This document shows, piece after piece, positions 1-64,000 of a stretch of DNA of 64,000 nt. The stretch's first letter is position 1; every line of letters starts with the position of its first letter. The DNA is from Mesodorylaimus sp. YZB2_4 (taxonomy: Eukaryota; Nematoda; Enoplea; Dorylaimida; Dorylaimidae). The position numbers were made by a program, and so were the translations under genes. The notes under the pieces are model-generated. The model made no database searches. It saw nothing but the letters and a program-made list of their open reading frames with translations, and had not been told where the DNA came from. Location of the stretch: the NCBI GenBank assembly GCA_030248295.1, contig JASANH010000950.1, positions 48,224 through 112,223 of the forward strand, read 5' to 3'.

Positions 1-3000
1 CTTCCAAATCCATGGCCGTCGATGGCGACACGAAATGCGATACGTCCGCGATGTGCACTCCCACTTCCACCTTATCATCTCCCAATACGCGGCAATGTAA
101 GGCGTCGTCGATATCTGTGCAGCCAGGAGGATCGATACTGGCGATGTCCAGATGCCGAAGATCTTCTCGGACCTGAAACCAGTGACAGATGAACACACAA
201 CGCCACTGATAATGTCCCTTCTGTCAATTCTCTACAGTAAGCCACCTGGTGCCAAAACCTTCAGTAAGAAGTTTCGTAACCCATCAGAATTTCCAGTACA
301 TGCTACTTGTCTGAAACTGGAAGTCTCGTTTTTTAGTAAAGTTCAGTACGGGTACGAATGTAGAGGCTGTACTGCAGAAATCTGGTTGTACACACCGAAT
401 GGTCATGGTAAGCACGGGAGGGTCCAATAATGGTGGGACATAGGCCAGACTGTCGCCTGCTAAGCCTGTCCCATAAAGCCATACCAAGTGGCGTGGGCAG
501 GTCTCTCAAGGCTCCTACATACTTCGACCGGGGTCTGGGCCAGCATCGACCGATCTGCCGATCTGAGGGGTCGATCAGTTCCCGATCCGATCCAACTGCT
601 GGATCGGTCAGATCGGCAACTAATATTTTTCGCGCTTTATCTGGCGAGAAATGATAAAATGTGACGAGCTACAACGAGAAAATCCCGTTTTTCCTCTTAA
701 CTCAGCATTTAATACCGCTTTATGCGCAGCTTAGCTCTCCTATGTTCCTTGGAGCGGTCTAATAGAGAGTGACAATGGGTAACCAGGGCAGGTTGGTGAG
801 GACGCTGTGCCAAACTTCATCCCCATCAATCTTCTCTTTTTCGAAGCGGATCAGCCGGATCGGATCAGGATCGGGATCCAAGCCTAGGGTAGGATTGTTC
901 GATGCTGGGGTTTGGGACTGCGGTGTCGTAAAGTGAGGTCTAGGGGGCCACCAGGCGAAGTTTGACGGAGCCCTCTTCTCTCAATGCAGCTAGCGCTGCC
1001 TTCTTGGCAAACCCAATCTTTACCTGTCATGCTGCAGGAGTGCAAAGTTCTGATGAAATTCGACTATGAAAATTCTGGCCATCAAGCAGATCTGTCGATA
1101 CCTCGTTCACGGCACGGACCAGATATGGTCTGCTCCCCATGCCTCTAAACACTGTACGCTGTTCACCACTGGCCAGACCATGACACCAGCACGCCTACCC
1201 AGGTAACTTATTGCCAGCGTGTTGAGGAGGCTTCTGAAAAGTTTTCTGAGACACTGGAATACGAGACTCTCAAAGTTGGGTTAGGGAGACATTGAATCCA
1301 ACAATAAAATTCTCAGCTGTCTCTCGGACCAGTGTCTCAGGAAACCTTTCAGGTGTTTCCTCAACACACTGATAAGCCAGACTATTGCGACCTACGGCTA
1401 GCGGGAGAGATGATCGATCTCTCCTGGCTGGCTCGGCAACCCCTCGGATTGATGTTTCAACTGCAGGTATAGTCGGAAGACTTGCCTTGCTCCAGTCGGA
1501 GTTTTCGTCCCCATTGTTTCTCCTACACCAGCTAGACACGGTTGCAGTATATATCCCTAACACCACCAGACAAGGAAGCCCCATCCTTCAAGTCGTCAAC
1601 CCTCAACTCTCCCCGAAATCACTGAAACCTTCAGTTTCCTTGCCAACCTCTACTGAATCTTGAGGACATAGTGAAGGTGCACCATCGCCATACCTGAAGA
1701 TCCTGTTCCATAATCGTCCAAGGCATAGACGGCAGGCAACTGAGGACGGCTTCCGAAAACGGTCCATGCGGTACGTCGTGTTCCAACAGCAGCACTTCAT
1801 TCTCCGTCTTCCGATCTCCTAACACGCCCAAGGCTCGCACGAAGTGACCACACGGATACCTCGAATCACGCGGCCACGAATCGATCGATACCACTATCCT
1901 TTGCCCCACCAGCACGTCCGCTTGTCTCGTCTCGATCCTGATTCGAGGTATCCTTCGTTCGGCTGGTACGAACAAGTGTCGCGTCGATCCGGGCACGCCC
2001 GATGATTCCAGCATTCCGCAAAACGGTCTCCAATGCCGCTTCAAGATACCAACCACGCGACCAGTCGGAACCACGTCCACCATTTTGCCACCCCGCTTCG
2101 GAACGGCTCGTTTGATTTCTTCATCTTCATCATCACTCACCTCGTCGCCACGATCAGTCTCCAATTCTTGGATCTTCAATAAGGCAGCGGGACAACTCCA
2201 TTGATCCCGGGCTAGGACTTCTATCACCACAATGTCGTCGTGCACGGCCCGATTGCAGTTTAGCAGACCTGCAACTCAATTCGTGGTTAGTTTTTTGAGA
2301 AATACAGAGATCAACGCCTAACCCCCCGGCCTCGTGGCCTGGTGGGTCAGGCGTCTGCCTCTCACGCCAGGCGCGCAGTTACGGGCGAGTGTTCGACTCG
2401 CGGGCCCGTAAATCATTTCATGTAAAATGTGTCCCTTCACCCTCGAGTGCGCATAAGCGATTGGTGATGTGGCAAAACGTGAACATGAACATGAACATCA
2501 ACACTGGCATTCCGGGGCTAGTTTTGCAATCAGCGAAGACGCGTCCTGAGTTCAAGTTCCGTCCATGCTGATAGGCCCCGAGCCCACTTCCATTTCCACC
2601 ATTTCTAGCCGAAATGTGAACTGACTCTGCCCTCATCCCCGTTCCCCTACAATCCGACTGCGAGGTCATTCTAGATCACAGAGAGAGCTGCCTGAAGGTT
2701 CTCCCATTGGTGTAACCGATCAGACACTTATTCCATCTCTCGGCAGGCCTGCCTTCATGTACAGTAGGCTCTACCTGCTTTCTGCTGTAGGTACACACCT
2801 ACGACACTCAGTTTTATGCGGGACCTACGCTTGGGCGCTCACAAGAGATCAAATGCACTGAAAATCTTACAATCTGCTTCCTACAAACGTTTTCAGTGCA
2901 TCTTTTTAGATTTCAGCGACTCCTGATGGTTGTAGCGTTCGACCGGGGCCCCGACACCGACCCCGACCCCACGGGATTTTGCCAGCCCCGACCCCGAAAA

Positions 3001-4696
3001 ATTATGGTCGGGGTTGGGGTTATAAAATTGTATATTAAATTATGAATTTTTTGCTAACAAGAAGTGCAACCAGAGAATCTTCTTGAGCTAGCTATACAAA
3101 GTATACCTCTGACAAGCACTTTTACTAAAAAAACAATCTGTGTGCTATCGGCTACAATAGTCTGCATCTGTATGCTCCAGCAAAGAAGACGGGTGAAGAT
3201 GAGGAAAATTCTGATAAGGGGGAAAATACGGAATCTGATCGTTAGCCAGAGGGTGTATCTGATGACCAATAGGAGCAAAGATAATTCAGTCCATGGAGAA
3301 ACATAAATACGTAGTGTATAACTTGGATTCTTATTTTCATTTGGTATTTATCTAATAACAAACGCATGATCCCTGTCTAAAATTTTGTCGTTATTTCTGA
3401 GATCAGTGACATCCGCTAAAAGTATTCTGCACATGCACTAAATCAATTGGGCTTGAAAATTCAAACTTAACAACCCCCCCCCCCCCCGACCCCGACCCCG
3501 AAAATAGTTGACCCCGGTCGAACGCTAGATGGTTGCTTCCAAGTTTGGTCAAACGGTTTGGTTCCTTGTCGAACAGAATTGTCCTCCCGCACCACGACCC
3601 CCCTGGCAACCCAGTCCTCAGTTCTAGCTCACGAATCTCCATCGCACCCACACTCACCCTGCACAAATATCTGCTCCTTCTCCTCACTGCCAACGTACAC
3701 ATTGGCCTCCAAGTAATTCTCGCGCGACACTTGGAACGAGCCTTGTTTGTACACGCCACTGTTGATCCCGCGTCTCAAGTCCGTCAGCGATTTGTGCTCA
3801 GGGAACAGGACGCCGTGTCGTCCACCGATCCTCGTCCTCTCATCTCCGCCCGCACGATCAGTAGAACTAGCCAATTTATCCAACAAATCCAGCCGATCCT
3901 TCATCCCACTCACGTACGTGGCCATCGTAATGGCCGTGATGCCTTCGTCGGATTCGGCTCGTGTCAAATTATCTCGATCATCCGTTAACAATACTACATC
4001 CAACTTCAATTTGTTTTTCATCGATTTTAAATGCGCTGAATACCTGAAAAACCAAGGTTCAGTCATCTCATCCCGACCGCACAAAAACTTGAGGCCTGAG
4101 CGGGAATCGAACCCCAAACAGCGCGATCACCAGTCCACCCTACTCGCCCAGGTCCGATTCCCTCTCAGGCCACGGCTTATCGCCAGCCCCCCTTACCACT
4201 TGGCCACCAATCGAATAGCTCGGTCATTTCTATCATTACTCGTCTCGCCCGGCAATCGATCCAAATACGTATTTTTGTGGAATTCATTATGAAAACAATA
4301 AAATTGTTTTTCAATCCGGCCAAAAATATCTTTCAATCGTTTATAGGCCGGGGGATTGCGATGTTTCACTTCTTCCATAACCGTCTGAGGAACGATGACA
4401 TTCTTGAACGCATCATCTTCCAAGACGTCCAATTGGTGAATGACCACATTCGAATCGGCCACCAATAGATGGGCATTCGAAATGGCCGACGTGGGTGAAC
4501 GACGATCGCTCACTTTCTCAATCAATAATCGACATTCATTGAATTCTTGGCAACTCTTACACCCGTCGATCCCGCAACCGATATCATCGCGAACATAATG
4601 TTCTCTCACAACTTTCAAAATATTACCTCGTTTAGTTTTTCTATAAAAAACTTTGTTCAAAACTGTTTTCGGTTCTTCAATAATCATTGATCCCAT
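1..4696 (-). CDS. DIS3: DIS3/RRP44 exosome ribonuclease, 5' part (gene continues past the left edge)
   Basis: Catalytic subunit of the RNA exosome, with a PIN endonuclease and an RNB 3'-5' exonuclease. Exons read on the minus strand: 4696-4197, 4043-3658, 2268-1694 and 172-1, with all phases closing. The first ATG in the family frame is 4696 ([11 protein letters not shown]); the open frame upstream has no ATG. Visible in order: the family N-terminus [11 protein letters not shown], a Cys cluster (CGIDGCKSC), PIN acidic residues in [27 protein letters not shown], the cold-shock region ([49 protein letters not shown]) and the start of RNB with the catalytic acidic motif [13 protein letters not shown]. 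About 544 codons are present of a usual 950 or so; the rest lies off the left edge. Introns 2 and 3 (about 1.4-1.5 kb) are filled with mobile elements. RNASEH2B ends 262 bp upstream on the same strand. Identification is secure. Confidence 0.95.
173..1693 (-). other. DIS3 intron 3 (about 1.5 kb)
   Basis: No coding signal of its own. It holds GATC-rich sequence (about 530-620 and 845-880) and a degraded copy of the roughly 200-bp TIR element (about 1396-1550). Donor and acceptor match GT-AG on the minus strand. Confidence 0.7.
1396..1550 (+). repeat. Dispersed TIR element (family B), degraded copy
   Basis: Shares the ordered blocks GCGGGAGAGA, ATCGATCTCTCC, CCTCGGATTGATGTTTCA, GTATAGTCG and CTCCAGTCGGAGTTTT with the copies at 12791, 18867, 37529 and 48160. 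Termini are eroded. It sits in DIS3 intron 3. Confidence 0.7.
2332..2505 (+). mobile_element. tRNA-derived SINE (family A), copy 1
   Basis: The head resembles a tRNA: an A-box-like stretch, then GTCTGCCTCTCACGCCAGG, then a B box (GTGTTCGACTC). The body contains CCCTCGAGTGCGCATAAGCG and TTGGTGATGTGG and ends in a GAACAT microsatellite. Related copies are at 20285, 23383, 27672, 39465 and 52773. It lies in DIS3 intron 2. It is not a functional tRNA gene, since no acceptor-stem closure is seen. Confidence 0.75.
2925..3535. mobile_element. hAT-like MITE with perfect 8-bp target duplication
   Basis: The element spans 2933-3527 (595 bp). Terminal inverted repeats read TAGCGTTCGACCGGGG inward from both ends. 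They are flanked by the direct repeat GATGGTTG at 2925-2932 and 3528-3535. Inside each end is a tandem of CCCCGAC/GGTCGGGGT units, and the middle is AT-rich. There is no transposase ORF, so it is non-autonomous. An 8-bp duplication is typical of the hAT superfamily. It sits in DIS3 intron 2. A distant relative is at 37909-38296. Confidence 0.85.
4083..4200 (-). repeat. tRNA-like sequence in DIS3 intron 1
   Basis: Read on the minus strand, an A-box-like TGGCCAAGTGG overlaps the exon 1 end and donor. A B box (GGTTCGATTCC) lies about 95 bp downstream, next to GCTCAGGCC. The A-B spacing is too long for an intact tRNA unless an insertion or intron is present. The inverted pair GGCCTGAG/CTCAGGCC flanks the insert. 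Probably a tRNA relic. Confidence 0.4.
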
Positions 4697-4957
4697 CGTT
4701 GATCGATCAGCTGAATATCGACACGTTCTAATCAATAAGAAATCCCCAAATCGAAATTCCTAAAAATACTTCCTTTATCTGCCATTCTTCAATCAACAAC
4801 CAAAACATCCATTGGCTCTCGCCAGTATGCTATCAATCAACAAATAACAGTGCTAAAACCAGTTTACTTTCACACACATCCTCCCATACGGAGTCATAAT
4901 CAAAAATCGTCGGATACAAAAATTAAGTCAAAATGTCATAAGGCTGTGCAAAAAAGC

Positions 4958-7236
4958 TTAAAAAACGACCAATTCATGAAGTTGTGGTGGCAACTGTTGT
5001 CGAACTATCTTCATCGCCAAGTCTCGATAAAATCGATCATCCGATGCTAAAAATAAGAAAATCTGCGTTCTTCGCCAGCGTCTGCCAAACGGATACAAGA
5101 CCACACATGCACAATACGGACACCAGGATGATCGAAATGGGTGGAACGGCCTGGCAAATGATGTAGGTATGTCCGTCACACAAATCCCTCTTTTCTAATG
5201 GTCAAAGATGGATAATGGTTGCCACCATCATGTGCGACCTCGAGTGCCCATGCCATGCCATCATGTAGACTAGGCTAGCCACCTCCATTTTACATTAGCC
5301 GAGCCACAGAAAGCCAGTGCAGTGGGGTAGGATAGACCAGATGGAGAAGAGGAATCCCAAGAGCATGGATAGTTGGCTACACATCCTCTAGCAGGTCTGT
5401 CTAACCCTACGATCAGGCTACCAACAGTAAACTACATCCTTGGACACAATGAACTAATGTCCCCCTCTGAACAGGTGCTCACTCAACGGAACAGAGGTTC
5501 GAATCATTGGTCCACCCATCCGCGAGACTCACTGCACAGGGCAACCCGTGAGCCCCCTATCATCCCTTAGCCACTCCAGACCTGTCAACCAGAACCTGAC
5601 CTACATACAGGACATAACACCACACACTCACTTGTCACGTCCTCTCGTTTCAAGTGTTCGTACACGCGTTTGACCTACAAACAACGAGATATTATTAACC
5701 CAAAATTTACCTCCTCCAATCACCTACCTTCTCCACCACCCAGTCCCCCAACTTTGACTGATCGACCCGGAATGTATTGAGATCCGATTCAGCTCCTGTA
5801 ACTGTCACTTTCAATTTTTCGCCATCCTTCCTTTGCTAGGGTAGATTTAGGCGTACCTGGAAATTGCCCAACGAGCCCTATCACTGACACGACGCTCTTC
5901 CAATGCCCGAACAGATCCAACGCAGAGTGCTGATTGGTCGATGACCCGTTATCGGATGGAGCCCGAGAATCCTGAAAGGAAGACTACAGTATAGGAACTG
6001 GCAGGTGCATGCAAAGGCACTTACATACCTGATTGAGCAAGTACGGCAGGACCAAAGTGAACGGATTGACTGGCGAAAGGATGTAAAATGGTTCGGCTGA
6101 AAAAAGGCATTCCAAAATCAGCAAGTACCTTAGCATGGTGTCGTGACTGCAAAAAAACTGAAGCAAAATATTGGAAATGGATTGGACACAATCTTAGGCT
6201 GGTTCTAAAATTGCAGCTAGTTATGAGAATTTTAAAAATTTTCTCGTGTTTGTCTCAGGCTACGGTTTCTCTTTTTCTAAACACAGTGCATCTGGACACC
6301 CCGAGGTCAGCAGGTTCGGCAAAAAGGGATCCAATGTTTGTATTTCTCGGATATCGTGCCAGGAAAAATTTGGGTCGACTTACAACATGATATCAAAGAG
6401 TTTCGATTTTCTCCACTTTTCAGGGAAGCAATTATAGTATGCGCTATAGCCTGTTTTTGTAACCAACCCTACGGCACGAGGGTTACATTTTGGTTATTTG
6501 ATGACCAAATGTGAAGGAACTTACTTGGTGGCAGGATTTCAGTCGGAGTCAACACCGATGCAAATTCTTCGTGCCGATACTGAACAATTTGCCAAACCAA
6601 TTCTTGTTCTTTGTCAACCACATAACACGACCAAGTACCTGCAAGCAAGGAATGTCAGTACTGTCACCACAATGACAATCCTTACCATGAACATACCCGT
6701 TTGAGGACACCGCAAACGAAGAGTGTCACAGTTTTCTGGTTTGTCTAAAACAAAAGACAAGGTATTGAAGCATTACAGGCGAGCTCCTGCAATCACCCAA
6801 ACTAACTGCAAGCATAATAAGTTCATGCTATTTGTCCTAGGATTCGAATTTGAGATTAGGCTTACAATTATATAATCAGTCAAGAGTATGGGAAACTGTA
6901 TAGAGCAGTGTGTACTATAATTTTGTCCGAGAAGAACTGTATTTGCGGTGGAGCCGAGATCCCTAAGTAGCCTACATAGATCCCTGTATAGAGCCGAGAT
7001 CCCTGTATATCGAGATCTGGAAAACTATTCCGTGACCCCGAAGTGCAATAGCCTGAAACTGGCAAGCCACTGAGCTTACATTCTTCCGGTGCCATAAGAA
7101 GACAATTATTAGTCTTCACCGCATCACACGAATCACCTATGGCCGCACCGTCCACGAGTTTCTTGACATTTGAATCGCCATTCTGATCGAGACGAGCCTT
7201 TTTATTACGGAGACTGTTTCGCGTTGCCGGTCCCAT
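4958..7236 (-). CDS. RNASEH2B: Ribonuclease H2 subunit B
   Basis: Non-catalytic subunit of RNase H2, which removes ribonucleotides from DNA and degrades RNA:DNA hybrids in the nucleus. Eight exons on the minus strand: 7236-7080, 6744-6697, 6638-6525, 6096-6029, 5971-5873, 5835-5728, 5674-5632, 5046-4958. The total of 726 nt closes in frame as 241 residues. Family landmarks: an N-terminal strand run (LRLRCPQTGTW, then SCYVVDKEQELVWQIVQYRH), the signature hydrophobic block SPVNPFTLVLPYLL (ATPVDPLFLLLHYL in vertebrates), then FRVDQSKLGDWVVEKVKRVY matching the KTLKWLEKKV helix, and a terminal helix DDRFYRDLAMKIVRQQLPPQL. The protein is shorter than human (about 310) and lacks the basic tail that follows this helix. 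One donor is GTTGGG (37-bp intron 5). A splice-acceptor-like TTGTTGTAG lies 18 nt before the ATG. Exon 5 is the weakest part of the model. Confidence 0.8.
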
Positions 7237-8196
7237 CGCACGTTGTTCTTGAATCTACAACAATTCAAGCCTAGACCTAGGTGATAGGTACGGTATGACA
7301 GGGCCAGGTATGAAGAGTTAATGTAGCGATAGCTGCGCCTTTTGAATTCGCATCTTTTCCCTGCTGTACGGCGAGCAGAAAACAAACTCAAATCTACAGT
7401 ACCGAAAACTGTGCCCAGTCACATGTATTTCGCACTTTTTTAAAATCAAAGAATGTTTCAAAACGGACATTTAATTCACTGTTGATAAAATGAATACTCT
7501 AAATTAATGTTTTAAAAAATATTAGTTGCAGAGTCAGCAAAAAATACCGGATTATTTGCAAATACTTAAAAAAAGTAAGTGAGAAATAGGTAGGAAAGGT
7601 GGAGCACATTTCAGCCGCACGGCTAACAGGAATATAACGTCTAGAAGCTCGATTCGTAATCACGACTGTGAGAGCTAAAAGATAGCAGAATGTTCCGGCA
7701 CTAAAGCTTAAGTGATCACGAAGTTAATAAATATCGGGGCGAACCCGACGGTAAGGCATCTTTCCACATAGCCTATGCTTATCACGAATTGCTTGCAAGT
7801 AGAAATCCAGCCTACTCGCAGAGATGTGCTGCGCGAATAAAAAACCAGATAAGAATGCAATGTAGCACTATGTCATGCAGGACGGCTTCCACTCCCTAAT
7901 TGGCTCGTGTGCACTGTCAGTAGCTTTCTTTCAACTAACCCGGACCAGTGGTCTACCAAATGTTCTGTTAGCCGTGCATACGCCAACTGTTTGGCGGCCG
8001 CTTTTGATCGTCTGATAATATGTACCGGCTAATATCCGAGATTTTCCACGATCGACGACAAATCTCGTCATCGGCAAAGCCACTGATATAGGCGGCAAGC
8101 GCGCTCGATCATTGTCGGTCTACCGGTCGATAGGGGCCGATCATTTGCTTTGGTATTCCGTGAAGACCGTGTTGACTATCTTTTGAAATTGCAAAG
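7237..8196. promoter_or_regulatory. Divergent intergenic region between RNASEH2B and ST7
   Basis: About 960 bp between two outward-facing start codons, so it must hold both promoters. The centre (about 7400-7590) is AT-rich and the ST7-proximal part is mixed. No TATA box or other element could be assigned with confidence, and no gene is seen. Confidence 0.5.
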
Positions 8197-11100
8197 ATGC
8201 TTCGTTATTTAAAGTCGTGGATTACATGGTCATGGACTTATTTGTGGGCGTTATGGTTCCTATTGGTCATCGCCCTGGTCTATACATTGCGCGGCCCGTT
8301 GAAGCTGAGCGATAGCATCGAGTCGAGTAAGCAAGCATTGTTTTTTGTTTGATTTTAAAATCAATGTTCACATGTTTTAGCAACGGTTTTTCTAAGCAAT
8401 TTGACCCCGAAATTTTACGTGGCTTTAACGGGCACGTCGAGTTTGGTTTCTGGAGTGATTTTGGTGAGTGGATTTTTTTATGGAAGCATGGGGCAGAGTC
8501 ATTCCCTTCTTTCTCTTGGGATTCGAAAGTCATTAAAACTGAGGAGATTGAATGCGCTCCTTGTTGACCTCGTAATCCCGTTTCGCGATGTCTAGTTGGA
8601 TGAGGAGGGAGGTCCGCGATAGATGATTGATTCAGGGCGCTTTGTTCATGACGCGCCGACGCTCTCGCGCTAGTTATGCAAATCAGCTGAAGGGCATTAA
8701 GACCAAAACAGGGTAGCCTGATTAGCAGCAGGTGAAAAGCGCCGTGTCTTTGTTGTCGTGCGAGCGAGGTTTATGCGTTTAAAGGACCAAGCGCCTACGA
8801 AACTGCTTCGAGAACTGACCTGGGAAAGGTCTGTCGCGTTATTCCTTGCTGCTAAGACTCTGCTGATGCTATAATCGCATGACTTTTTCTCATCCTTATT
8901 GCATTTTATAATTCTCACGCCTCACTCGATTATTACGAATTCTAAAAGTTTGTTTTTCAGATTTTTGAATGGTGGTACTTCAAGAAATACGGTTCTTCGT
9001 TCATCGAGACCATGTCTTTCAGTCCGTTGCAGTGGTTCGGTGGGGGTAACGGGTCGGAGAATGCTAACAGCTCGCCGAATAGTTCAGCCAGTTCTTCGTC
9101 TGTCAGTGCAATCGGAGCCAATGGCACGCATCACCATCATCATCATCACCGTCATCATAGTCGCGAGAATAGTCACGGCGATGGAAATCAATCGGATGAT
9201 AGCGACGATAGTAGCGTCAGTTCGACTTACGATGGATACGTTCCTGGTAAGGTCGTGGTCGCTACTTTTCATTATTCTCACATTTCACACATTCTTCCCC
9301 CTCGTTGCTCGTAATGCGGAAATCACCTAGTTATTTCTATCTAAAAAGTGACCTCTCGAATAGTCAGTCCTTGAAGGGGTCTCTCAAGTACTTTTGTTTT
9401 TCAGACTGCAAGATTTGGCGCAATTCAATGAACTTATTACGTGGTGCCGAGTACAACCGGTTTTCATCATCCGCTAACAAAGAACCATTGACTTACTACG
9501 ATATGAACTTATCGGCCCAAGATCATCAAAATTTCTTTACTTGCGATAGTGATTCGTCGAAACCTGACTTGGCCATAATGCAAGTGGCGTGGCGTGAACG
9601 GGATCCCGAGCTACGGATTAAAGCTGCTCGCAAAGCATTGGAAATAAATGCAGAGTAAGAAGACGATATGAATTCTAGATTTGACTTTAAAAAATGGCTT
9701 GGACTTTAAGATGCGCAACGGCCTTGATTTTGCTGGCTGAAGAGGAATCTAAAACTGTGACTGAGGTGAGTCCTATTGTAGTTTCCCGCCATGCTTGTTG
9801 GTGCTTTGCTGCACGCGAACAGTGTTTCAGGCGGAGCAGATCTTCCGACGCGCGCTGAAGAGTGGTGAAGCAGCTTATAAGAAGAGTCATCCGGCGACGG
9901 GTCCGATCGATGATGCTTTGCATAGTAAGTATTCATCATCGTGGTTGAAGATAGGAAAGAATGTTTTTGCATTTCTAGAACGTGATACGAATGTGATCAT
10001 TTACGTCCGTCGACGGTTGGCCATGTGCGCTCGTCGTTTGGGTCGTTTAAAGGAAGCCGTGACGCTGATGAGAAACGTATGTTGGGTGTTTCATGTCTTG
10101 GAATGTTTGAGAGACAATGGTTTCGTGCTTCAGCTAATCAAAGAATTTCCATCCATGAACGTTATGAACATACATGAGAACTTGATTGAAGCCTTGTTGG
10201 AGCAGCAAGCTTACGCTGACGCCCAAGCTGTATTAGCAAGATACGACGAGTTCAGCCTGCCCAAGTCGGCCGTCATATGTTACACGGCTGCCTTGTTAAA
10301 AGCTCGATTGGTGGCTGATAAGTGAGTATTTTTGAAGTTTTTTTGAGTTTGATTGTTTGATTGTCTGGAGTTTTTTTAGGTTTTCAGCAGATGTTGCTTC
10401 GAGAAAAGGTTTGAGTGCGGCTGAGTTATCAGCTGTAGAGGCCATACATAAGGCGGTCGAATTTAATCCACACGTACCAAAGGTAAGAATAGTCGATTAA
10501 AACTTGTTATTTCCCGGTGCTATTCGTTTTTCTTTGTTTTAGTACCTATTGGAGTTGAAACCTTTGATTCTACCACCAGAGCACATCTTGAAACGTGGTG
10601 ATAGCGAGGCTGTCTCCTATGCTTTTTGGCATTTGGCACATTGGAAACGTGTGGATGGGGCGTTGGCTTTGTTGCAATGCACGTGGGAAGGAGGTAAGTG
10701 TTGGCTTTTTTTGCGAAAATGATTCTTTCTGAAGTTTTGATTTTCAGCTTTTCGTTTATTGCCCTGCCCGCTGGAGAAGGGACTCGTATTTTATCCGTAT
10801 CCATCATGTACGGAAGCAGCTGATCGAGAATTATTACCAAGTAAGCCTGGTATTTACAGTATAGCAGCTACAGGTCGGGATCCTGATCTCGTCGGGATAT
10901 AACATCTCCCTATCCTGATCCCATGGGGCATTGGGGTCCTGCATGATCTTCTATTTATCTTAGCCTGTAGCAGCTCTTTGCGCAAGTCTTGGGGTGGGAG
11001 GAAAGGCTTATCTAGGTTTGCAAGTTCCATAGAAATGTCTTAGAAGTTTCAGAAAAGCTGTATGACTGAAAAATGCTTTAGTGTGGAAAATAGGCTCATA

Positions 11101-11476
11101 TGCAAAAAAATCCCGATCCCTGAAAAGAAGTGATCCCGACTGTCGCTAGTTTGCTAACAAGAAGACCACGTTTAGCTTGGCACGAGGTGAGTGTGTACCC
11201 GAAGAAGGAATTGCCATTTATTACGTTATTCACGGCTGGCTTGTGCTCCGGGACGGCGCTATTGGCTTTACTGACGCATCAATATCCCAAAGCGGCTACT
11301 CAAATTGTGAACACGGTATGGTCATTGTCTCGTTTAATGGTCTTGAATAAGCATTAGATCTGATTTAGATCCTGCACGCCGTGGCTACACCGCTGAATTT
11401 GGTGTTTGAAAAGTTGACCACGGTGTTGCCATCAAATATTGTAAAATTTTTGGCCTCGTCAGCGAAGAACGTGTAA
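8197..11476 (+). CDS. ST7: Suppressor of tumorigenicity 7 (ST7) homologue
   Basis: Conserved multi-pass membrane protein with TPR-like helices; its molecular role is poorly defined. Thirteen exons: 8197-8326, 8381-8463, 8961-9246, 9405-9654, 9711-9765, 9831-9924, 9979-10076, 10134-10321, 10380-10482, 10543-10693, 10748-10840, 11176-11315, 11369-11476. The sum of 1779 nt gives 592 residues against about 585 in human, with every phase closing. Diagnostic stretches: [20 protein letters not shown] (first membrane segment), [32 protein letters not shown]-like [48 protein letters not shown]-like [53 protein letters not shown] and LFTAGLC near the C-terminus. Exon 3 carries a lineage-specific Ser/Asn-rich and His-rich insert ([12 protein letters not shown]). 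Intron 11 holds a foldback element. Confidence 0.96.
10874..11143. repeat. GATCC-rich foldback element in ST7 intron 11
   Basis: Starts with GTCGGGATCCTGATC and ends with GTGATCCCGAC, the inverse of the start. Further CGGGAT/ATCCCGATCC motifs lie just inside both ends. It has no ORF. A related block is at about 16180-16250 (GATCCTGTC, CTGATCCCGAC). Likely a non-autonomous TIR element; exact ends and target duplication could not be fixed. Confidence 0.5.
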
Positions 11477-12006
11477 GGGAGAAATGATGGATCGATATGG
11501 ATCTCTGTGCAAGGCGTGTGGAGGTGCGTTTTAGTTAGGAGGCTGTATACTAGGTCTTGTGTGTCAAGGTATGTTATCGATCGAGGCAGGCTTTTATATC
11601 TGTTTGCGGCCACCTAACACGGCCTGTGTTTTCTGGTACTGTGTGGGTGGATTAAAATAAAGCTCACGCTCTAGGCTAGGTATGCAGGGTACATGATCTG
11701 GTGGGGAGGACGAGGCAGCTATGGATGGAATACCTCCGGTGAGGTTTGCCTTCGTTGTGTTGCTATCCACTGGCCAGCCTCAGTATCTTGTGAGCGTAGC
11801 TCCAGACGGGGGGCTTGCACTGTCAAATATGCTGATGGTCAGGAATGTGCTCTTCGATGTGTAGGCAGATGATGAGCCGGTGTAACGAGCCACTGAAGGA
11901 CAGACGGTGAGGCTTAGCAAAATCGAACAGAAAAATAGATGTTTGCGAAATAGGACAAAGAAATGTAAGGAAGAACATGGCTGATACAGCTGTCGTATTT
12001 TCACAG
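11477..12006. other. Convergent intergenic spacer between ST7 and MAP3K19-like genes
   Basis: About 530 bp between two facing stop codons. It should contain both polyadenylation regions. An AATAAA-type hexamer (AAAATAAAG) occurs near 11655 on the plus strand, about 180 bp after the ST7 stop. Nothing else was recognised. Confidence 0.45.
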
Positions 12007-15000
12007 TCACTGCCTCCTTGTGGAATTGAGTGGCATGCATCGGCTGTCCAAGATTCGCCTGCCATTGTGTTGACAATGTCGATGTATGAAAGGACTGGCC
12101 AGCATCGAGGTGACGTCGGGACGTTTGTCGGGTTCCCTGAAAATCTGTGGTTAGCAAGAGAGGGCGAGGTGAACTGGGTACCTGATCATGCAATCGTAGA
12201 TGAACCGTTTGGCCTCGACTGAGAACTTGTCAGGCAGCTGTGGTGTGGGGACCGTTCCGTTGGCGATAGTGAACAGTGCAGCGTAACGGTTCAGATGGGA
12301 CCAGGGAGGCCGGGACGTGGCCATCTCGAAGACTGTGCAACCAATGCTCCTAGAAAAGACGTAGTAGGTACCATGTGCGCCACCAATGTGATACATAAAG
12401 CACACGTGGGACAGCCTCAACTCATCAGAATCTGCCCCCCCCCCCGCCCCACAGGATTTACAACCCATCTCGGCCATTATTGGCCAGCAGTATCGTGTGT
12501 AACCAAGCTCGGCGCAGGTGACTATATGCGACTATACCTGCGGCTGAAACATCAACCCGAAGGATTGACAAGCCAGCCATGGCACGAGGGTTGCATGTGT
12601 CACGGATTAGGAGGAGCATAGAGGACTGTATGCTGTAACTCGACAGTCGTGCAGGCCATGGTGAGTAGGAGAGAAGTTTGATCCCCCCACTGGTTGGGAG
12701 ACGTCAACCACGCTATTTGACGTTACAGGCGCAGATGCAATCACGGTTAATCGCATCTCTCCCCTACGCCCGCCTATCAGAGGGTTGCAGGTGTAACCCC
12801 CGCCTGGTAGGCCATGGCGAGTGGGAGAGTAATCGATACTCTCTCCTGGCTGGAAGACGTCAACTCCTCGGATTGATGTTTCAGTCGTAGGTATAGTCGC
12901 AAGAATTGCTTCCTTCAGTCGGAGTTTTGTCCCGCTGACTTTGGTAGGCCACCTCCCTCCTACGCCTGCCATGCGGGGGGTTACACAGGACAACTCCTAC
13001 CAACTAACTGTGAGCCATCAAACTCAGACAGAGGACATGGTAGCAGCTGGCGTACCAGACGTCTGACTTCTTCCCGTGACCAGTCTCGTTCATGACTTCG
13101 GGTGCCATCCAGTAGGGAGTGCCCTTCATGGACTTGAGGATCTCTTCGTTGCTTTTGGTCAAATTCTAAAGAGATCGATCCGATACAAATGTCAAAAATG
13201 TCGAAACGGACTTACGATCGCTCGTTTTGCACATCCAAAATCGATCAGCTTGATGACTGCGTTTGGCATGAGCATAACATTGCTGCCTTTGATGTCCCTG
13301 AAAACCCCTGATGTTGACGACGGCACTGATAAACGTGTGCGAAAAGCAGGCCACGCTGAAACTGCCTGTCGTGCCATGTCTTCAATAGACTGATGGCTCT
13401 TATCAGTTTCAATCGACGTGTCTGGATGCGGTGAATGACCTTATCAGTTATGATTAATCCACTGATAAGGTCGTTGTCCGCACTGGAGGCCTTATCAGTG
13501 CTGATAGGACTGGAATAGGACACTATCAGTACTCAGGTCAAAGGCGGAACCAGATACACGTAGGTTATCACCGGACCAACCTGTGCACCACATTTTTCGA
13601 ATGCAAGTATTCGACTCCTTCTAAAATCTGTTTTGTGTAGCATGCGACAACTGTTTCAGCCAGTGGGCCAAATTTCTTGAGCACACTTGTTAGCGATCCG
13701 CCTGGAATGAACTGCATGAATATTGAGACTATTTTGTCTTCCAAAGATGTGCCCAAATATCTGAAATATAAGCTGATATCATTGGTGATAAGGAGAAGGC
13801 GATAGTCTGATAAGATTCTTGCACTCAGATAGTGTGCCTGGCACTGATAAGAGATGAATCAATGACTCACCCGACAATGTTCTTGTGACTCAACGATTTG
13901 AGCAGGTCGACTTCTTGTTGAATTTTCTCATACTCCTTTCGAGCTTTTTGCAAATCGATGGATGAGATCTCGGCTTGCTTCACGGCCACCATCTCACCAG
14001 CCATGGTCAAGCCGCACCAGACCTGCGGGGAGAGAGCGTGATGAAGAGGTACTCTAGACAGCTTGCCACGGAGGTGTCCCTTCGGCTCTTCTTTGTGTAT
14101 GGATGCACCAAATGCCAGTCATAGACTCTATGAGCACCAGACAAGGATGCAGGTGCAGACTATGGTTGTGTTGTCTCACAAACTAGCTCAAACCCCCGCC
14201 CTTGTCCGCAACAGAGTGATAATCAGGGCAATAGCCGAGCCTGATTGGATAATACTGACTTACTGTTCCGAAGGCTCCTCGGCCCAGGATTGGCCCCCGT
14301 TTCCACTGGATTACTGTCTCGGGTTTATTTTCAGACCTGATGCCAATCTGGCTTTTGATTATCTAAAACAATCGTCAAAAATAGGAGGATCACCGCGACG
14401 TTCTTTGGTGTAAAATACTGATACGGGTGAAAAAAAATAAAGTGCTTGTGATAAGGATAATCACTGACTTTAACTTGCGAGTAGACAGCAGGCCAGAATG
14501 CCAGCACCGCCAAGCAAGGCAGAGTGCCATTTGCGATTAGCATGCACAATCAATTATGCGATTGACATGTGATCACAGAGCGCTATGGAAATGATCGTGC
14601 AAGATATGAAAAGAGCATTTGCATAAGGTGATAGGAAGTACAGAAAAGGAGTCGGAAACTTATCGATCAGTGCTGTGTAACATTCAAAAATCTTTCTGGA
14701 GTGTCCTACTTTTCGACTTTTGACAATATCGTCCTTCAAGTTGATGAAGTTCTCACCATCGACCACCCCATCGATCCCATCAAACATACCAAAAGGTTCC
14801 AAGTCGGTCTCTCGTTTTCGGCTTCCAGCTCCTCCCTCTCCACCGGGCATCCATCCTGTCATGACTTCCATGAACTGGAACGACTGGCAGCACGTGGACC
14901 CTGTTCGGGGTCGTGGAAACGGGTAGGAAAGCACGCTGTCCGCATCGTCCGCATGCCCATTCAAAGTGACAGAGGAGCCAGAGATGTCCGCCGAGTGGCG

Positions 15001-17823
15001 TCTGATGGTGGATTCATTAGTCTTCTTCTCCTCATTGATGGTCGACAGACGTTGGAGCTCATAAGTTGCCGAAGTGGGAATGTCCTGCGTGCCACGACCT
15101 GAACCAGTAGTCTGAACCTTTTCTTCGGAAGAAGCAGACGGTCGAGGCTTATCACCAGATTTTCCTGCCGTTTGCGTCTTATCAGCTTGTTTCTTGTGAT
15201 TAATCGCCGAACTCTTATCAGTTGCGGAGGCAGGATGCTTCTTATCGTTTTGCCCAGCATCTTTTTCACCAGCAGATGGCTGAACTTTACTTCCAGCACC
15301 AGCTATCTGATTCTTATCATTAGTCGTCTGAGCCGTGTCGCCTCCACTTTCATTCTGTCCTTCGCCACTCTTGAATAGAGTTTGAAGAAAAGCAAAAGGC
15401 TTTTTTGCCGATGATTCACTGCGGACGTCATTTCCAGCATTCGTCTGTGCTGGTGAGCCTTGGTCCATTTTCTTTTGGTTTTCAGATTTGGTCACTGCCG
15501 ATTCCGACTTTACGCTGCTGTTGGCTTTGCTTAGTGGCATACTAGAAGACTTCTCCACCAGTTTTTGTGATGGTAGGAATGGTTTGGCTTGAGCTTGAGA
15601 TCCCGAGTTTGGCTTGGTTTTGGTCAATGATGGAGAAGCAGCTTTGGCAGACGACAATGTCCTGGAGCCATCTGTGGTCGGTGTATCCGGCTCGTTGCGT
15701 TTTACTTTGCATGATTTGCACTTGCACGGACCAACGGCCGTCACGCGTGTGTGATGAATGTAACGAGGACTACGAGGCTTGTCTACCTGAAATATGTACT
15801 TGGTGAATCACCTGGCCCCGCAAGGATATGGAAATCGTATCTTCTACGATAGACTGGATAGCCCTACATTTAAGAAGATACCGCGGGGAGCGGATGTCTC
15901 CAAAACCCTCCAGGCACACCTCCTAGTCGTAGGAGGCTGATCAGACTGATCGTGAGACATTAACTCGACGGGTTTCTGATTCGCCTAGAGGGGTGTGGCG
16001 AGCGGGACGAAGGCAGCTGATACGCTGAATGTGGCGGCCAGTCAAGGCAACCACATACACTACCTTGTCCACAGGCCAAACACACCTATGTACACTTGCG
16101 CGTGCTCTCCGACCAACCTCCTACGCATGTGTCCACACCACATATGTAGACCCTCACTCATACTAGGGATAGCTTGGTCCGGATCCTGTCGAGATTTGAC
16201 CCCTCCTGATCCCGACATTGAGGCATCAGGATTCTGCATATATCCGTATACATATATATAAGCACGCTAAGTTTTCTTTTTTTGTGGGTTGAGTCCCGTG
16301 CCGCCCCAGTTTCCCCACGGGACTTCCAACCCGTTTTGCCTATAGCCGGCCAGCAGTCATGATATGATAAGCGATGCCGTGAGGTGACCAGCTCTCACGG
16401 CAGCGTCCCCCTGTGTGTCTCCACTAGGAGCACCTCCACGCGAGGGCATCCTGGACAGGACACCGACTTCCTCGGACGATGGTGGGGGCTTTGAACCCTG
16501 TCGGTTCGACAGCCGAGACTGTCTCCTCGTTTGGCTTCCGTCTCTCCACTCGGAGCACCTCGGCGGTACCGGGTAAGTCAGCCACGGCCTGGCGTGCAAG
16601 GTCAGCGAGGGTTTATGGTTCCCAAACCGACCTCCATCACCAGGGATCGAGCCCGGGCCGAGTCCAGCCACTCGCTCCCAATCAATGCGAAGAGACGAAT
16701 GCCGAACCGCTGCACCACCGCAGCCGCAACAAGCGCGATAAGTGCACTCTGATCCATCATATTTGCGATGAAGCAGTAGCAGCAATAGCGATGAAGTGGC
16801 AACAGCAACATCAGCTCAAATCGATGATAACAATAGCAACACTGATTTTGCTTAGCCTTGGCTGACCTTGCTGGACAGGGTTTGCGGAAAAGTCGCACAA
16901 CTCGCCCCTGACTCATTCTAAATTACATTTATGTTGTCATGAAACAATTCTCTTAATTGTTAGGGTTTCTGAAAGAACCTAACCGAAGGCTAGCCAGTCA
17001 AATTTTTTGATCAGCTGATGATCAAAATTTCGTTCCGTGATCAGCCGTGATCAGGCACGTGATCGGTGAGGAAAGTGGGCGCAAAGAAAAAAACCGGAAA
17101 AATGCAAGAAATTCCAATCCCAGCACCGATCCCGATCAGGATTGCCCTGATTCCGATCAAAAAAAAAGTGATCGTGACTCCCTAACTCACCCAATGAATA
17201 CGGGTACGGAATGGGACCATGAAAGACCTGGCTTAGCCACATCACAATGACCGGGAGCAGCTGGCACCACCAATTTGAATCACACTCACTTTTCCTTTGA
17301 GAGGCACCAACTGACCAGCTCGTCCATTCTTCTCACTCCTGCTCGCAGACAGCTGTCTAGCCTTTTGCATTTGCTGGCAGAATGCCACCGAGTTGAAACT
17401 TTCCAAGAGCATGTCCCCTCCAGGGCCTCTGCGTGGTGCTGGTGGAGGAACAGAGCGGCTTCTCGCAATTGGCCCTCTGGACCGCGTTCCATTTGATCGT
17501 GTGATCGATGACACCACATCATCGAGTACTTTCTCATTGCCACATCCTAGCTGCTTGAAAACTTTGTCTGCTGATAATTTACCATTGTGGCCTGGATCAG
17601 GTGATGAGGTGCCACGCTTGGATCCTTGGAAGACCACTCTCTTCGCTGGTCCACTTCGATCGGGTAAAGCTGTCGGGAGCTTTGTTTTGGCAAGCGGATT
17701 TACCCGTTGGGAGTTTGGTCTGTTGCGTGGTGACAAGACACCATTGTGATTGAGCCGTCTCGTGGGACCCGCACTGACAGCTAATAGTTTCGGGCGAGTC
17801 GTTCCAACAGCCGCCTTCTGCAT
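12007..17823 (-). CDS. MAP3K19: MAP3K19 (YSK4)-like STE-type protein kinase
   Basis: A MAP-kinase-kinase-kinase family serine/threonine kinase. Nine minus-strand exons: 17823-17290, 15786-14710, 14362-14264, 14022-13871, 13760-13581, 13297-13216, 13165-13056, 12349-12182, 12136-12007. The sum of 2532 nt gives 843 residues with closing phases. The first about 537 residues are low-complexity and basic/Ser-rich without known domains. The kinase domain is C-terminal: P-loop [16 protein letters not shown] lysine, [14 protein letters not shown], catalytic [10 protein letters not shown] (split across exons 5 and 6), [38 protein letters not shown] and a closing [13 protein letters not shown]. The IDFGCAxR motif and GGSxxSxxxxFGPL favour MAP3K19 over MEKK2/3. 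The ATG lies 7 nt after an acceptor-like CGACATTTAG. Exon 2 is rich in GATAAG, encoding Asp-Lys. The first exon could be preceded by others. Confidence 0.85.
12791..12986 (+). mobile_element. Best copy of the ~200-bp TIR element (family B), in MAP3K19 intron
   Basis: The ends are inverted: GTGTAACCCCCGCCTGGTAG at 12791 and GCATGCGGGGGGTTACAC-like sequence closing at 12986. Inside is a 160-bp core with GGCGAGTGGGAGAG, a TTTCAGTCGTAGGTAT block and CTTCAGTCGGAGTTTT. There is no ORF. More diverged fragments abut it at about 12515-12600 (inverted) and 12630-12790. Other copies: 1396, 18867, 37529 (inverted), 48160. Confidence 0.75.
13380..13530. repeat. CTGATAAG/CTTATCAG motif cluster in MAP3K19 intron
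   Basis: Six TTATCAG or CTGATA motifs in 150 bp, including the perfect hairpin pair GACCTTATCAG and CTGATAAGGTC near 13437-13470. The same motif recurs in introns at about 13770-13860, 17885-17905, 20080-20195 and 21035-21410. Confidence 0.6.
15886..16085 (-). repeat. Dispersed repeat (family C), inverted copy
   Basis: Reverse complement of the block also seen at 19240-19475 and 34755-34975. Shared pieces are GGGGAGCGGATG, the CAGGC...CTAGTCGTAGG stretch, CGACGGGTTTC, GGCGGCCAGTCAAGGCAAC and CCACAGGCCAAACACACC. It lies in MAP3K19 intron 1 and has no coding potential. Confidence 0.65.
16271..16735 (-). mobile_element. tRNA-derived SINE (family D), near full length with A-rich tail
   Basis: On the minus strand it opens with an A-box-like TGGTGCAGCGGT and a B box (GGCTCGATCCC) about 55 bp on. 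It runs about 450 bp and ends in CCACAAAAAAAG. Other copies: 44205-44600 and 49185-49650 (minus), and 50050-50400 (plus, truncated at its 3' end). The head-body-tail layout is that of a Pol III SINE. It lies in MAP3K19 intron 1. Confidence 0.75.
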
Positions 17824-18169
17824 ACCAAACCTAAATGTCGTTTAGTCAGCATCAGCAAAATATCTGTGACAGAAAGTACAGTAGCGTCTGATAAGAACAG
17901 CTGATATGATATCACAATCAGAACAAATCAATAACACTTTACTAAAACTACGGACTACATGACAGACCTACGACCTTACGCCCTCATCCACACTCCACTG
18001 GCACGTATGAACGCACTTGAGATTGGCACTATGCACACTTGCATCAGGTCACTGAAAATGCAAACATAGGACTAGCAGACTAATACTGGAAGCGGTCACC
18101 ACGTTGCCTATCACAGCACGAACGAGACAATTATGCAAGCACAAAAACAGTGGCTGATTTGTCCACTGA
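17824..18169. other. Short spacer between the PON-like gene and MAP3K19-like gene
   Basis: 346 bp on the minus strand between the PON-like stop and the kinase ATG. It has to serve as 3' end of one gene and 5' end of the next. An acceptor-like site sits 7 nt before the kinase ATG. A CTGATAAG motif is at about 17887. No promoter motif was recognised. Confidence 0.5.
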
Positions 18170-21100
18170 TCACACAATCTTCGGATCATCCAGCTCACAG
18201 CTGAGCATTTTGTCGTGAACGGATCCAATGAGGATGTGATTCTTCAATCGTATAGCCACACTGCTGCCCGACAGACTGGCCCCGTCGTTGGCGTATGGTT
18301 CAGTGATCTGCCAATGACCTCGGCCAGGACGACCGTGGATTTTCAGGACCTAGAAAACAATGATAAGGGGACGAAGAGGGGAAGGATAGCCTGTACGAAA
18401 GGCATACCTGGGACGGAGTGTAAACACTCTTGGGAGTCATCTCGTGACGAAAATACCGATTTTTGATTGGATGGCAGCCCACCCACAGATCAGCGGTCAA
18501 GGGATCGATGACGATGTTGTCGGGCCCAGTGTGCAGGGGAATGTCCTGCAAAAGAGAGATTCTAAAGACGTCTTTCAACAAGCCAGGTGGCGCTGCATCC
18601 TCCATCAAATATGGGCAAGGTCGGCTGGGTTAGGCGGGGGGTTTGGGGCAGGGGGAGGGGTGTAGAGATAATATCAGATCAGATCGCCTAAACCTGATCT
18701 GATCGCGTGTGAGACAGGTCAGGTTCGGGTCGAGTCGAGTGAGTGAGTGAGTTGTATGACTGTTTACATGCAGCACTGTAGGCTGGCTGAACAATTGGCC
18801 TGTGCTTGGAGACCAGATGAGGTTACGAGGCGGGCTTGGTCAGTCAGGTCCAGCCCAGATACAATTTGTATCCCTCGTGCCTGGTGGGCCATGGCGAGTG
18901 GGAGAGAGTAATCGATACTCTCCCCCGGCTTGGAGACGTCAACCCCTCGGCTTAATGTTTCAGCCGTAGGTATTGTCGCAAGACAATCCTGCTCCAGTCG
19001 GAGTTTTTGTCCCGCCGACTTCGGTCGGCCGCCTCCCCCCTACGCCTGCCAGGCTTGGTTACAAATTTGACCTTTCTTTCTTCCTGCTGGACCTAAGGTG
19101 GAAGGGGGGTCGAGAGGAAGGGTTCAGTGTCCTGACCGGTCCAACAGGGGGCCCTTTTGCCCATACTTGTCCTCCATCCCTGGCACGCGATAGCCGTCAA
19201 TGCAAGGACCAAGGTGCCATCTTCCCTCTGTGTGCGAGACTGGTCACTACGGCTGGTTGGTGTGTTTGACCTGTGGAGAAGGTAGTGTGTGTGGTTGCCT
19301 TGACTGACCGCCGCATACAGTTGCCTTCGATGGCCGCTCGACACTCTCCCCAGGCGTGGCAGAAACCCGTCGGGTTGATGTCTCAGGCACCTACGACTAG
19401 GTGACCTGCCTGGAGGGTTTTTGAGACCATCCGCTCCCCACGGTACCTTCTCCAATGTAGGGCCATTCAGCTGGTTACACGGACATGCCCTGACATAAAA
19501 TACAGTACATGGGATCCGATTCTGCTTACCGAGTGGAATGTGATGTTCATATCCTGTTCAATTTTGTAAATCAATATCGATTCTTGGGTCAATGATGATA
19601 CGTACAAGTACCTGCAATGCAATCAGTCCTATCACCTCCCTCATAGCACCCCTCTGTGTCTTACCTCTTCGACTTGTCCAGTGCGATTCCAGTCGGGGCG
19701 GGAACAAATTGGTCAACCATTTTCGCATTCTTGCCATCAAAATATACGATGTTGCCCAGTTTGAGGCGCAGGTAGAACTCGAGATTTTTCATTCGCGGCT
19801 CCTTGAAATAGTGAAGATTGGTGACGTAAAATGTATTTTTCGTGACGGCAACGATATTGTCTAGGCTGAAATGTAAAATCGTGAGAAGATGCTAGGAAGG
19901 AGGAGGATTGATAAGGATCAATGACTCTGTACAAAGTGATGGGGAGAGGCTCCACCCTGCCTAAGCCATCTTATCTTTGACTACTAATAAGAGCTTATGT
20001 CGCTGCCAAGAATTATCTCATCGATTCTTCGTGTCCTCCTGACATGCATTATCACAGAATTGAACCTTCTGATAAACTGACGATCAGCTTATCCGCTTAT
20101 CAGCTATATGATAAGCACCATACATTTCAAAATGGCAGTGATAAGGCCTCATTTACAAGTCATAACCAAAAGGTACAATGCACTGATAAGAGCGCCCTCT
20201 TGCGTCTCGAATTGTTTGAATGAAACCTGATTATCCTTCTTTCCCACATGACCAACTCAGTGTCAGATAGACCCGTCATGTCATTTTATCCGTAGCCCAG
20301 CACTGTAGCGCACTCGAGGGCTATATTTGACAATCATTGTTTACAGGCAGGAGTCGAACCCTCCTCTGTAAGTGCGCACCCAGCGTGAGAGGCAGACGCC
20401 TTGACCCGCTACAAGCGCGTACGCGGGGGGCGGGGGGGGGGGGGGGTGTGCAAGCGTTCTAATGAACCCCCTCTTCCCAGAAAAAGTGTGGCCACACGCA
20501 CTCGTGGCTCGCTTTGTCGACCATACCTGGTAAACAGCGGACTCTTGACTGTTCTAGAATGCAACAGCTTCTTCTCGTCCTTCTTATACGAGAACACTTC
20601 CACTGTTTCTCCCTTTGGTCTGTGATTGACCACAAAGACAATTACTCGACCTGAAAAACATCACAAAATCACTCTGGTTTACGATTTTTGCATAGAAAAC
20701 TGACCTTTATCTTCAAAAATACTGAGACCATGGGGATTGAAATTTTTCTTCGTCAAAGTTTTGCTTTCCAATTGTAATTCCCAGGCAGTCCTGCCACTAG
20801 CATTGTACGCGTACATTCGACCAACCGTCTCGTTAAGCTCGCTATTATTGTCCAATCTCAGACCCTAAAACGTGACAAAAGAACCTTCGATTTTTGTATT
20901 CTTGGTAGTCGAACTAATTGGGCTGCTAAACTTTCATTTTTGACCAAAATTGTAGCTGTTCTTCTCATAATTCAGATATAACTCAATTTCAGTTTTAGGT
21001 GACCTTGTTGGAGTCCAGAGTGGACATCATCACTGGTGATAAGTGATATCCGCATCATCACTGGTGATGCGGATATCACTTATCACCGTGCTGATAAGTC

Positions 21101-21932
21101 CTTATCAGTACGGACACACACACAGGAGTGTGTCTTATTGATTTTATCCTATTCATGCGGAAAAAGGCGCTGATAACGTAGCAGTTGGTACAGTTTGTCC
21201 CAACTGATAAGGGCCTTATCAGTATGTTCGACTGCCGTTTACCATACCGTGCGAGATAAGGCGCTGATAACTGGCCTGCTTGACTGCGCTGGCAAAGTCT
21301 GTCCCAACTTATAAGGATCTTATCAGGACGACTGACTCATGCCCTACCCATGAGGAATAAGGCGCTGATAGTGTTTCCCTGTTTGACTCTGCTGATAAGG
21401 TCTGACCCACCGACTCACTGCTTCCACTCCAAGGCACTTCTTGGAGTATTCTTTGCAAAATATTCAGATTCTAGATTTCTATCGGTTTTGCGGCAGCTGT
21501 TTCAGAATGTCATATTTTTATCAAAATTTAAGACCTGATTAAACGACTAGAAAATCAGCAAGAAATTTTTGAATCAAAAATTGTGCCTGAGTTTTGTATT
21601 TTTCAAAAACTTACAGCGGATACAATGACCACACCATCTTGCATCAAATCCAAATCATCAGCTCCATGTTCTAAAAATGGGAATTTTTGCGATTTTGAAA
21701 TTAATAATCGATTCAAACTTACCAATACCAGCCACACTGCTACAAGCCCCGGGTGCATGATTATATACTCTTTTATTGAGATCCAAAAATAGTCTAAAAC
21801 GATTTTTCACCAAATTTTTCAAAATTAATAAGAAAAAATTTATTTTTTATGTTCTTACAAGAAACTGACTAAAAATTGACAAGCAACGGCTAAAAAGCCG
21901 ATGACAAGGCCCAACTTGATTAAAGGGTTCAT
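18170..21932 (-). CDS. Paraoxonase/arylesterase-family membrane protein (PON/MEC-6-like)
   Basis: Six-bladed beta-propeller family: secreted lactonases in vertebrates, ER chaperone-like proteins (MEC-6, POML) in nematodes. Nine minus-strand exons: 21932-21859, 21793-21723, 21670-21615, 20864-20705, 20650-20527, 19865-19665, 19611-19530, 18545-18408, 18349-18170. The sum of 1086 nt gives 361 residues (human PON1 is 355), with all phases closing. Visible: an N-terminal membrane anchor (MNPLIKLGLVIGFLAVAC), HAPGACSSVAGIEHGADDLD, NFNPHGLSIFED, VFVVNHRPKGETVEVFSY, LDNIVAVTKNTFYVTNLHYF, YLYVSSL, DNIVIDPLTADLWVGCHP and HILIGSVHDKMLSCEL at the end. The residue matching the second lactonase histidine is not His and the NGI(N) calcium-ligand site reads PTGI, so lactonase activity is doubtful. 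The ATG is 12 nt after ATATTTTTAG. It could be PON- or MEC-6-type. Confidence 0.9.
18867..19073 (+). mobile_element. TIR element (family B) copy
   Basis: Begins TTTGTATCCCTCGTGCCTGG and ends CCAGGCTTGGTTACAAA, an imperfect inverted pair. The core matches 12791-12986. It lies in an intron of the PON-like gene. Confidence 0.7.
19240..19475 (+). repeat. Dispersed repeat (family C), direct copy
   Basis: Matches 34755-34975 over CCTGTGGAGAAGG, GCCGCATACA...GTTGCCTTC, AACCCGTCGGGTTGAT, TCTCAGGCACCTACGACTAG and GACCATCCGCTCCCC. It lies in the same intron, 170 bp after the family B copy. Confidence 0.7.
20285..20412 (-). mobile_element. tRNA-derived SINE (family A), inverted copy
   Basis: Reverse strand shows GCGTCTGCCTCTCACGCTGG, a B box GGTTCGACTCC and the body CCCTCGAGTGCGC. 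It is interrupted near 20412 by a G-run. It lies in a PON-like gene intron. Confidence 0.7.
21035..21410. repeat. Long hairpin plus CTGATAAG palindrome array in PON-like intron
   Basis: A perfect 23-bp inverted repeat (21035-21057 and 21065-21087, 7-nt loop) is followed by repeated CTGATAAG...CTTATCAG pairs at about 21090-21110, 21200-21225, 21255-21270, 21310-21330 and 21360-21400. No ORF. Confidence 0.7.
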
Positions 21933-23002
21933 CAGCTCAAGATACTAAAAATATGGAATTATGACTAATGCCTTTTTTGTCGATGAGGTTGGAGGGAAAG
22001 AGGCAAACCGCCAGTGGAGGGCGATCTGGACGCGTCGTGCGGTTGCTAGGCAACTGCTATCCCTTCTCCAATGAGGGCAGCACACGTGTTGGCCGGGCTG
22101 GCCGGTTCGGAGTGACACCCTATATGGACACGGGGGGACGGGGTTTCGGAGAGACGGAAACGGATGGGCAGGAAAATACAGCGCTGTACCTATAGGCTTA
22201 AAATGTGCTCAAATATTTGGTTCTTTCATCGTTTTCCAAGAGCTTGAAAATTGCGAAGTGTAGTGCTGACTTGCGAGCAGCCAGTGGATGTACAAAGTTT
22301 TTGCATCTACTTTTAGCTGTCATTTTTGAGTTCTACAGGGGGGCAGTATGCGAGGCAACGTTTTCCATGGTTATAGCATGACAGAAGTAGGAAAAAAATT
22401 TTCTTAGTGCACATTGTAAATACCCAGGGGGAAATTATTATTTTAAATGCATCAGAGGCGGGGAAACTATTTGGGCGGGCGCTGCAACGTGCAAAGCATT
22501 TTGGCATCGAAGTTCTGATGTTTGTTTGAGTGATGTTTGATGTTTGACTGGGGCACCGGTACTCTTGCCCTCTTCTTCATTTGAAGAATCAGAAGAGAGT
22601 GTTCGTGGATTGTCAACATTAGCATCTTCTGTCGCAATAGGTACATATGCACAGTACATACCCCACAAACTACCGTAAGGAACTATTTTAATACAGTATA
22701 AACTAAATTAGAGTTAGGAGGAAAAAGTACCTAATTGAGCATGGTACCCTAAAATTACCGCCTGAACACCCCTGACAAGTCCATGTTTCTATGCGCATGA
22801 TTGAAATTTTCGAAGAAGCTGCTAACAAAATAATCTCTGGATGTTAAAAAACTTGAAAAACTGGTATTTGCTATCGAGCGTGCCCAGCGTTATTTATCAC
22901 AAAACATTTTCGTTTTTAGGTTTTGGTTCAAGATGCTTCAAGAGGAGACACCCAGAGGGACGCTGCTGTGTGCTGTGTGTGTCTTGAACAGCTGATTGCA
23001 AG

Positions 23003-23063
23003 GTGTAACTGCTGGCTGTTTGGCAAAAATGGGGCCATTTTTGCCAAACAGCCAGCAGCTACA
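23003..23063. repeat. 61-bp near-perfect palindrome
   Basis: Left arm GTGTAACTGCTGGCTGTTTG continues into GCAAAAATGG. The right arm is its reverse complement with one mismatch and the centre is a few G residues. A third, degraded half-copy follows at about 23085-23115. Possibly a foldback-transposon end. Confidence 0.7.
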
Positions 23064-23382
23064 CAATTCAGCACAGCATTTACACACATTTTTGCCAACC
23101 TGTTAAACAGCCAACGGTCAGCCCATTAGCGCATACTTTTTATTGCATTCGGCAAGGCATAAGATGGTCAATGGCATCACAAACCGATTTCGAGTGCATT
23201 TAGAGGCTGAAGTGGCACTCGATCCTTTACACGGAGCCAGCAGCTAAGCATTACCCGGCAGGGTGATGTTTCAGCCATCAACTGGCTGACTGTCCTGTCT
23301 TTTTGACGCGGTGCAAAACCCCCGCAGGTCACTCCCTCCAGTAATATAGACCCAGGCGTATTGTTTCATTTCATTTTCATAC

Positions 23383-23535
23383 TTTATCCGTATCCAAGCA
23401 CTATACAGCGCACTCGAGGGCTAAAGGACACATACAGTATTCGACAATCATTTTGTACCGAGGCGGGAGTCGAACCCTCCCCTCAAAGTGCGCTCCCGGC
23501 GTGAGAGGCAGACGCCTTAACCCGCTAGGCCCCTC
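23383..23535 (-). mobile_element. tRNA-derived SINE (family A), inverted copy
   Basis: Reverse strand has A-box-like CTAGCGGGTTAAGGCGTCTG, then CCTCTCACGCCGGGAG, B box GGTTCGACTCC and body CCCTCGAGTGCGC. This is the best-preserved head in the window. Confidence 0.75.
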
Positions 23536-24440
23536 TTTATGAACGCATTATTTCTTTTCCAATGCATTCTTACACTAGTGCAATATGGAGGCGTAAAACT
23601 CAAAAGGGATTCTTCATTCTCTATCCGCCTAACCAGTTCTTTCACCTTCTTGAAACACCTGATCACGACGGGTCACCGCAAAGATAAAAATGGCCGAATT
23701 TTGTGTCAGATCGCCTTTTTTTGATTCCATTCCCATCCTAAGCGGGTCGTGATTAGCAGGGTCACTCTCACCCTATGAACACTCATTTACTATTTTCAGC
23801 GGTTTTCAAGATCGACCTCGACCGCCGTATGTGGGTTCGGTTGAGAACTGTTTCCATAAATGTTTAAATATTGTCGGTTAAGTGGCGGTAAAGTTCCAGG
23901 TTTCCTGTCAGCTTTCTTGGATGCTCGCCATTTTATAGCGATTCGTGCTCTGTTTTGAGCTAGAGTTTCAAAATTGATGGGACGTCTTTCTTCGAAGCTC
24001 TTTTTTCATAAACCTGACTTTTTTTGCATCACAATGAACAATGCAGTGATATTGTGCGAGCAAGTTCTGTTTCTCCAATACAGTATGTGTAACTGCCAAG
24101 AGACTTAATATGCTGCTTTTTTTTTGATATAGCAACTTTTCTAGCTGATGGATAGACTTTTCATTCAAATCGGTCAGCCTTCACGGTTGCGGCACAGCAG
24201 CCACATTGTGCAGAGCCTGGTGGCACTATATACATAGAAGAGTAAAAAATTCTGTTTATAAAAGATATTCTGTAGTCGAATAATGCAGCGTGTCAATTTG
24301 TAAAGTGTGTGCATGCTGATAAATCAGGGTCCTAGCAGATCACGGATTTCACTTGACAGGCAAGCAGTCAGGGCAGTCCAATACATACTTTACGTCATTG
24401 TGACCCCCCTGCAGTTATGCTGTGACATAATAGGGCCACA

Positions 24441-26174
24441 TTATCTGGCCGTCTTCCGATATACTTCTTGAGCCATGCTCATGAACACGTCATGAATTCC
24501 CACGTTCTCTTTCTGAAAAACAACAGACCGTAAGCTGCATAGAAATAATCAATCACATCATGATAGGCCGCCAAAAATCATGGCGTCATGGCAGGCAAGG
24601 TCGTAAATGTGAGTGATATTGTGTTGACTTACCGCCGAACACTCAAAATATGACAAGCGACTTTTTTGAGCCAAATCACGGCCATAACTCTCAGAAACGA
24701 TTCGCCGGCTGGCAAGGTCAACTTTGTTGGCGAGGAGGATGCCTGAAAGACATCCCGGGAGGTAGCTGACCAATGGCTGGCTACAGAGGAGGGGATGTGG
24801 TCTGGATCCAGGAAGAGAAGAGAGAGTCATGCAGGATCTACAGCTCAGACGTGGGACTTTTAGAATAGTGATGTATGAATGTTTAGTGATGTCCCGAAGG
24901 ACAGGATGCAAAGGCTCGCCTCCAACACCCGCACGCCAATTGGACCCAATAGCTAGAAGAGTCACCTGTTTGGGCGATGTTGCAGCCACGGAACAAGCTG
25001 GAAGACTCATCATTTTCAGGTGTTAGAGTGGTGCAAGAGATCCACCAGTCAGTCAAACTCTCCCCTCCGGCAACAGCCAGGGGTCACATATGCTGGAAGT
25101 TCAAGCCTGTGGGCCAGCGAGTAGGTAGGAGGTTTCATTTCAACAAAAATTGTAACATAGTAGGTCTGGGTCCGTTCAACTCGAGGAGTGACCTTTGGAG
25201 CCAGTACAAAGTCTTGCGACCCAGTCCATGGCTGAGGCATCACCCTAAAGGGAACACTATTAGCTGTAAGCTTTGTGCAGAGGATCGATTGACCACACTT
25301 TTGACCCTATTCCAACTCGCACTTTTTTTTCACTCGTCTCCCAACTAATAAGGTCCTCTTGCAGCTTTTTCTCAACAATATACAAATCCAACGTTCCACT
25401 ATTTTGATAGATCGAAGGCATCGCGCAATTTTTAAATTCCCGCCAATTCTGGGCAAGTTTTGTACTGCGAGCTGTCTCCGATTTGATCGATCAGCGGAGG
25501 TGGCGCAGACTATAATCAGTGTCGCTTACATCGTTTCGCAGTACGACGACATTGACCAGAATTGGCGGGAATTTAAATATTTTGCGACGTCTTCGAGTTA
25601 GCGGAACATAGTGTATTCTCTTACCCGTCATACTCTTCTGGGCGAATGGTTGCACCAGATCCAACCATTTGGACACTTTGTCAAACGAAGTCTTCTTGGT
25701 CACATCGTAGACCACGCAGATCAGGCTGTTCTGCGGCCACTAAAAACAAGCGTTGTCTCTGATTCCAACCACGCAAACCATGACATCCCTGACCGTTTTC
25801 TTGTTCAAGTTCTCGTATACGTCCATTCCGCTCGAGTCCAAAAAGAGCAGTTCTACGCTGTCGGATGTGTCCGGCAGATTGAACATTTTTTGACGCAGTT
25901 GGATGAAGGAAGTCTTCAAAACCCCTTGTCTTCATCCTGGACTGACCAATATAATTCAGTAGCTGACTCACTGTCGTATAGTTTTTTAGGAAACTTGTTC
26001 CATCGCTGCACAAGCACTCGATGATGGCGCTTTTTCCAACCGCGGGTTCACCTGGAACAGGTGGCCTTGGATGGCTTGAACCAACATCTAACGCCGATAA
26101 CTCTACTTACCCACCACTATGACTCTGGCACGGTAGACCTGGCCACTGGAATTGGTCACTTTCGAGGTAACCAT
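24441..26174 (-). CDS. IFT27: Intraflagellar transport protein 27 (RABL4-type small GTPase)
   Basis: Rab-like GTPase of the IFT-B1 complex, which pairs with IFT25 in ciliary export of BBS cargo. Six minus-strand exons: 26174-26111, 26051-25972, 25924-25794, 25739-25625, 24742-24633, 24512-24441. Landmarks: P-loop GEPAVGKSA, SDGTSFLKNYTT, PDTSDSVELLFLDSSG in place of a canonical switch II, LICVVYDVTKKTSFDKVSKW, NKVDLASRR (NKxD base motif), YFECSA and the terminal QEVYRKTAR. Length is about 190 residues (human 186). The exon 2/3 junction is one base out of frame at a GGGG run. Either a homopolymer error, a very short unusual intron or an unseen micro-exon would explain it. Intron 4 holds a TIR element. 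An acceptor-like CTCCTTCAG is 17 nt before the ATG. Confidence 0.92.
25420..25602. mobile_element. MITE with ~60-bp inverted ends in IFT27 intron 4
   Basis: Left end contains TTTTTAAATTCCCGCCAATT then CTGGGCAAG...GTACTGCGA. The right end is the inverse: TCGCAGTACGACGACATTGA, CCAGAATTGGCGGGAATTTA. Outer sequences (TCGAAGGCATCGCGC and GCGACGTCTTCGA) also pair. No ORF. Confidence 0.75.
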
Positions 26175-28646
26175 GATCCAAATAAGGGAAACTGAAGGAG
26201 TGGACCGAGGGGAGGGAATGAGCAAGCGTCCATGGTTGCCATGGAGAGAAGTGCACAAACACGCCTTCTCTCGATCAATGGGGGTCCGCTATCAGCTCAT
26301 CGTCGTCGTGCCTACTCTGGGTGACCGCAAATACGACCGTATGAAGTCCAGACTAGTAAGGTTCCATTAAAAATATGTTTCAGTTTCGTTACTACTTGAA
26401 AGCAATAATGCACTTCTTCCATGTCTCTCCGTTGGTATATCAGTAGGACGACTAATGGGGTACTGTACAGTAGTCAGTCCTTGCGAGCGTCATATGCTGA
26501 GTAGTAAGACTACTGCCTACAAGCAGCAATCTACGCTCTATAAGCTTGCTGGATCTTTGATTCTTTCACTATCACTTGACAATGAGTGCACTTTCGCCTG
26601 CGGCTTCCTTCTCTTATTTGACCCCAAGTGCTGAGATTGGGCGAACAGAGCCTTTGGTGACGGAAAAATACCCCATACAGCAACTGACAAGGAGCGGAAT
26701 GTTCTTTTCTCTGACTTGCGAGCAAGTTAGACGAGACTACAGTAGTTTGAATTCTGAATTCCCTATACTTGCTACTTTGAGTGCACATTTTATGTGCTTC
26801 GGCAAGAGTAAAAGAGCAGAGCGACAAGTCGTCAAGCGGCAACATCCGGAAAGGTTGTTGCCGATAGATCAATCAGCCAAACTTTCCTGCGCGGTTTGTG
26901 TTAGTGCTTTTTGTATGCAAAGTTAAAACCTAGGGTACTTTCCAGCAAATCATCGAACTTTATCATTTATAACAAAAGGAAGACGGATCATTTCTATGAT
27001 TTGTTTTTTTCGCTATATTCAGCAAATAATGCTGCACATGCGGGCCATGTTCGATCGAACTGGCTTTTGTAGACCGAACCGAACCGGATCGAAATAAACC
27101 AGTTTCTTGGCGTCAGTCAGGCTAGACCAGACAAGTTGTATCAGAGCTCAACAGCTTGTTCGATTGCAGTAAAGATCAAGAGACACCACAAGAAGTCCTG
27201 GTTTATGAATGCCCCTTCACCAGAAGCTTAACCAATAACTTTTCTATTTTTGCACTGTCAATCAGAGTGAAATGATACAAGGCACGCAGGCGGACTGGTC
27301 CTGGTTTGTCTCTAAAACGCTCGTGCATGTTCGGTTCGGCTAGGTTGGTGGAAGCTGGCATGCGGGGGCCCTGGAGGTCGGCACGCACTGCATTCTAGGC
27401 TCATACATCGCTGCCTGCCAGGGTGCTGACTATGCAGGGTTGACCACACGCCAGACCAGCATACCTTGCATGCTCTCGAATAGCGTGTACGAGCTGGTGG
27501 TAGGCAACGTGGTCATCCCGTCGTCACATGCTTCGCGCATAGAATTCTCTGATGAGTCTTGCCCGACCACCTTCGAACAGTAAATGCGGATCCCTTGCTG
27601 CCTGCATACATATCGTCAACCAGTGTAAGGTTTCCAAGAGAAGTGGGGGCCTTCTATTGTCAGCTGCCTGTATATGTTCATGTTTTACCGCATAGCAAAC
27701 GCAGGTATTCGCAGTCAAAGGTAGAGGCACACATGGAGGAAATGATTTACTGGGCAGAGAGTCGAACACTCGATCGTAACTGCTCACCTGGCGTGAGAGG
27801 CGGACCAGCCAGGTATACACTGTACGTAAAACGTGAAAGTATGATCGATGCCTAAGTTCTCTGAACATAGTCACCTGCGATTTTAAAATGTAAAGCCGAA
27901 GAACCAACTCAAGCAGGCACCAATCTAATCTGAGTCTGAAACTGCTATATGTTCGTATGCTTACTGTACCCGCTTTTATTGTGGGGTTAAAAAGTTTTTT
28001 TTATTTTCGGCTCCTTTACAGATAATTGCCCCAACAAACAATTGGTCCTTACGCGCGAAATTCAAATTTTGCGAGCGCGAATTTTGCAACGCGCGGAATG
28101 GGAAAGCAGACGGTTGCATATGGAGCCAGCGCCTCGGAGCCTTTTCTGGGAATTTCGTAATGCAGATTAACTATTCTCTGTGCTAAATGTTAGACAAGTC
28201 CGGACATCTGGTCAGCAGTGGTCAGCGTCTAAAGCCCCGCGAATTTTAGAATTTTTGTGTGTTTAGGAAGCCAAGCGTTGAGAAAAACACGCTGAGTTCT
28301 TTCCAAACTGGAATTGCGGCTGCTGGTTGCCGTGCAGACAACGAGTTTTAGCTCCTCGGGTTCAGGGTATTTTCCTCAAAAACTGAGCAACTGGGTCAAA
28401 AAAAAAGGACATACAAATAAATCGCGCTCAAACTGTATCGATCGACGACCAAGACAGGCCTACACACAGCTGCCTGGACCGCGGTATGCGCCGCTAGCAG
28501 ACATCTTTGCTTGCCTGCGGCCATTGCTGTGTGGGGGCAATCGTCCGCGCCCCGCTGCGCAATTTGTTCGTTTTGTTTGCATGCGTATGCTATTCTCGAT
28601 TTCAATGGTCCAAATTTTGCACTAATTGAAAGTGATAATTATCGCT
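26175..28646. promoter_or_regulatory. Divergent spacer between IFT27 and VPS35L
   Basis: About 2.5 kb between two outward-facing genes. It contains a family A SINE (27672-27812). Open frames here (for example 26531-26926 on both strands) look random. No promoter motif could be assigned. Confidence 0.45.
27672..27812 (-). mobile_element. tRNA-derived SINE (family A), inverted copy
   Basis: Reverse strand: CGCCTCTCACGCCAGGTGAG, CGAGTGTTCGACTC, GTAAATCATTTCCTCCATG and a 3' GGTAAAACATGAACAT. It aligns end to end with the copy at 2332. Confidence 0.7.
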
Positions 28647-31600
28647 ATGGCAACAAAATACGAATGGTTTGCTCGTCGTCGAAATTACGATCAAGAAACG
28701 AAACCGTGTATTCAAATTCCAACCGCCTTGCATCCGTTGAGACAATCTTCAACGACGACTACTTCATCCACCGCTCAGTTACGACCATTATCTCAATCAT
28801 CTCGATCTTCGTCGACCAGTTCACTTAGCACTCCCTTGACCAATAAATCGATCGTAGGTCACAATCTGAAAGAAATCAAAGAACAGCAATTCGTCGATCC
28901 GCTCGGAGTGACGTTGGCGGCCGAAAATGCTGGTTCTTCCTTATTAGGTGTTGGAAGCGCTTTGGATTCGCTTAGTGGAGATCCATTATCCAAATTAGCT
29001 CATTCCTCAACAAACTCGGATGTAGACTCGAATAGAACAGGCCGTCATGTCATGGAAAACAGTCTAGCCGAAAATGGAAATGGCGAAACAATGAACGGGA
29101 AAAGTGAAATTGACGAAATTGATGGTTTATCTTCAACAATTTTGGAAGGATTTGAACCGTGGTCGTCAAAAAGGACGGCTATTTTACAAAAATATACAAC
29201 CAACGAGAAATTATCGATCGTAACAAGTTTTTTACCAGGTGGTATTCCATTACAAACCCAAGTGACGGTGACGGATAAATTAAAACACAGGTAAAAATTT
29301 TATTAACTCGTTTTGGTTATCGGAAGGAATAAAATAATGTCTTTTAGATTAGAGCAATTAGATGTATCCGATTCGTCTGAACGACAACATTCGGATTTGA
29401 ATCAAAAAGAATATATCGAAAAAATCAACGAATTGAATCGAGAATTAATGAAAGCTTGGCGTGATGATCAGAGAGTGCAAGCCATCAAAATTGCGATTCA
29501 ATGCGCTAAGATCTTATCGAATACAACAGCAGCACCTCATTTCTATCCAAGTCAATTCGTTCTTATCACCGATGTATTGGACACGTTCGGACGCCTAGTT
29601 TATGAACGTCTACATACAAAAGCTGTGGCCGAATCGAGTGGAGGGCGTTTATTGCAATCAAAATCCCGCTTCACGCATCGATCTGTTCCAGAATCGACCA
29701 AGGAAACGTGCCGTAATTGGTTTTACAAGATAGCTAGTATCCGAGAACTTTTGCCCAGATTCTACGTCGAATCGTGCATCTTGACATCCATGCGATATTT
29801 GACAGATTTGGAAGAACAGCGACGATGCCTAGTTCGATTGGCTTCCATGATTAGAGGGTTCTCCGATCCTTTGGTTGGCGCATATGCTCGAGCCTACTTA
29901 TGCAGAGTTGGCATGAACTTGGATCCGACATTCAAAGGTATGGCAGGAGGGCAGGTTTTTGTTTAGGTCTCTTCTTTTTTTGGCTTGACATACACAGATA
30001 ATAATTTTCTAGAGAAATCTTACAAATATATGACGTCTTTTATTCAGATGAAAGTAAATCAATCAATCTACCGACCGATCGAATGATCAGTGTGATCAGC
30101 CAATATGATGGACTGATCATATTGGCTGATCGACGGGTCACAGTGATCAATTTTACAGCATGAATCGATTATTATCGATTTTGCAGCATGATCAGTTTTG
30201 TTCGCAGAATTCTCTAAACTGGTCTCAAGCATGATCTTATAATTTTCTCTTTCAGAACATATTTGGCGTTGTTTCCACGACATTATGACCACGTATGAAC
30301 GTTCCTTATCCAGAGCCAAGCACGCCGATTTATACACGCCCGCATTCGAATGGATATTGCAATGTTTGACGTACGATTGCACGCATTTCGATCTGGGACC
30401 AATCGTCGAATATTGTCGACAAAAGAAATCTTCCGTTTTATTAAAATCTTGTATTAAATCAACTCCATTCAAATTATTAGTGGAAGGTGTGGAATCGCCA
30501 TTGGAATGGATACGTCTAATTCGAGAATGTCGACAACAGAAATTATCAAATAATAATACTAATCAAATTAATGAGGAATATGAGAAGGAAATATTTGGCG
30601 ATATGATACGATCGTTAGGCAAAGCTGTTATTATTAACGAACCACCAAATCCAGAAGATAAACTAAGACTTTTGAACGAAGCTTGGAAATTATTTATGCG
30701 CGATCAGAATTTGGAATTTTATTTACGTTGTGCACAAATTTGGTTCGAATTCGCTTGCAAACATTTCGGGCCGCGTGAAGTGAATACATTACTCGAAGAT
30801 GTGGTTAATAAATGCGCGTCGTTCGAGAAACCGGCGGTTGGAAATTTGACTGACGAACGTTGCATTAGTTCAGCATTATTTCATATGTTGGAAAAGATTT
30901 TGAATAATCTATTACCTAAATATGGTCCTCGAGTTTTGTTCGAAAGAACGCCTCAATTTATTAATTTTTTGGATTTATTACGAGCCGATGACGTTAGACG
31001 AAGAGAAGCGTGCGAAAAAATTTTAACTTCCTTATGCGAATATTTGCCCGTTGGTGGTGTGGACGATTCGGAATTGGCCAATCACGTTTTACAATTGTGT
31101 CGGACATTGCATGATGGCGGATTGAACGAGGCGTCGTCGGCGTACGAGGATGAGATTAGGCAAATTGGTAAGTGGGCAGCTAGGGTTGGTGGGTGATCAT
31201 CCATCACTTAGTTTCGAAGCCTTTCCTGATGCTGGAAAAAAAATTCTAAATGTGGGCCTGGAAAAGTAAACGCAACCCGACCCCTTCAGAAATTTCGGCC
31301 CTGCCCAAGCCCGGGCCATCAGAACCTTGACCGGGATCATTTTTAGAACTCTAGCAGCAGATAAGAGGGTAGCGGCCATTTTTAGCCGACCAAAAACAGA
31401 GTCCAAATGTCCTTAAACGGGGATCATTCGCTCGCCTGGGGTCTGAATTTCGAGCGAAATCTTAGGAAGGCCCTAAGTCGATGGTTTTTTATTTTTTCTA
31501 TTCTCCAAGTTTACCACAGCGCTCTAATTCATGTTTTGTGCATTTTATTTCAGATATAATGCAATGATTCCATTTTTAGGCCGTTTAATTTGTCTCGCGT

Positions 31601-32652
31601 TGGATCGATTTGATTTTTGCGGCTCCGGAGACGAATTCACGATCGATAGCACTCAAAAGCAATTGGATTTTTTGGTGGAATGTCGGGGATATTTTTGTAA
31701 TTTGGACGAGGTACAAGTTTATGTGGTTCATCGATTCAATGCATTGGCATTGAGAGCAGGCAATGTTCGAGCGAGGACGAGGAAAACTGCTGCTTTCGTC
31801 CGAGCCTGTATCGCTAATTCGTATATTACGATCCCATCGATCGGTTGTGATTATTTTATACGGCTAAGGCTATATTTGGAATCGGCCACGACTGCATTGT
31901 TCAATAATTGTTTAGTACAAGCCGATGCGTTATTGAAAGCGTGTATTTCGTTGATACCGGAAGTACCAACTTCGACAAAAGTATCGGAATTTAAACAAAA
32001 AGGAACGGAACCAAGATTATTGGATTTTATTCAAGAATTAATGTCCTTATTATTAATTGTTCCCGATAGCCCGGAAGAACGTCAACAATCGAGTGGCGGA
32101 GTTTATTTGTATTTATTTGAAGGTTTATTGAATGCGGTTCGTCGATATCCATGGGCCGAGAGTGGTGATGGAAAATTTGTGATTTTTCTTCACGCCCTAC
32201 GATTTTTATCGACGGCCATTCAAGCGGAATTTCCGTATCGAATTGAATCGATCGAATCGAACGATACATTGTACGGTGGTGATTCGAGATTCACCGATGC
32301 CGTTCGAGTTAGTGCCAATACGATTGTACAAGAATCGTTGGATTATTTGAAAAAATTCGATACGAATAATCCGCAACAAAAAAGGAGACAAACGATATTG
32401 GCTTTGGATTTTGTGGAATGCATTTTAGAATATGGCGATATGGAATGTGATTCGATGAGAACGTTAGCGTGGAATTTATGGAATTTAGCGAAGAAAAATA
32501 CAATAAGTGGCGGAACTGGTTATGATCAGGAAAGGCATGGGAAAATGAATATGATATTGGCTAATATACGATCAAAATATCGACTGGAAATTGCATTGGG
32601 ACGAAATGATGGTCAATGGGCGGTGCTAGCTGAGAAATTTCAGCCGTTCTAG
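28647..32652 (+). CDS. VPS35L: VPS35L (C16orf62) retriever/Commander subunit
   Basis: VPS35-like alpha-solenoid subunit of retriever, part of the Commander complex for endosomal recycling. Exons: 28647-29290, 29348-29937, about 29998-30053, about 30256-31167 and 31554-32652, for about 1100 residues. Landmarks against the human protein: an N-terminal RRRNY motif, LGVGSALDSLSGDPLSKL-type Ser-rich linker, GFEPWSSKRTAILQKYTTNE, EQLDVSDSS, SNTTAAPHFYPSQFVLITDV, FYKIASIRELLPRFYVES, ARAYLCRVGM, PAFEWILQCLTYD, LRLLNEAWKLF, FACKHFGPREVNTLL, RKTAAFVRACIANSYITIPS, ADALLKACISLIPEVP, LLLIVPDSPEE and SNDTLYGGDSRF. The ATG at 28647 matches the family start. Junctions 3/4 and 4/5 do not close in phase with canonical sites, so a micro-exon or sequence error is possible. 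Codon use is more AT-rich than in the flanking genes. Confidence 0.95.
30094..30131. repeat. Short hairpin in VPS35L intron 3
   Basis: Perfect 16-bp arms (GATCAGCCAATATGAT and its inverse) around a 6-nt loop, within a TGATCA-rich stretch up to about 30210. Confidence 0.65.
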
Positions 32653-33092
32653 TGGAGAGAAGAGTGGTCTCGAAGAAAGAACAGTTGATCACGAATTGTG
32701 GACTGGCGGATCCTAGTCTCACATATCATCCAAGTGCCTGTCTAGGGTCTTGTATCCATTTTTGGATTTCATAGTGTTTTTGTATTTTACTAAGCTTTTT
32801 TCAGTTTCACTTTTTGGTTTGGGGTTCTATTCGTGATATTTGAGACTTACGTGTTTTGTTATTGTGTTTTTTTGAACTTTCCTTTAGATTTTTTGATGTG
32901 TGGCTTTTTTGGCAGTGGTGCGTTTGTGATCGTGACTGGTTTGTTCTTTGCTCAGCCATGCTTGTCGTAAAATATTCTTGAGAGGAGTGCGGTTTTGGTC
33001 AGACTGGTATTGCCTTGTACTTTGACTGGGTCTGGGTGGGGGGGGGGGGGGCTGGTTAGATTGTAAACATCTCGTGTTTCAGGAACGGATCG
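32653..33092. other. Spacer between VPS35L and the next co-oriented gene
   Basis: 440 bp with T-rich VPS35L 3' sequence, a G-run at about 33038-33050 and a strong acceptor-like CTCGTGTTTCAG ending at 33082, 10 nt before the next ATG. No polyadenylation hexamer stands out. Confidence 0.5.
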
Positions 33093-36000
33093 ATGGACAT
33101 GTTTGGAAGTCCATTTTTCACGGAGCGAACGAGTGCCGTTGGTCGATGCTATGATGGGGAGCGGAGGTATGCGTCGGACTTGGCCAAAGCGAAGTTGGAG
33201 GAGTTGGGAGAGGTGGAGAAACGAATTGAGGTAAGGGAGGCCTGCTGACAATACGGGACCAATAAGGGAACGTCGCGAGGTTCATACAAGGCTGGACAAC
33301 TGACAAAAGTCAAGGAATTTGAGAAGTGTCTGGACAGCCTGGGAAAACGAAAATATTGGTGCCAAAATCAGGGAAAAGTTTAGGCGTTTTTAGGCTACAA
33401 ATTTCGAATTACCCGCCTCTTTTATGCCCCTTTTGCTGAATCTGGAAGTCAATAAATCAGTTGAAATTGATTTAATCAGAGCAAGAAAAAAATCAAATTT
33501 TCACATGGAAAACCTGGAAAAATGGCTTGCCCACCCTTGTATGAACCCTGGAGGTGGCAGTCGGGATTTCATGTCGCGAATGGTTCTGAGAGTATTGGCC
33601 GCTGATAGCCATGTAGTCAGCTGCAGTGATCTGAAACATAAGGGTCAAATGTCCCCCCCCTGTGATGACAGGCGGTGTTTGTTTTGCGGCTAAACGGCCG
33701 CTGTATATTGATGTAAAGTTCTGTGACCTTGATCGCTCGCCACGACTGATCACCTGGCCATCAGCCACTAACAAGGGAACATCGCCAGCCGTCAAGTCGA
33801 ACTTGACAAAACCAAACATTGTTCCTAGGTGCAAGCGAAAGCTCTGTAGGCGTCTGACCAGTTGGTCAGCGTCTAAAGTTCTTCTGGATTTTTTGGTTTT
33901 TGAAGAAAAACCAAGTTCGGAAAGAACCCTGCGTGTTTTTCTCAGCGCTCAGCACTTTCGGCGCTGACCATGGCTGACCAATTGGTTAGACGCTTCTGAA
34001 ATTTAGCAAGGAGCTTTCTTTTGCTTCCAATAACAAGCTACAATTTTTGGTTTTGTAAAGTTCGACTTGACGGTTGGCCATGTTCTTTTGTAAGATTTTG
34101 AGAGATGTGTTGAATGGTGGTACCAAGGCGCATTTGAGCTCGTTGGGAACTTCAAGTCTGGATTGCCACCTTTCCCGTATAAGTTGAGTGACATGGGTGA
34201 GATGACTACTGGTCTGCCTGTGTGGTATGCCTATGCAGATACCGTTAGGTATGTGGGCGCAGTGAAGTGCGCACTTGTACGTATGGGCCATGATTTGTGA
34301 TGGCGCAGCCTGTCTTCATTGACCGACCAATCAGTGAGAGTTATTCATTTCCAGATGTGGAAGCCTCGGACAGACAGGCGGTAGACGTGGTTATCTGGCA
34401 AGGCCGTGAAACGGGTGTTTCTGCTTGGGAGAGAAGGACAGGGAGTTCGAGCTCAGGCGGCTAGTGCTGATGTACTGGATGGTGGATGGGAGTGTGCAGG
34501 GGATGCTTAGCCTTCTTTGTGGATAGCCTGGTCAGCTGCCGTTACGTCAGACGTACCTGATGAGAATTAGAGCATCTTATCCCCGCTTGACTATATGGCA
34601 GCTCAGTATATAATAGATAGCAGGTGTCTATAACATGCATTGAATTGGTGCACGTGACCATTGATATATCTTACAAGTGGAAAAGAGATCGCCAACGAGT
34701 GGGCGCAAGGCGAAATCTCAGCTAGGTCACTGGCGGTAGGCCAGTATGGGACAGCAGATGTGTTTGGCCTGTGGAGAAGGACTGCCTTGACTGGCCGCCG
34801 CATACATCGTGTCAGTTGCCTTCATTGGCCGCTCGATACGCTCCTCCAGGCGAGGCTGAAACCCGTCGGGTTGATATCTCAGGCACCTACGACTAGGTGG
34901 CCTGCCTGGATGCTTTGGGAGACCATCCGCTCCCCGCTGTATCCTCTCCGATGTAGGTCTATTCCGCCAGTTACAGCAGCTAGGGCAGCGCAGAGCTTTT
35001 GTTGGAATGGTGAAACAGGCTGGATCATGCTAAAAGTAGTTTTGTATGTGTGGTTTCAAAGAGCTCAACTCACAGTCAGCTCACCGAGTCATGAACGGTT
35101 TGTCTTGCTTGTGGACACTGCATGAAGCAGCTAACTTGAACGATCCTGCACTGCTTCGTGTGCAAGACTGCCAGTAGAGGCAACCCTGCAGGTCGAACAC
35201 AAGGCTGCTGGCGAGGGAATGGATCTTGTGCAGAAATTTACTGAAGCATCACACAGGGTGGCAGGGGCAGTGATAACAGACTGGACACTGTTTCCAGTAT
35301 ATTTGTATCATTTTAGAAATCGAAACAAGAATTTGCTCAGTTGTCGATTGCCACTCGACTGAAATCAGAGTTCAGCTACGACGTTTGTGAATCGGATCGA
35401 CAGAAACCGATTGGTTGCCACCTTCGATGGCGCCAGTTATCGAATGGCCGTTTACTCACCGTTGAAATATCCAATCGATTGCCATCAGTCGCATTGATCG
35501 ATTGGACAGTATTGATTCGAATTCAGCCATTAGTCGCTATTGATTTGTGTGATCGAGGAAAGAATCGAAGAAATTTATCTTCGAGGACTTACATCCACGC
35601 CTTGCCCCGTTTGGACGCTGGAGCTAAAGTAGCATTTGAAATTTATTGCAAAGAAGACGGACCGATGGATTTGTTAAGTTCAGCGAGACCATTTCTGGTT
35701 CAGTGTCAATTAGCTCGATATTTTGGCGATGTTGGGCGATCATCGGGTGCTATGCTATCATTTTGTATTGGCACAGCGGTCATGGGTGCCAATGATCTGC
35801 TGTGTGATCGGACAATGGTCACATTTTCTATGGGTGATATGACAATGGAAACCGAAAATATAGATCGAAGTAATTTTCGGTTTTGTATTACGAAATCATT
35901 ACTGCAACTGATATTTCCAAGTAAGGCATGGCTTGGCTACTTGTCGAGACAGAATTTTGAATTTTGATACCTTTAGACGCGGATAATCGTGAACGAAGAT

Positions 36001-37038
36001 TCGTCGAATGGCTATTTCCCCAAGTTCAAACATGGAAGTGGCCGCCGAGTATTGGCGGAGAAAAGACGGGCAGGACGATCACGTCGCAAGTACTGACCAT
36101 GGGGGCCAGTGCGAGTGTGCAATGCACGGTGCAGGAGCAAGTGACAACGAGCGATTCCGTGGTCGTGGTTGAAGTGACCAGTTTTGGATGCAAGGCCTCC
36201 GAATTAGCCACCTGGTTGAAGATGGCGGTGTGGTTGAAGATGATGGTGAGTCTATGGAACTGGGTCGGGTATGCAGAGCTACTCTGCAGTAGGCTCTGGG
36301 GGGGATCTAAAAAGTCTGACGAACCTTGTAGGCCTTCATCTATGGGCTGCGACACATTTGGTTTCCCAGGTGGCTTTTCAGGAACTGGTAAGGCGTCAGC
36401 CTGCCTGCCAATCGGGTGGTTTTTGGTTCGAACCTCAGGCACCTGATTTCTTCTCTGAGTTAAAAAACTGACTGAGTCGTGCACGCTGTCAATCCTGGAT
36501 CCCGTCAGAGTATCCTGATAGGGGCTCGGACAGGTGCAAAACTAGCTTTAGGTTAGCTTCATTCAGTTGGTGTTCCGTCAGTCTTTGCAATTTGCCTGCA
36601 AAGTACTCCTGCTCGAAGTTTTTTGCCCCAGATATTTCAGATTCCCAATAGGCATGTGTGGCCTGTGGGGAGCCGCGTGGCTCAGTTGGTTAAGGCGTTG
36701 GTCCCGCATTGTTTGGACTATCAACCTTAATCTGGAGGCCGCAGTACCTTCTCCATTCAGCGTGTTACAGAATGTCGTATCTCTGACCTGGAGCGCTGGT
36801 GGCTCAGGTTGAGCCTCGCATTAATTTCCTGAAAAAAAGAACTTAAACAGCCCCAAAAAACTGGCTCATACTGTAGTTATGATTATTTATGGTGTTTCTG
36901 TTTCAGCTCGCCATTCGCAAAATGCGGAAATATTCGACCAAAGTATTCTTAGATTGGCACGCCTTATCAGTATCGGACAAGTCGCTTGATGTTGAGGAGT
37001 TGAGTGATTATTTGAGCTCGAAACTGCCTTTCGCTTAG
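33093..37038 (+). CDS. Unidentified 380-residue protein: N-terminal helix plus beta-rich domain
   Basis: Four exons: 33093-33230, 35317-35920, 35977-36245, 36907-37038. The sum of 1143 nt closes exactly in frame with matching phases, strong evidence for a real gene. Residues 1-46 form a charged helix (DLAKAKLEELGEVEKRIE) running into KSKQEFAQLSIATRLKSEF. The rest is beta-strand-rich: HLRWRQLSNGRLLTVEISNR, ALIDWTVLIRIQPL, HALPRLDAGAKVAFEIYCK and SARPFLVQCQLARYFG. It ends in FLDWHALSVSDKSLDVEEL. Helix followed by beta-sandwiches recalls Fanconi core proteins FAAP100/FANCB, but I cannot confirm homology and their N-terminal propeller is absent. It is same-strand between VPS35L and TIP30-1, with an acceptor-like site 10 nt before the ATG. 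An earlier coding exon cannot be excluded. Confidence 0.75.
33765..34110. mobile_element. TIR element in intron 1 of the unidentified gene
   Basis: About 45-bp inverted ends: CCGTCAAGTCGAACTTGACA-AAACCAAACATTG on the left, and its inverse around 34050-34096 (TTTTGTAAAGTTCGACTTGA). A second internal inverted pair (TTGGTCAGCGTCTAAAG; AATTGGTTAGACGCTT) lies nearer the centre. Part of the centre is similar to about 28210-28310. No ORF. Confidence 0.7.
34755..34975 (+). repeat. Dispersed repeat (family C), direct copy
   Basis: Matches 19240-19475 block for block, including GTTTGGCCTGTGGAGAAGG, AACCCGTCGGGTTGAT and CTCCGATGTAGG. It lies in intron 1 of the unidentified gene. Confidence 0.7.
36665..36812 (+). 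repeat. tRNA-like SINE fragment (family G)
   Basis: Starts GCCGCGTGGCTCAGTTGGTT-AAGGCGTTGG, a tRNA 5' half with a good A box. It matches the reverse strand of 59775-59895. No clear B box remains. It lies in the last intron of the unidentified gene. Confidence 0.5.
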
Positions 37039-37281
37039 TGCTCTTGGTTGATTCTCATGTCTCGTGCGGCCTGCTTATACTTTTCTGCCTCTTCATTTCG
37101 CGTTTAGCAATAAACGTGTTATCAGTGGAATGTGCTGGTATGAATTGGGCAAACAATGGTTATCTCGCCAGGATACTTGTTGTCGAGAGTGGGTGCTGGT
37201 TCTAAGTTTTAGGGGATGGTATAATCGAGATTGTTTTTAGGAACATTAGTCAGATCCGTCCAGTTGATGTCAACGGAGTGA

Positions 37282-40241
37282 ATGGCGACTGAGACGCAGA
37301 AAACGGGATTTCAATCGAAAATGGCCTTCGTGATTGGATTCACGGGCGAAACGGGAAAAGAATTGGTGAAAGAGCTGCTGCAACGGAAGGTGTTTCAAAA
37401 AGTGGTGCTGATTGGGCGAAGGAAAGTGGAGTTGGATGGAGAGTTGTATCAGGATGTGGTGAGTCAGGTCCGGAACGGGTCTTCAGCTGTGCATTACAAC
37501 GCGATGGAGTCCAGGAGGGCCGCAGTGGTTTTTAACCAAGCTCGGCATACGCAGGAGAGAATGTAGAATAAAGTCAGCGAGACGAGAACTCCGACTTCAG
37601 CAAGGCAGGAAAGTCTTACGACTACGTGCGGCTGAAACATCAACCCGAGAGGTTGACGTGTCCCAGCCAGGGAAAATCGATTATTCTCTCCCACTCGCCA
37701 TGACCTACCAGGCATGAGGGCTGCTTTCAACAAAATGTACAGTAGGTGCCTGTGAAACCCTGGCTCGCTCAAAGCCTAAGACTTGCCCGAGGAAGCCAAC
37801 AGGCCAAAGGCGCGCTAAGTTTTGTTATCCAGCGTACCAAAAGGACTATTTAGACTCAGTTCTTGGAGCGGGGGTAGGGAGGTTCTGATAGACCCGTATG
37901 TGTAGGTGTAGTGTTCGGCTGAGGCCTCTACCTCGGCCGAGGTTGGCCACCCTCGACCTCGAGGAAAAACGGCCGAGGTTCGAGGTTCACAAACAAGATG
38001 CAATCAATAAGCTGTTTCACAGTTTGAAGACTGGGCGCACAAGTGTACCTGTGCCTCGCACGCAAAAATTTGCGCAATTTTGCTGCTAGCTTAATTAAAT
38101 CATTGTGGGACTGCTTCGTCCATATCCCTTGCCTTTTCATGCCAGTGGGTGAGTTGTCTCTTGAAGATACAGTCAGAAAAGAATGGAAATTCACACAAAC
38201 TTGCAGGAAGCATTACAAATTTAAGTTGGGGATTGTTGGCAAAAACCTCGAGCCTCGACCTCGACCTCGAAAAAAGTCATCCTCGGCCGAACACTACGTA
38301 GTTGCCACAGTGCAGGGAAGACAAGTCATTCTACCTCGACTTCGGTCTGACCCTGACTGGAGAGAGACGTAGCAGTTCCCTGAACCATTGCACTTGTAAG
38401 AGTATATTAGCCCAGTCTATCACACTTGGAGAGACATCTGTGGACATGTGTGAACATTCACATGTGGCATGCGCTGGTAGCTGCGGAGACATTGGTTTAT
38501 GCATCCCTATAACTAAGGACCCTGCTGCGCACTTGGCTTGGGCATTTGAGCTGTAGAAGAGTCCTGCCGCTTCTTGAAGTGAGGGGTACGCGAATATGAC
38601 AATCCTCATCCTCAGCCTATGACAGGTGAACAGAGCTGAAAGCCTGTTTCTCGTGCCAGTCAGGTCGCCTAGTTATTGTCTTCTACTTCCTTCCTGACTT
38701 GTCTTCATTTCAGGAACAGCGCGTTGTCGATTTCGACAATCTGGAGCAACACAAGGCTGCGTTCGAGAACTGCTCAGTGGGATTCTGCTGTTTAGGCACA
38801 ACTCGGTCGAAATCGGGCAGGGTAATCTAAGCGCGATTTCTTCTGATTATATCATATACGAATAAAACCTATTTTAGGATGGTTTTATAAAAGTGGACCA
38901 CGATTACGTCGTGAACACTGCAAAAGTAGCACACGAACAAGGCTGCAAACACTTCTCGGTCGTCAGCAGCCAAGGGGCCAATAAGAACAGTTGGTTTTTG
39001 TATATGAAAACCAAAGTATGGCATAGTTTTTTGAGAGGGATACGAGTGGATGAGGATGCGTCTGTTTTAGGGTCTGATGGAAGCGCATGTTGCCGAAATT
39101 GGATTTCCTCGTTTTACTGTCTTCCACCCTGCGTAAGCTGTTTTGCAACACTTTGGTCGACTTGGTTACAGAAAAGCTCAAAGTTATGACCCCTACTTTT
39201 GCGGGCGGTTATGATAGCGGATGGTGATCGGGAAGCGTGCTTAGAATAGCAATGCTCGCTAAGGTTTGGGGCCCAAATTTCTAGTATCCCGAAAATTGGG
39301 TCTATCCTTGATATTAATGCAGTAGTCACACGAAGAAAGTAATACACAACTAGCAAAGCTACCGCACGCATGAAACTGGCAGGTTGTATCGGTGTAGTGC
39401 CAACAGTATTGTACTACAATGTCATTTGTCTTACTTTCGTGTGTGTGTGGGGCCTCGTGTCATGCCATACTTTATCCATAGCCAAGCACCATGAGGCGCA
39501 GTCGAGGGCTAAGGAACACATATTTGACAATCATTTTTCACCCTACGGGAGTCGAACCCACCCCTGGAAGTGCGCACCCAGCGTGAGAGGCAGACACTTT
39601 AAACCGCTAGGCCACGACGACCCGGGCCTCAAGTTCTGGCGTCCTTACGTTGTAGTCCGGATTCCAAGCTACATCGGCAGGGTTTGTAATCTGTGTGCCT
39701 CTTTTTATGTGCATTAGCTTTGCCATATGCTGATGATGGCCGTGTGATGCGGTCGAGCGTCCGTTTACATATCTTGTGTAACGAACGCACCCAGGGGCGG
39801 GAGATGTGACAGACGGTGTCTGGGCAAGTCTGGCGATCTTCCAGCCAGGGGAGAGTATTGATGTTTCGACCGCCAGGAATGCTGGTTACGCTTAAGTGGC
39901 AGGTAGTTTCCTCGTGTGGATATAATTGAGCGGTATTTCAAATTATGCCAACGAAGCCACTGCTTATGCTTATGAATACAGTGATTACAGAAACTGTTTT
40001 GAAAATTTTTAGATTCATTCTTTGTGATCGTCAGGAACGGCGCATTGGCGAGCGATTGCTAATGGCTGCGATAAAGCCGATGGTTTGGACTATGCCGACA
40101 GTTGGTTCTGTTCCAGCGAACACGATCGCTAAGGCCATGATCGCTGATTTGTGGCGGAAGACAGAGAACAAGGTGGATGTTATTGAGAATCGGCAAATCC
40201 ATCAGTTGGCGAAGGAACTGGATGCGAGTGTGGAAAAGTGA
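37282..40241 (+). CDS. HTATIP2: HTATIP2/TIP30-like NAD(P)-binding oxidoreductase, copy 1
   Basis: Atypical short-chain dehydrogenase (CC3/TIP30), linked in vertebrates to apoptosis, transcription and nuclear import or endosomal roles. Five exons: 37282-37458, 38714-38821, 38878-39015, 39071-39132, 40013-40241. 714 nt gives 237 residues (human 242). Rossmann nucleotide loop GFTGETGKELV, IGRRKVEL, VVDFDNLEQH, GFCCLGTT, DHDYV, HFSVVSSQGANK, catalytic-type YMKTK (YxxxK), ILCDRQERR and a C-terminal IENRQIHQLAKEL. This is the most diverged copy: FHPA replaces the usual FRPG. Intron 1 carries a family B element and a hAT-like MITE; intron 4 carries a family A SINE. An acceptor-like ATTGTTTTTAG lies 41 nt before the ATG. 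Confidence 0.93.
37529..37729 (-). mobile_element. TIR element (family B), inverted copy
   Basis: Reverse complement of the core at 12791-12986 (GAAACATCAACCCGAGAGGT, AATCGATTATTCTCTCCCAC, CACTCGCCATGACCTACCAG). It lies in intron 1 of TIP30 copy 1. Confidence 0.7.
37909..38296. mobile_element. hAT-like MITE, second family
   Basis: 388 bp with inverted ends TAGTGTTCGGC and GCCGAACACTA. Near-identical 8-bp flanks (TGTAGGTG and CGTAGTTG, 6 of 8) look like an aged target duplication. Subterminal stretches repeat CCTCGA/TCGAGG, as CCCCGAC units do in the element at 2933. No ORF. Confidence 0.75.
39465..39625 (-). mobile_element. tRNA-derived SINE (family A), inverted copy
   Basis: Reverse strand: TAGCGGTTTAAAGTGTCTGC, CCTCTCACGCTGGGTGC, B box GGTTCGACTCC and CCCTCGACTGCGCC. 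It lies in intron 4 of TIP30 copy 1. Confidence 0.7.
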
Positions 40242-40600
40242 TGGGAAGGCCGTGGCGTGTGTAGCTGCTGATTGTCAGCGTTGTGGTGAGCAGTGTGCTT
40301 TTGTATATGCAATCTGTGATGTGCCTTTGAAGTAATTGTTGCTTGCAGTAAGTGCCAGTGGTCTGTGTTGTCAGAGGGCAGACGGTGATTCCTTTTGCTG
40401 TTTGGTATTTTTGTAATAAACCATTATTTACTTTTGTAGTGTCTGCTATGATAAAGTGATACGCTATCAGCGATACCTTTACTAGACCCTCTTAGCTCGT
40501 CTGTTTGCACGTGGGCTTCCAGGACTGGCTTATCTTTTGCGTCGCTGCGCAAGTGGTTCATCCGTCTCGATCAAGTCCTTCTGACTACTTCTGGTCCTAA

Positions 40601-42021
40601 ATGGCTGCTGACACTGCTAATGATAAATCCGAATATGAGTCTAAAATGGCCTTTGTGATTGGATTCACGGGGGAGACGGGCAAGGAGTTGGTCAAGGAAT
40701 TGTTGCAGCGTAAGGTCTTCAAGAAACTGATTCTTATTGGACGGAGGCAAGTGCCGTTGGAAGGAGAATTGTACAAGGATGCGGTAAGTTGCAGCATATT
40801 CGTTGGACCACTGCACCACCAATGTATCAACAATATCATTCCAATCAAATTAATGCAATATCCACGTGGTCGCTACTGATCAAGAATTTCCCGCCTTTTT
40901 TAGTTTGAAATTTACAAGCTGTGTACTGTATTCAAGTTTTCATAGAAAATATTGCACAATTTCAACTCGCCCTGGCATGCTTCTTTCTTCCTTTTGCCCA
41001 GTTGGCTGTGGCTGAAACTTTATTACGGATTTTACTGGTTTTTTGGGATAGAAAATGAGACTTGCCCCTCTCCCATGAATAGGACTAGGAGCGATCGGTC
41101 GAATGTGAGACTTTGCGGCTGCAGTATTTGTGTTTCTCTAGTTTTTCCATGCGTCTCTTGTCATTTCAGGAACAAAAAGTCATTGACTTTGACAATATGG
41201 AACAACACAAGGCGGCCTTCGGAAACTGTTCTGCTGGATTCTGCTGTTTGGGCACGACTAGAGGCAAATCGGGAGCAGTAAGTGGTCTTTTCATGGTACT
41301 GCGCATTTTTTAATTTTGATTTGATTGAAGGCTGGTTTTGTGAAAATCGAACACGATTATGTGGTGGAAGCGGCGAAGGTGGCGCACTCGCAAGGATGCC
41401 AACATTTTGCTGTGGTCAGCTCTCAGAGCGCCAACAAGGACAGCCGGCTGTTGTATATGAGGACGAAAGTAAGTTGGGTGAAAGAGGGGATGGTAGGGAA
41501 ATGATGTGTATTGTCTTCAGGGATTGATGGAACAACATGTGGCTGAGATTGGATTCCGGCGATTTTCAAGCTTTCGACCAGGGTAGGTCCAGAATACAGT
41601 CATAGTGTGGCTATTGTAGCCAGCGCACCCAGGCGGCGGGAAAAGTGAGAGATTGAAGTCTCTGGGGCAAAAAACTCTGACGAGGGAAGGCAAATCTCGC
41701 GACTCTACCTACCGCTGATTCATCGACTGCAGTGGTCTGCCAGCCAGGGGAGGGTATCGATCTCCCGACAGCCAGCAATGCATTACACTACAATGCATTG
41801 GCCATTTTAGATTGATTTTATGCGACCGCCCGAATCGCAGTATACCCGAATGGCTGGGTATCATTTTCTTGAAACCTGTCGTGTGGGCCAGGCCGACCTG
41901 GCTGTCAGTTCCGGCCAACACTATCGCCAAGGCTATGATCGCCGACTTGTATCGCAAGGATTGCAAGCCGGTCGAGTTTATTGAGAACGCGGATATTCAT
42001 CGGTTGGGCAAAGAGGTATGA
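40601..42021 (+). CDS. HTATIP2: HTATIP2/TIP30-like oxidoreductase, copy 2
   Basis: Five exons: 40601-40783, 41170-41277, 41331-41468, 41521-41582, 41811-42021. 702 nt gives 233 residues. Exons 2, 3 and 4 are exactly 108, 138 and 62 nt, as in the other two copies. Motifs: GFTGETGKELV, IGRRQVPL, VIDFDNMEQH, GFCCLGTTR, YMRTK, SFRPG-LILCDRPNR, and a shortened C-terminus ending DIHRLGKEV. It is closer to copy 3 than to copy 1 in the last exon (VEFIENADIHRL). Introns are short apart from intron 1. The start ATGGCTGCTG precedes a short variable leader before KMAFVIGF. Confidence 0.93.
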
Positions 42022-42697
42022 AGTGTTGCACTGAATAGACCAGCTTTCAACTGATGTGCGTAAGGGATCTGGTTCTGCAGTCAGGGTGGTGCATGGTGGT
42101 GACGTTCATGTAGCTTGCAGTGGAGTGTGTGCTCGGTTGGCATGTATCAGTTTATGTGCGCCCATTCTTTTCTATTAGCACTGGAGTGTGTAGTTGGTCG
42201 AGATAAAGTGCAATGGTTGATAGTGTTCACCCCTATTTGGCAGTGTGGTTGACCAGACTTCACCTTTGCAGTGGTTGGAGTGAACTGGGTGGCCACCAGC
42301 GCGCGTTGGGCAACATGCTTGACAAAAAGCTAGACTCTATGCCTCGCGATGACAAGTGCAGCAGACAAATACTCAAGGGACGGCCAAGGCAGAATCGAGA
42401 TGGGGTGTCCAGTGTAATGCCCTATGGGAGGGGGTGGTCGTACCGGTGCAATGTCCATTTATGTTGTGACTGCTGTATGACATTGAGAACATGCAACAGA
42501 CTTTCACTTGCTGTACTGTGTGTGCAGTAAACCGTCAGTGCACCATCGCAGTGTCTCTACTGTATGTGACATCACCAATACTTTGCTCAGCGCCAATCGG
42601 CTTTACCTCGTCATTGTTTACCAAAGGGCTTTAGGAGTTGGCAAAGGCGTCACCGCTTACCCACCTCACACCAGTCCCAGCCTCGCTCGCTCGCTCG

Positions 42698-43818
42698 ATG
42701 GCCGATGGTGTCAGGTCGGAATATCAATCAAAGATGGCTTTTGTGGTTGGCTACACGGGAGAGACGGGCAAGGAATTGGTCAGGGAACTGCTGCAGCGCA
42801 AGGTGTTCCAAAAGCTGATTCTAATTGGGCGGAGACAAGTGCAGTTGGAAGGAGAATTGTACAAGGATGCGGTGAGTCGGGGTCAGGAAAGATTAAAAGT
42901 TGAATGCGTGACCCTATCCCACCACTGTGACCAGGATGGGCAGGGCTTTTGATGATAGTCCAAATGTTCGCCAATACAGACAGTTGCCCCCTGACAACTA
43001 CTGCTGTACAGAGCTGTCAGCTAGGAACGCCACCCGTCAGGGTGATGTTTCTGCCATGGACCTGGTCGGAAGATGCAGAAGCTCCACTGGTCACTCCCTC
43101 CTGTACTATAACCCAACTTACTGTATAACGTTCGAAGTTCAGGAACAAAGAGTCATCGACTTTGACAATATCGACCAGCACAAATCCGCCTTTGAGGATT
43201 GTTCAGTTGGATTTTGCTGCTTGGGCACGACTATGGCAAAATCAGGACCAGTAAGCCTGATTCTGTTTCTTGTACTTGTACAGCATATCGACCATTGCAG
43301 GCTGGTTTTGTGAAAATCGATCATGATTACGTGGTGCAAGTGGCAAGAACAGCACATTCGCAGGGCTGTCAGCACTTTTCAGTGGTTAGTTCGCGAGGAA
43401 CTGATAAGAACAGTCGATTCTTGTATCTCAGAACAAAGGTAAGAGAAGGTCAAGTGGCGCTCATTCCTGACTATATCCCTTTTTTAGGGACTAATGGAGC
43501 ACCACGTGGCCGAGTTAGGATTTCGACGATTCACAATTTTTCGACCTGGGTAACCAGCACATTTCTTTGGCCATATTTGGCTGAGGCATAACCCCTGCCT
43601 TTTGCAGATTGATTCTTTGCGACCGTCCGAATCGTACGATGCGGGAATGGTTAGGCATCATTGCCTTGAAACCAATCGTGTGGGCTCGACCAACATGGAT
43701 GTCGGTTCCAGCTACAACCATAGCCAAGGCTATGGTGGCGGATCTGCATCGCAAGGATTACAAGCCAGTGGATTTTGTTGAGAACGCGGATATTCATCGA
43801 TTGGCCAAAGAATTGTGA
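42698..43818 (+). CDS. HTATIP2: HTATIP2/TIP30-like oxidoreductase, copy 3
   Basis: Five exons: 42698-42871, 43143-43250, 43301-43438, 43488-43549, 43608-43818. 693 nt gives 230 residues with the same phases and internal exon sizes as copies 1 and 2. Motifs: GYTGETGKELVRELL, IGRRQVQL, VIDFDNIDQH, HFSVVSSRGTDK, YLRTK, FRPG-LILCDRPNR, DFVENADIHRLAKEL. The ATG at 42698 is preferred over an upstream in-frame ATG at 42638, because the intervening 20 residues are not conserved. Intron 1 includes a block (about 42995-43115) shared with 23225-23350. Confidence 0.93.
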
Positions 43819-45880
43819 GGAGTATCATTTGCACAAGATTCTTGGTTCAGGGTGGTGCACTTGTCTCGAGTGTAGTGCTAGCATGTGGTTATTATCCATA
43901 GGCCGTAGCGTGTAGTAAGCAAGGTATCCTGGCCATGGCCTTCACGACACAATATAGGGCAACTCTGGAATGGCTTAATTTGCTCACAGTCAGAGCGGAG
44001 ATGCATTTTAAATAATAAACGTGAATGATACAACAGCTGGGACCAATTTGTTCGTTCAAGGCCCCCCAGTCATCATATTTTCGTGGAGATCTGAAACAGA
44101 AGCGACTTTGCGTATTGAGGGAACCCGAAAAATACATGTACCGCAAGGAAGTACGATGATTTTAAGAAAAAATCGTAAAAACCACTAATTTTTAAAATTT
44201 GGAGGGGGCCCGCGCCGCTCCAGTTTTCCACGGGACCCGTTTTGCATATCCTGATAGCTAGTCAGCCGCCAAACCGTCTGAGCAAGGGTTTTGCGGGAGT
44301 CAGCACACACAGGTGTGCCCCTCTGCGTGTCTCCACTAGGAGCACCTCCACGCGAGGGCATCCTGGACAGGACACCGACTTCCTCGGACGATGGTGGGGG
44401 CTTTGAACCCTGTCGGTTCGACAGGCGAGACTGTCTCCTCGTTTGGCTTCCGTCTCTCCACTCGGAGCACCTCGGCGGTACCGGGTGAGTCACCCACGGC
44501 CTGGCGTGCAAGGTCAGCGAGGGTTTATGGTTCGCAAACCGACAGGTGATCAGTGATTGAATCCAGGGCGAGCCCAGACGAGCTATACATGGTAAGCATG
44601 GGCACTGTGGCGGAGTCGTGGCTTCCCTGGTCCTGTGACCAGGGAACGGTACCTCCACTGTATATACATTGCATGTAATGCACTCGCATTCCCGCAAGAG
44701 TGTGTCGCAGAGGACATGATAGAAACCTGCATAGGCTGGCCACAATCTCGTGATAAAAAGCAGAAAATGAGATGTTCTTCATGAAAATTCTGATCAGAGT
44801 GGATTGTTAAGGCAACTCTGTGCGAAGCCATTGGAAATATTACAATGGGATTTAAGTGCGACGGCGACGAGTAATTAGGTTTTATGAATTACGATGCTTT
44901 CTCGGAAGTCTCACCCTCGAATATATCGCAAAAGATAAGCCTCCCAAATATGCCCTGGGGGCCTAGTTTAAACTTGCGCCTCAGGCCTTATTTTTGTTTT
45001 ACCAAATAACCAAACTTTTCGGGATCCTTTTTTATGGGCGCAAAAACTGCTAAAAAATGTCTAAGATCTATTTTGGAAATATTATCGTCCCTCGAATATT
45101 TTCCCGTCCATACTCTTAAGTGGTCTCTATTTCATCTGGGGAAACTTTCTAATATACGCCATACTCTGGCATTGCTTATGAGTTCTGTGAATTTCCACCT
45201 CAGTGATCGGCTAGCCTACCCCCACATAAATCTTACGCGTCTTTAATCTGTGATATATATTCAATCAATGAATCGCTTCATAATTTCTAGCTGGCTTATC
45301 GATCTCATGTCGACCGCCGACAGACCAGGGATATGCGCAGCACAATTTTTTAATCAAGCAGGTGAAAACTGTTAAACGAATAGGCGTATAGGGTGGAATG
45401 CATCCTACCGGCCTAGCTAGCCTGTTCTTTTCTGCAACTCAAACCATGCTTCAACCATGCGACCTTTGAGGCATTCACCGTTCAAGAATGCTACCATGAG
45501 CATGCCAAGTCATATCGTCAGATCGTAATGAGACCGGACGATTATGTTTTTGATCGATCTCTTCAAAATGGCCTGGGTTTTGTTTCCCTGTAGGCATTAA
45601 TCTATACGATAAGTCAAGTTGAATATCAATTTCGCCATGCAGGCTCTCCTGTTTTTCTTTCTCCCGTCATCATCTCCCTTTGAGTCTCTCTTTCTATCAA
45701 CCCAATTCACCCGAGTAGCTCTGGGCAGACCTTTAAGTAAGGGAGCAGCTGAAACTGATATCAATAAATAAGCAGGTGAGCTGCTTTGCAGCATAAATTA
45801 CGCTTGAAAACGCACTTTGACGCTTTTAATTCGCCATACTGACTCGGTTACTTTACTCGACGCAGGAGTCCACACATACC
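43819..45880. other. Spacer between TIP30 copy 3 and the GPCR gene
   Basis: About 2 kb without a convincing gene. It contains a family D SINE (44205-44600) and AT-rich sequence around 44870-45250. An acceptor-like TTTACTCGACGCAG ends 15 nt before the GPCR ATG. Confidence 0.5.
44205..44600 (-). mobile_element. tRNA-derived SINE (family D) copy
   Basis: Nearly identical to 16278-16640 over the body (CTCCACTAGGAGCACCTCCA, CTTCCTCGGACGATGG, TCTCCACTCGGAGCACCTCG). The tRNA-like head is degraded (GATTGAATCCAGGGCG on the plus strand). Confidence 0.75.
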
Positions 45881-46882
45881 ATGTCTCTCAACAACACGAC
45901 ATCCGTGCCACTGTCCGCAGTCACCATCTATCCGACTGAGATTATCTTATCAGGCCTGTACTGCTTGATGGCCGGGTTGGTCGGCATTGGGACCAATTCG
46001 TTGACCATAATTGGCATTTCGATGAACAAGAAACTGCGCACTCCTTGTTTCACAGTTCTGCTTGCCCACGCGATTTGTGGCTGGTTAATGGCCACTGGAT
46101 TCATCAACGATGGCGTGCAACGACTGGGAATTTTTATGAATGTGCTGGGTATCCGATACAGCAGGCTCGCTTGCTATGCCATGTTCATTCCCAAGAGCAT
46201 CAGCATTCCACCCAGCGCCATATTCGCCTGTGTTGTGGGCCTGGATCGCATGTACGGTATCGCATTTCCCGCCCAATATAGAAAGTACGCGAAAAGATTC
46301 GTCGCTGCATCATTGGTCTTCGGTGGTTGTGTGGGTCTAGGTAACATCTTGGCGGCCGGTCTCTCTGCTCCTGCTCCAATCACTGGAATGATCATGTGCT
46401 ACAACTTCTTCTCCGCCTTTCACCCCGCTTTCACAAGGTACTATACCAATCACAACTTAGCATTCTGCGTCTTATCAGTGTGCATCTATGCTTCGATCAC
46501 GAGCATCGTAAAGTGTCGGCAGATCAAAAGTGATGAAAGTTCCAATCGATTTTTACAAACTCAATTGTCCATTTTGCCCATCATGCAGACCATCATGGTG
46601 GCCTATTTAGTATTTGGTGTGTGCCCCGAGTTCATGGTTGCCATCCTAGCCCTGGTCCGAAACGGCATCTATCAGACAAAAATTGTTCTGTATTCGTCAA
46701 TGCTTAAAGTGACTAGTGTGTGTACCGACTTTTTTATTTTGCTATGGAAAAGCAAGGAATTCAAAACAACAATTGGACGACTGTTTCGCCGTGGAAACGC
46801 CGCAGTATTACCAGCGCCGAACACAGCCAACGCCAAAAGTGGAAGTGCCCAGGCAATCAGTATTCACGTTGTTCAAGCTTAA
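45881..46882 (+). CDS. Class A-like seven-transmembrane receptor (nematode SRSX-like)
   Basis: Single-exon gene of 333 residues. Seven hydrophobic segments are visible, starting near residues 21-48 (LYCLMAGLVGIGTNSLTIIG), with GTNSLTI resembling the TM1 GN motif. TM3 ends in LDRMYGIAFPAQYRKY, a DRY-type motif reading DRM followed by the AxxxPxxYR loop of nematode SRSX-type chemoreceptors. TM7 lacks NPxxY and reads VTSVCTDFFILLWKSKEF, again like the srsx NFFVYYWRSxEYR pattern. The short N-terminus has possible glycosylation sites (NNTT). The Cys pair in loops 1 and 2 is plausible but unproven. The ligand is unknown; a chemosensory or neuropeptide role is only inference. Confidence 0.85.
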   Translation: MSLNNTTSVPLSAVTIYPTEIILSGLYCLMAGLVGIGTNSLTIIGISMNKKLRTPCFTVLLAHAICGWLMATGFINDGVQRLGIFMNVLGIRYSRLACYAMFIPKSISIPPSAIFACVVGLDRMYGIAFPAQYRKYAKRFVAASLVFGGCVGLGNILAAGLSAPAPITGMIMCYNFFSAFHPAFTRYYTNHNLAFCVLSVCIYASITSIVKCRQIKSDESSNRFLQTQLSILPIMQTIMVAYLVFGVCPEFMVAILALVRNGIYQTKIVLYSSMLKVTSVCTDFFILLWKSKEFKTTIGRLFRRGNAAVLPAPNTANAKSGSAQAISIHVVQA

Positions 46883-47029
46883 ATTACAGTCGACCCACAA
46901 GGGAAGGCTTGCGAGCCGTGGGCGCATTTTTATAGGGTTGGTCATCACTTACTATTTTAAAAAGTCTAAAACCCTCGCTTCTGCGGTGGCAAGAAGGCAT
47001 TCGGACACTTCGCCATCACTGTTTCGCCC

Positions 47030-47925
47030 TCCGTTTCGCCCCCGCATTTTCGCCCCACCGTTTCTCCCCTAGTCCGTTTCGCCCCTGACCGATCCGCCCC
47101 CGGGGGTGTAACACAGCGCAGCGTATAGAAATAGTGCAGGGCGAATCGCCTTTGTATGTGCGTGTGACTGGTGCCTGTTTTGACGACTTCTCAATCGATC
47201 CTCGCCGTCCTCACGCGATCTTTGCACGTCCGTGGTCTCTCTCATTTTTTGGTTGCCGCGGGAGGATATATTGTAAAATTACTTTCGCGCTGCCGACGAT
47301 CACGGATTTGATTGTGAGTGATCATCGTTTAAAGCTCGCGTATAAGCGCCCAGTATCGATCGAGAGGTCGTCAAGATAGTCTAATTACATTCATGCTGCG
47401 CTAGCTGCCAACCCTGAAGCGATCCGCGTAAAAGAGCGAGCGGCCATGACCAACCAGCCATCCATGAATACAGGTCTCAACTTTCCAAGGCAACAAGGGG
47501 CAGAGATGATATGCTGATTAGCCGATATGATCGACTCTGCAGATCCAGCGAACCACACAAAACGAGTATCGTCATTCCAAGGAGGACTCGGGAAGGACCA
47601 GACCGTCCAGCGTTCTGTCTTGACTCCTTCGCCAAGCCTCGAGGCTTCGTTAGCAGCTGGCAGCCACTGACGCTTTCTGATCTCAGCCTCGCCTTGTTAG
47701 CCCGTCCACAATCTGGTCTACAATACGTTGTGCGAAATGCTAGAGCAACCCATGCTGACTTAGCTGCACCGCTTCCGAAAGAAGATTCATTGAGAAAGAC
47801 CATCACACTCATACAGGCTCTATGTCTCGCACTACGTATAATCGCATATACTCGCATATACTGAGTTGCCAAATATACGGTACTTCTCAGCGAATAGGTC
47901 AGGGGCGAAACGGACTGGGGGCCAA
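47030..47925. repeat. Inverted pair of TTTCGCCCC motif arrays
   Basis: The left side repeats GTTTCGCCC-type units five or six times (47028-47100). AGTCCGTTTCGCCCCTGACC there is exactly inverted at about 47902-47921. About 800 bp separate them with no clear ORF. Possibly a foldback element. Confidence 0.5.
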
Positions 47926-48159
47926 CTGTCCGTAAACCGGCAAGACTACTCACATATTTTGAAATCAAAGGTGTTCAGTGTCTTGGCTTTACTTTTTTGT
48001 GTATCCTATTTCAAGATCTGAAAAACAATTGGAGGAGTTGCTGGCGGAGGGATCCACTGTTGACCCCAAAAAGTGACAAACTCATCTCAAACCCTTCTAA
48101 TCGCGGATGTATCACTGTGAGCAGTATTGACAATCTCTGCCAGTGTCAGTAGCCACCCT

Positions 48160-48363
48160 GTGTAACCCTCGTGCCTGGTGGGCTATGGCGAGTGGGAGAG
48201 AGTAATCGATGCTTTACCCTGGCTGGGAAACGTCAGCTTCTCGGGTCGATATTTCAACCGTAGGTGTAGTCGTACAGTAAGAATTGCCTGCTCCAGTCGG
48301 AGTTTTTGCCCCGCTGACTTCGGTCGGCTACCTCCCTCCTACGCCTGCCACGCTTGGTTGCAT
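48160..48363 (+). mobile_element. TIR element (family B) copy
   Basis: Starts GTGTAACCCTCGTGCCTGG and ends CCTGCCACGCTTGGTTGCA; the core matches 12791-12986 and 18867-19073. Confidence 0.7.
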
Positions 48364-48569
48364 CTAAATCCGACAACGAGTTCTGCCTGCCACGATAGAT
48401 TGCCTTCCCCTTTAGGGATTGGTGGCTTCGATTCTCGGCTGTGAATAGTAAAAATGTTAGTCATTTCCTTTAAGTGCTGTCTCTTGACAAAGAATAGTTA
48501 AACTGACAATAATTCACGAAAGGCTGTTCTATTCATTTATGGTTTGTTTTTTTAGCTCGGTAAAGATAG

Positions 48570-49135
48570 TGGGGGGGACCAGACCCTTCACCTCACGACA
48601 GTTTAACGCAGACGTTCCAGCGCAGACATTTTAACGCGAGACGGTTCAATGCGATGACCATTCAACCTGAGACTATTCAACGCAAACATGATGATAATCG
48701 TGTTTTTTGCCTTTCTAACATCAGGAACAGATCATGCTGACTGATTGTCTTGTGTTCTTGAGTGGTTCTTGCTTGTTGTTCCTAGTCAGTCTCGTTCTAA
48801 TGCCTGCTTGTGCGGTCCTGCAATGGGGTCTATTTTGTCCGCTGGCGGCTTGAATTAATGGCGATATCAAATCGGCTGATATTGTCGGATTGTCGAACTA
48901 ACAGAAATGCCCTGCTGTGTCCCCCTGCTTTGACCCTGCTCTGCTGCTAAAGACTGATTGCTATGGTGGTGTAGAAGTAGTAACTGACCATTCCTGTCAA
49001 CTTAAACCCGGCTCGGATTGAGGTAAGATGTATCGGTAAGGTAAGGTAAGGTAAGGTCACCGCGTTGAACCGTCTCGCGTTGAAAAGGCTTTGCGTTGAA
49101 CTGTCCTGCGGTGAAAGGTCATAGCCCCGTCCCCC
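48570..49135. mobile_element. Foldback/MITE element with TTTAACGC-type repeats in its ends
   Basis: Left end: GGGGGGACCAGACCCTTCAC, then GACAGTTTAACGCAGACG and GAGACGGTTCAATGCGATGA. The right end is the inverse of the same series (TCACCGCGTTGAACCGTCTC, GCGTTGAACTGTCCTGCGGT, then TGAAAGGTC and CCGTCCCCC). The inverted ends are about 85 bp and contain four or five TTCAACGC-like units each. A (GGTAA)n tract is internal at about 49035-49055. No ORF. Confidence 0.75.
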
Positions 49136-49184
49136 TTTGCAATCAAGAATTCCGACCTTTTTTCATAGGTGCTTCTTTTTTTTG

Positions 49185-49650
49185 TTTTTTCAAATTTTTG
49201 TGGGTTGGGTCCCGCGCCGCCCCAGTTCCCCACGGGACTTCCAACCCGTTTTGCCTATAGCCGGCCAGCAGTCATGATATGATAAGCGAGGCCGTGAGGT
49301 GACCAGCTCACACGGCAGCGTCACTCTGCGCGTCTCAACTTGGAGCACCTCCACGCGAGGGCATATTGGACCAGGCACCGACTTCCTCGGACGATGGCGG
49401 GTGGGCTTTGAACCCTGTCGGTGTTCGACAGCCGATACTGTCACCTCGTTTGGCTTCCGTCTCTCCGCTCGGAGCACCTCGACGGTACTGGGTGAGTCAC
49501 TCACGGCCTGGCCTGCAGGGTCAGCGAGTTTAAGTGCAGGTTAGCTGGCTCGCAAACTAAGCTCCTTCAGTGGGAATTCAACCCAGGACGAGTGCAGCGT
49601 CCTAAGCATTACGGAGGGGCGAATGTCGAACCGCCTCAGCCGCCTTCATT
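49185..49650 (-). mobile_element. tRNA-derived SINE (family D), full-length-like
   Basis: On the minus strand it runs from a B-box-like GGGTTGAATTCCC near 49575 to an A-rich 3' tail (plus strand T-runs at 49171-49195). The body matches 16271-16735. Confidence 0.75.
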
Positions 49651-50049
49651 GTTGCTCGTCATATCGGACTTGTATCGATCATCACGGACAGGCTCTCTCA
49701 GAGCCGGCTCGGGCTTTCCAATTCAAAATTTTGACCCTTAGTTCAAGCTGACCCTTAGTTCGATCAGAATGTTATTGCGGACGTAAATAAGCGTCTTTTG
49801 ACGTTGCAAAACAAATTTGATAACGGTGAAATCGATAAATATCAATACATTCGTGGGGCTCCCTACAACCTGGCAAGTCCCATCAAGTTTTAGTTGCATC
49901 AGGGGTTTTTGGTTGACACTTTCTTGCAACTTTGTTCAAAGACAAGTTCCAGTTTTTTAATAACAAAGACCAACTGCCTTTGGTAAAACTAGGCGCATGT
50001 GGGATCAGGCGCAACTGGGAACAGCGCAAATGGGGCTGAGCGCAACTGG

Positions 50050-50400
50050 ACGTGGCGCAACGGGCTACATCCCGTATTGCTTGGGGGGCGAGTGGCTGGA
50101 CTCGTCCCAGGTTCGACCCTCGGTGATGGAGCTCGGTTTGCGAACCAGAAACCCTTGCCGCCAGGCCGTGGGTGACTCAGCCGGTACCCTAGAGGTGCAC
50201 CGAGTGGAGAGATGGACGCCTAAGGAAAGACAGTCTCGTCTGTCGAATACCGACACACCCGCCATTGTCCGAGGAAGTCGGTGTCCAGTCCAGGATGCCC
50301 TCGCGTGGAGGTGCTCCTTTGTAGTGGAGACGCGCAGATGGACGCTGCTGTGTGTGTGTGTGCTGTGTGCACAGTCTCGGCTCAGTCCTGGCTCTCTCTT
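50050..50400 (+). mobile_element. tRNA-derived SINE (family D), 3'-truncated direct copy
   Basis: Plus strand: GGCGCAACGGGCTACAT, GCGAGTGGCTGGACTCG, B box GGTTCGACCCTC, then the body in the order opposite to the 49185 copy. It stops at the TGTGTGTG microsatellite near 50360. Confidence 0.7.
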
Positions 50401-51332
50401 ATCACATCACCGAACGCTAAAAGCTCTAGCTCCTTAGCTGCGTGACTTTATTTAGACTACATCAATATGCGTATCACTTGTTCGTGTACAGTTATGATCC
50501 ACTGCAGCCAAATGGTTCAATTGGCGATCACGATTTTCTGCCTTTTCTCCTTGTAATCTTAACCGAAGACCACATAGTCATCCAACGATGGCGCCGAGTA
50601 CTTTGACATTCTACGCCCAGCACGCAGCCAAGAACTGAATGCTCGCTTGTCGCCACGGCTGCTATAAAAAGGCAATGTCTTCGATTTGCCAGTAGAACAA
50701 GAAATTACTCCAGACGTACCTTTCCATATTAGGGACACTGTTGAAGAATCTACTAAATATCTGATCATTGTCCCGCATCACTGGCGAAAAAGCTAGGCTC
50801 GAATGAAAATTAACGAATAGCAATGTGAAAATGATCGATGCGTAGACATACATATTCATTTAGGAGCTGTGAGAAAATACAGCAGTCAATGTCGACGAGG
50901 CGAGAAATGTTGGAGCACTGGAGTCCTAGAAAACCAAAAGCAGCCTTCTTTTATCGATTGAAAAACAAGTGAGTCTCCTCGTGTAATCAGCCTCATTATT
51001 AATCAAAAATCCAATGAGTGACCGTTTATGGAAGTCCCAGAGGCCATCGACTGCGTGCCTTGAGACATCTTCTTCATTATTATCGTAATTATGGCGATCT
51101 CACGGCCCGATTTTTCTACTGTAGATGCCTTGTGTTTGGGGTAACTTACTCGATGTTTTTTTCTTCCGTAAAAGCAGAGCAATGAGATTGACTTAACTAA
51201 TATTTGAAACAAGTAAAGGGAGCAAAGCAAAGGGAATATACGGAGTATTTCTTGCAGGACAATGCATAGCAGTATAGGCTGGTCAAAATCCGGCCAGGTA
51301 GGGTTGATTTACGGTTGTGAGACGTCCCCCAC

Positions 51333-52075
51333 TTGGGCCAGGTTTCATTAAGTACAAGTTCACACGTTAAGAGGTAACAAGTTACGAGTCTTCAAGCGAC
51401 TCACGTTTCACCAAAGTAAATGATCCATTGACAGCTTTTATGTAGTGTTACAAGACTTGTTACGGGAGCACTAGCACGACTACGAGCAGCTCGCTTTCAT
51501 AAACTTACAAGCTCTTAGAAAAAGTGAGCGGAGACTCGTAACTTGCGAAGGATTTTCAAGGAGTCAGAACGAGACTCGTAGGACTTGTACCGTTGCTGGT
51601 TTTCATCCGTTTCTCCTATGTTGTTGCGGTGGATTCGTTTCCTTTTATCTTTTGGCAGGTCAATCATGATGGCAGGTAACCAGAATTTGTCTGCCCTGCG
51701 AAAGGGGCCTAACTTATCAAAGCACCTTGCTCCCTCACCTTCCGAAGAATCAATGAGCTTCTGCCTTCTGAATTCGGGCTCCTTCACAAGTTCTGCCTCG
51801 ATCTTTCACAAGTCACTCTATACAAGTCCGCTTTTTTACAAGGGCTAGAAAAGTCGTGGTGAAACGCTCGTTCGTCAGGCTTGTGACTTGTTGGCTTTAG
51901 CTCTACACTTGCAACGTGTTGTTACTGGACAGGCCGCAAGCTCCTTGTAACCAGGCATCTCTCACGCTTGCATTTCTAACTTGTGACCTTGTTTGTGGTG
52001 GAACGCAGATTTTTGTAAAATAGACATTTGTGGCGCTTGTAACACTTGGAAGCGCCTAGGTGAAACTGGGCCTTC
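51333..52075. mobile_element. TIR element with ACAAGT/ACTTGT motif arrays
   Basis: Ends GGGCCAGGTTTCATTAAG and, inverted, CTAGGTGAAACTGGGCC. Between them some 20 copies of ACAAGT, ACTTGT or TTACAAG-like motifs are spread over about 740 bp, oriented mostly one way in each half. No supported ORF. Confidence 0.65.
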
Positions 52076-52234
52076 GTCGTTTCCTTCCACCGAGACGATT
52101 ACCCCATTGTGTCGCTTACCCCACCAGGCACACTAGGGGAATCGACTCACTGATGAGACATGCGACGTTTCCCACACTGTGACGCTTCCACCCCCTTGGT
52201 ACCACTGATGGTTGGTTACCATCCAATGGTACTA

Positions 52235-52296
52235 CCGACGGTTGTCCGACGGTACTGCCGACGGTACCATGCACGGTACCGTCGGACAACCGTCGG
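52235..52296. repeat. Perfect 21-bp inverted repeat with 20-nt loop
   Basis: Arms 52235-52255 and 52276-52296 (CCGACGGTTGTCCGACGGTA-C and inverse). The loop itself repeats GCCGACGGTACC. Two further degraded arms (TTGTCCGACGG-like) follow to 52340. Confidence 0.75.
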
Positions 52297-52504
52297 CAGC
52301 ACTGTCAGACAACAGTCAGTAGTACTGTTGGACAAGTTTTTGTCGTTGCAGTGTGCTAAAGTTTTCTTTCATCTTGTTCTTAACTATTTTGGTTGCTTGG
52401 GCGATGAATATTTTGCTAACGGTGCTGACGTTTAGGTTCGACGCGACCAATACGTCGTTGCCGAATCGGGTAGTTGGGCACTCACAATCAGTCAGCTGTC
52501 GCCG

Positions 52505-53060
52505 GTTGGGTGATCGGTTATTCCACTAATGTTCCGGGGGATACCTGCAGTAACTGTTCTGATACTAAGTTTTTCGAGGGAATGTGACAAGCATGCCAGT
52601 TCTGCCAGCCCCCTAAAAAAGGTCCATAAAAATAGACCTTGGCGTAGGTGCTTAGTACTAGAGAACTTAAACCTTCTTACAAAAAAATGAAATGAAAAAT
52701 TTCCCCTCCCTACACTATTTCCTAGTCCTAAGCCCTGACATTGCTTCACCAAAGATGCATCGAGCAACAAGTTGCCTGGTAGATTGGGTGTCTGCCTCAC
52801 GCCAGGTGCGCAGACGGGCGAGTGCTCGACTCGAGTGCGCATAAGCGTTTGGTGATGTGGTAAAACATGAACATGAAGTAGAGCGTGAGGAGTAATGACG
52901 AATAACACTTCACAGCCATTTTCAACAGTCGATAAGCCTTGAAGACTCAGATTTAATGTAATTGGTTCAGTATTGACCTAGGAAACAGTTTATTGCACAG
53001 CCTTTGGCGACAACTTTCGAAGGTCTACCAAGCGACGAGGTTTTCAGCAGTACTCAGTAT
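52505..53060 (+). repeat. Segmental duplicate, unit 1 (SINE-filled)
   Basis: Aligns with 53645-54345 over GTTGGGTGATCGG, AACTGTTCTGAT, AAAAAATGAAATGAAA, CTAGTCCTAAGCCCT, GATGCATCGAGCAACAAGT and GACCTAGGAA...AGTTTATTGCACAG. It differs by a SINE at 52773-52875; unit 2 has extra sequence at about 53715-53875. Confidence 0.75.
52769..52879 (+). mobile_element. tRNA-derived SINE (family A) with AAGT target duplication
   Basis: Insert 52773-52875 is bracketed by AAGT (52769-52772 and 52876-52879). The paralogous site in unit 2 (about 54150) reads GCAACAAGTAGTGTG with no insert. The head has GTCTGCCTCACGCCAGG and GTGCTCGACTC; the tail ends GTAAAACATGAACATG. Confidence 0.85.
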
Positions 53061-53644
53061 AGAACTAGGCACCAGTTTACTTCATAGACATAACTAGAGA
53101 TCTTTGTATCCAATCTGTATATTCGTTTAGCAGCATAGGTATGTAGTGTATTTTGCTTGGTCGTAGAGTCGATAAATGGACAGTCGACTGTGGGGTGCAG
53201 CTATGGTCACGCTAGGAGTGCACATTGTATAGGTGGTTGAATAAAGTTCAAACTGGACATATTATGAGTATGTGTCTTTTAATGTCCAGCACACCAAACA
53301 TGAGACAGACTGTGGTATGACTTGTACACTCAACCCGTATCGCATGACCATGAAGCGTAGCTTGAACTCCTAGCACATGAGCTGCAGCAGCAAAATTCTA
53401 CACTATTGTACTTTTCACTACCACGCATGCAAGCTTACAGGATAGGCGTGTTGCGTGCCTATCTTTACACACATCCTATCGCACAAGCGCTGCCTTTTGG
53501 AACACAAGTTGTAACCGCTCATTAGGGGAGAAATTATGGTGGGGGAACTACACGGTGGGGGAATCAACCAAGTGGGGGAATGTCACATCGTAACCGCGGT
53601 AGCGCTTACCTTAGGACTATAGGTTAAAATGTCGGGTCGCGTGT

Positions 53645-54345
53645 TGGGTGATCGGCTATTCCTTTTTAATGTTCTCCAGTAACTGCTCTGATGCCAAATT
53701 TTTCAAGGGAATAGAATATATTGTACTGTAGTTTTCTGAAAGTTTTATGAGGGAATTTCCACGTCTAGTAATTTTTCAGTGGAGGGTTTAGTTCTTTAGC
53801 AATATTACGAAAGTCTGGAATTTTTTGGGTCCAGAACGTTTTGGGAACTTTTTCTTATATCAAGATTTCGAGGGAATACAATGGACAATAAGCCGGTCGG
53901 GTGCATACCTTCCCTTGCGATTTAGTTGACGCTGCGTTTCGCAGTATGCTAGGCCGTCTTCGTGTGCCAAGTTGTGCCAACCCCCCCCCCCCCCTAAAAA
54001 GGTCCCTAAAATGGACCTGAACTTCGGTGCTTTAGGACTGGAAAACCCGAACTCTTTCACTGAAAAAATGAAATGAAACATTTCCCCTTTCCTAACCTTC
54101 TCTAGTCCTAAGCCCTAACATTTGTTCGTCAATGATGCATCGAGCAACAAGTAGTGTGTGAGCAGCAATAACGGATAACATCCTTCAGCGATGTTCAAAG
54201 ATCGGTGAGCCTGGAAGATTTGGGCCTAGAATAGTAGTTTCAGTACAGACCTAGGAAGAAGTTTATTGCACAGGGGCACAGTGATGAGGAGCATGTGGCA
54301 ACGACTTCCAAGGGTCAATCAAGAGTCGAGGTTTTTGGCCGAAAT
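53645..54345 (+). repeat. Segmental duplicate, unit 2 (empty SINE site)
   Basis: Counterpart of 52505-53060. It contains a C-run (about 53981-53994) before CTAAAAAGGTCC, where unit 1 has only CCCCCTAAAAAAGGTCC. No coding signal. Confidence 0.75.
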
Positions 54346-55170
54346 TTTCCGTAATCTTACCTGAGGACTAGCGTATAGCTTCATAGGCTAGGGGAGGGGG
54401 CCGTATGTTTTGCGGTTGGCGGTCCCGAGCGGTTGCTGTTAAGCGAGTTTGACTGTACCGTGTACCTGTACTGTGAGTATCGCCCAATCATTTTCGAAAA
54501 AAAGTTCTGCGACATCGCGTGAAAATCGAGTTTGCAGAAAAAGCACTGTTGCGTCAGCACTCATGGGTGCATCAAACTCACACATAAAAGTGAGAGAGTA
54601 TCAAAAATTAAAGGTTGTGTTTCCATGTTTCCTGTAGGTCGAACCTCAGTGAAAGCTTAATGCCAAGCTTTCTTTGTACCGAATTTAATCCCCACAAGTC
54701 CTACTTATTTAATAGTACCTTGCCTGAAATATTACTTAACGTTATGCTGCTCTGTTTGATCTGTTGCGCAAAAGGAAGATTATTTTCTGTCTCTTTGTAG
54801 TCTCACTGCGTTCACGGGGGCGTCGTTGGTAGTCTGATCTGACTTTCGCTCTCGTGCATCATGGGCATTGCACAAAGTGTCACCCGAATTTGGCACGCAA
54901 ATTGTATAGTTTTTAAATAGTGAAATGTGCCACTGCTGTCCCGCTCACTAGTGAAAATCGTGATTACGTGAACGGGGCACGTCTTGTGCACAGAACGCAT
55001 CCATCCGTTTTTCTTGTCACTTCAGACTCGCATGAGAACTGACTAAAATAGGAAAGAGAAAGGCACTTTTCACTTTCTTCGCCTGTTAGTACTGGCGAGC
55101 AGTGAATTGCCTGGAAGGACCTCCGGTTTTTAAATTACATCCCACTTTTACAATTTTAAGAGTCGACAAA

Positions 55171-55914
55171 ATGATGGATACCTCGTTCGTTATCATTTCT
55201 GTCCTATGCCTGCAAGTCGCCTTAGCTTATCCCATTGACAATAATTTGCACGAATTGGTTCGATATCGTCGAATTAGACAAGTCCTGCACCACAATTTAC
55301 CATCCGTAGGTCATCTTCCTCCTGGTTTCGTCAGAGCCAGTGATACAGCGGGCGGAAAGATTTTATCATTTGCTGGACAGCCACCAACAAGACAGCTGGG
55401 CGAATTGACTCCTCCTCAAGTCTCAGTAGCTGGGCCACAGATATTACCTGGCGGAGATCGATCTTCGATTCCAAATTCTGGACTGACAAATTCAGGAAAC
55501 GGACCTCAACTACCACCTAGCTCTGGCAGTGGAACCCAACCACAGCCAAATCCCCAACCCTTACCTGGTTCGGACGGCTCTAATTCACAGTCACGGCCTC
55601 TACCACCGAATGGCCCACCACCAGACGGAGTGCCTGACAACCTCGGTCAAATTAGTCCAAACGGACCTTTGGATCAATTTCATCCAAACCCAGGACAGTT
55701 CCAACCGTCAACCGGCCAATTTCAGCCGGGCCCAGGTCAGTTTTCTCCCAATGGTCCGCCGCCGAACGGATTGCCTCCTAATGGCTTACCACCAAATGGG
55801 CTGCCCCCCAATGGTCTACCATCTTTGCCGAATGGACAAGGAGGGATCGACGCAGCGAATGCCATTGGTTCGGCCGCTCAGAATGCGGCACCGCCAAATC
55901 CGTTCGGTCGATAG
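55171..55914 (+). CDS. Secreted proline/asparagine/glycine-rich protein
   Basis: Single open frame of 247 residues from ATG 55171. A signal peptide is clear (DTSFVIISVLCLQVALA, predicted cleavage before YPIDNN). It is followed by a basic segment (RYRRIRQVLHHNL) and then a long low-complexity region in which Pro, Asn, Gly and Gln dominate. Near the C-terminus four PPNGL units repeat in tandem (residues about 194-215), preceded by three GQF(Q/S)P units. No domain is recognised. It could be a structural, cuticular, mucus-like or precursor protein. The ATG follows an acceptor-like CAATTTTAAG by 10 nt. The sustained open frame, signal peptide and repeat-consistent codon degeneracy support coding. 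Confidence 0.75.
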   Translation: MMDTSFVIISVLCLQVALAYPIDNNLHELVRYRRIRQVLHHNLPSVGHLPPGFVRASDTAGGKILSFAGQPPTRQLGELTPPQVSVAGPQILPGGDRSSIPNSGLTNSGNGPQLPPSSGSGTQPQPNPQPLPGSDGSNSQSRPLPPNGPPPDGVPDNLGQISPNGPLDQFHPNPGQFQPSTGQFQPGPGQFSPNGPPPNGLPPNGLPPNGLPPNGLPSLPNGQGGIDAANAIGSAAQNAAPPNPFGR

Positions 55915-57303
55915 AAAATTAAAAACGATACGATTGCAGTGGATGAGTGCATGTGGAGATAACTCTGATACGTATGTTATGAAGCAGATTGAAAGCAAAG
56001 TTTTGTAATAGCCCGCATTTTCATTCTGCATAACTTTTGAGTAAGTCAGAATAAGATCTGGGTATGGCATAAATTTCTGTACAAGCATCTATTTCTGAGT
56101 AAGATGTCATAAGTTCTTATCATCTCTTACCGACAGTGGGGGGAACATCGCATGTCTCAGTGTGTCGATTCCCCCCCCCCCCCCCCACCAGGCAAGATAG
56201 GGGGACGTGTCACAATCTAAAAACCATTGTCCAAATACCTTAGCAAGCAGGAAAAGCACACAGAAGCATTTCACTTTAGACATCACAACTGAAAACACAT
56301 CATCAGGTCAGATCACGATCAACTCTTCACAAATAAAAAATTCTTTACTGCCTCATACAGTTTTACAAAAAAAATTGATTTGCCAAATATTGTGAATGAG
56401 GACGAATCCACGAACACGAAGGGGCACTAAAACTCGATATACGAACGTTCCGTTCGATTCGACCGCATCGTTGAACTCTTCCCTAAAATGACCAACAATT
56501 GAGATCTGTTTCACCCATTCAATAACTCACTTACTCGATGTCGTCAGCCGTGTTATTTAGAAGCACGATATAACATACACCACGGTTCACAATGAGCGAA
56601 ACCTTACAGCCGAGCGGGATCATGTGACCCGCGGATAATTCGACGCTCTGCTACTGTAAAAATGATACGAAGATTTAGTTGTCATAGACGACATTGCTAA
56701 TCTGTATCGTACATTCATTTGACGCTTTTGGACCAGAATTTTTTACTTGTGGATTTTAGGAGCAGATTTTAGAGTGCAACTTGTTCTTTCTTTTTTGGAG
56801 TTTCTGCGCGGTCTTCTGTCAATGCTGGTTTATTCCTACTGTAAAGAGGATGGATTTGCTTTTTGCGAATCTATCACCTAAGGGCTAAAACATACGCCTC
56901 AGGGGGGGGGGGGGACCCTTAGCAACATTTCAGCTAAACCCCTGTTGAGGGTTCTCTTGCGACCCACCCCTCGTACATATCAGGAACTGCTTTGATTTCT
57001 TTCCGTTACCTGAAAACGAATGTTCCTGATTTCCGAGGCTTTTGCTGACAATGAATTTTCTGTAATCGAGACATTCCGTCGTTTCGATTGCTATTTGCGA
57101 TACTGTATTAGGGGCATTCTCGATTGGGACTTGGCGCTGCTGAGTTTGGCCGCTCGAAAATGTCGTCACCAAGCTGCCAATACCAACCAGCGACGCACTT
57201 TCGTCCAAACCCCAAGCCAGAGCGTAGCTATAGCGCCACGATTATTTCGAAGCCAATAACTGCGGGGGATCAGGCGATCGAGCTTCATGAGCAGGAGACG
57301 CTC
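55915..57303. other. Intergenic, no supported gene
   Basis: Contains a C-run (56169-56186) beside CACCAGGCAAGATAGGGG, which resembles the motif near 52120-52140 (CCCCACCAGGCACACTAGGGG), and a G-run at about 56900-56913. Nothing coding was recognised. Confidence 0.5.
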
Positions 57304-57522
57304 TCAAGCGTGGATCAACTTGATCAAAAACAAAAAAAAAGTATACTTGCACGAAAGAACTGTAGAACATGCAAAATCCTCACTGTGCACAGCGAGAGCA
57401 GTGTTCAGTTTGTCTTCAAAGCGTTTCAACGGGTCCATCATTTTCTTGATTTTCTGTTCCAACAAAGTCACTTGAGCATCGTCCGCCGCCGCCGCAGCTG
57501 TCTCGGCTCTGATAGCACTCAT
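57304..57522 (-). CDS. Candidate first exon of a small coiled-coil protein
   Basis: Begins MSAIRAETAAAAADDAQVTL and continues with an amphipathic helix (LLEQKIKKMMDPLKRFEDKL). The reading breaks near 57345, where GCAA|GTATAC could be a donor. A possible next exon lies near 57064-57010 on the same strand (ends TTTTCAG|GTAACG). Not recognised; support is limited to composition and a fair ATG context. Confidence 0.35.
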   Translation of the reverse strand: MSAIRAETAAAAADDAQVTLLEQKIKKMMDPLKRFEDKLNTALAVHSEDFACSTVLSCKYTFFLFLIKLIHA

Positions 57523-57850
57523 TGTCAGATTAGTAGAACTGCACATTTACCGACAGCATTCAGAAGAAAGCACGAATTATCAGCCTGTCAGACCGAAATT
57601 TGCAAAATGCCAGAACCAGGAAAGAGGTAGAAGAATCAAAATTAAGCGCATTCAAGCCCTCAACATCGCCAGACCTATCCAATTCATAAGGGCGCGCCAA
57701 AGGTAGTCATATCCACATCTCTTCATCCTCCTCATACGAAGCAAAATGTCATTCACGGACCACCTTTCCTTTCACTGCAGTCGCGTAACAAAGCGGTGTT
57801 TGCAGATTGAATTTGCCGTCATTTGCGTGTTTAATGTTCTGGCATTTCGT

Positions 57851-58258
57851 GATTTAATCATCGATCATCGTCGTAATTTAATCATCGATCGTCGTCGTGA
57901 TTTAATCATCGATTATCGTCGTGATTTAATCATCGATCATCGTCGTGATTTAATCATCGATCATCGTCGTGATTTAATCATCGATCATCGTCGTGATTTA
58001 ATCATCGATCATCGTCGTGATTTAATCATCGATCATCGTCGTGATTTAATCATCGATCATCGTCGTGATTTAATCATCGATCATCGTCGTGATTTAATCA
58101 TCGATCATCGTCGTGATTTAATCATCGATCATCGTCGTGATTTAATCATCGATCATCGTCGTGATTTAATCATCGATCATCGTCGTGATTTAATCATCGA
58201 TCATCGTCGTGATTTAATCATCGATCATCGTCGTGATTTAATCATCGATCATCGTCGT
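57851..58258 (+). repeat. 24-bp minisatellite, 17 units
   Basis: Unit GATTTAATCATCGATCATCG-TCGT. Unit 1 is perfect, units 2 and 3 carry substitutions, and units 4-17 are identical. The period is a multiple of three, so the plus frame encodes RDLIIDHR seventeen times inside an open frame 57746-58327. Two more units sit at about 58973-59022. Confidence 0.95.
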
Positions 58259-58529
58259 GATTCGCGCGCCTCTCGACCAGACGAATCTGATCAAGAGGTT
58301 TGCGACTTCGCCCCCCGCTACTACTAATCAGGGAACAGCTCCCTTACACGACCCCGCCACAAGTCGCTGATTAGCAGTATCCTCTCACCCAGCACCACTT
58401 TTCGTGTACCGGCAATTCAATCTGAGACGCGAGTCCGGCGGCTAAGCCTGCGAATCGCCATCAGACCTACTCGTGCAAGACCGATACAACGTCAGACTTT
58501 CGGGTTCGCCGGAGGTTTCTTTGATGGAT

Positions 58530-58625
58530 TTTACATTATATCGATCCGAAGATCGATATTATCCCCCCTTTCCAGGGGTTACAATATATCGACCCCCCTA
58601 CTGGGAAAGGGGTTCTGAATAATCC
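58530..58625. repeat. Degenerate inverted and direct repeats with ATATCGA
   Basis: ACATTATATCGATCC, GATCGATATTATCCCC, GGGGTTACAATATATCGACC and a CCTTTCCAGGGG/CTGGGAAAGGGG inverted pair lie within 100 bp. No coding potential; a possible mobile-element end. Confidence 0.4.
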
Positions 58626-59774
58626 ATCGCCTCCATACTGGCGAACTCGGATACCGTCATCAGATCTTTGATGACTGCTATCCTACCCGTGCTCAGTTAG
58701 TCGAGCCGGGCTTAATTCTGACACCCCTTATCGAATTTATATAAATGCGAACGCCGTCACACGTGGAACCATCGACCACGCATGAATGGAATTCATACTC
58801 ATAACCCTGCTGATATTTAGCCACTCAACTACTACTAGCCGGAGCTGATTTCGTAGCTTCTCGTGTTACCAGTTGCGCCCCGAGGAGGCAATCGGCGAGG
58901 GACATGCTGAACTCCGAAAGTTTCACCAGCCAAAGTTTCAGCTTGACCATTGTCATCACCAAGTTTCAACCATTGATCATCGTCGTGATTTAATCATCGA
59001 TCATCGTCGTGATTTAATCATCGATAATTGTACCCAACGGCATGTCCTACTGTTGCCTGATTTCCGCATCAAAGACTTACCTATGTATAGTATAATACAT
59101 TCGCGAAGAATACATATATACAGTATATACAAGCAGGTATGTACAATACATGCGTGCGATCAACCGCATAGAAACGCCGAAATGAAGACACCCGAAAGCG
59201 AAGCGCATATTTATACCTGGCCAGTGAAACTAGTTGGTACTCTGTGCAAACCAAAAATTAGAGCACAAGGTCATGGTCGACGAGAACTGGTGTCGAAAGC
59301 CGGCATTCTAAACATAATCAGGCACAGCTGAGGCCTCGGCGGATTTTCACGCAAATTTTGAATGCGCAGGCCCTGGCCAAGAGCAAATAATCGGGCGGCA
59401 CTGGCTGGGTCAAAAGGATGTACAATGCTCACCCTGACTTGGAAGGAGCAAGAACGAGGTCACAGTCTCCATGCAAATCAGCAGCAGACAACTCACTGTC
59501 ATAAACAGAAACGCAAATGGCGGCAAATTCAAACTAAGGCATCCCCACAACGACATCTTTGGACAAAAGGAATTTTGAAGAAAAAGACAAGAAGTTATAT
59601 TTTGTTGTACAGAAAAAGAGCCCTGGCCCATGTCAAAAATGGGATCTGAGGCGCTATCCGTGGAAGGCGTCAAGACCTACCTAGGATGATCCTGGGCGAG
59701 AAGAGAGGGACCTTCCTGACTAGTGTTAGAGAACCAGTTTCCCAATTTTTCACTCTTCGGGCGCCCGCCACTTG

Positions 59775-59895
59775 ATAGCGCCAGGACCGCGATCCTCAGT
59801 CGGAATAGAACTTCAGCTTCTCATCATCAGTCAGGGTTGCTGGCCCAAGCAGTGCGGGGCCAACGCCTTAACCAAACGAGCCACCGCCTCCAAAC
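59775..59895 (-). repeat. tRNA-like SINE fragment (family G), inverted
   Basis: Reverse strand GGCGGTGGCTCGTTTGGTTA-AGGCGTTGGCCCCGCA matches 36665-36715. A box present; B box not clear. Confidence 0.5.
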
Positions 59896-61400
59896 TTTGC
59901 CCTTTGAGATGCCATTCCAAGTCAGGAATAAAGATCCTGATAAACCAGAAACTCCATTATCGAGAACGAAGGACCGAAGAGAAGCCTAAAAGGTTTGAAG
60001 GCTTGAGCGCGCACTACTCGAGAAGATAAAAAGTGTTTTGTTATCAAAAATTTAAAAACGTCCTGCGGTCGACCATCGGCCGCTACCCCTCCCCCGACCG
60101 CAGCTGACCACTTTTTGCTAACCCCCTCCCCCCTTGGCTGCGGTCGACCTTTATGGATGGTTAATTATCACATTAGAAAGCCCTACATGCATTCGTGCTA
60201 CACTCCGTTGCAGAATTATGGATTGCATTATCACAGTCGATATTTGAATACTGTTACCTGAAGCTCATTCTAACCCCCTTTAGCACTTTGTGGGGGTTTT
60301 GGTTGTTTTCCCTTTTTGGTGTAGGAAGCTGGCTGTGGCTTCCTCAGAGCTATTGCGAAATACGAAGCAACCCACGCTAGAGAGCAGTCCTTTACTAGCC
60401 ACCTAGCGGGATCACGCACGAAACTACCACACACTAGCACACACAAAGCAATAACTGACCGAGTCACTCATGAGACGGCACGACGCCGAGCTGACAGGAA
60501 ACAGGAAACAGGCTAGACAGGCAGACTAGGGTGCGGCCACGGGGCGGCAAGCAAGATACTTGGCCATGTCACTGGCATACATCCAATAAAGATGGGGGGT
60601 GTCTTCCTAACATAGAAAAGAGCACTCAAAGGCATAAGCTATGGCACTCATTGACATGGAATGATGCATTTCACAACAGTACACCCATCACATAGCTATC
60701 TTGCCAACCTCAGTGGACCTTCACTGTCCACGCGCATAAGCTCACTGGTCTAGCATAAAGCACATAAGATAAGGCTCATAACAAATATCCCATCAACCAC
60801 AACACCGATTAGACTCAATGAGCGGGGCTCAACTCAGTTCAAAACCTTCTACAAAGCTTACACACACTGGCAAGGTTCCAAATCAAAACATTTCACACAT
60901 CAAAAATACCACCACAAAACACCTCTTATCACCTCCACAATCACCACTTCAAACTCCTCACCAACAATCCACTACCAAAATATCCATTCCACACACACTA
61001 TCCAACACCAATACCAACACTAACAGTACACCCATCACTGCCGGCTTGTACCTGAGCAGGATGGCTAAGACACGATAAGAGATAACGCACAAAGGCACTG
61101 ATAAGACACGATACACGATATAACATAGTCAAATGCTGAACCTGCCAAAAATACCTATCAAAATGCACACTACCCACGTAAGGGCTATATATGGCGCACA
61201 CGATATGTACAGTGATCCCTATGGCCGAAGAAAAATGAAAATGAAAAAGTTAAGAAAAACACAACACAGCAAACACACCAAATCCGATAACCTGCAGGCC
61301 CTGATATGGCACTGCTACTGCTCTCCAACACATACGACTTACTCGCTACCCAATGGCGGCGGAGTGTACGAGGGCGATCGCACGCTCTCCGATCCATCAT
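59896..61400. other. Intergenic, no supported gene
   Basis: Pyrimidine-rich CCCTCCCCC segments with GCGGTCGACC repeats near 60060-60150, and GATAAG motifs near 61060-61100. Nothing coding was recognised. Confidence 0.45.
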
Positions 61401-61767
61401 CTTCCTCCATTTTTTCCTCCTGATTTTCGTCCAATAATACTGTGTCGTCCAAAGCATCCTCCAAACCCACTGCAGCCGGGGGCTGAGGACGCTGACTCTC
61501 CTCCAATCCGGTATCCATAGACGTTGGTTCTTGCTGCACGTTAGGTCCAATATTTTCTTGATTCGCTTGCTGTTCGCGGGGCGACACACCAGACGGAGCA
61601 CTTTGATCTTGTTCATTACCAACCGTCAGATATTTCTGCTGATAACGCTCCAAAATCGCTGTCGCTTCTGGCATGCCAATAATCAAAATTCGTGAAGTCC
61701 TAATCCATGAGCTGCATATACAATGGCAGCGAATAATTACAGTATTCCAAAATTGCCGATTCAACAT
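61401..61767 (-). CDS. Candidate exon(s), acidic Gln/Pro-rich protein segment
   Basis: A minus-strand open frame gives EATAILERYQQKYLTVGNEQ followed by an acidic, Gln/Pro-rich stretch (EENQ, EDDGSESVRSPSYTPPP) and a good donor (GCGA|GTAAGT) at about 61400. An acceptor-like GGCATGCCAG lies near 61670. The composition matches nuclear proteins. It may be a later exon of the PWWP-like gene upstream on the same strand, but the link is unproven. Confidence 0.4.
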
Positions 61768-63254
61768 TACAAGTCGAGCATTTGCAAGTAACTATTTCGA
61801 TGACCACTGCAACCTTGATGCTTGATCGACAGGCAGCGGGGCCGCAGCAGAGGCACCGCTGTACTCACAATAATCGAATTCATGCCATACTAGAAAATAG
61901 AGATGCAAATCGGAACTAATACGCAATCAGAATAATCAAAGATTTGACGCAAGGCAAAATAGAGCAATAATCGTGACGAAAATAAACTGTTCGATGCAAA
62001 ACTACTGGTCGGATACGATACGATAGGCGATGATATTCAAATACTCGAAAAACTGGGGCAAAAATTCGACGAAATAGCAAAAAGGGCAAAATGGGGCGAA
62101 AAAACATTCTACTTTGACGAAAAACTTCTTACTCGGGACAAGAGACAAATTTAGACTATGGCTATGGACTGGAACCATACTATAGGGCTCGGAGAATAAC
62201 TCATACATAAGGCATAAGGGCAAAATTCTAATAAACAGGTAACTGGGCATGACTAAGGTAGGAAGGGCTTGAAATACTCATAAACATAACAAAACTATCA
62301 GACAACACGCAAAAAAATAGCTACTCGACACGCCTCGTAGTCAATAAACAAACAAAAAACTCGGCCGACCACTCTGGCCGGCTGCGCACATCCACAGTGC
62401 GCCTTGCGCAAATCGACGACACGGCGTCGATGCGCACCGAGACTGGTGCACACTGGCGACCAATCAGAATCGAGGGGCGGGGCCGACACTGCGCTACACC
62501 CCACCCCACGACGGCTATGAGCTATGAATACTGGGCTATCGACGAAAATACTTGACGATGAAAACTTTGAGCTATGGGCAATAAGCTGACAATTAGCAAT
62601 AAGCAATTAGCAATAATGACGCAATTCGCAGGCGGGGCCCGACCGACGCACTCAGAGCACCGCGAATGCACTGAGAGACCAGAATCGCACGCGCAGCCAC
62701 ACCCTGGCGTGGCCACACCAGGCGGGCGCGCCCAATAGATCGACGTTGGCTAGTTCTGAGGCGACTTGATCGGCGCCGGCCGAGCGGGGCCGAACGAACA
62801 AAACACAAAGCAAAAAACACACGCTATCTCACGCAGGCATCCGGCCGCTAGCAAAAGGGGCCGTGAGACACTCGAACTCTAGCACAAAAACAGGAAACTA
62901 TGCGCTGCACACAAAACAAGGGCAAAAAGAAGAAACAGCTCATACGAGGCTATTTCTGACTTGAAAACGAGGGCGTACATACTGGGCAAAAAGAAAGGCT
63001 AAACTGAGGCGATGACGAAAACAGACGGGGTCCAGACACTTAGATAAATCATCAGTCACTTAGATAAAATTTTGACACAAAATATACCAACGAATTTTAC
63101 GTGAAAAATTTTAAATACGATCTACCATGGGCTGGGCCCGAAGCCAAAACCCAAAAACACACGGGGCAAAATCGGGAGAAAAACCAAAATCAAGGGCATA
63201 TCCAAGGGTGTCACAGGCTGGGCCTGAACACCATACCTCGTCCATGTTCCGTAG
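61768..63254. other. Intron or intergenic sequence
   Basis: No supported gene. Many short GGGCAAAA and ACTCGAAA-like words and GC-rich GGCCG segments (62360-62780). It could be an intron if the two flanking minus-strand pieces belong to one gene. Confidence 0.4.
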
Positions 63255-64000
63255 TCAATCCGAGATCACGTCAGCCGTCGACGTAGACGAGGCTGACGAT
63301 TCCAAATTCGGGTCGGGCAATTTCTTGTCTTGACGAGCCATTTCTTGATCGGCTAACTCAATGGCTTGCTTGTAATCCTTTCCAGAGCTGCTGAATGCCA
63401 ATCGATATTCACGATAATCGAACACTTTGCTTCTGGCGGCAGCAAATAGACGATTCGAACCAGTGAAAAATCGCACGGCTCGCTTACTCTCATTCCATCC
63501 TTTCGACTGACGAATCAATTCGGCATCCATCGAATCTGGTGACACGATCACCGCTGGGAGCGGATGCCGACTATCCGAATAATAGAAAACCCATACCAAA
63601 CGGCCTGGTGTAGCTAATTTGTCTGGCAAAGGCTCGGCCATAATCGTTTTCTTTCCCAACTTGATTCTCTTCTTCCCCTGCTTAGGCGATGACACTTCGT
63701 ATTTCTTCTGCTGTTCCGGTTCCTTTCGCAGGCCTGGGGGGCCATGAGCTCTCGCCGTCGGCATACTGTAACCGCTCGGCTCGTTCGCCACTTTCGCTTT
63801 CAAACGCGCACTTCGACGAACTGCTGGCATAGGCGACTTACTCATAGCAAAGGCTGATTTCCTCGATTCCGTTTCTCCATCGGATGACGGGTCTGACTGG
63901 TCTTGAGATGGGACCATCGTCGCATCACTGTCGATTTCTGAATCACTGGACTCCAAAGCACTCGTATTCTCGCGATCTTCATCATACGTAGGGTGTTGGC
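63255..64000 (-). CDS. Probable PWWP-domain chromatin protein, partial (runs off right edge)
   Basis: The minus-strand frame is open from the window edge to a TGA at 63255-63257. Upstream residues are acidic and Ser-rich (ESSDSEIDSD), then a basic RRSARLKAK stretch and a KKRIKLGKK nuclear-signal-like patch. A PWWP-like fold signature follows: TPGRLVWVFYYSDSRHPLPA-VIV, then AVRFFTGSNRLFAAARSKVF and a helical KDYKQAIELADQEM. In PWWP domains the spacing of the G-x-LVW, PAVI and VxFF strands and the AI..A helix is similar. The PWWP tetrapeptide itself is replaced by HPLP. The true start lies to the right of the window, and the TGA may be intronic if a donor precedes it. Confidence 0.6.
   Translation of the reverse strand, partial: QHPTYDEDRENTSALESSDSEIDSDATMVPSQDQSDPSSDGETESRKSAFAMSKSPMPAVRRSARLKAKVANEPSGYSMPTARAHGPPGLRKEPEQQKKYEVSSPKQGKKRIKLGKKTIMAEPLPDKLATPGRLVWVFYYSDSRHPLPAVIVSPDSMDAELIRQSKGWNESKRAVRFFTGSNRLFAAARSKVFDYREYRLAFSSSGKDYKQAIELADQEMARQDKKLPDPNLESSASSTSTADVISD

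What the first reader, a model, noticed from the sequence alone, without database searches (positions are those of the whole stretch)
4696..55171. Splice-acceptor-like sites just upstream of most start codons: candidate spliced-leader trans-splicing and polycistronic units
Seen: a pyrimidine-rich tract ending in AG lies shortly before the ATG of RNASEH2B (18 nt, TTGTTGTAG), DIS3 (63 nt, GTATTTTTAG), PON-like (12 nt, ATATTTTTAG), MAP3K19-like (7 nt, CGACATTTAG), IFT27 (17 nt), unknown gene (10 nt, CGTGTTTCAG), TIP30-1 (41 nt, ATTGTTTTTAG), GPCR (15 nt) and the Pro-rich secreted gene (10 nt). Genes occur in same-strand runs with gaps of 244-440 bp (RNASEH2B to DIS3; PON-like to MAP3K19; VPS35L to unknown gene to TIP30-1). 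Known: such sites accept a spliced leader in nematodes, flatworms, rotifers and some other animals. Inference: these genes are trans-spliced and some may be operonic. AG after pyrimidines is common by chance, and cis 5'-UTR introns are an alternative.
Basis: partly seen in the sequence, partly recalled or inferred. Interest (0 to 1): 0.75.

Follow-up and report, generated by a model that had tools for sequence, protein, structure and literature searches.

The report
Nematode spliced-leader acceptors and leader-gene candidate
This DNA most likely comes from a roundworm, and some of its genes carry, just before their start codons, sites where a short shared leader is probably spliced onto the messenger RNA, as roundworms commonly do; a likely leader gene was found beside the 5S ribosomal RNA genes, but no RNA data were available to prove it.

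Summary
The nine AG sites are present as written, but "most start codons" is too strong. With an acceptor matrix from 13 cis introns, 9 of 21 supported starts (11 window, 10 Ras-family genes elsewhere) score in the top 10% of window ATGs. Under composition-preserving shuffles this falls to 6 of 21 (Fisher 0.0055); the window alone is not significant (0.099) and the letter-reversed control is not beaten. Eight window sites show no donor excess within 350 nt upstream, unlike real cis introns, against short 5'-UTR introns. The genome is most likely a nematode's (18S motifs recalled; 27 TTR-52 matches, Srsx receptor), so trans-splicing is expected. SL1/SL2 searches found none. The 5S-array spacer holds an SL-RNA-like element: donor A|GTGAGT, Sm-like AATTTTTCG 33 nt on (3 of 5 U1 genes here: AATTTTTTCG), 69 copies, all in two array blocks; the stretch around its donor is the least variable of the unit. 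Against it: no U1-type promoter element, fold no better than shuffles. Best reading: partial trans-splicing in a nematode with a divergent 5S-linked leader. Operons possible, unproven.

The parts
4696..4769 (-). DIS3: acceptor GTATTTTTAG (4760-4769), 63-nt leader region, start codon ending the feature at 4696
   Evidence: score 9.4, p 0.035 vs ATGs; shuffle p 0.138; best upstream donor p 0.61
7236..7263 (-). RNASEH2B: TTGTTGTAG (7255-7263) and start at 7236
   Evidence: best site in 65 nt is TTCAAG at 11 nt, score 6.7, p 0.127; shuffle p 0.050
17823..17840 (-). MAP3K19-like gene (start uncertain): CGACATTTAG (17831-17840)
   Evidence: 3.6 when only 25 nt are searched (p 0.158), best 6.3 at 64 nt (p 0.143)
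21932..21954 (-). PON-like gene: acceptor ATATTTTTAG (21945-21954) and start at 21932
   Evidence: score 8.0, p 0.081; shuffle p 0.136
26174..26200 (-). IFT27: CTCCTTCAG (26192-26200) and start at 26174
   Evidence: score 4.0, p 0.314; weak
33073..33093 (+). Unknown gene (start uncertain): acceptor CGTGTTTCAG (33073-33082), ATG at 33093
   Evidence: score 7.8, p 0.090; the exon is open in frame upstream, so it could be an internal exon
37230..37282 (+). TIP30-1 (HTATIP2-like): acceptor ATTGTTTTTAG (37230-37240), ATG at 37282
   Evidence: score 9.6, p 0.034; shuffle p 0.107; best upstream donor p 0.25; human HTATIP2 aligns from residue 1
45852..45881 (+). GPCR (Srsx family): TTTACTCGACGCAG, ATG at 45881
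   Evidence: score -3.3, p 0.907: not an acceptor by this matrix; PF10320 E 5.2e-20
55150..55171 (+). Pro-rich secreted gene: ACAATTTTAAG (55150-55160), ATG at 55171
   Evidence: score 9.1, p 0.048; shuffle p 0.084
8197..8199 (+). ST7 start codon, without a strong acceptor (counter-example); the ST7 introns supplied 12 of the 13 cis acceptors of the matrix
   Evidence: score 2.3, p 0.504
28647..28649 (+). VPS35L start codon, without an acceptor (counter-example)
   Evidence: score -3.9, p 0.927
42626..42698 (+). TIP30-3: GGGCTTTAG (42626-42634) 63 nt before ATG at 42698; weak
   Evidence: score 2.9, p 0.436
4760..4957 (-). RNASEH2B-DIS3 gap, 198 nt from stop codon to end of acceptor: possible operon spacing
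   Evidence: no AATAAA, one GATAAA

Best explanation
The window is nematode DNA. A part of its genes (6-9 of 21 tested) carries a strong splice acceptor 9-63 nt before the start codon, with no matching donor nearby upstream where that could be tested; these sites most likely accept a spliced leader in trans, so that the 5' part of the pre-mRNA (the outron) is discarded and the leader becomes the mRNA 5' end. In the window this fits best DIS3, TIP30-1, the Pro-rich gene and the PON-like gene, perhaps also the unknown gene and RNASEH2B. The leader is most likely given by a small RNA encoded in the spacer of the 5S rRNA array, on the strand opposite to 5S: exon ending ...GCGAGAGCACTGACTGA, donor GTGAGT, Sm-like site AATTTTTCG. 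Shown: acceptor enrichment (weak to moderate), lack of donor excess, conservation, copy number and linkage of the element. Inferred: that the element is transcribed, that its exon is joined to these genes, and that close same-strand neighbours share a transcript.
For: Nematode identity: 18S (motifs recalled), PF10320 receptor, 27 TTR-52 matches. Acceptors: 9 of 21 starts in the top 10% of ATGs, binomial 9.5e-5, and Ras genes alone 5 of 10; 6 of 21 under shuffles, Fisher 0.0055. Donors: 8 window sites Fisher 0.91 against 0.0011 for 13 true introns with leave-one-out matrices, Mann-Whitney 0.0005. Leader gene: core in 49 of 56 distinct 5S flanks, the other 7 being dispersed-type 5S; 69 copies, all in C32:847-862 kb and C295:0.3-7.8 kb, backward control 0; -16 to +23 around the donor varies least of the unit, 0.2-1.0 variants per site against 1.3-4.8 in 5S; donor plus Sm-like site in 30 of 5,000 shuffles; 3 of 5 U1 genes have AATTTTTTCG. 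Precedent: C. elegans SL1 in a 5S array; partial trans-splicing with unusual leaders in T. spiralis (passages).
Against: Window alone not significant under shuffles (0.099), and the letter-reversed control is not beaten (p 0.34; 8 against 4 sites scoring 8 or more). A scan for ATG after acceptor-like motifs was negative (needs first exons of 60 codons or more). The element lacks the U1 promoter element at up to 4 mismatches, with about 55 nt between 5S and donor; its fold is not better than shuffles and its Sm-like site is more variable (about 6 variants per site in that 10-nt block) than the donor region. No SL1 or SL2 match. No transcript data.
Confidence: 0.65

Rival explanations
1. The acceptors are the 3' ends of ordinary cis introns in 5' UTRs, with local non-coding first exons upstream.
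For: The acceptor sequence is the same as that of cis introns; introns longer than 700 nt were not tested; for the Ras genes only about 60-120 nt upstream were seen, so donors could not be tested there.
Against: No donor excess upstream of eight window sites within 150, 350 or 700 nt; for DIS3 only 198 nt separate the upstream stop from the acceptor; four of the five Ras genes with sites (L110-L113) match the Ras profile over 144 positions or more in one open frame, so no intron interrupts that part.
Confidence: 0.17
2. The sites are chance AGs in T-rich upstream sequence, helped by the reader's choice and by starts that are really in internal exons.
For: Window Fisher 0.099 under shuffles and the reversed control not beaten; GPCR, IFT27, MAP3K19-like and RNASEH2B not in the top 10%; MAP3K19-like and unknown-gene starts uncertain.
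Against: Ras starts, chosen without regard to upstream sequence, have 5 of 10 in the top 10% and 4 of 10 under shuffles, Fisher 0.0088.
Confidence: 0.18
3. Trans-splicing is real but the leader comes from other genes; the 5S-spacer element is something else, such as a regulatory element of the 5S array or another small RNA.
For: No U1-type promoter element, weak fold, leader unlike SL1/SL2; T. spiralis has 15 SLs encoded by up to 48 genes (PMC7986045, passages), so several genes are possible. The core is close to palindromic, which also suits a DNA-binding site.
Against: Donor, Sm spacing, U1-like Sm sequence, multicopy 5S linkage, and the strongest conservation around the donor.
Confidence: 0.3

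Closest known systems
Caenorhabditis elegans SL1 RNA in the 5S rRNA array
   Same: Multicopy leader gene in a tandem array with 5S rRNA (about 110 copies in C. elegans; PMC1657053, passages); donor followed by an Sm-like site
   Different: Leader and SL RNA do not match SL1; unit only about 304 bp; no U1-type promoter element found
Trichinella spiralis and Trichuris muris spliced leaders
   Same: Leaders on a part of the genes: about 30% (at least 38% by SLIDR) in T. spiralis, more than 50% in T. muris; T. spiralis leaders are unusual; Sm site 20-50 nt from the donor in T. spiralis (PMC7986045, passages)
   Different: 15 and 13 different leaders are known there; here one candidate only; kinship of this species to them not tested
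Hydra spliced leaders
   Same: Sm sites GAUUUUCGG and AAUUUUCG (PMC7986045, passages) resemble the two variants here, GATTTTCCG and AATTTTTCG
   Different: Different phylum; resemblance only, no homology claimed

Membership tests
Spliced-leader RNA gene (the 5S-spacer element) | Exon followed by a GT splice donor | tested here: met
   A|GTGAGT; 42 of 49 array spacers with an exact core, 7 with one mismatch; 51 of 69 genome copies exact
Spliced-leader RNA gene (the 5S-spacer element) | Sm-like site 20-60 nt after the donor | tested here: met
   AATTTTTCG 33 nt on; donor plus Sm-like site in 30 of 5,000 shuffles, motif fixed after seeing the sequence; variant GATTTTCCG in a second spacer type
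Spliced-leader RNA gene (the 5S-spacer element) | Stem-loop that pairs the exon end with the donor region | tested here: inconclusive
   Predicted in the alignment of 47 distinct copies with almost no compensatory change; 25 of 200 shuffles fold as well
Spliced-leader RNA gene (the 5S-spacer element) | snRNA-type promoter element upstream (as in this genome's U1 genes) | tested here: not met
   U1 element at up to 4 mismatches is found in no array locus; common in snRNA genes, not strictly defining for SL RNAs
Spliced-leader RNA gene (the 5S-spacer element) | Exon found at the 5' end of many mRNAs | not testable with these tools
   No transcript data held
Nematode SL1 or SL2 | SL1 or SL2 sequence and structure | tested here: not met
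   SL1 22-mer with up to 3 mismatches 0 hits; RF00199 0 at E<=10; RF00198 0 at E<=10; only the best candidates of a first look are scored
SL trans-splicing of the window genes | Splice acceptors just before start codons, above chance | tested here: inconclusive
   21 starts Fisher 9.9e-5 vs ATGs, 0.0055 vs shuffles, window alone 0.099, not better than the reversed control
SL trans-splicing of the window genes | No partner donor in cis | tested here: met
   Eight sites, up to 700 nt upstream; longer introns not excluded
Trans-spliced operon | Close same-strand genes on one pre-mRNA, downstream gene trans-spliced | tested here: inconclusive
   Gaps of 198, 339 and 430 nt from stop to acceptor (with the PON stop corrected); two of the three downstream starts uncertain; no transcript data

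The most novel reading that the evidence does not exclude
The nematode uses a leader unrelated to SL1 and SL2, encoded in the classical 5S-linked position by a gene without the usual snRNA promoter element; if the exon reaches its ATG, every trans-spliced mRNA would begin with a mini-ORF (ATG CGA GAG CAC TGA). The 5S linkage would then have outlived a complete replacement of the leader sequence.
Probability: 0.3. Interest if true: 0.6.

Novelty: new member of a known kind. Interest (0 to 1): 0.4.

Why it matters
If right, it gives the likely leader of a nematode in which SL1 and SL2 were not found, so that RNA-seq from this species could be mined at once for trans-spliced 5' ends and operons; and it bears on how leader sequences turn over while their genomic home beside 5S rRNA stays.

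Tried and rejected
Rejected: that most starts carry sites. Without a strong one are ST7, VPS35L, TIP30-2, TIP30-3, GPCR, IFT27 and the Ras starts L104, L105, L106, L108; L103 (p 0.129) and RNASEH2B (0.127) are borderline. A self-trained gene finder collapsed into two giant genes and was not used. A scan for ATG after acceptor-like motifs was negative. A genome scan with the U1 promoter element was swamped by a repeat (1,707 hits); the two non-U1 loci and five small pieces read in full for non-repeat-like variants gave no new snRNA gene by eye. A search of papers for the letters GCACTGACTGA gave 17 papers, 15 listed, none on spliced leaders by title. A first guess that the organism was a tardigrade was dropped. 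Rfam found nothing in the window at gathering scores and only 5S in five 5S loci at E up to 1.

Rows dropped: of 14 Ras pieces fetched, 4 were left out of the counts: L107 (too little upstream sequence), L109 (start unclear), L114 and L116 (start lies in an earlier exon). The MAP3K19-like and unknown genes were in the 12-start test but not in the 21-start tests. The first-look script for the acceptor matrix stopped with an error and was rerun; one search stopped after the donor test and was rerun with leave-one-out matrices.
Full report
What the organism is. The window is part of a 145-Mb assembly in 1,067 contigs. An 18S gene was found with a typed piece of human 18S (L061, 1,712.7 bits to RF01960); it carries motifs that I recall as nematode-type. 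The GPCR at 45881-46879 is a Srsx-family receptor (PF10320, E 5.2e-20). TTR-52, a family that I recall as nematode-typical, has 27 matches. I take it as a nematode; the clade is not settled. The SL1 22-mer with up to 3 mismatches, RF00199 and RF00198 gave no match; only the best candidates of a first look are scored, so this is not absolute.

The observation. I trained an acceptor matrix on 13 cis introns, 12 of ST7 and 1 of the PON-like gene (ST7 frame recalled; later PON exons by tblastn), and scored the 65 nt before each start against 2,114 window ATGs. Of 12 starts, five are in the top 10% (TIP30-1, DIS3, Pro-rich, PON-like, unknown gene); RNASEH2B and MAP3K19-like lie at 13-14%, IFT27 at 31%, TIP30-3 at 44%, ST7 at 50%, GPCR at 91%, VPS35L at 93%. 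TIP30-2, scored, lies at 80%.

An independent set. A Ras-family search (166 matches) gave N-terminal exons; letters for 14 could be fetched in small pieces, of which 10 show a clear start codon. Five of 10 have a site at p<0.1: 10.8 at 20 nt (L110), 12.9 at 58 nt (L111), 11.8 at 36 nt (L112), 11.4 at 9 nt (L113), 8.2 at 40 nt (L115). With the 11 supported window starts, 9 of 21 pass p<0.1 (binomial 9.5e-5; Fisher 9.9e-5; window alone 4 of 11, Fisher 0.041).

A harder control. Dinucleotide shuffles of each upstream region, which keep its T-richness, leave 6 of 21 at p<0.1 (binomial 0.014), Fisher 0.0055; the Ras set 4 of 10, 0.0088; the window set 2 of 11, 0.099. Against the reverse complement the paired test gives 0.041 (8 against 0 regions scoring 8 or more), against the letter-reversed sequence 0.34 (8 against 4). 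So the enrichment over both sets is of moderate strength, and the window by itself does not prove it. A further scan, for ATG with an open frame of 60-80 codons after [CT]TT[CT]AG, showed no excess of ATG over other codons; it misses genes with short first exons.

Cis or trans. If the sites were 3' ends of short 5'-UTR introns, a donor should lie upstream. The best donor within 350 nt is unremarkable for all eight window sites tested (lowest p 0.25, Fisher 0.91), but enriched for the 13 real introns with leave-one-out matrices (0.0011); the groups differ (Mann-Whitney 0.0005; 0.012 at 150 nt, 0.0002 at 700 nt). Longer introns are not excluded, and the Ras pieces are too short for this test.

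The leader gene. 5S rRNA genes fall into a tandem array of about 304-bp units at the end of contig C32 and the start of C295, and dispersed copies elsewhere (47 scored matches). The array spacer holds, on the strand opposite to 5S...GCTGTAACTCGAGACTAACAAATGCGAGAGCACTGACTGA|GTGAGTGCATCGATCGTCAATCTGCGAGAGGGGAATTTTTCG... With up to 3 mismatches its 23-base core has 69 copies, 51 exact, 13 with one, 4 with two, 1 with three mismatches, all in C32:847-862 kb and C295:0.3-7.8 kb; the backward pattern has none. A 124-base query gave 40 scored matches, again only there. Sought through the 5S gene alone, 49 of 56 distinct flanks hold the core (42 exact, 7 with one mismatch); the 7 without it belong to dispersed 5S copies. 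Among 56 distinct units, the stretch from -16 to +23 around the donor varies least of the whole unit (0.2-1.0 variants per site per 10-nt block), less than 5S (1.3-4.8); the block with the Sm-like site has 6.2 (units were chosen there by a core with up to 3 mismatches, which favours the core somewhat). A second spacer type keeps a Sm-like site (GATTTTCCG) while the sequence after it differs. A donor followed by a Sm-like site arises in 30 of 5,000 shuffled spacers (motif fixed after seeing the sequence). Of 5 U1 genes, 3 carry AATTTTTTCG, the others AATTTTTTTG and AATTTTTG.

Points against the leader gene. The U1 genes share an element ACCCGTCGCGTTGATGTTTC 55-58 nt before the transcript; in no array locus is it found at up to 4 mismatches, and only about 55 nt lie between the 5S gene and the donor. 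The predicted stem around the donor shows almost no compensatory change, and folds of five pieces are not better than shuffles (25 to 124 of 200 as good). No exon copy outside the array was found.

Operons. RNASEH2B-DIS3, PON-MAP3K19-like and VPS35L-unknown are close same-strand pairs with 198, 339 and 430 nt from stop codon to acceptor (PON stop corrected by reading its printed sequence); no AATAAA lies in the three stretches printed there, one GATAAA in the first. [quoted passage not shown] This is compatible with operons but no more.

Setting in the literature. [quoted passage not shown] T. spiralis has 15 unusual leaders on about 30% of genes, and more than 50% of T. muris genes receive leaders (PMC7986045, passages). 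A partial rate with a divergent leader therefore fits a known pattern. I found no paper with this leader (by letters) or (by topic); apart from passages of PMC7986045, PMC1657053 and PMC12460157 I saw only listings.

Verdict.

Noticed in passing
Own genome, rows (e.g. C191:117555-118037, C122:206524-207003): 20 of the listed Ras-family matches run over profile positions 1-2 to 144 or more in one frame without a stop, although genes such as ST7 in the window have a dozen introns; retrocopies or intron loss may be common.
   Followed up: no
L012-L060 against L001, L008, L011: Two 5S rRNA types: array copies differ from dispersed copies at several sites, some by eye paired (GGGCCC against GAGCTC), as if two functional 5S classes exist.
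   Followed up: partly
L062 (C162, around 143599-143749): A second, degenerate 18S copy, interrupted by unrelated sequence (1,287 bits against 1,713 for L061).
   Followed up: no
Window + strand 1439, 12863, 18942, 19365, 23253, 34861, 43032; genome-wide: A dispersed repeat holds ACCCGTCGGGTTGATGTTT, nearly the promoter element of the U1 genes; the degenerate pattern has 1,707 hits at up to 1 mismatch, the backward control 4.
   Followed up: partly
Window 37264-43809: Three tandem HTATIP2/TIP30-like genes on the + strand with different upstream regions; only the first has a strong acceptor.
   Followed up: partly
Window 39537-39620 (-): A predicted tRNA-Glu (CTC) within the first TIP30-like gene region, on the other strand.
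   Followed up: no
Window 57707-58327 and 58849-59331: Coding-length minisatellite: open frames that repeat DLIIDHRR.
   Followed up: no
Window 26174-24618 (-): IFT27 exons match human IFT27; I recall that C. elegans lacks IFT27, so this nematode may keep a gene lost there.
   Followed up: no
5S-spacer element: If the leader exon reaches back over ATGCGAGAGCACTGACTGA it holds an ATG with an in-frame TGA; some array copies change the donor GTGAGT to GTAAGT, also a good donor.
   Followed up: no
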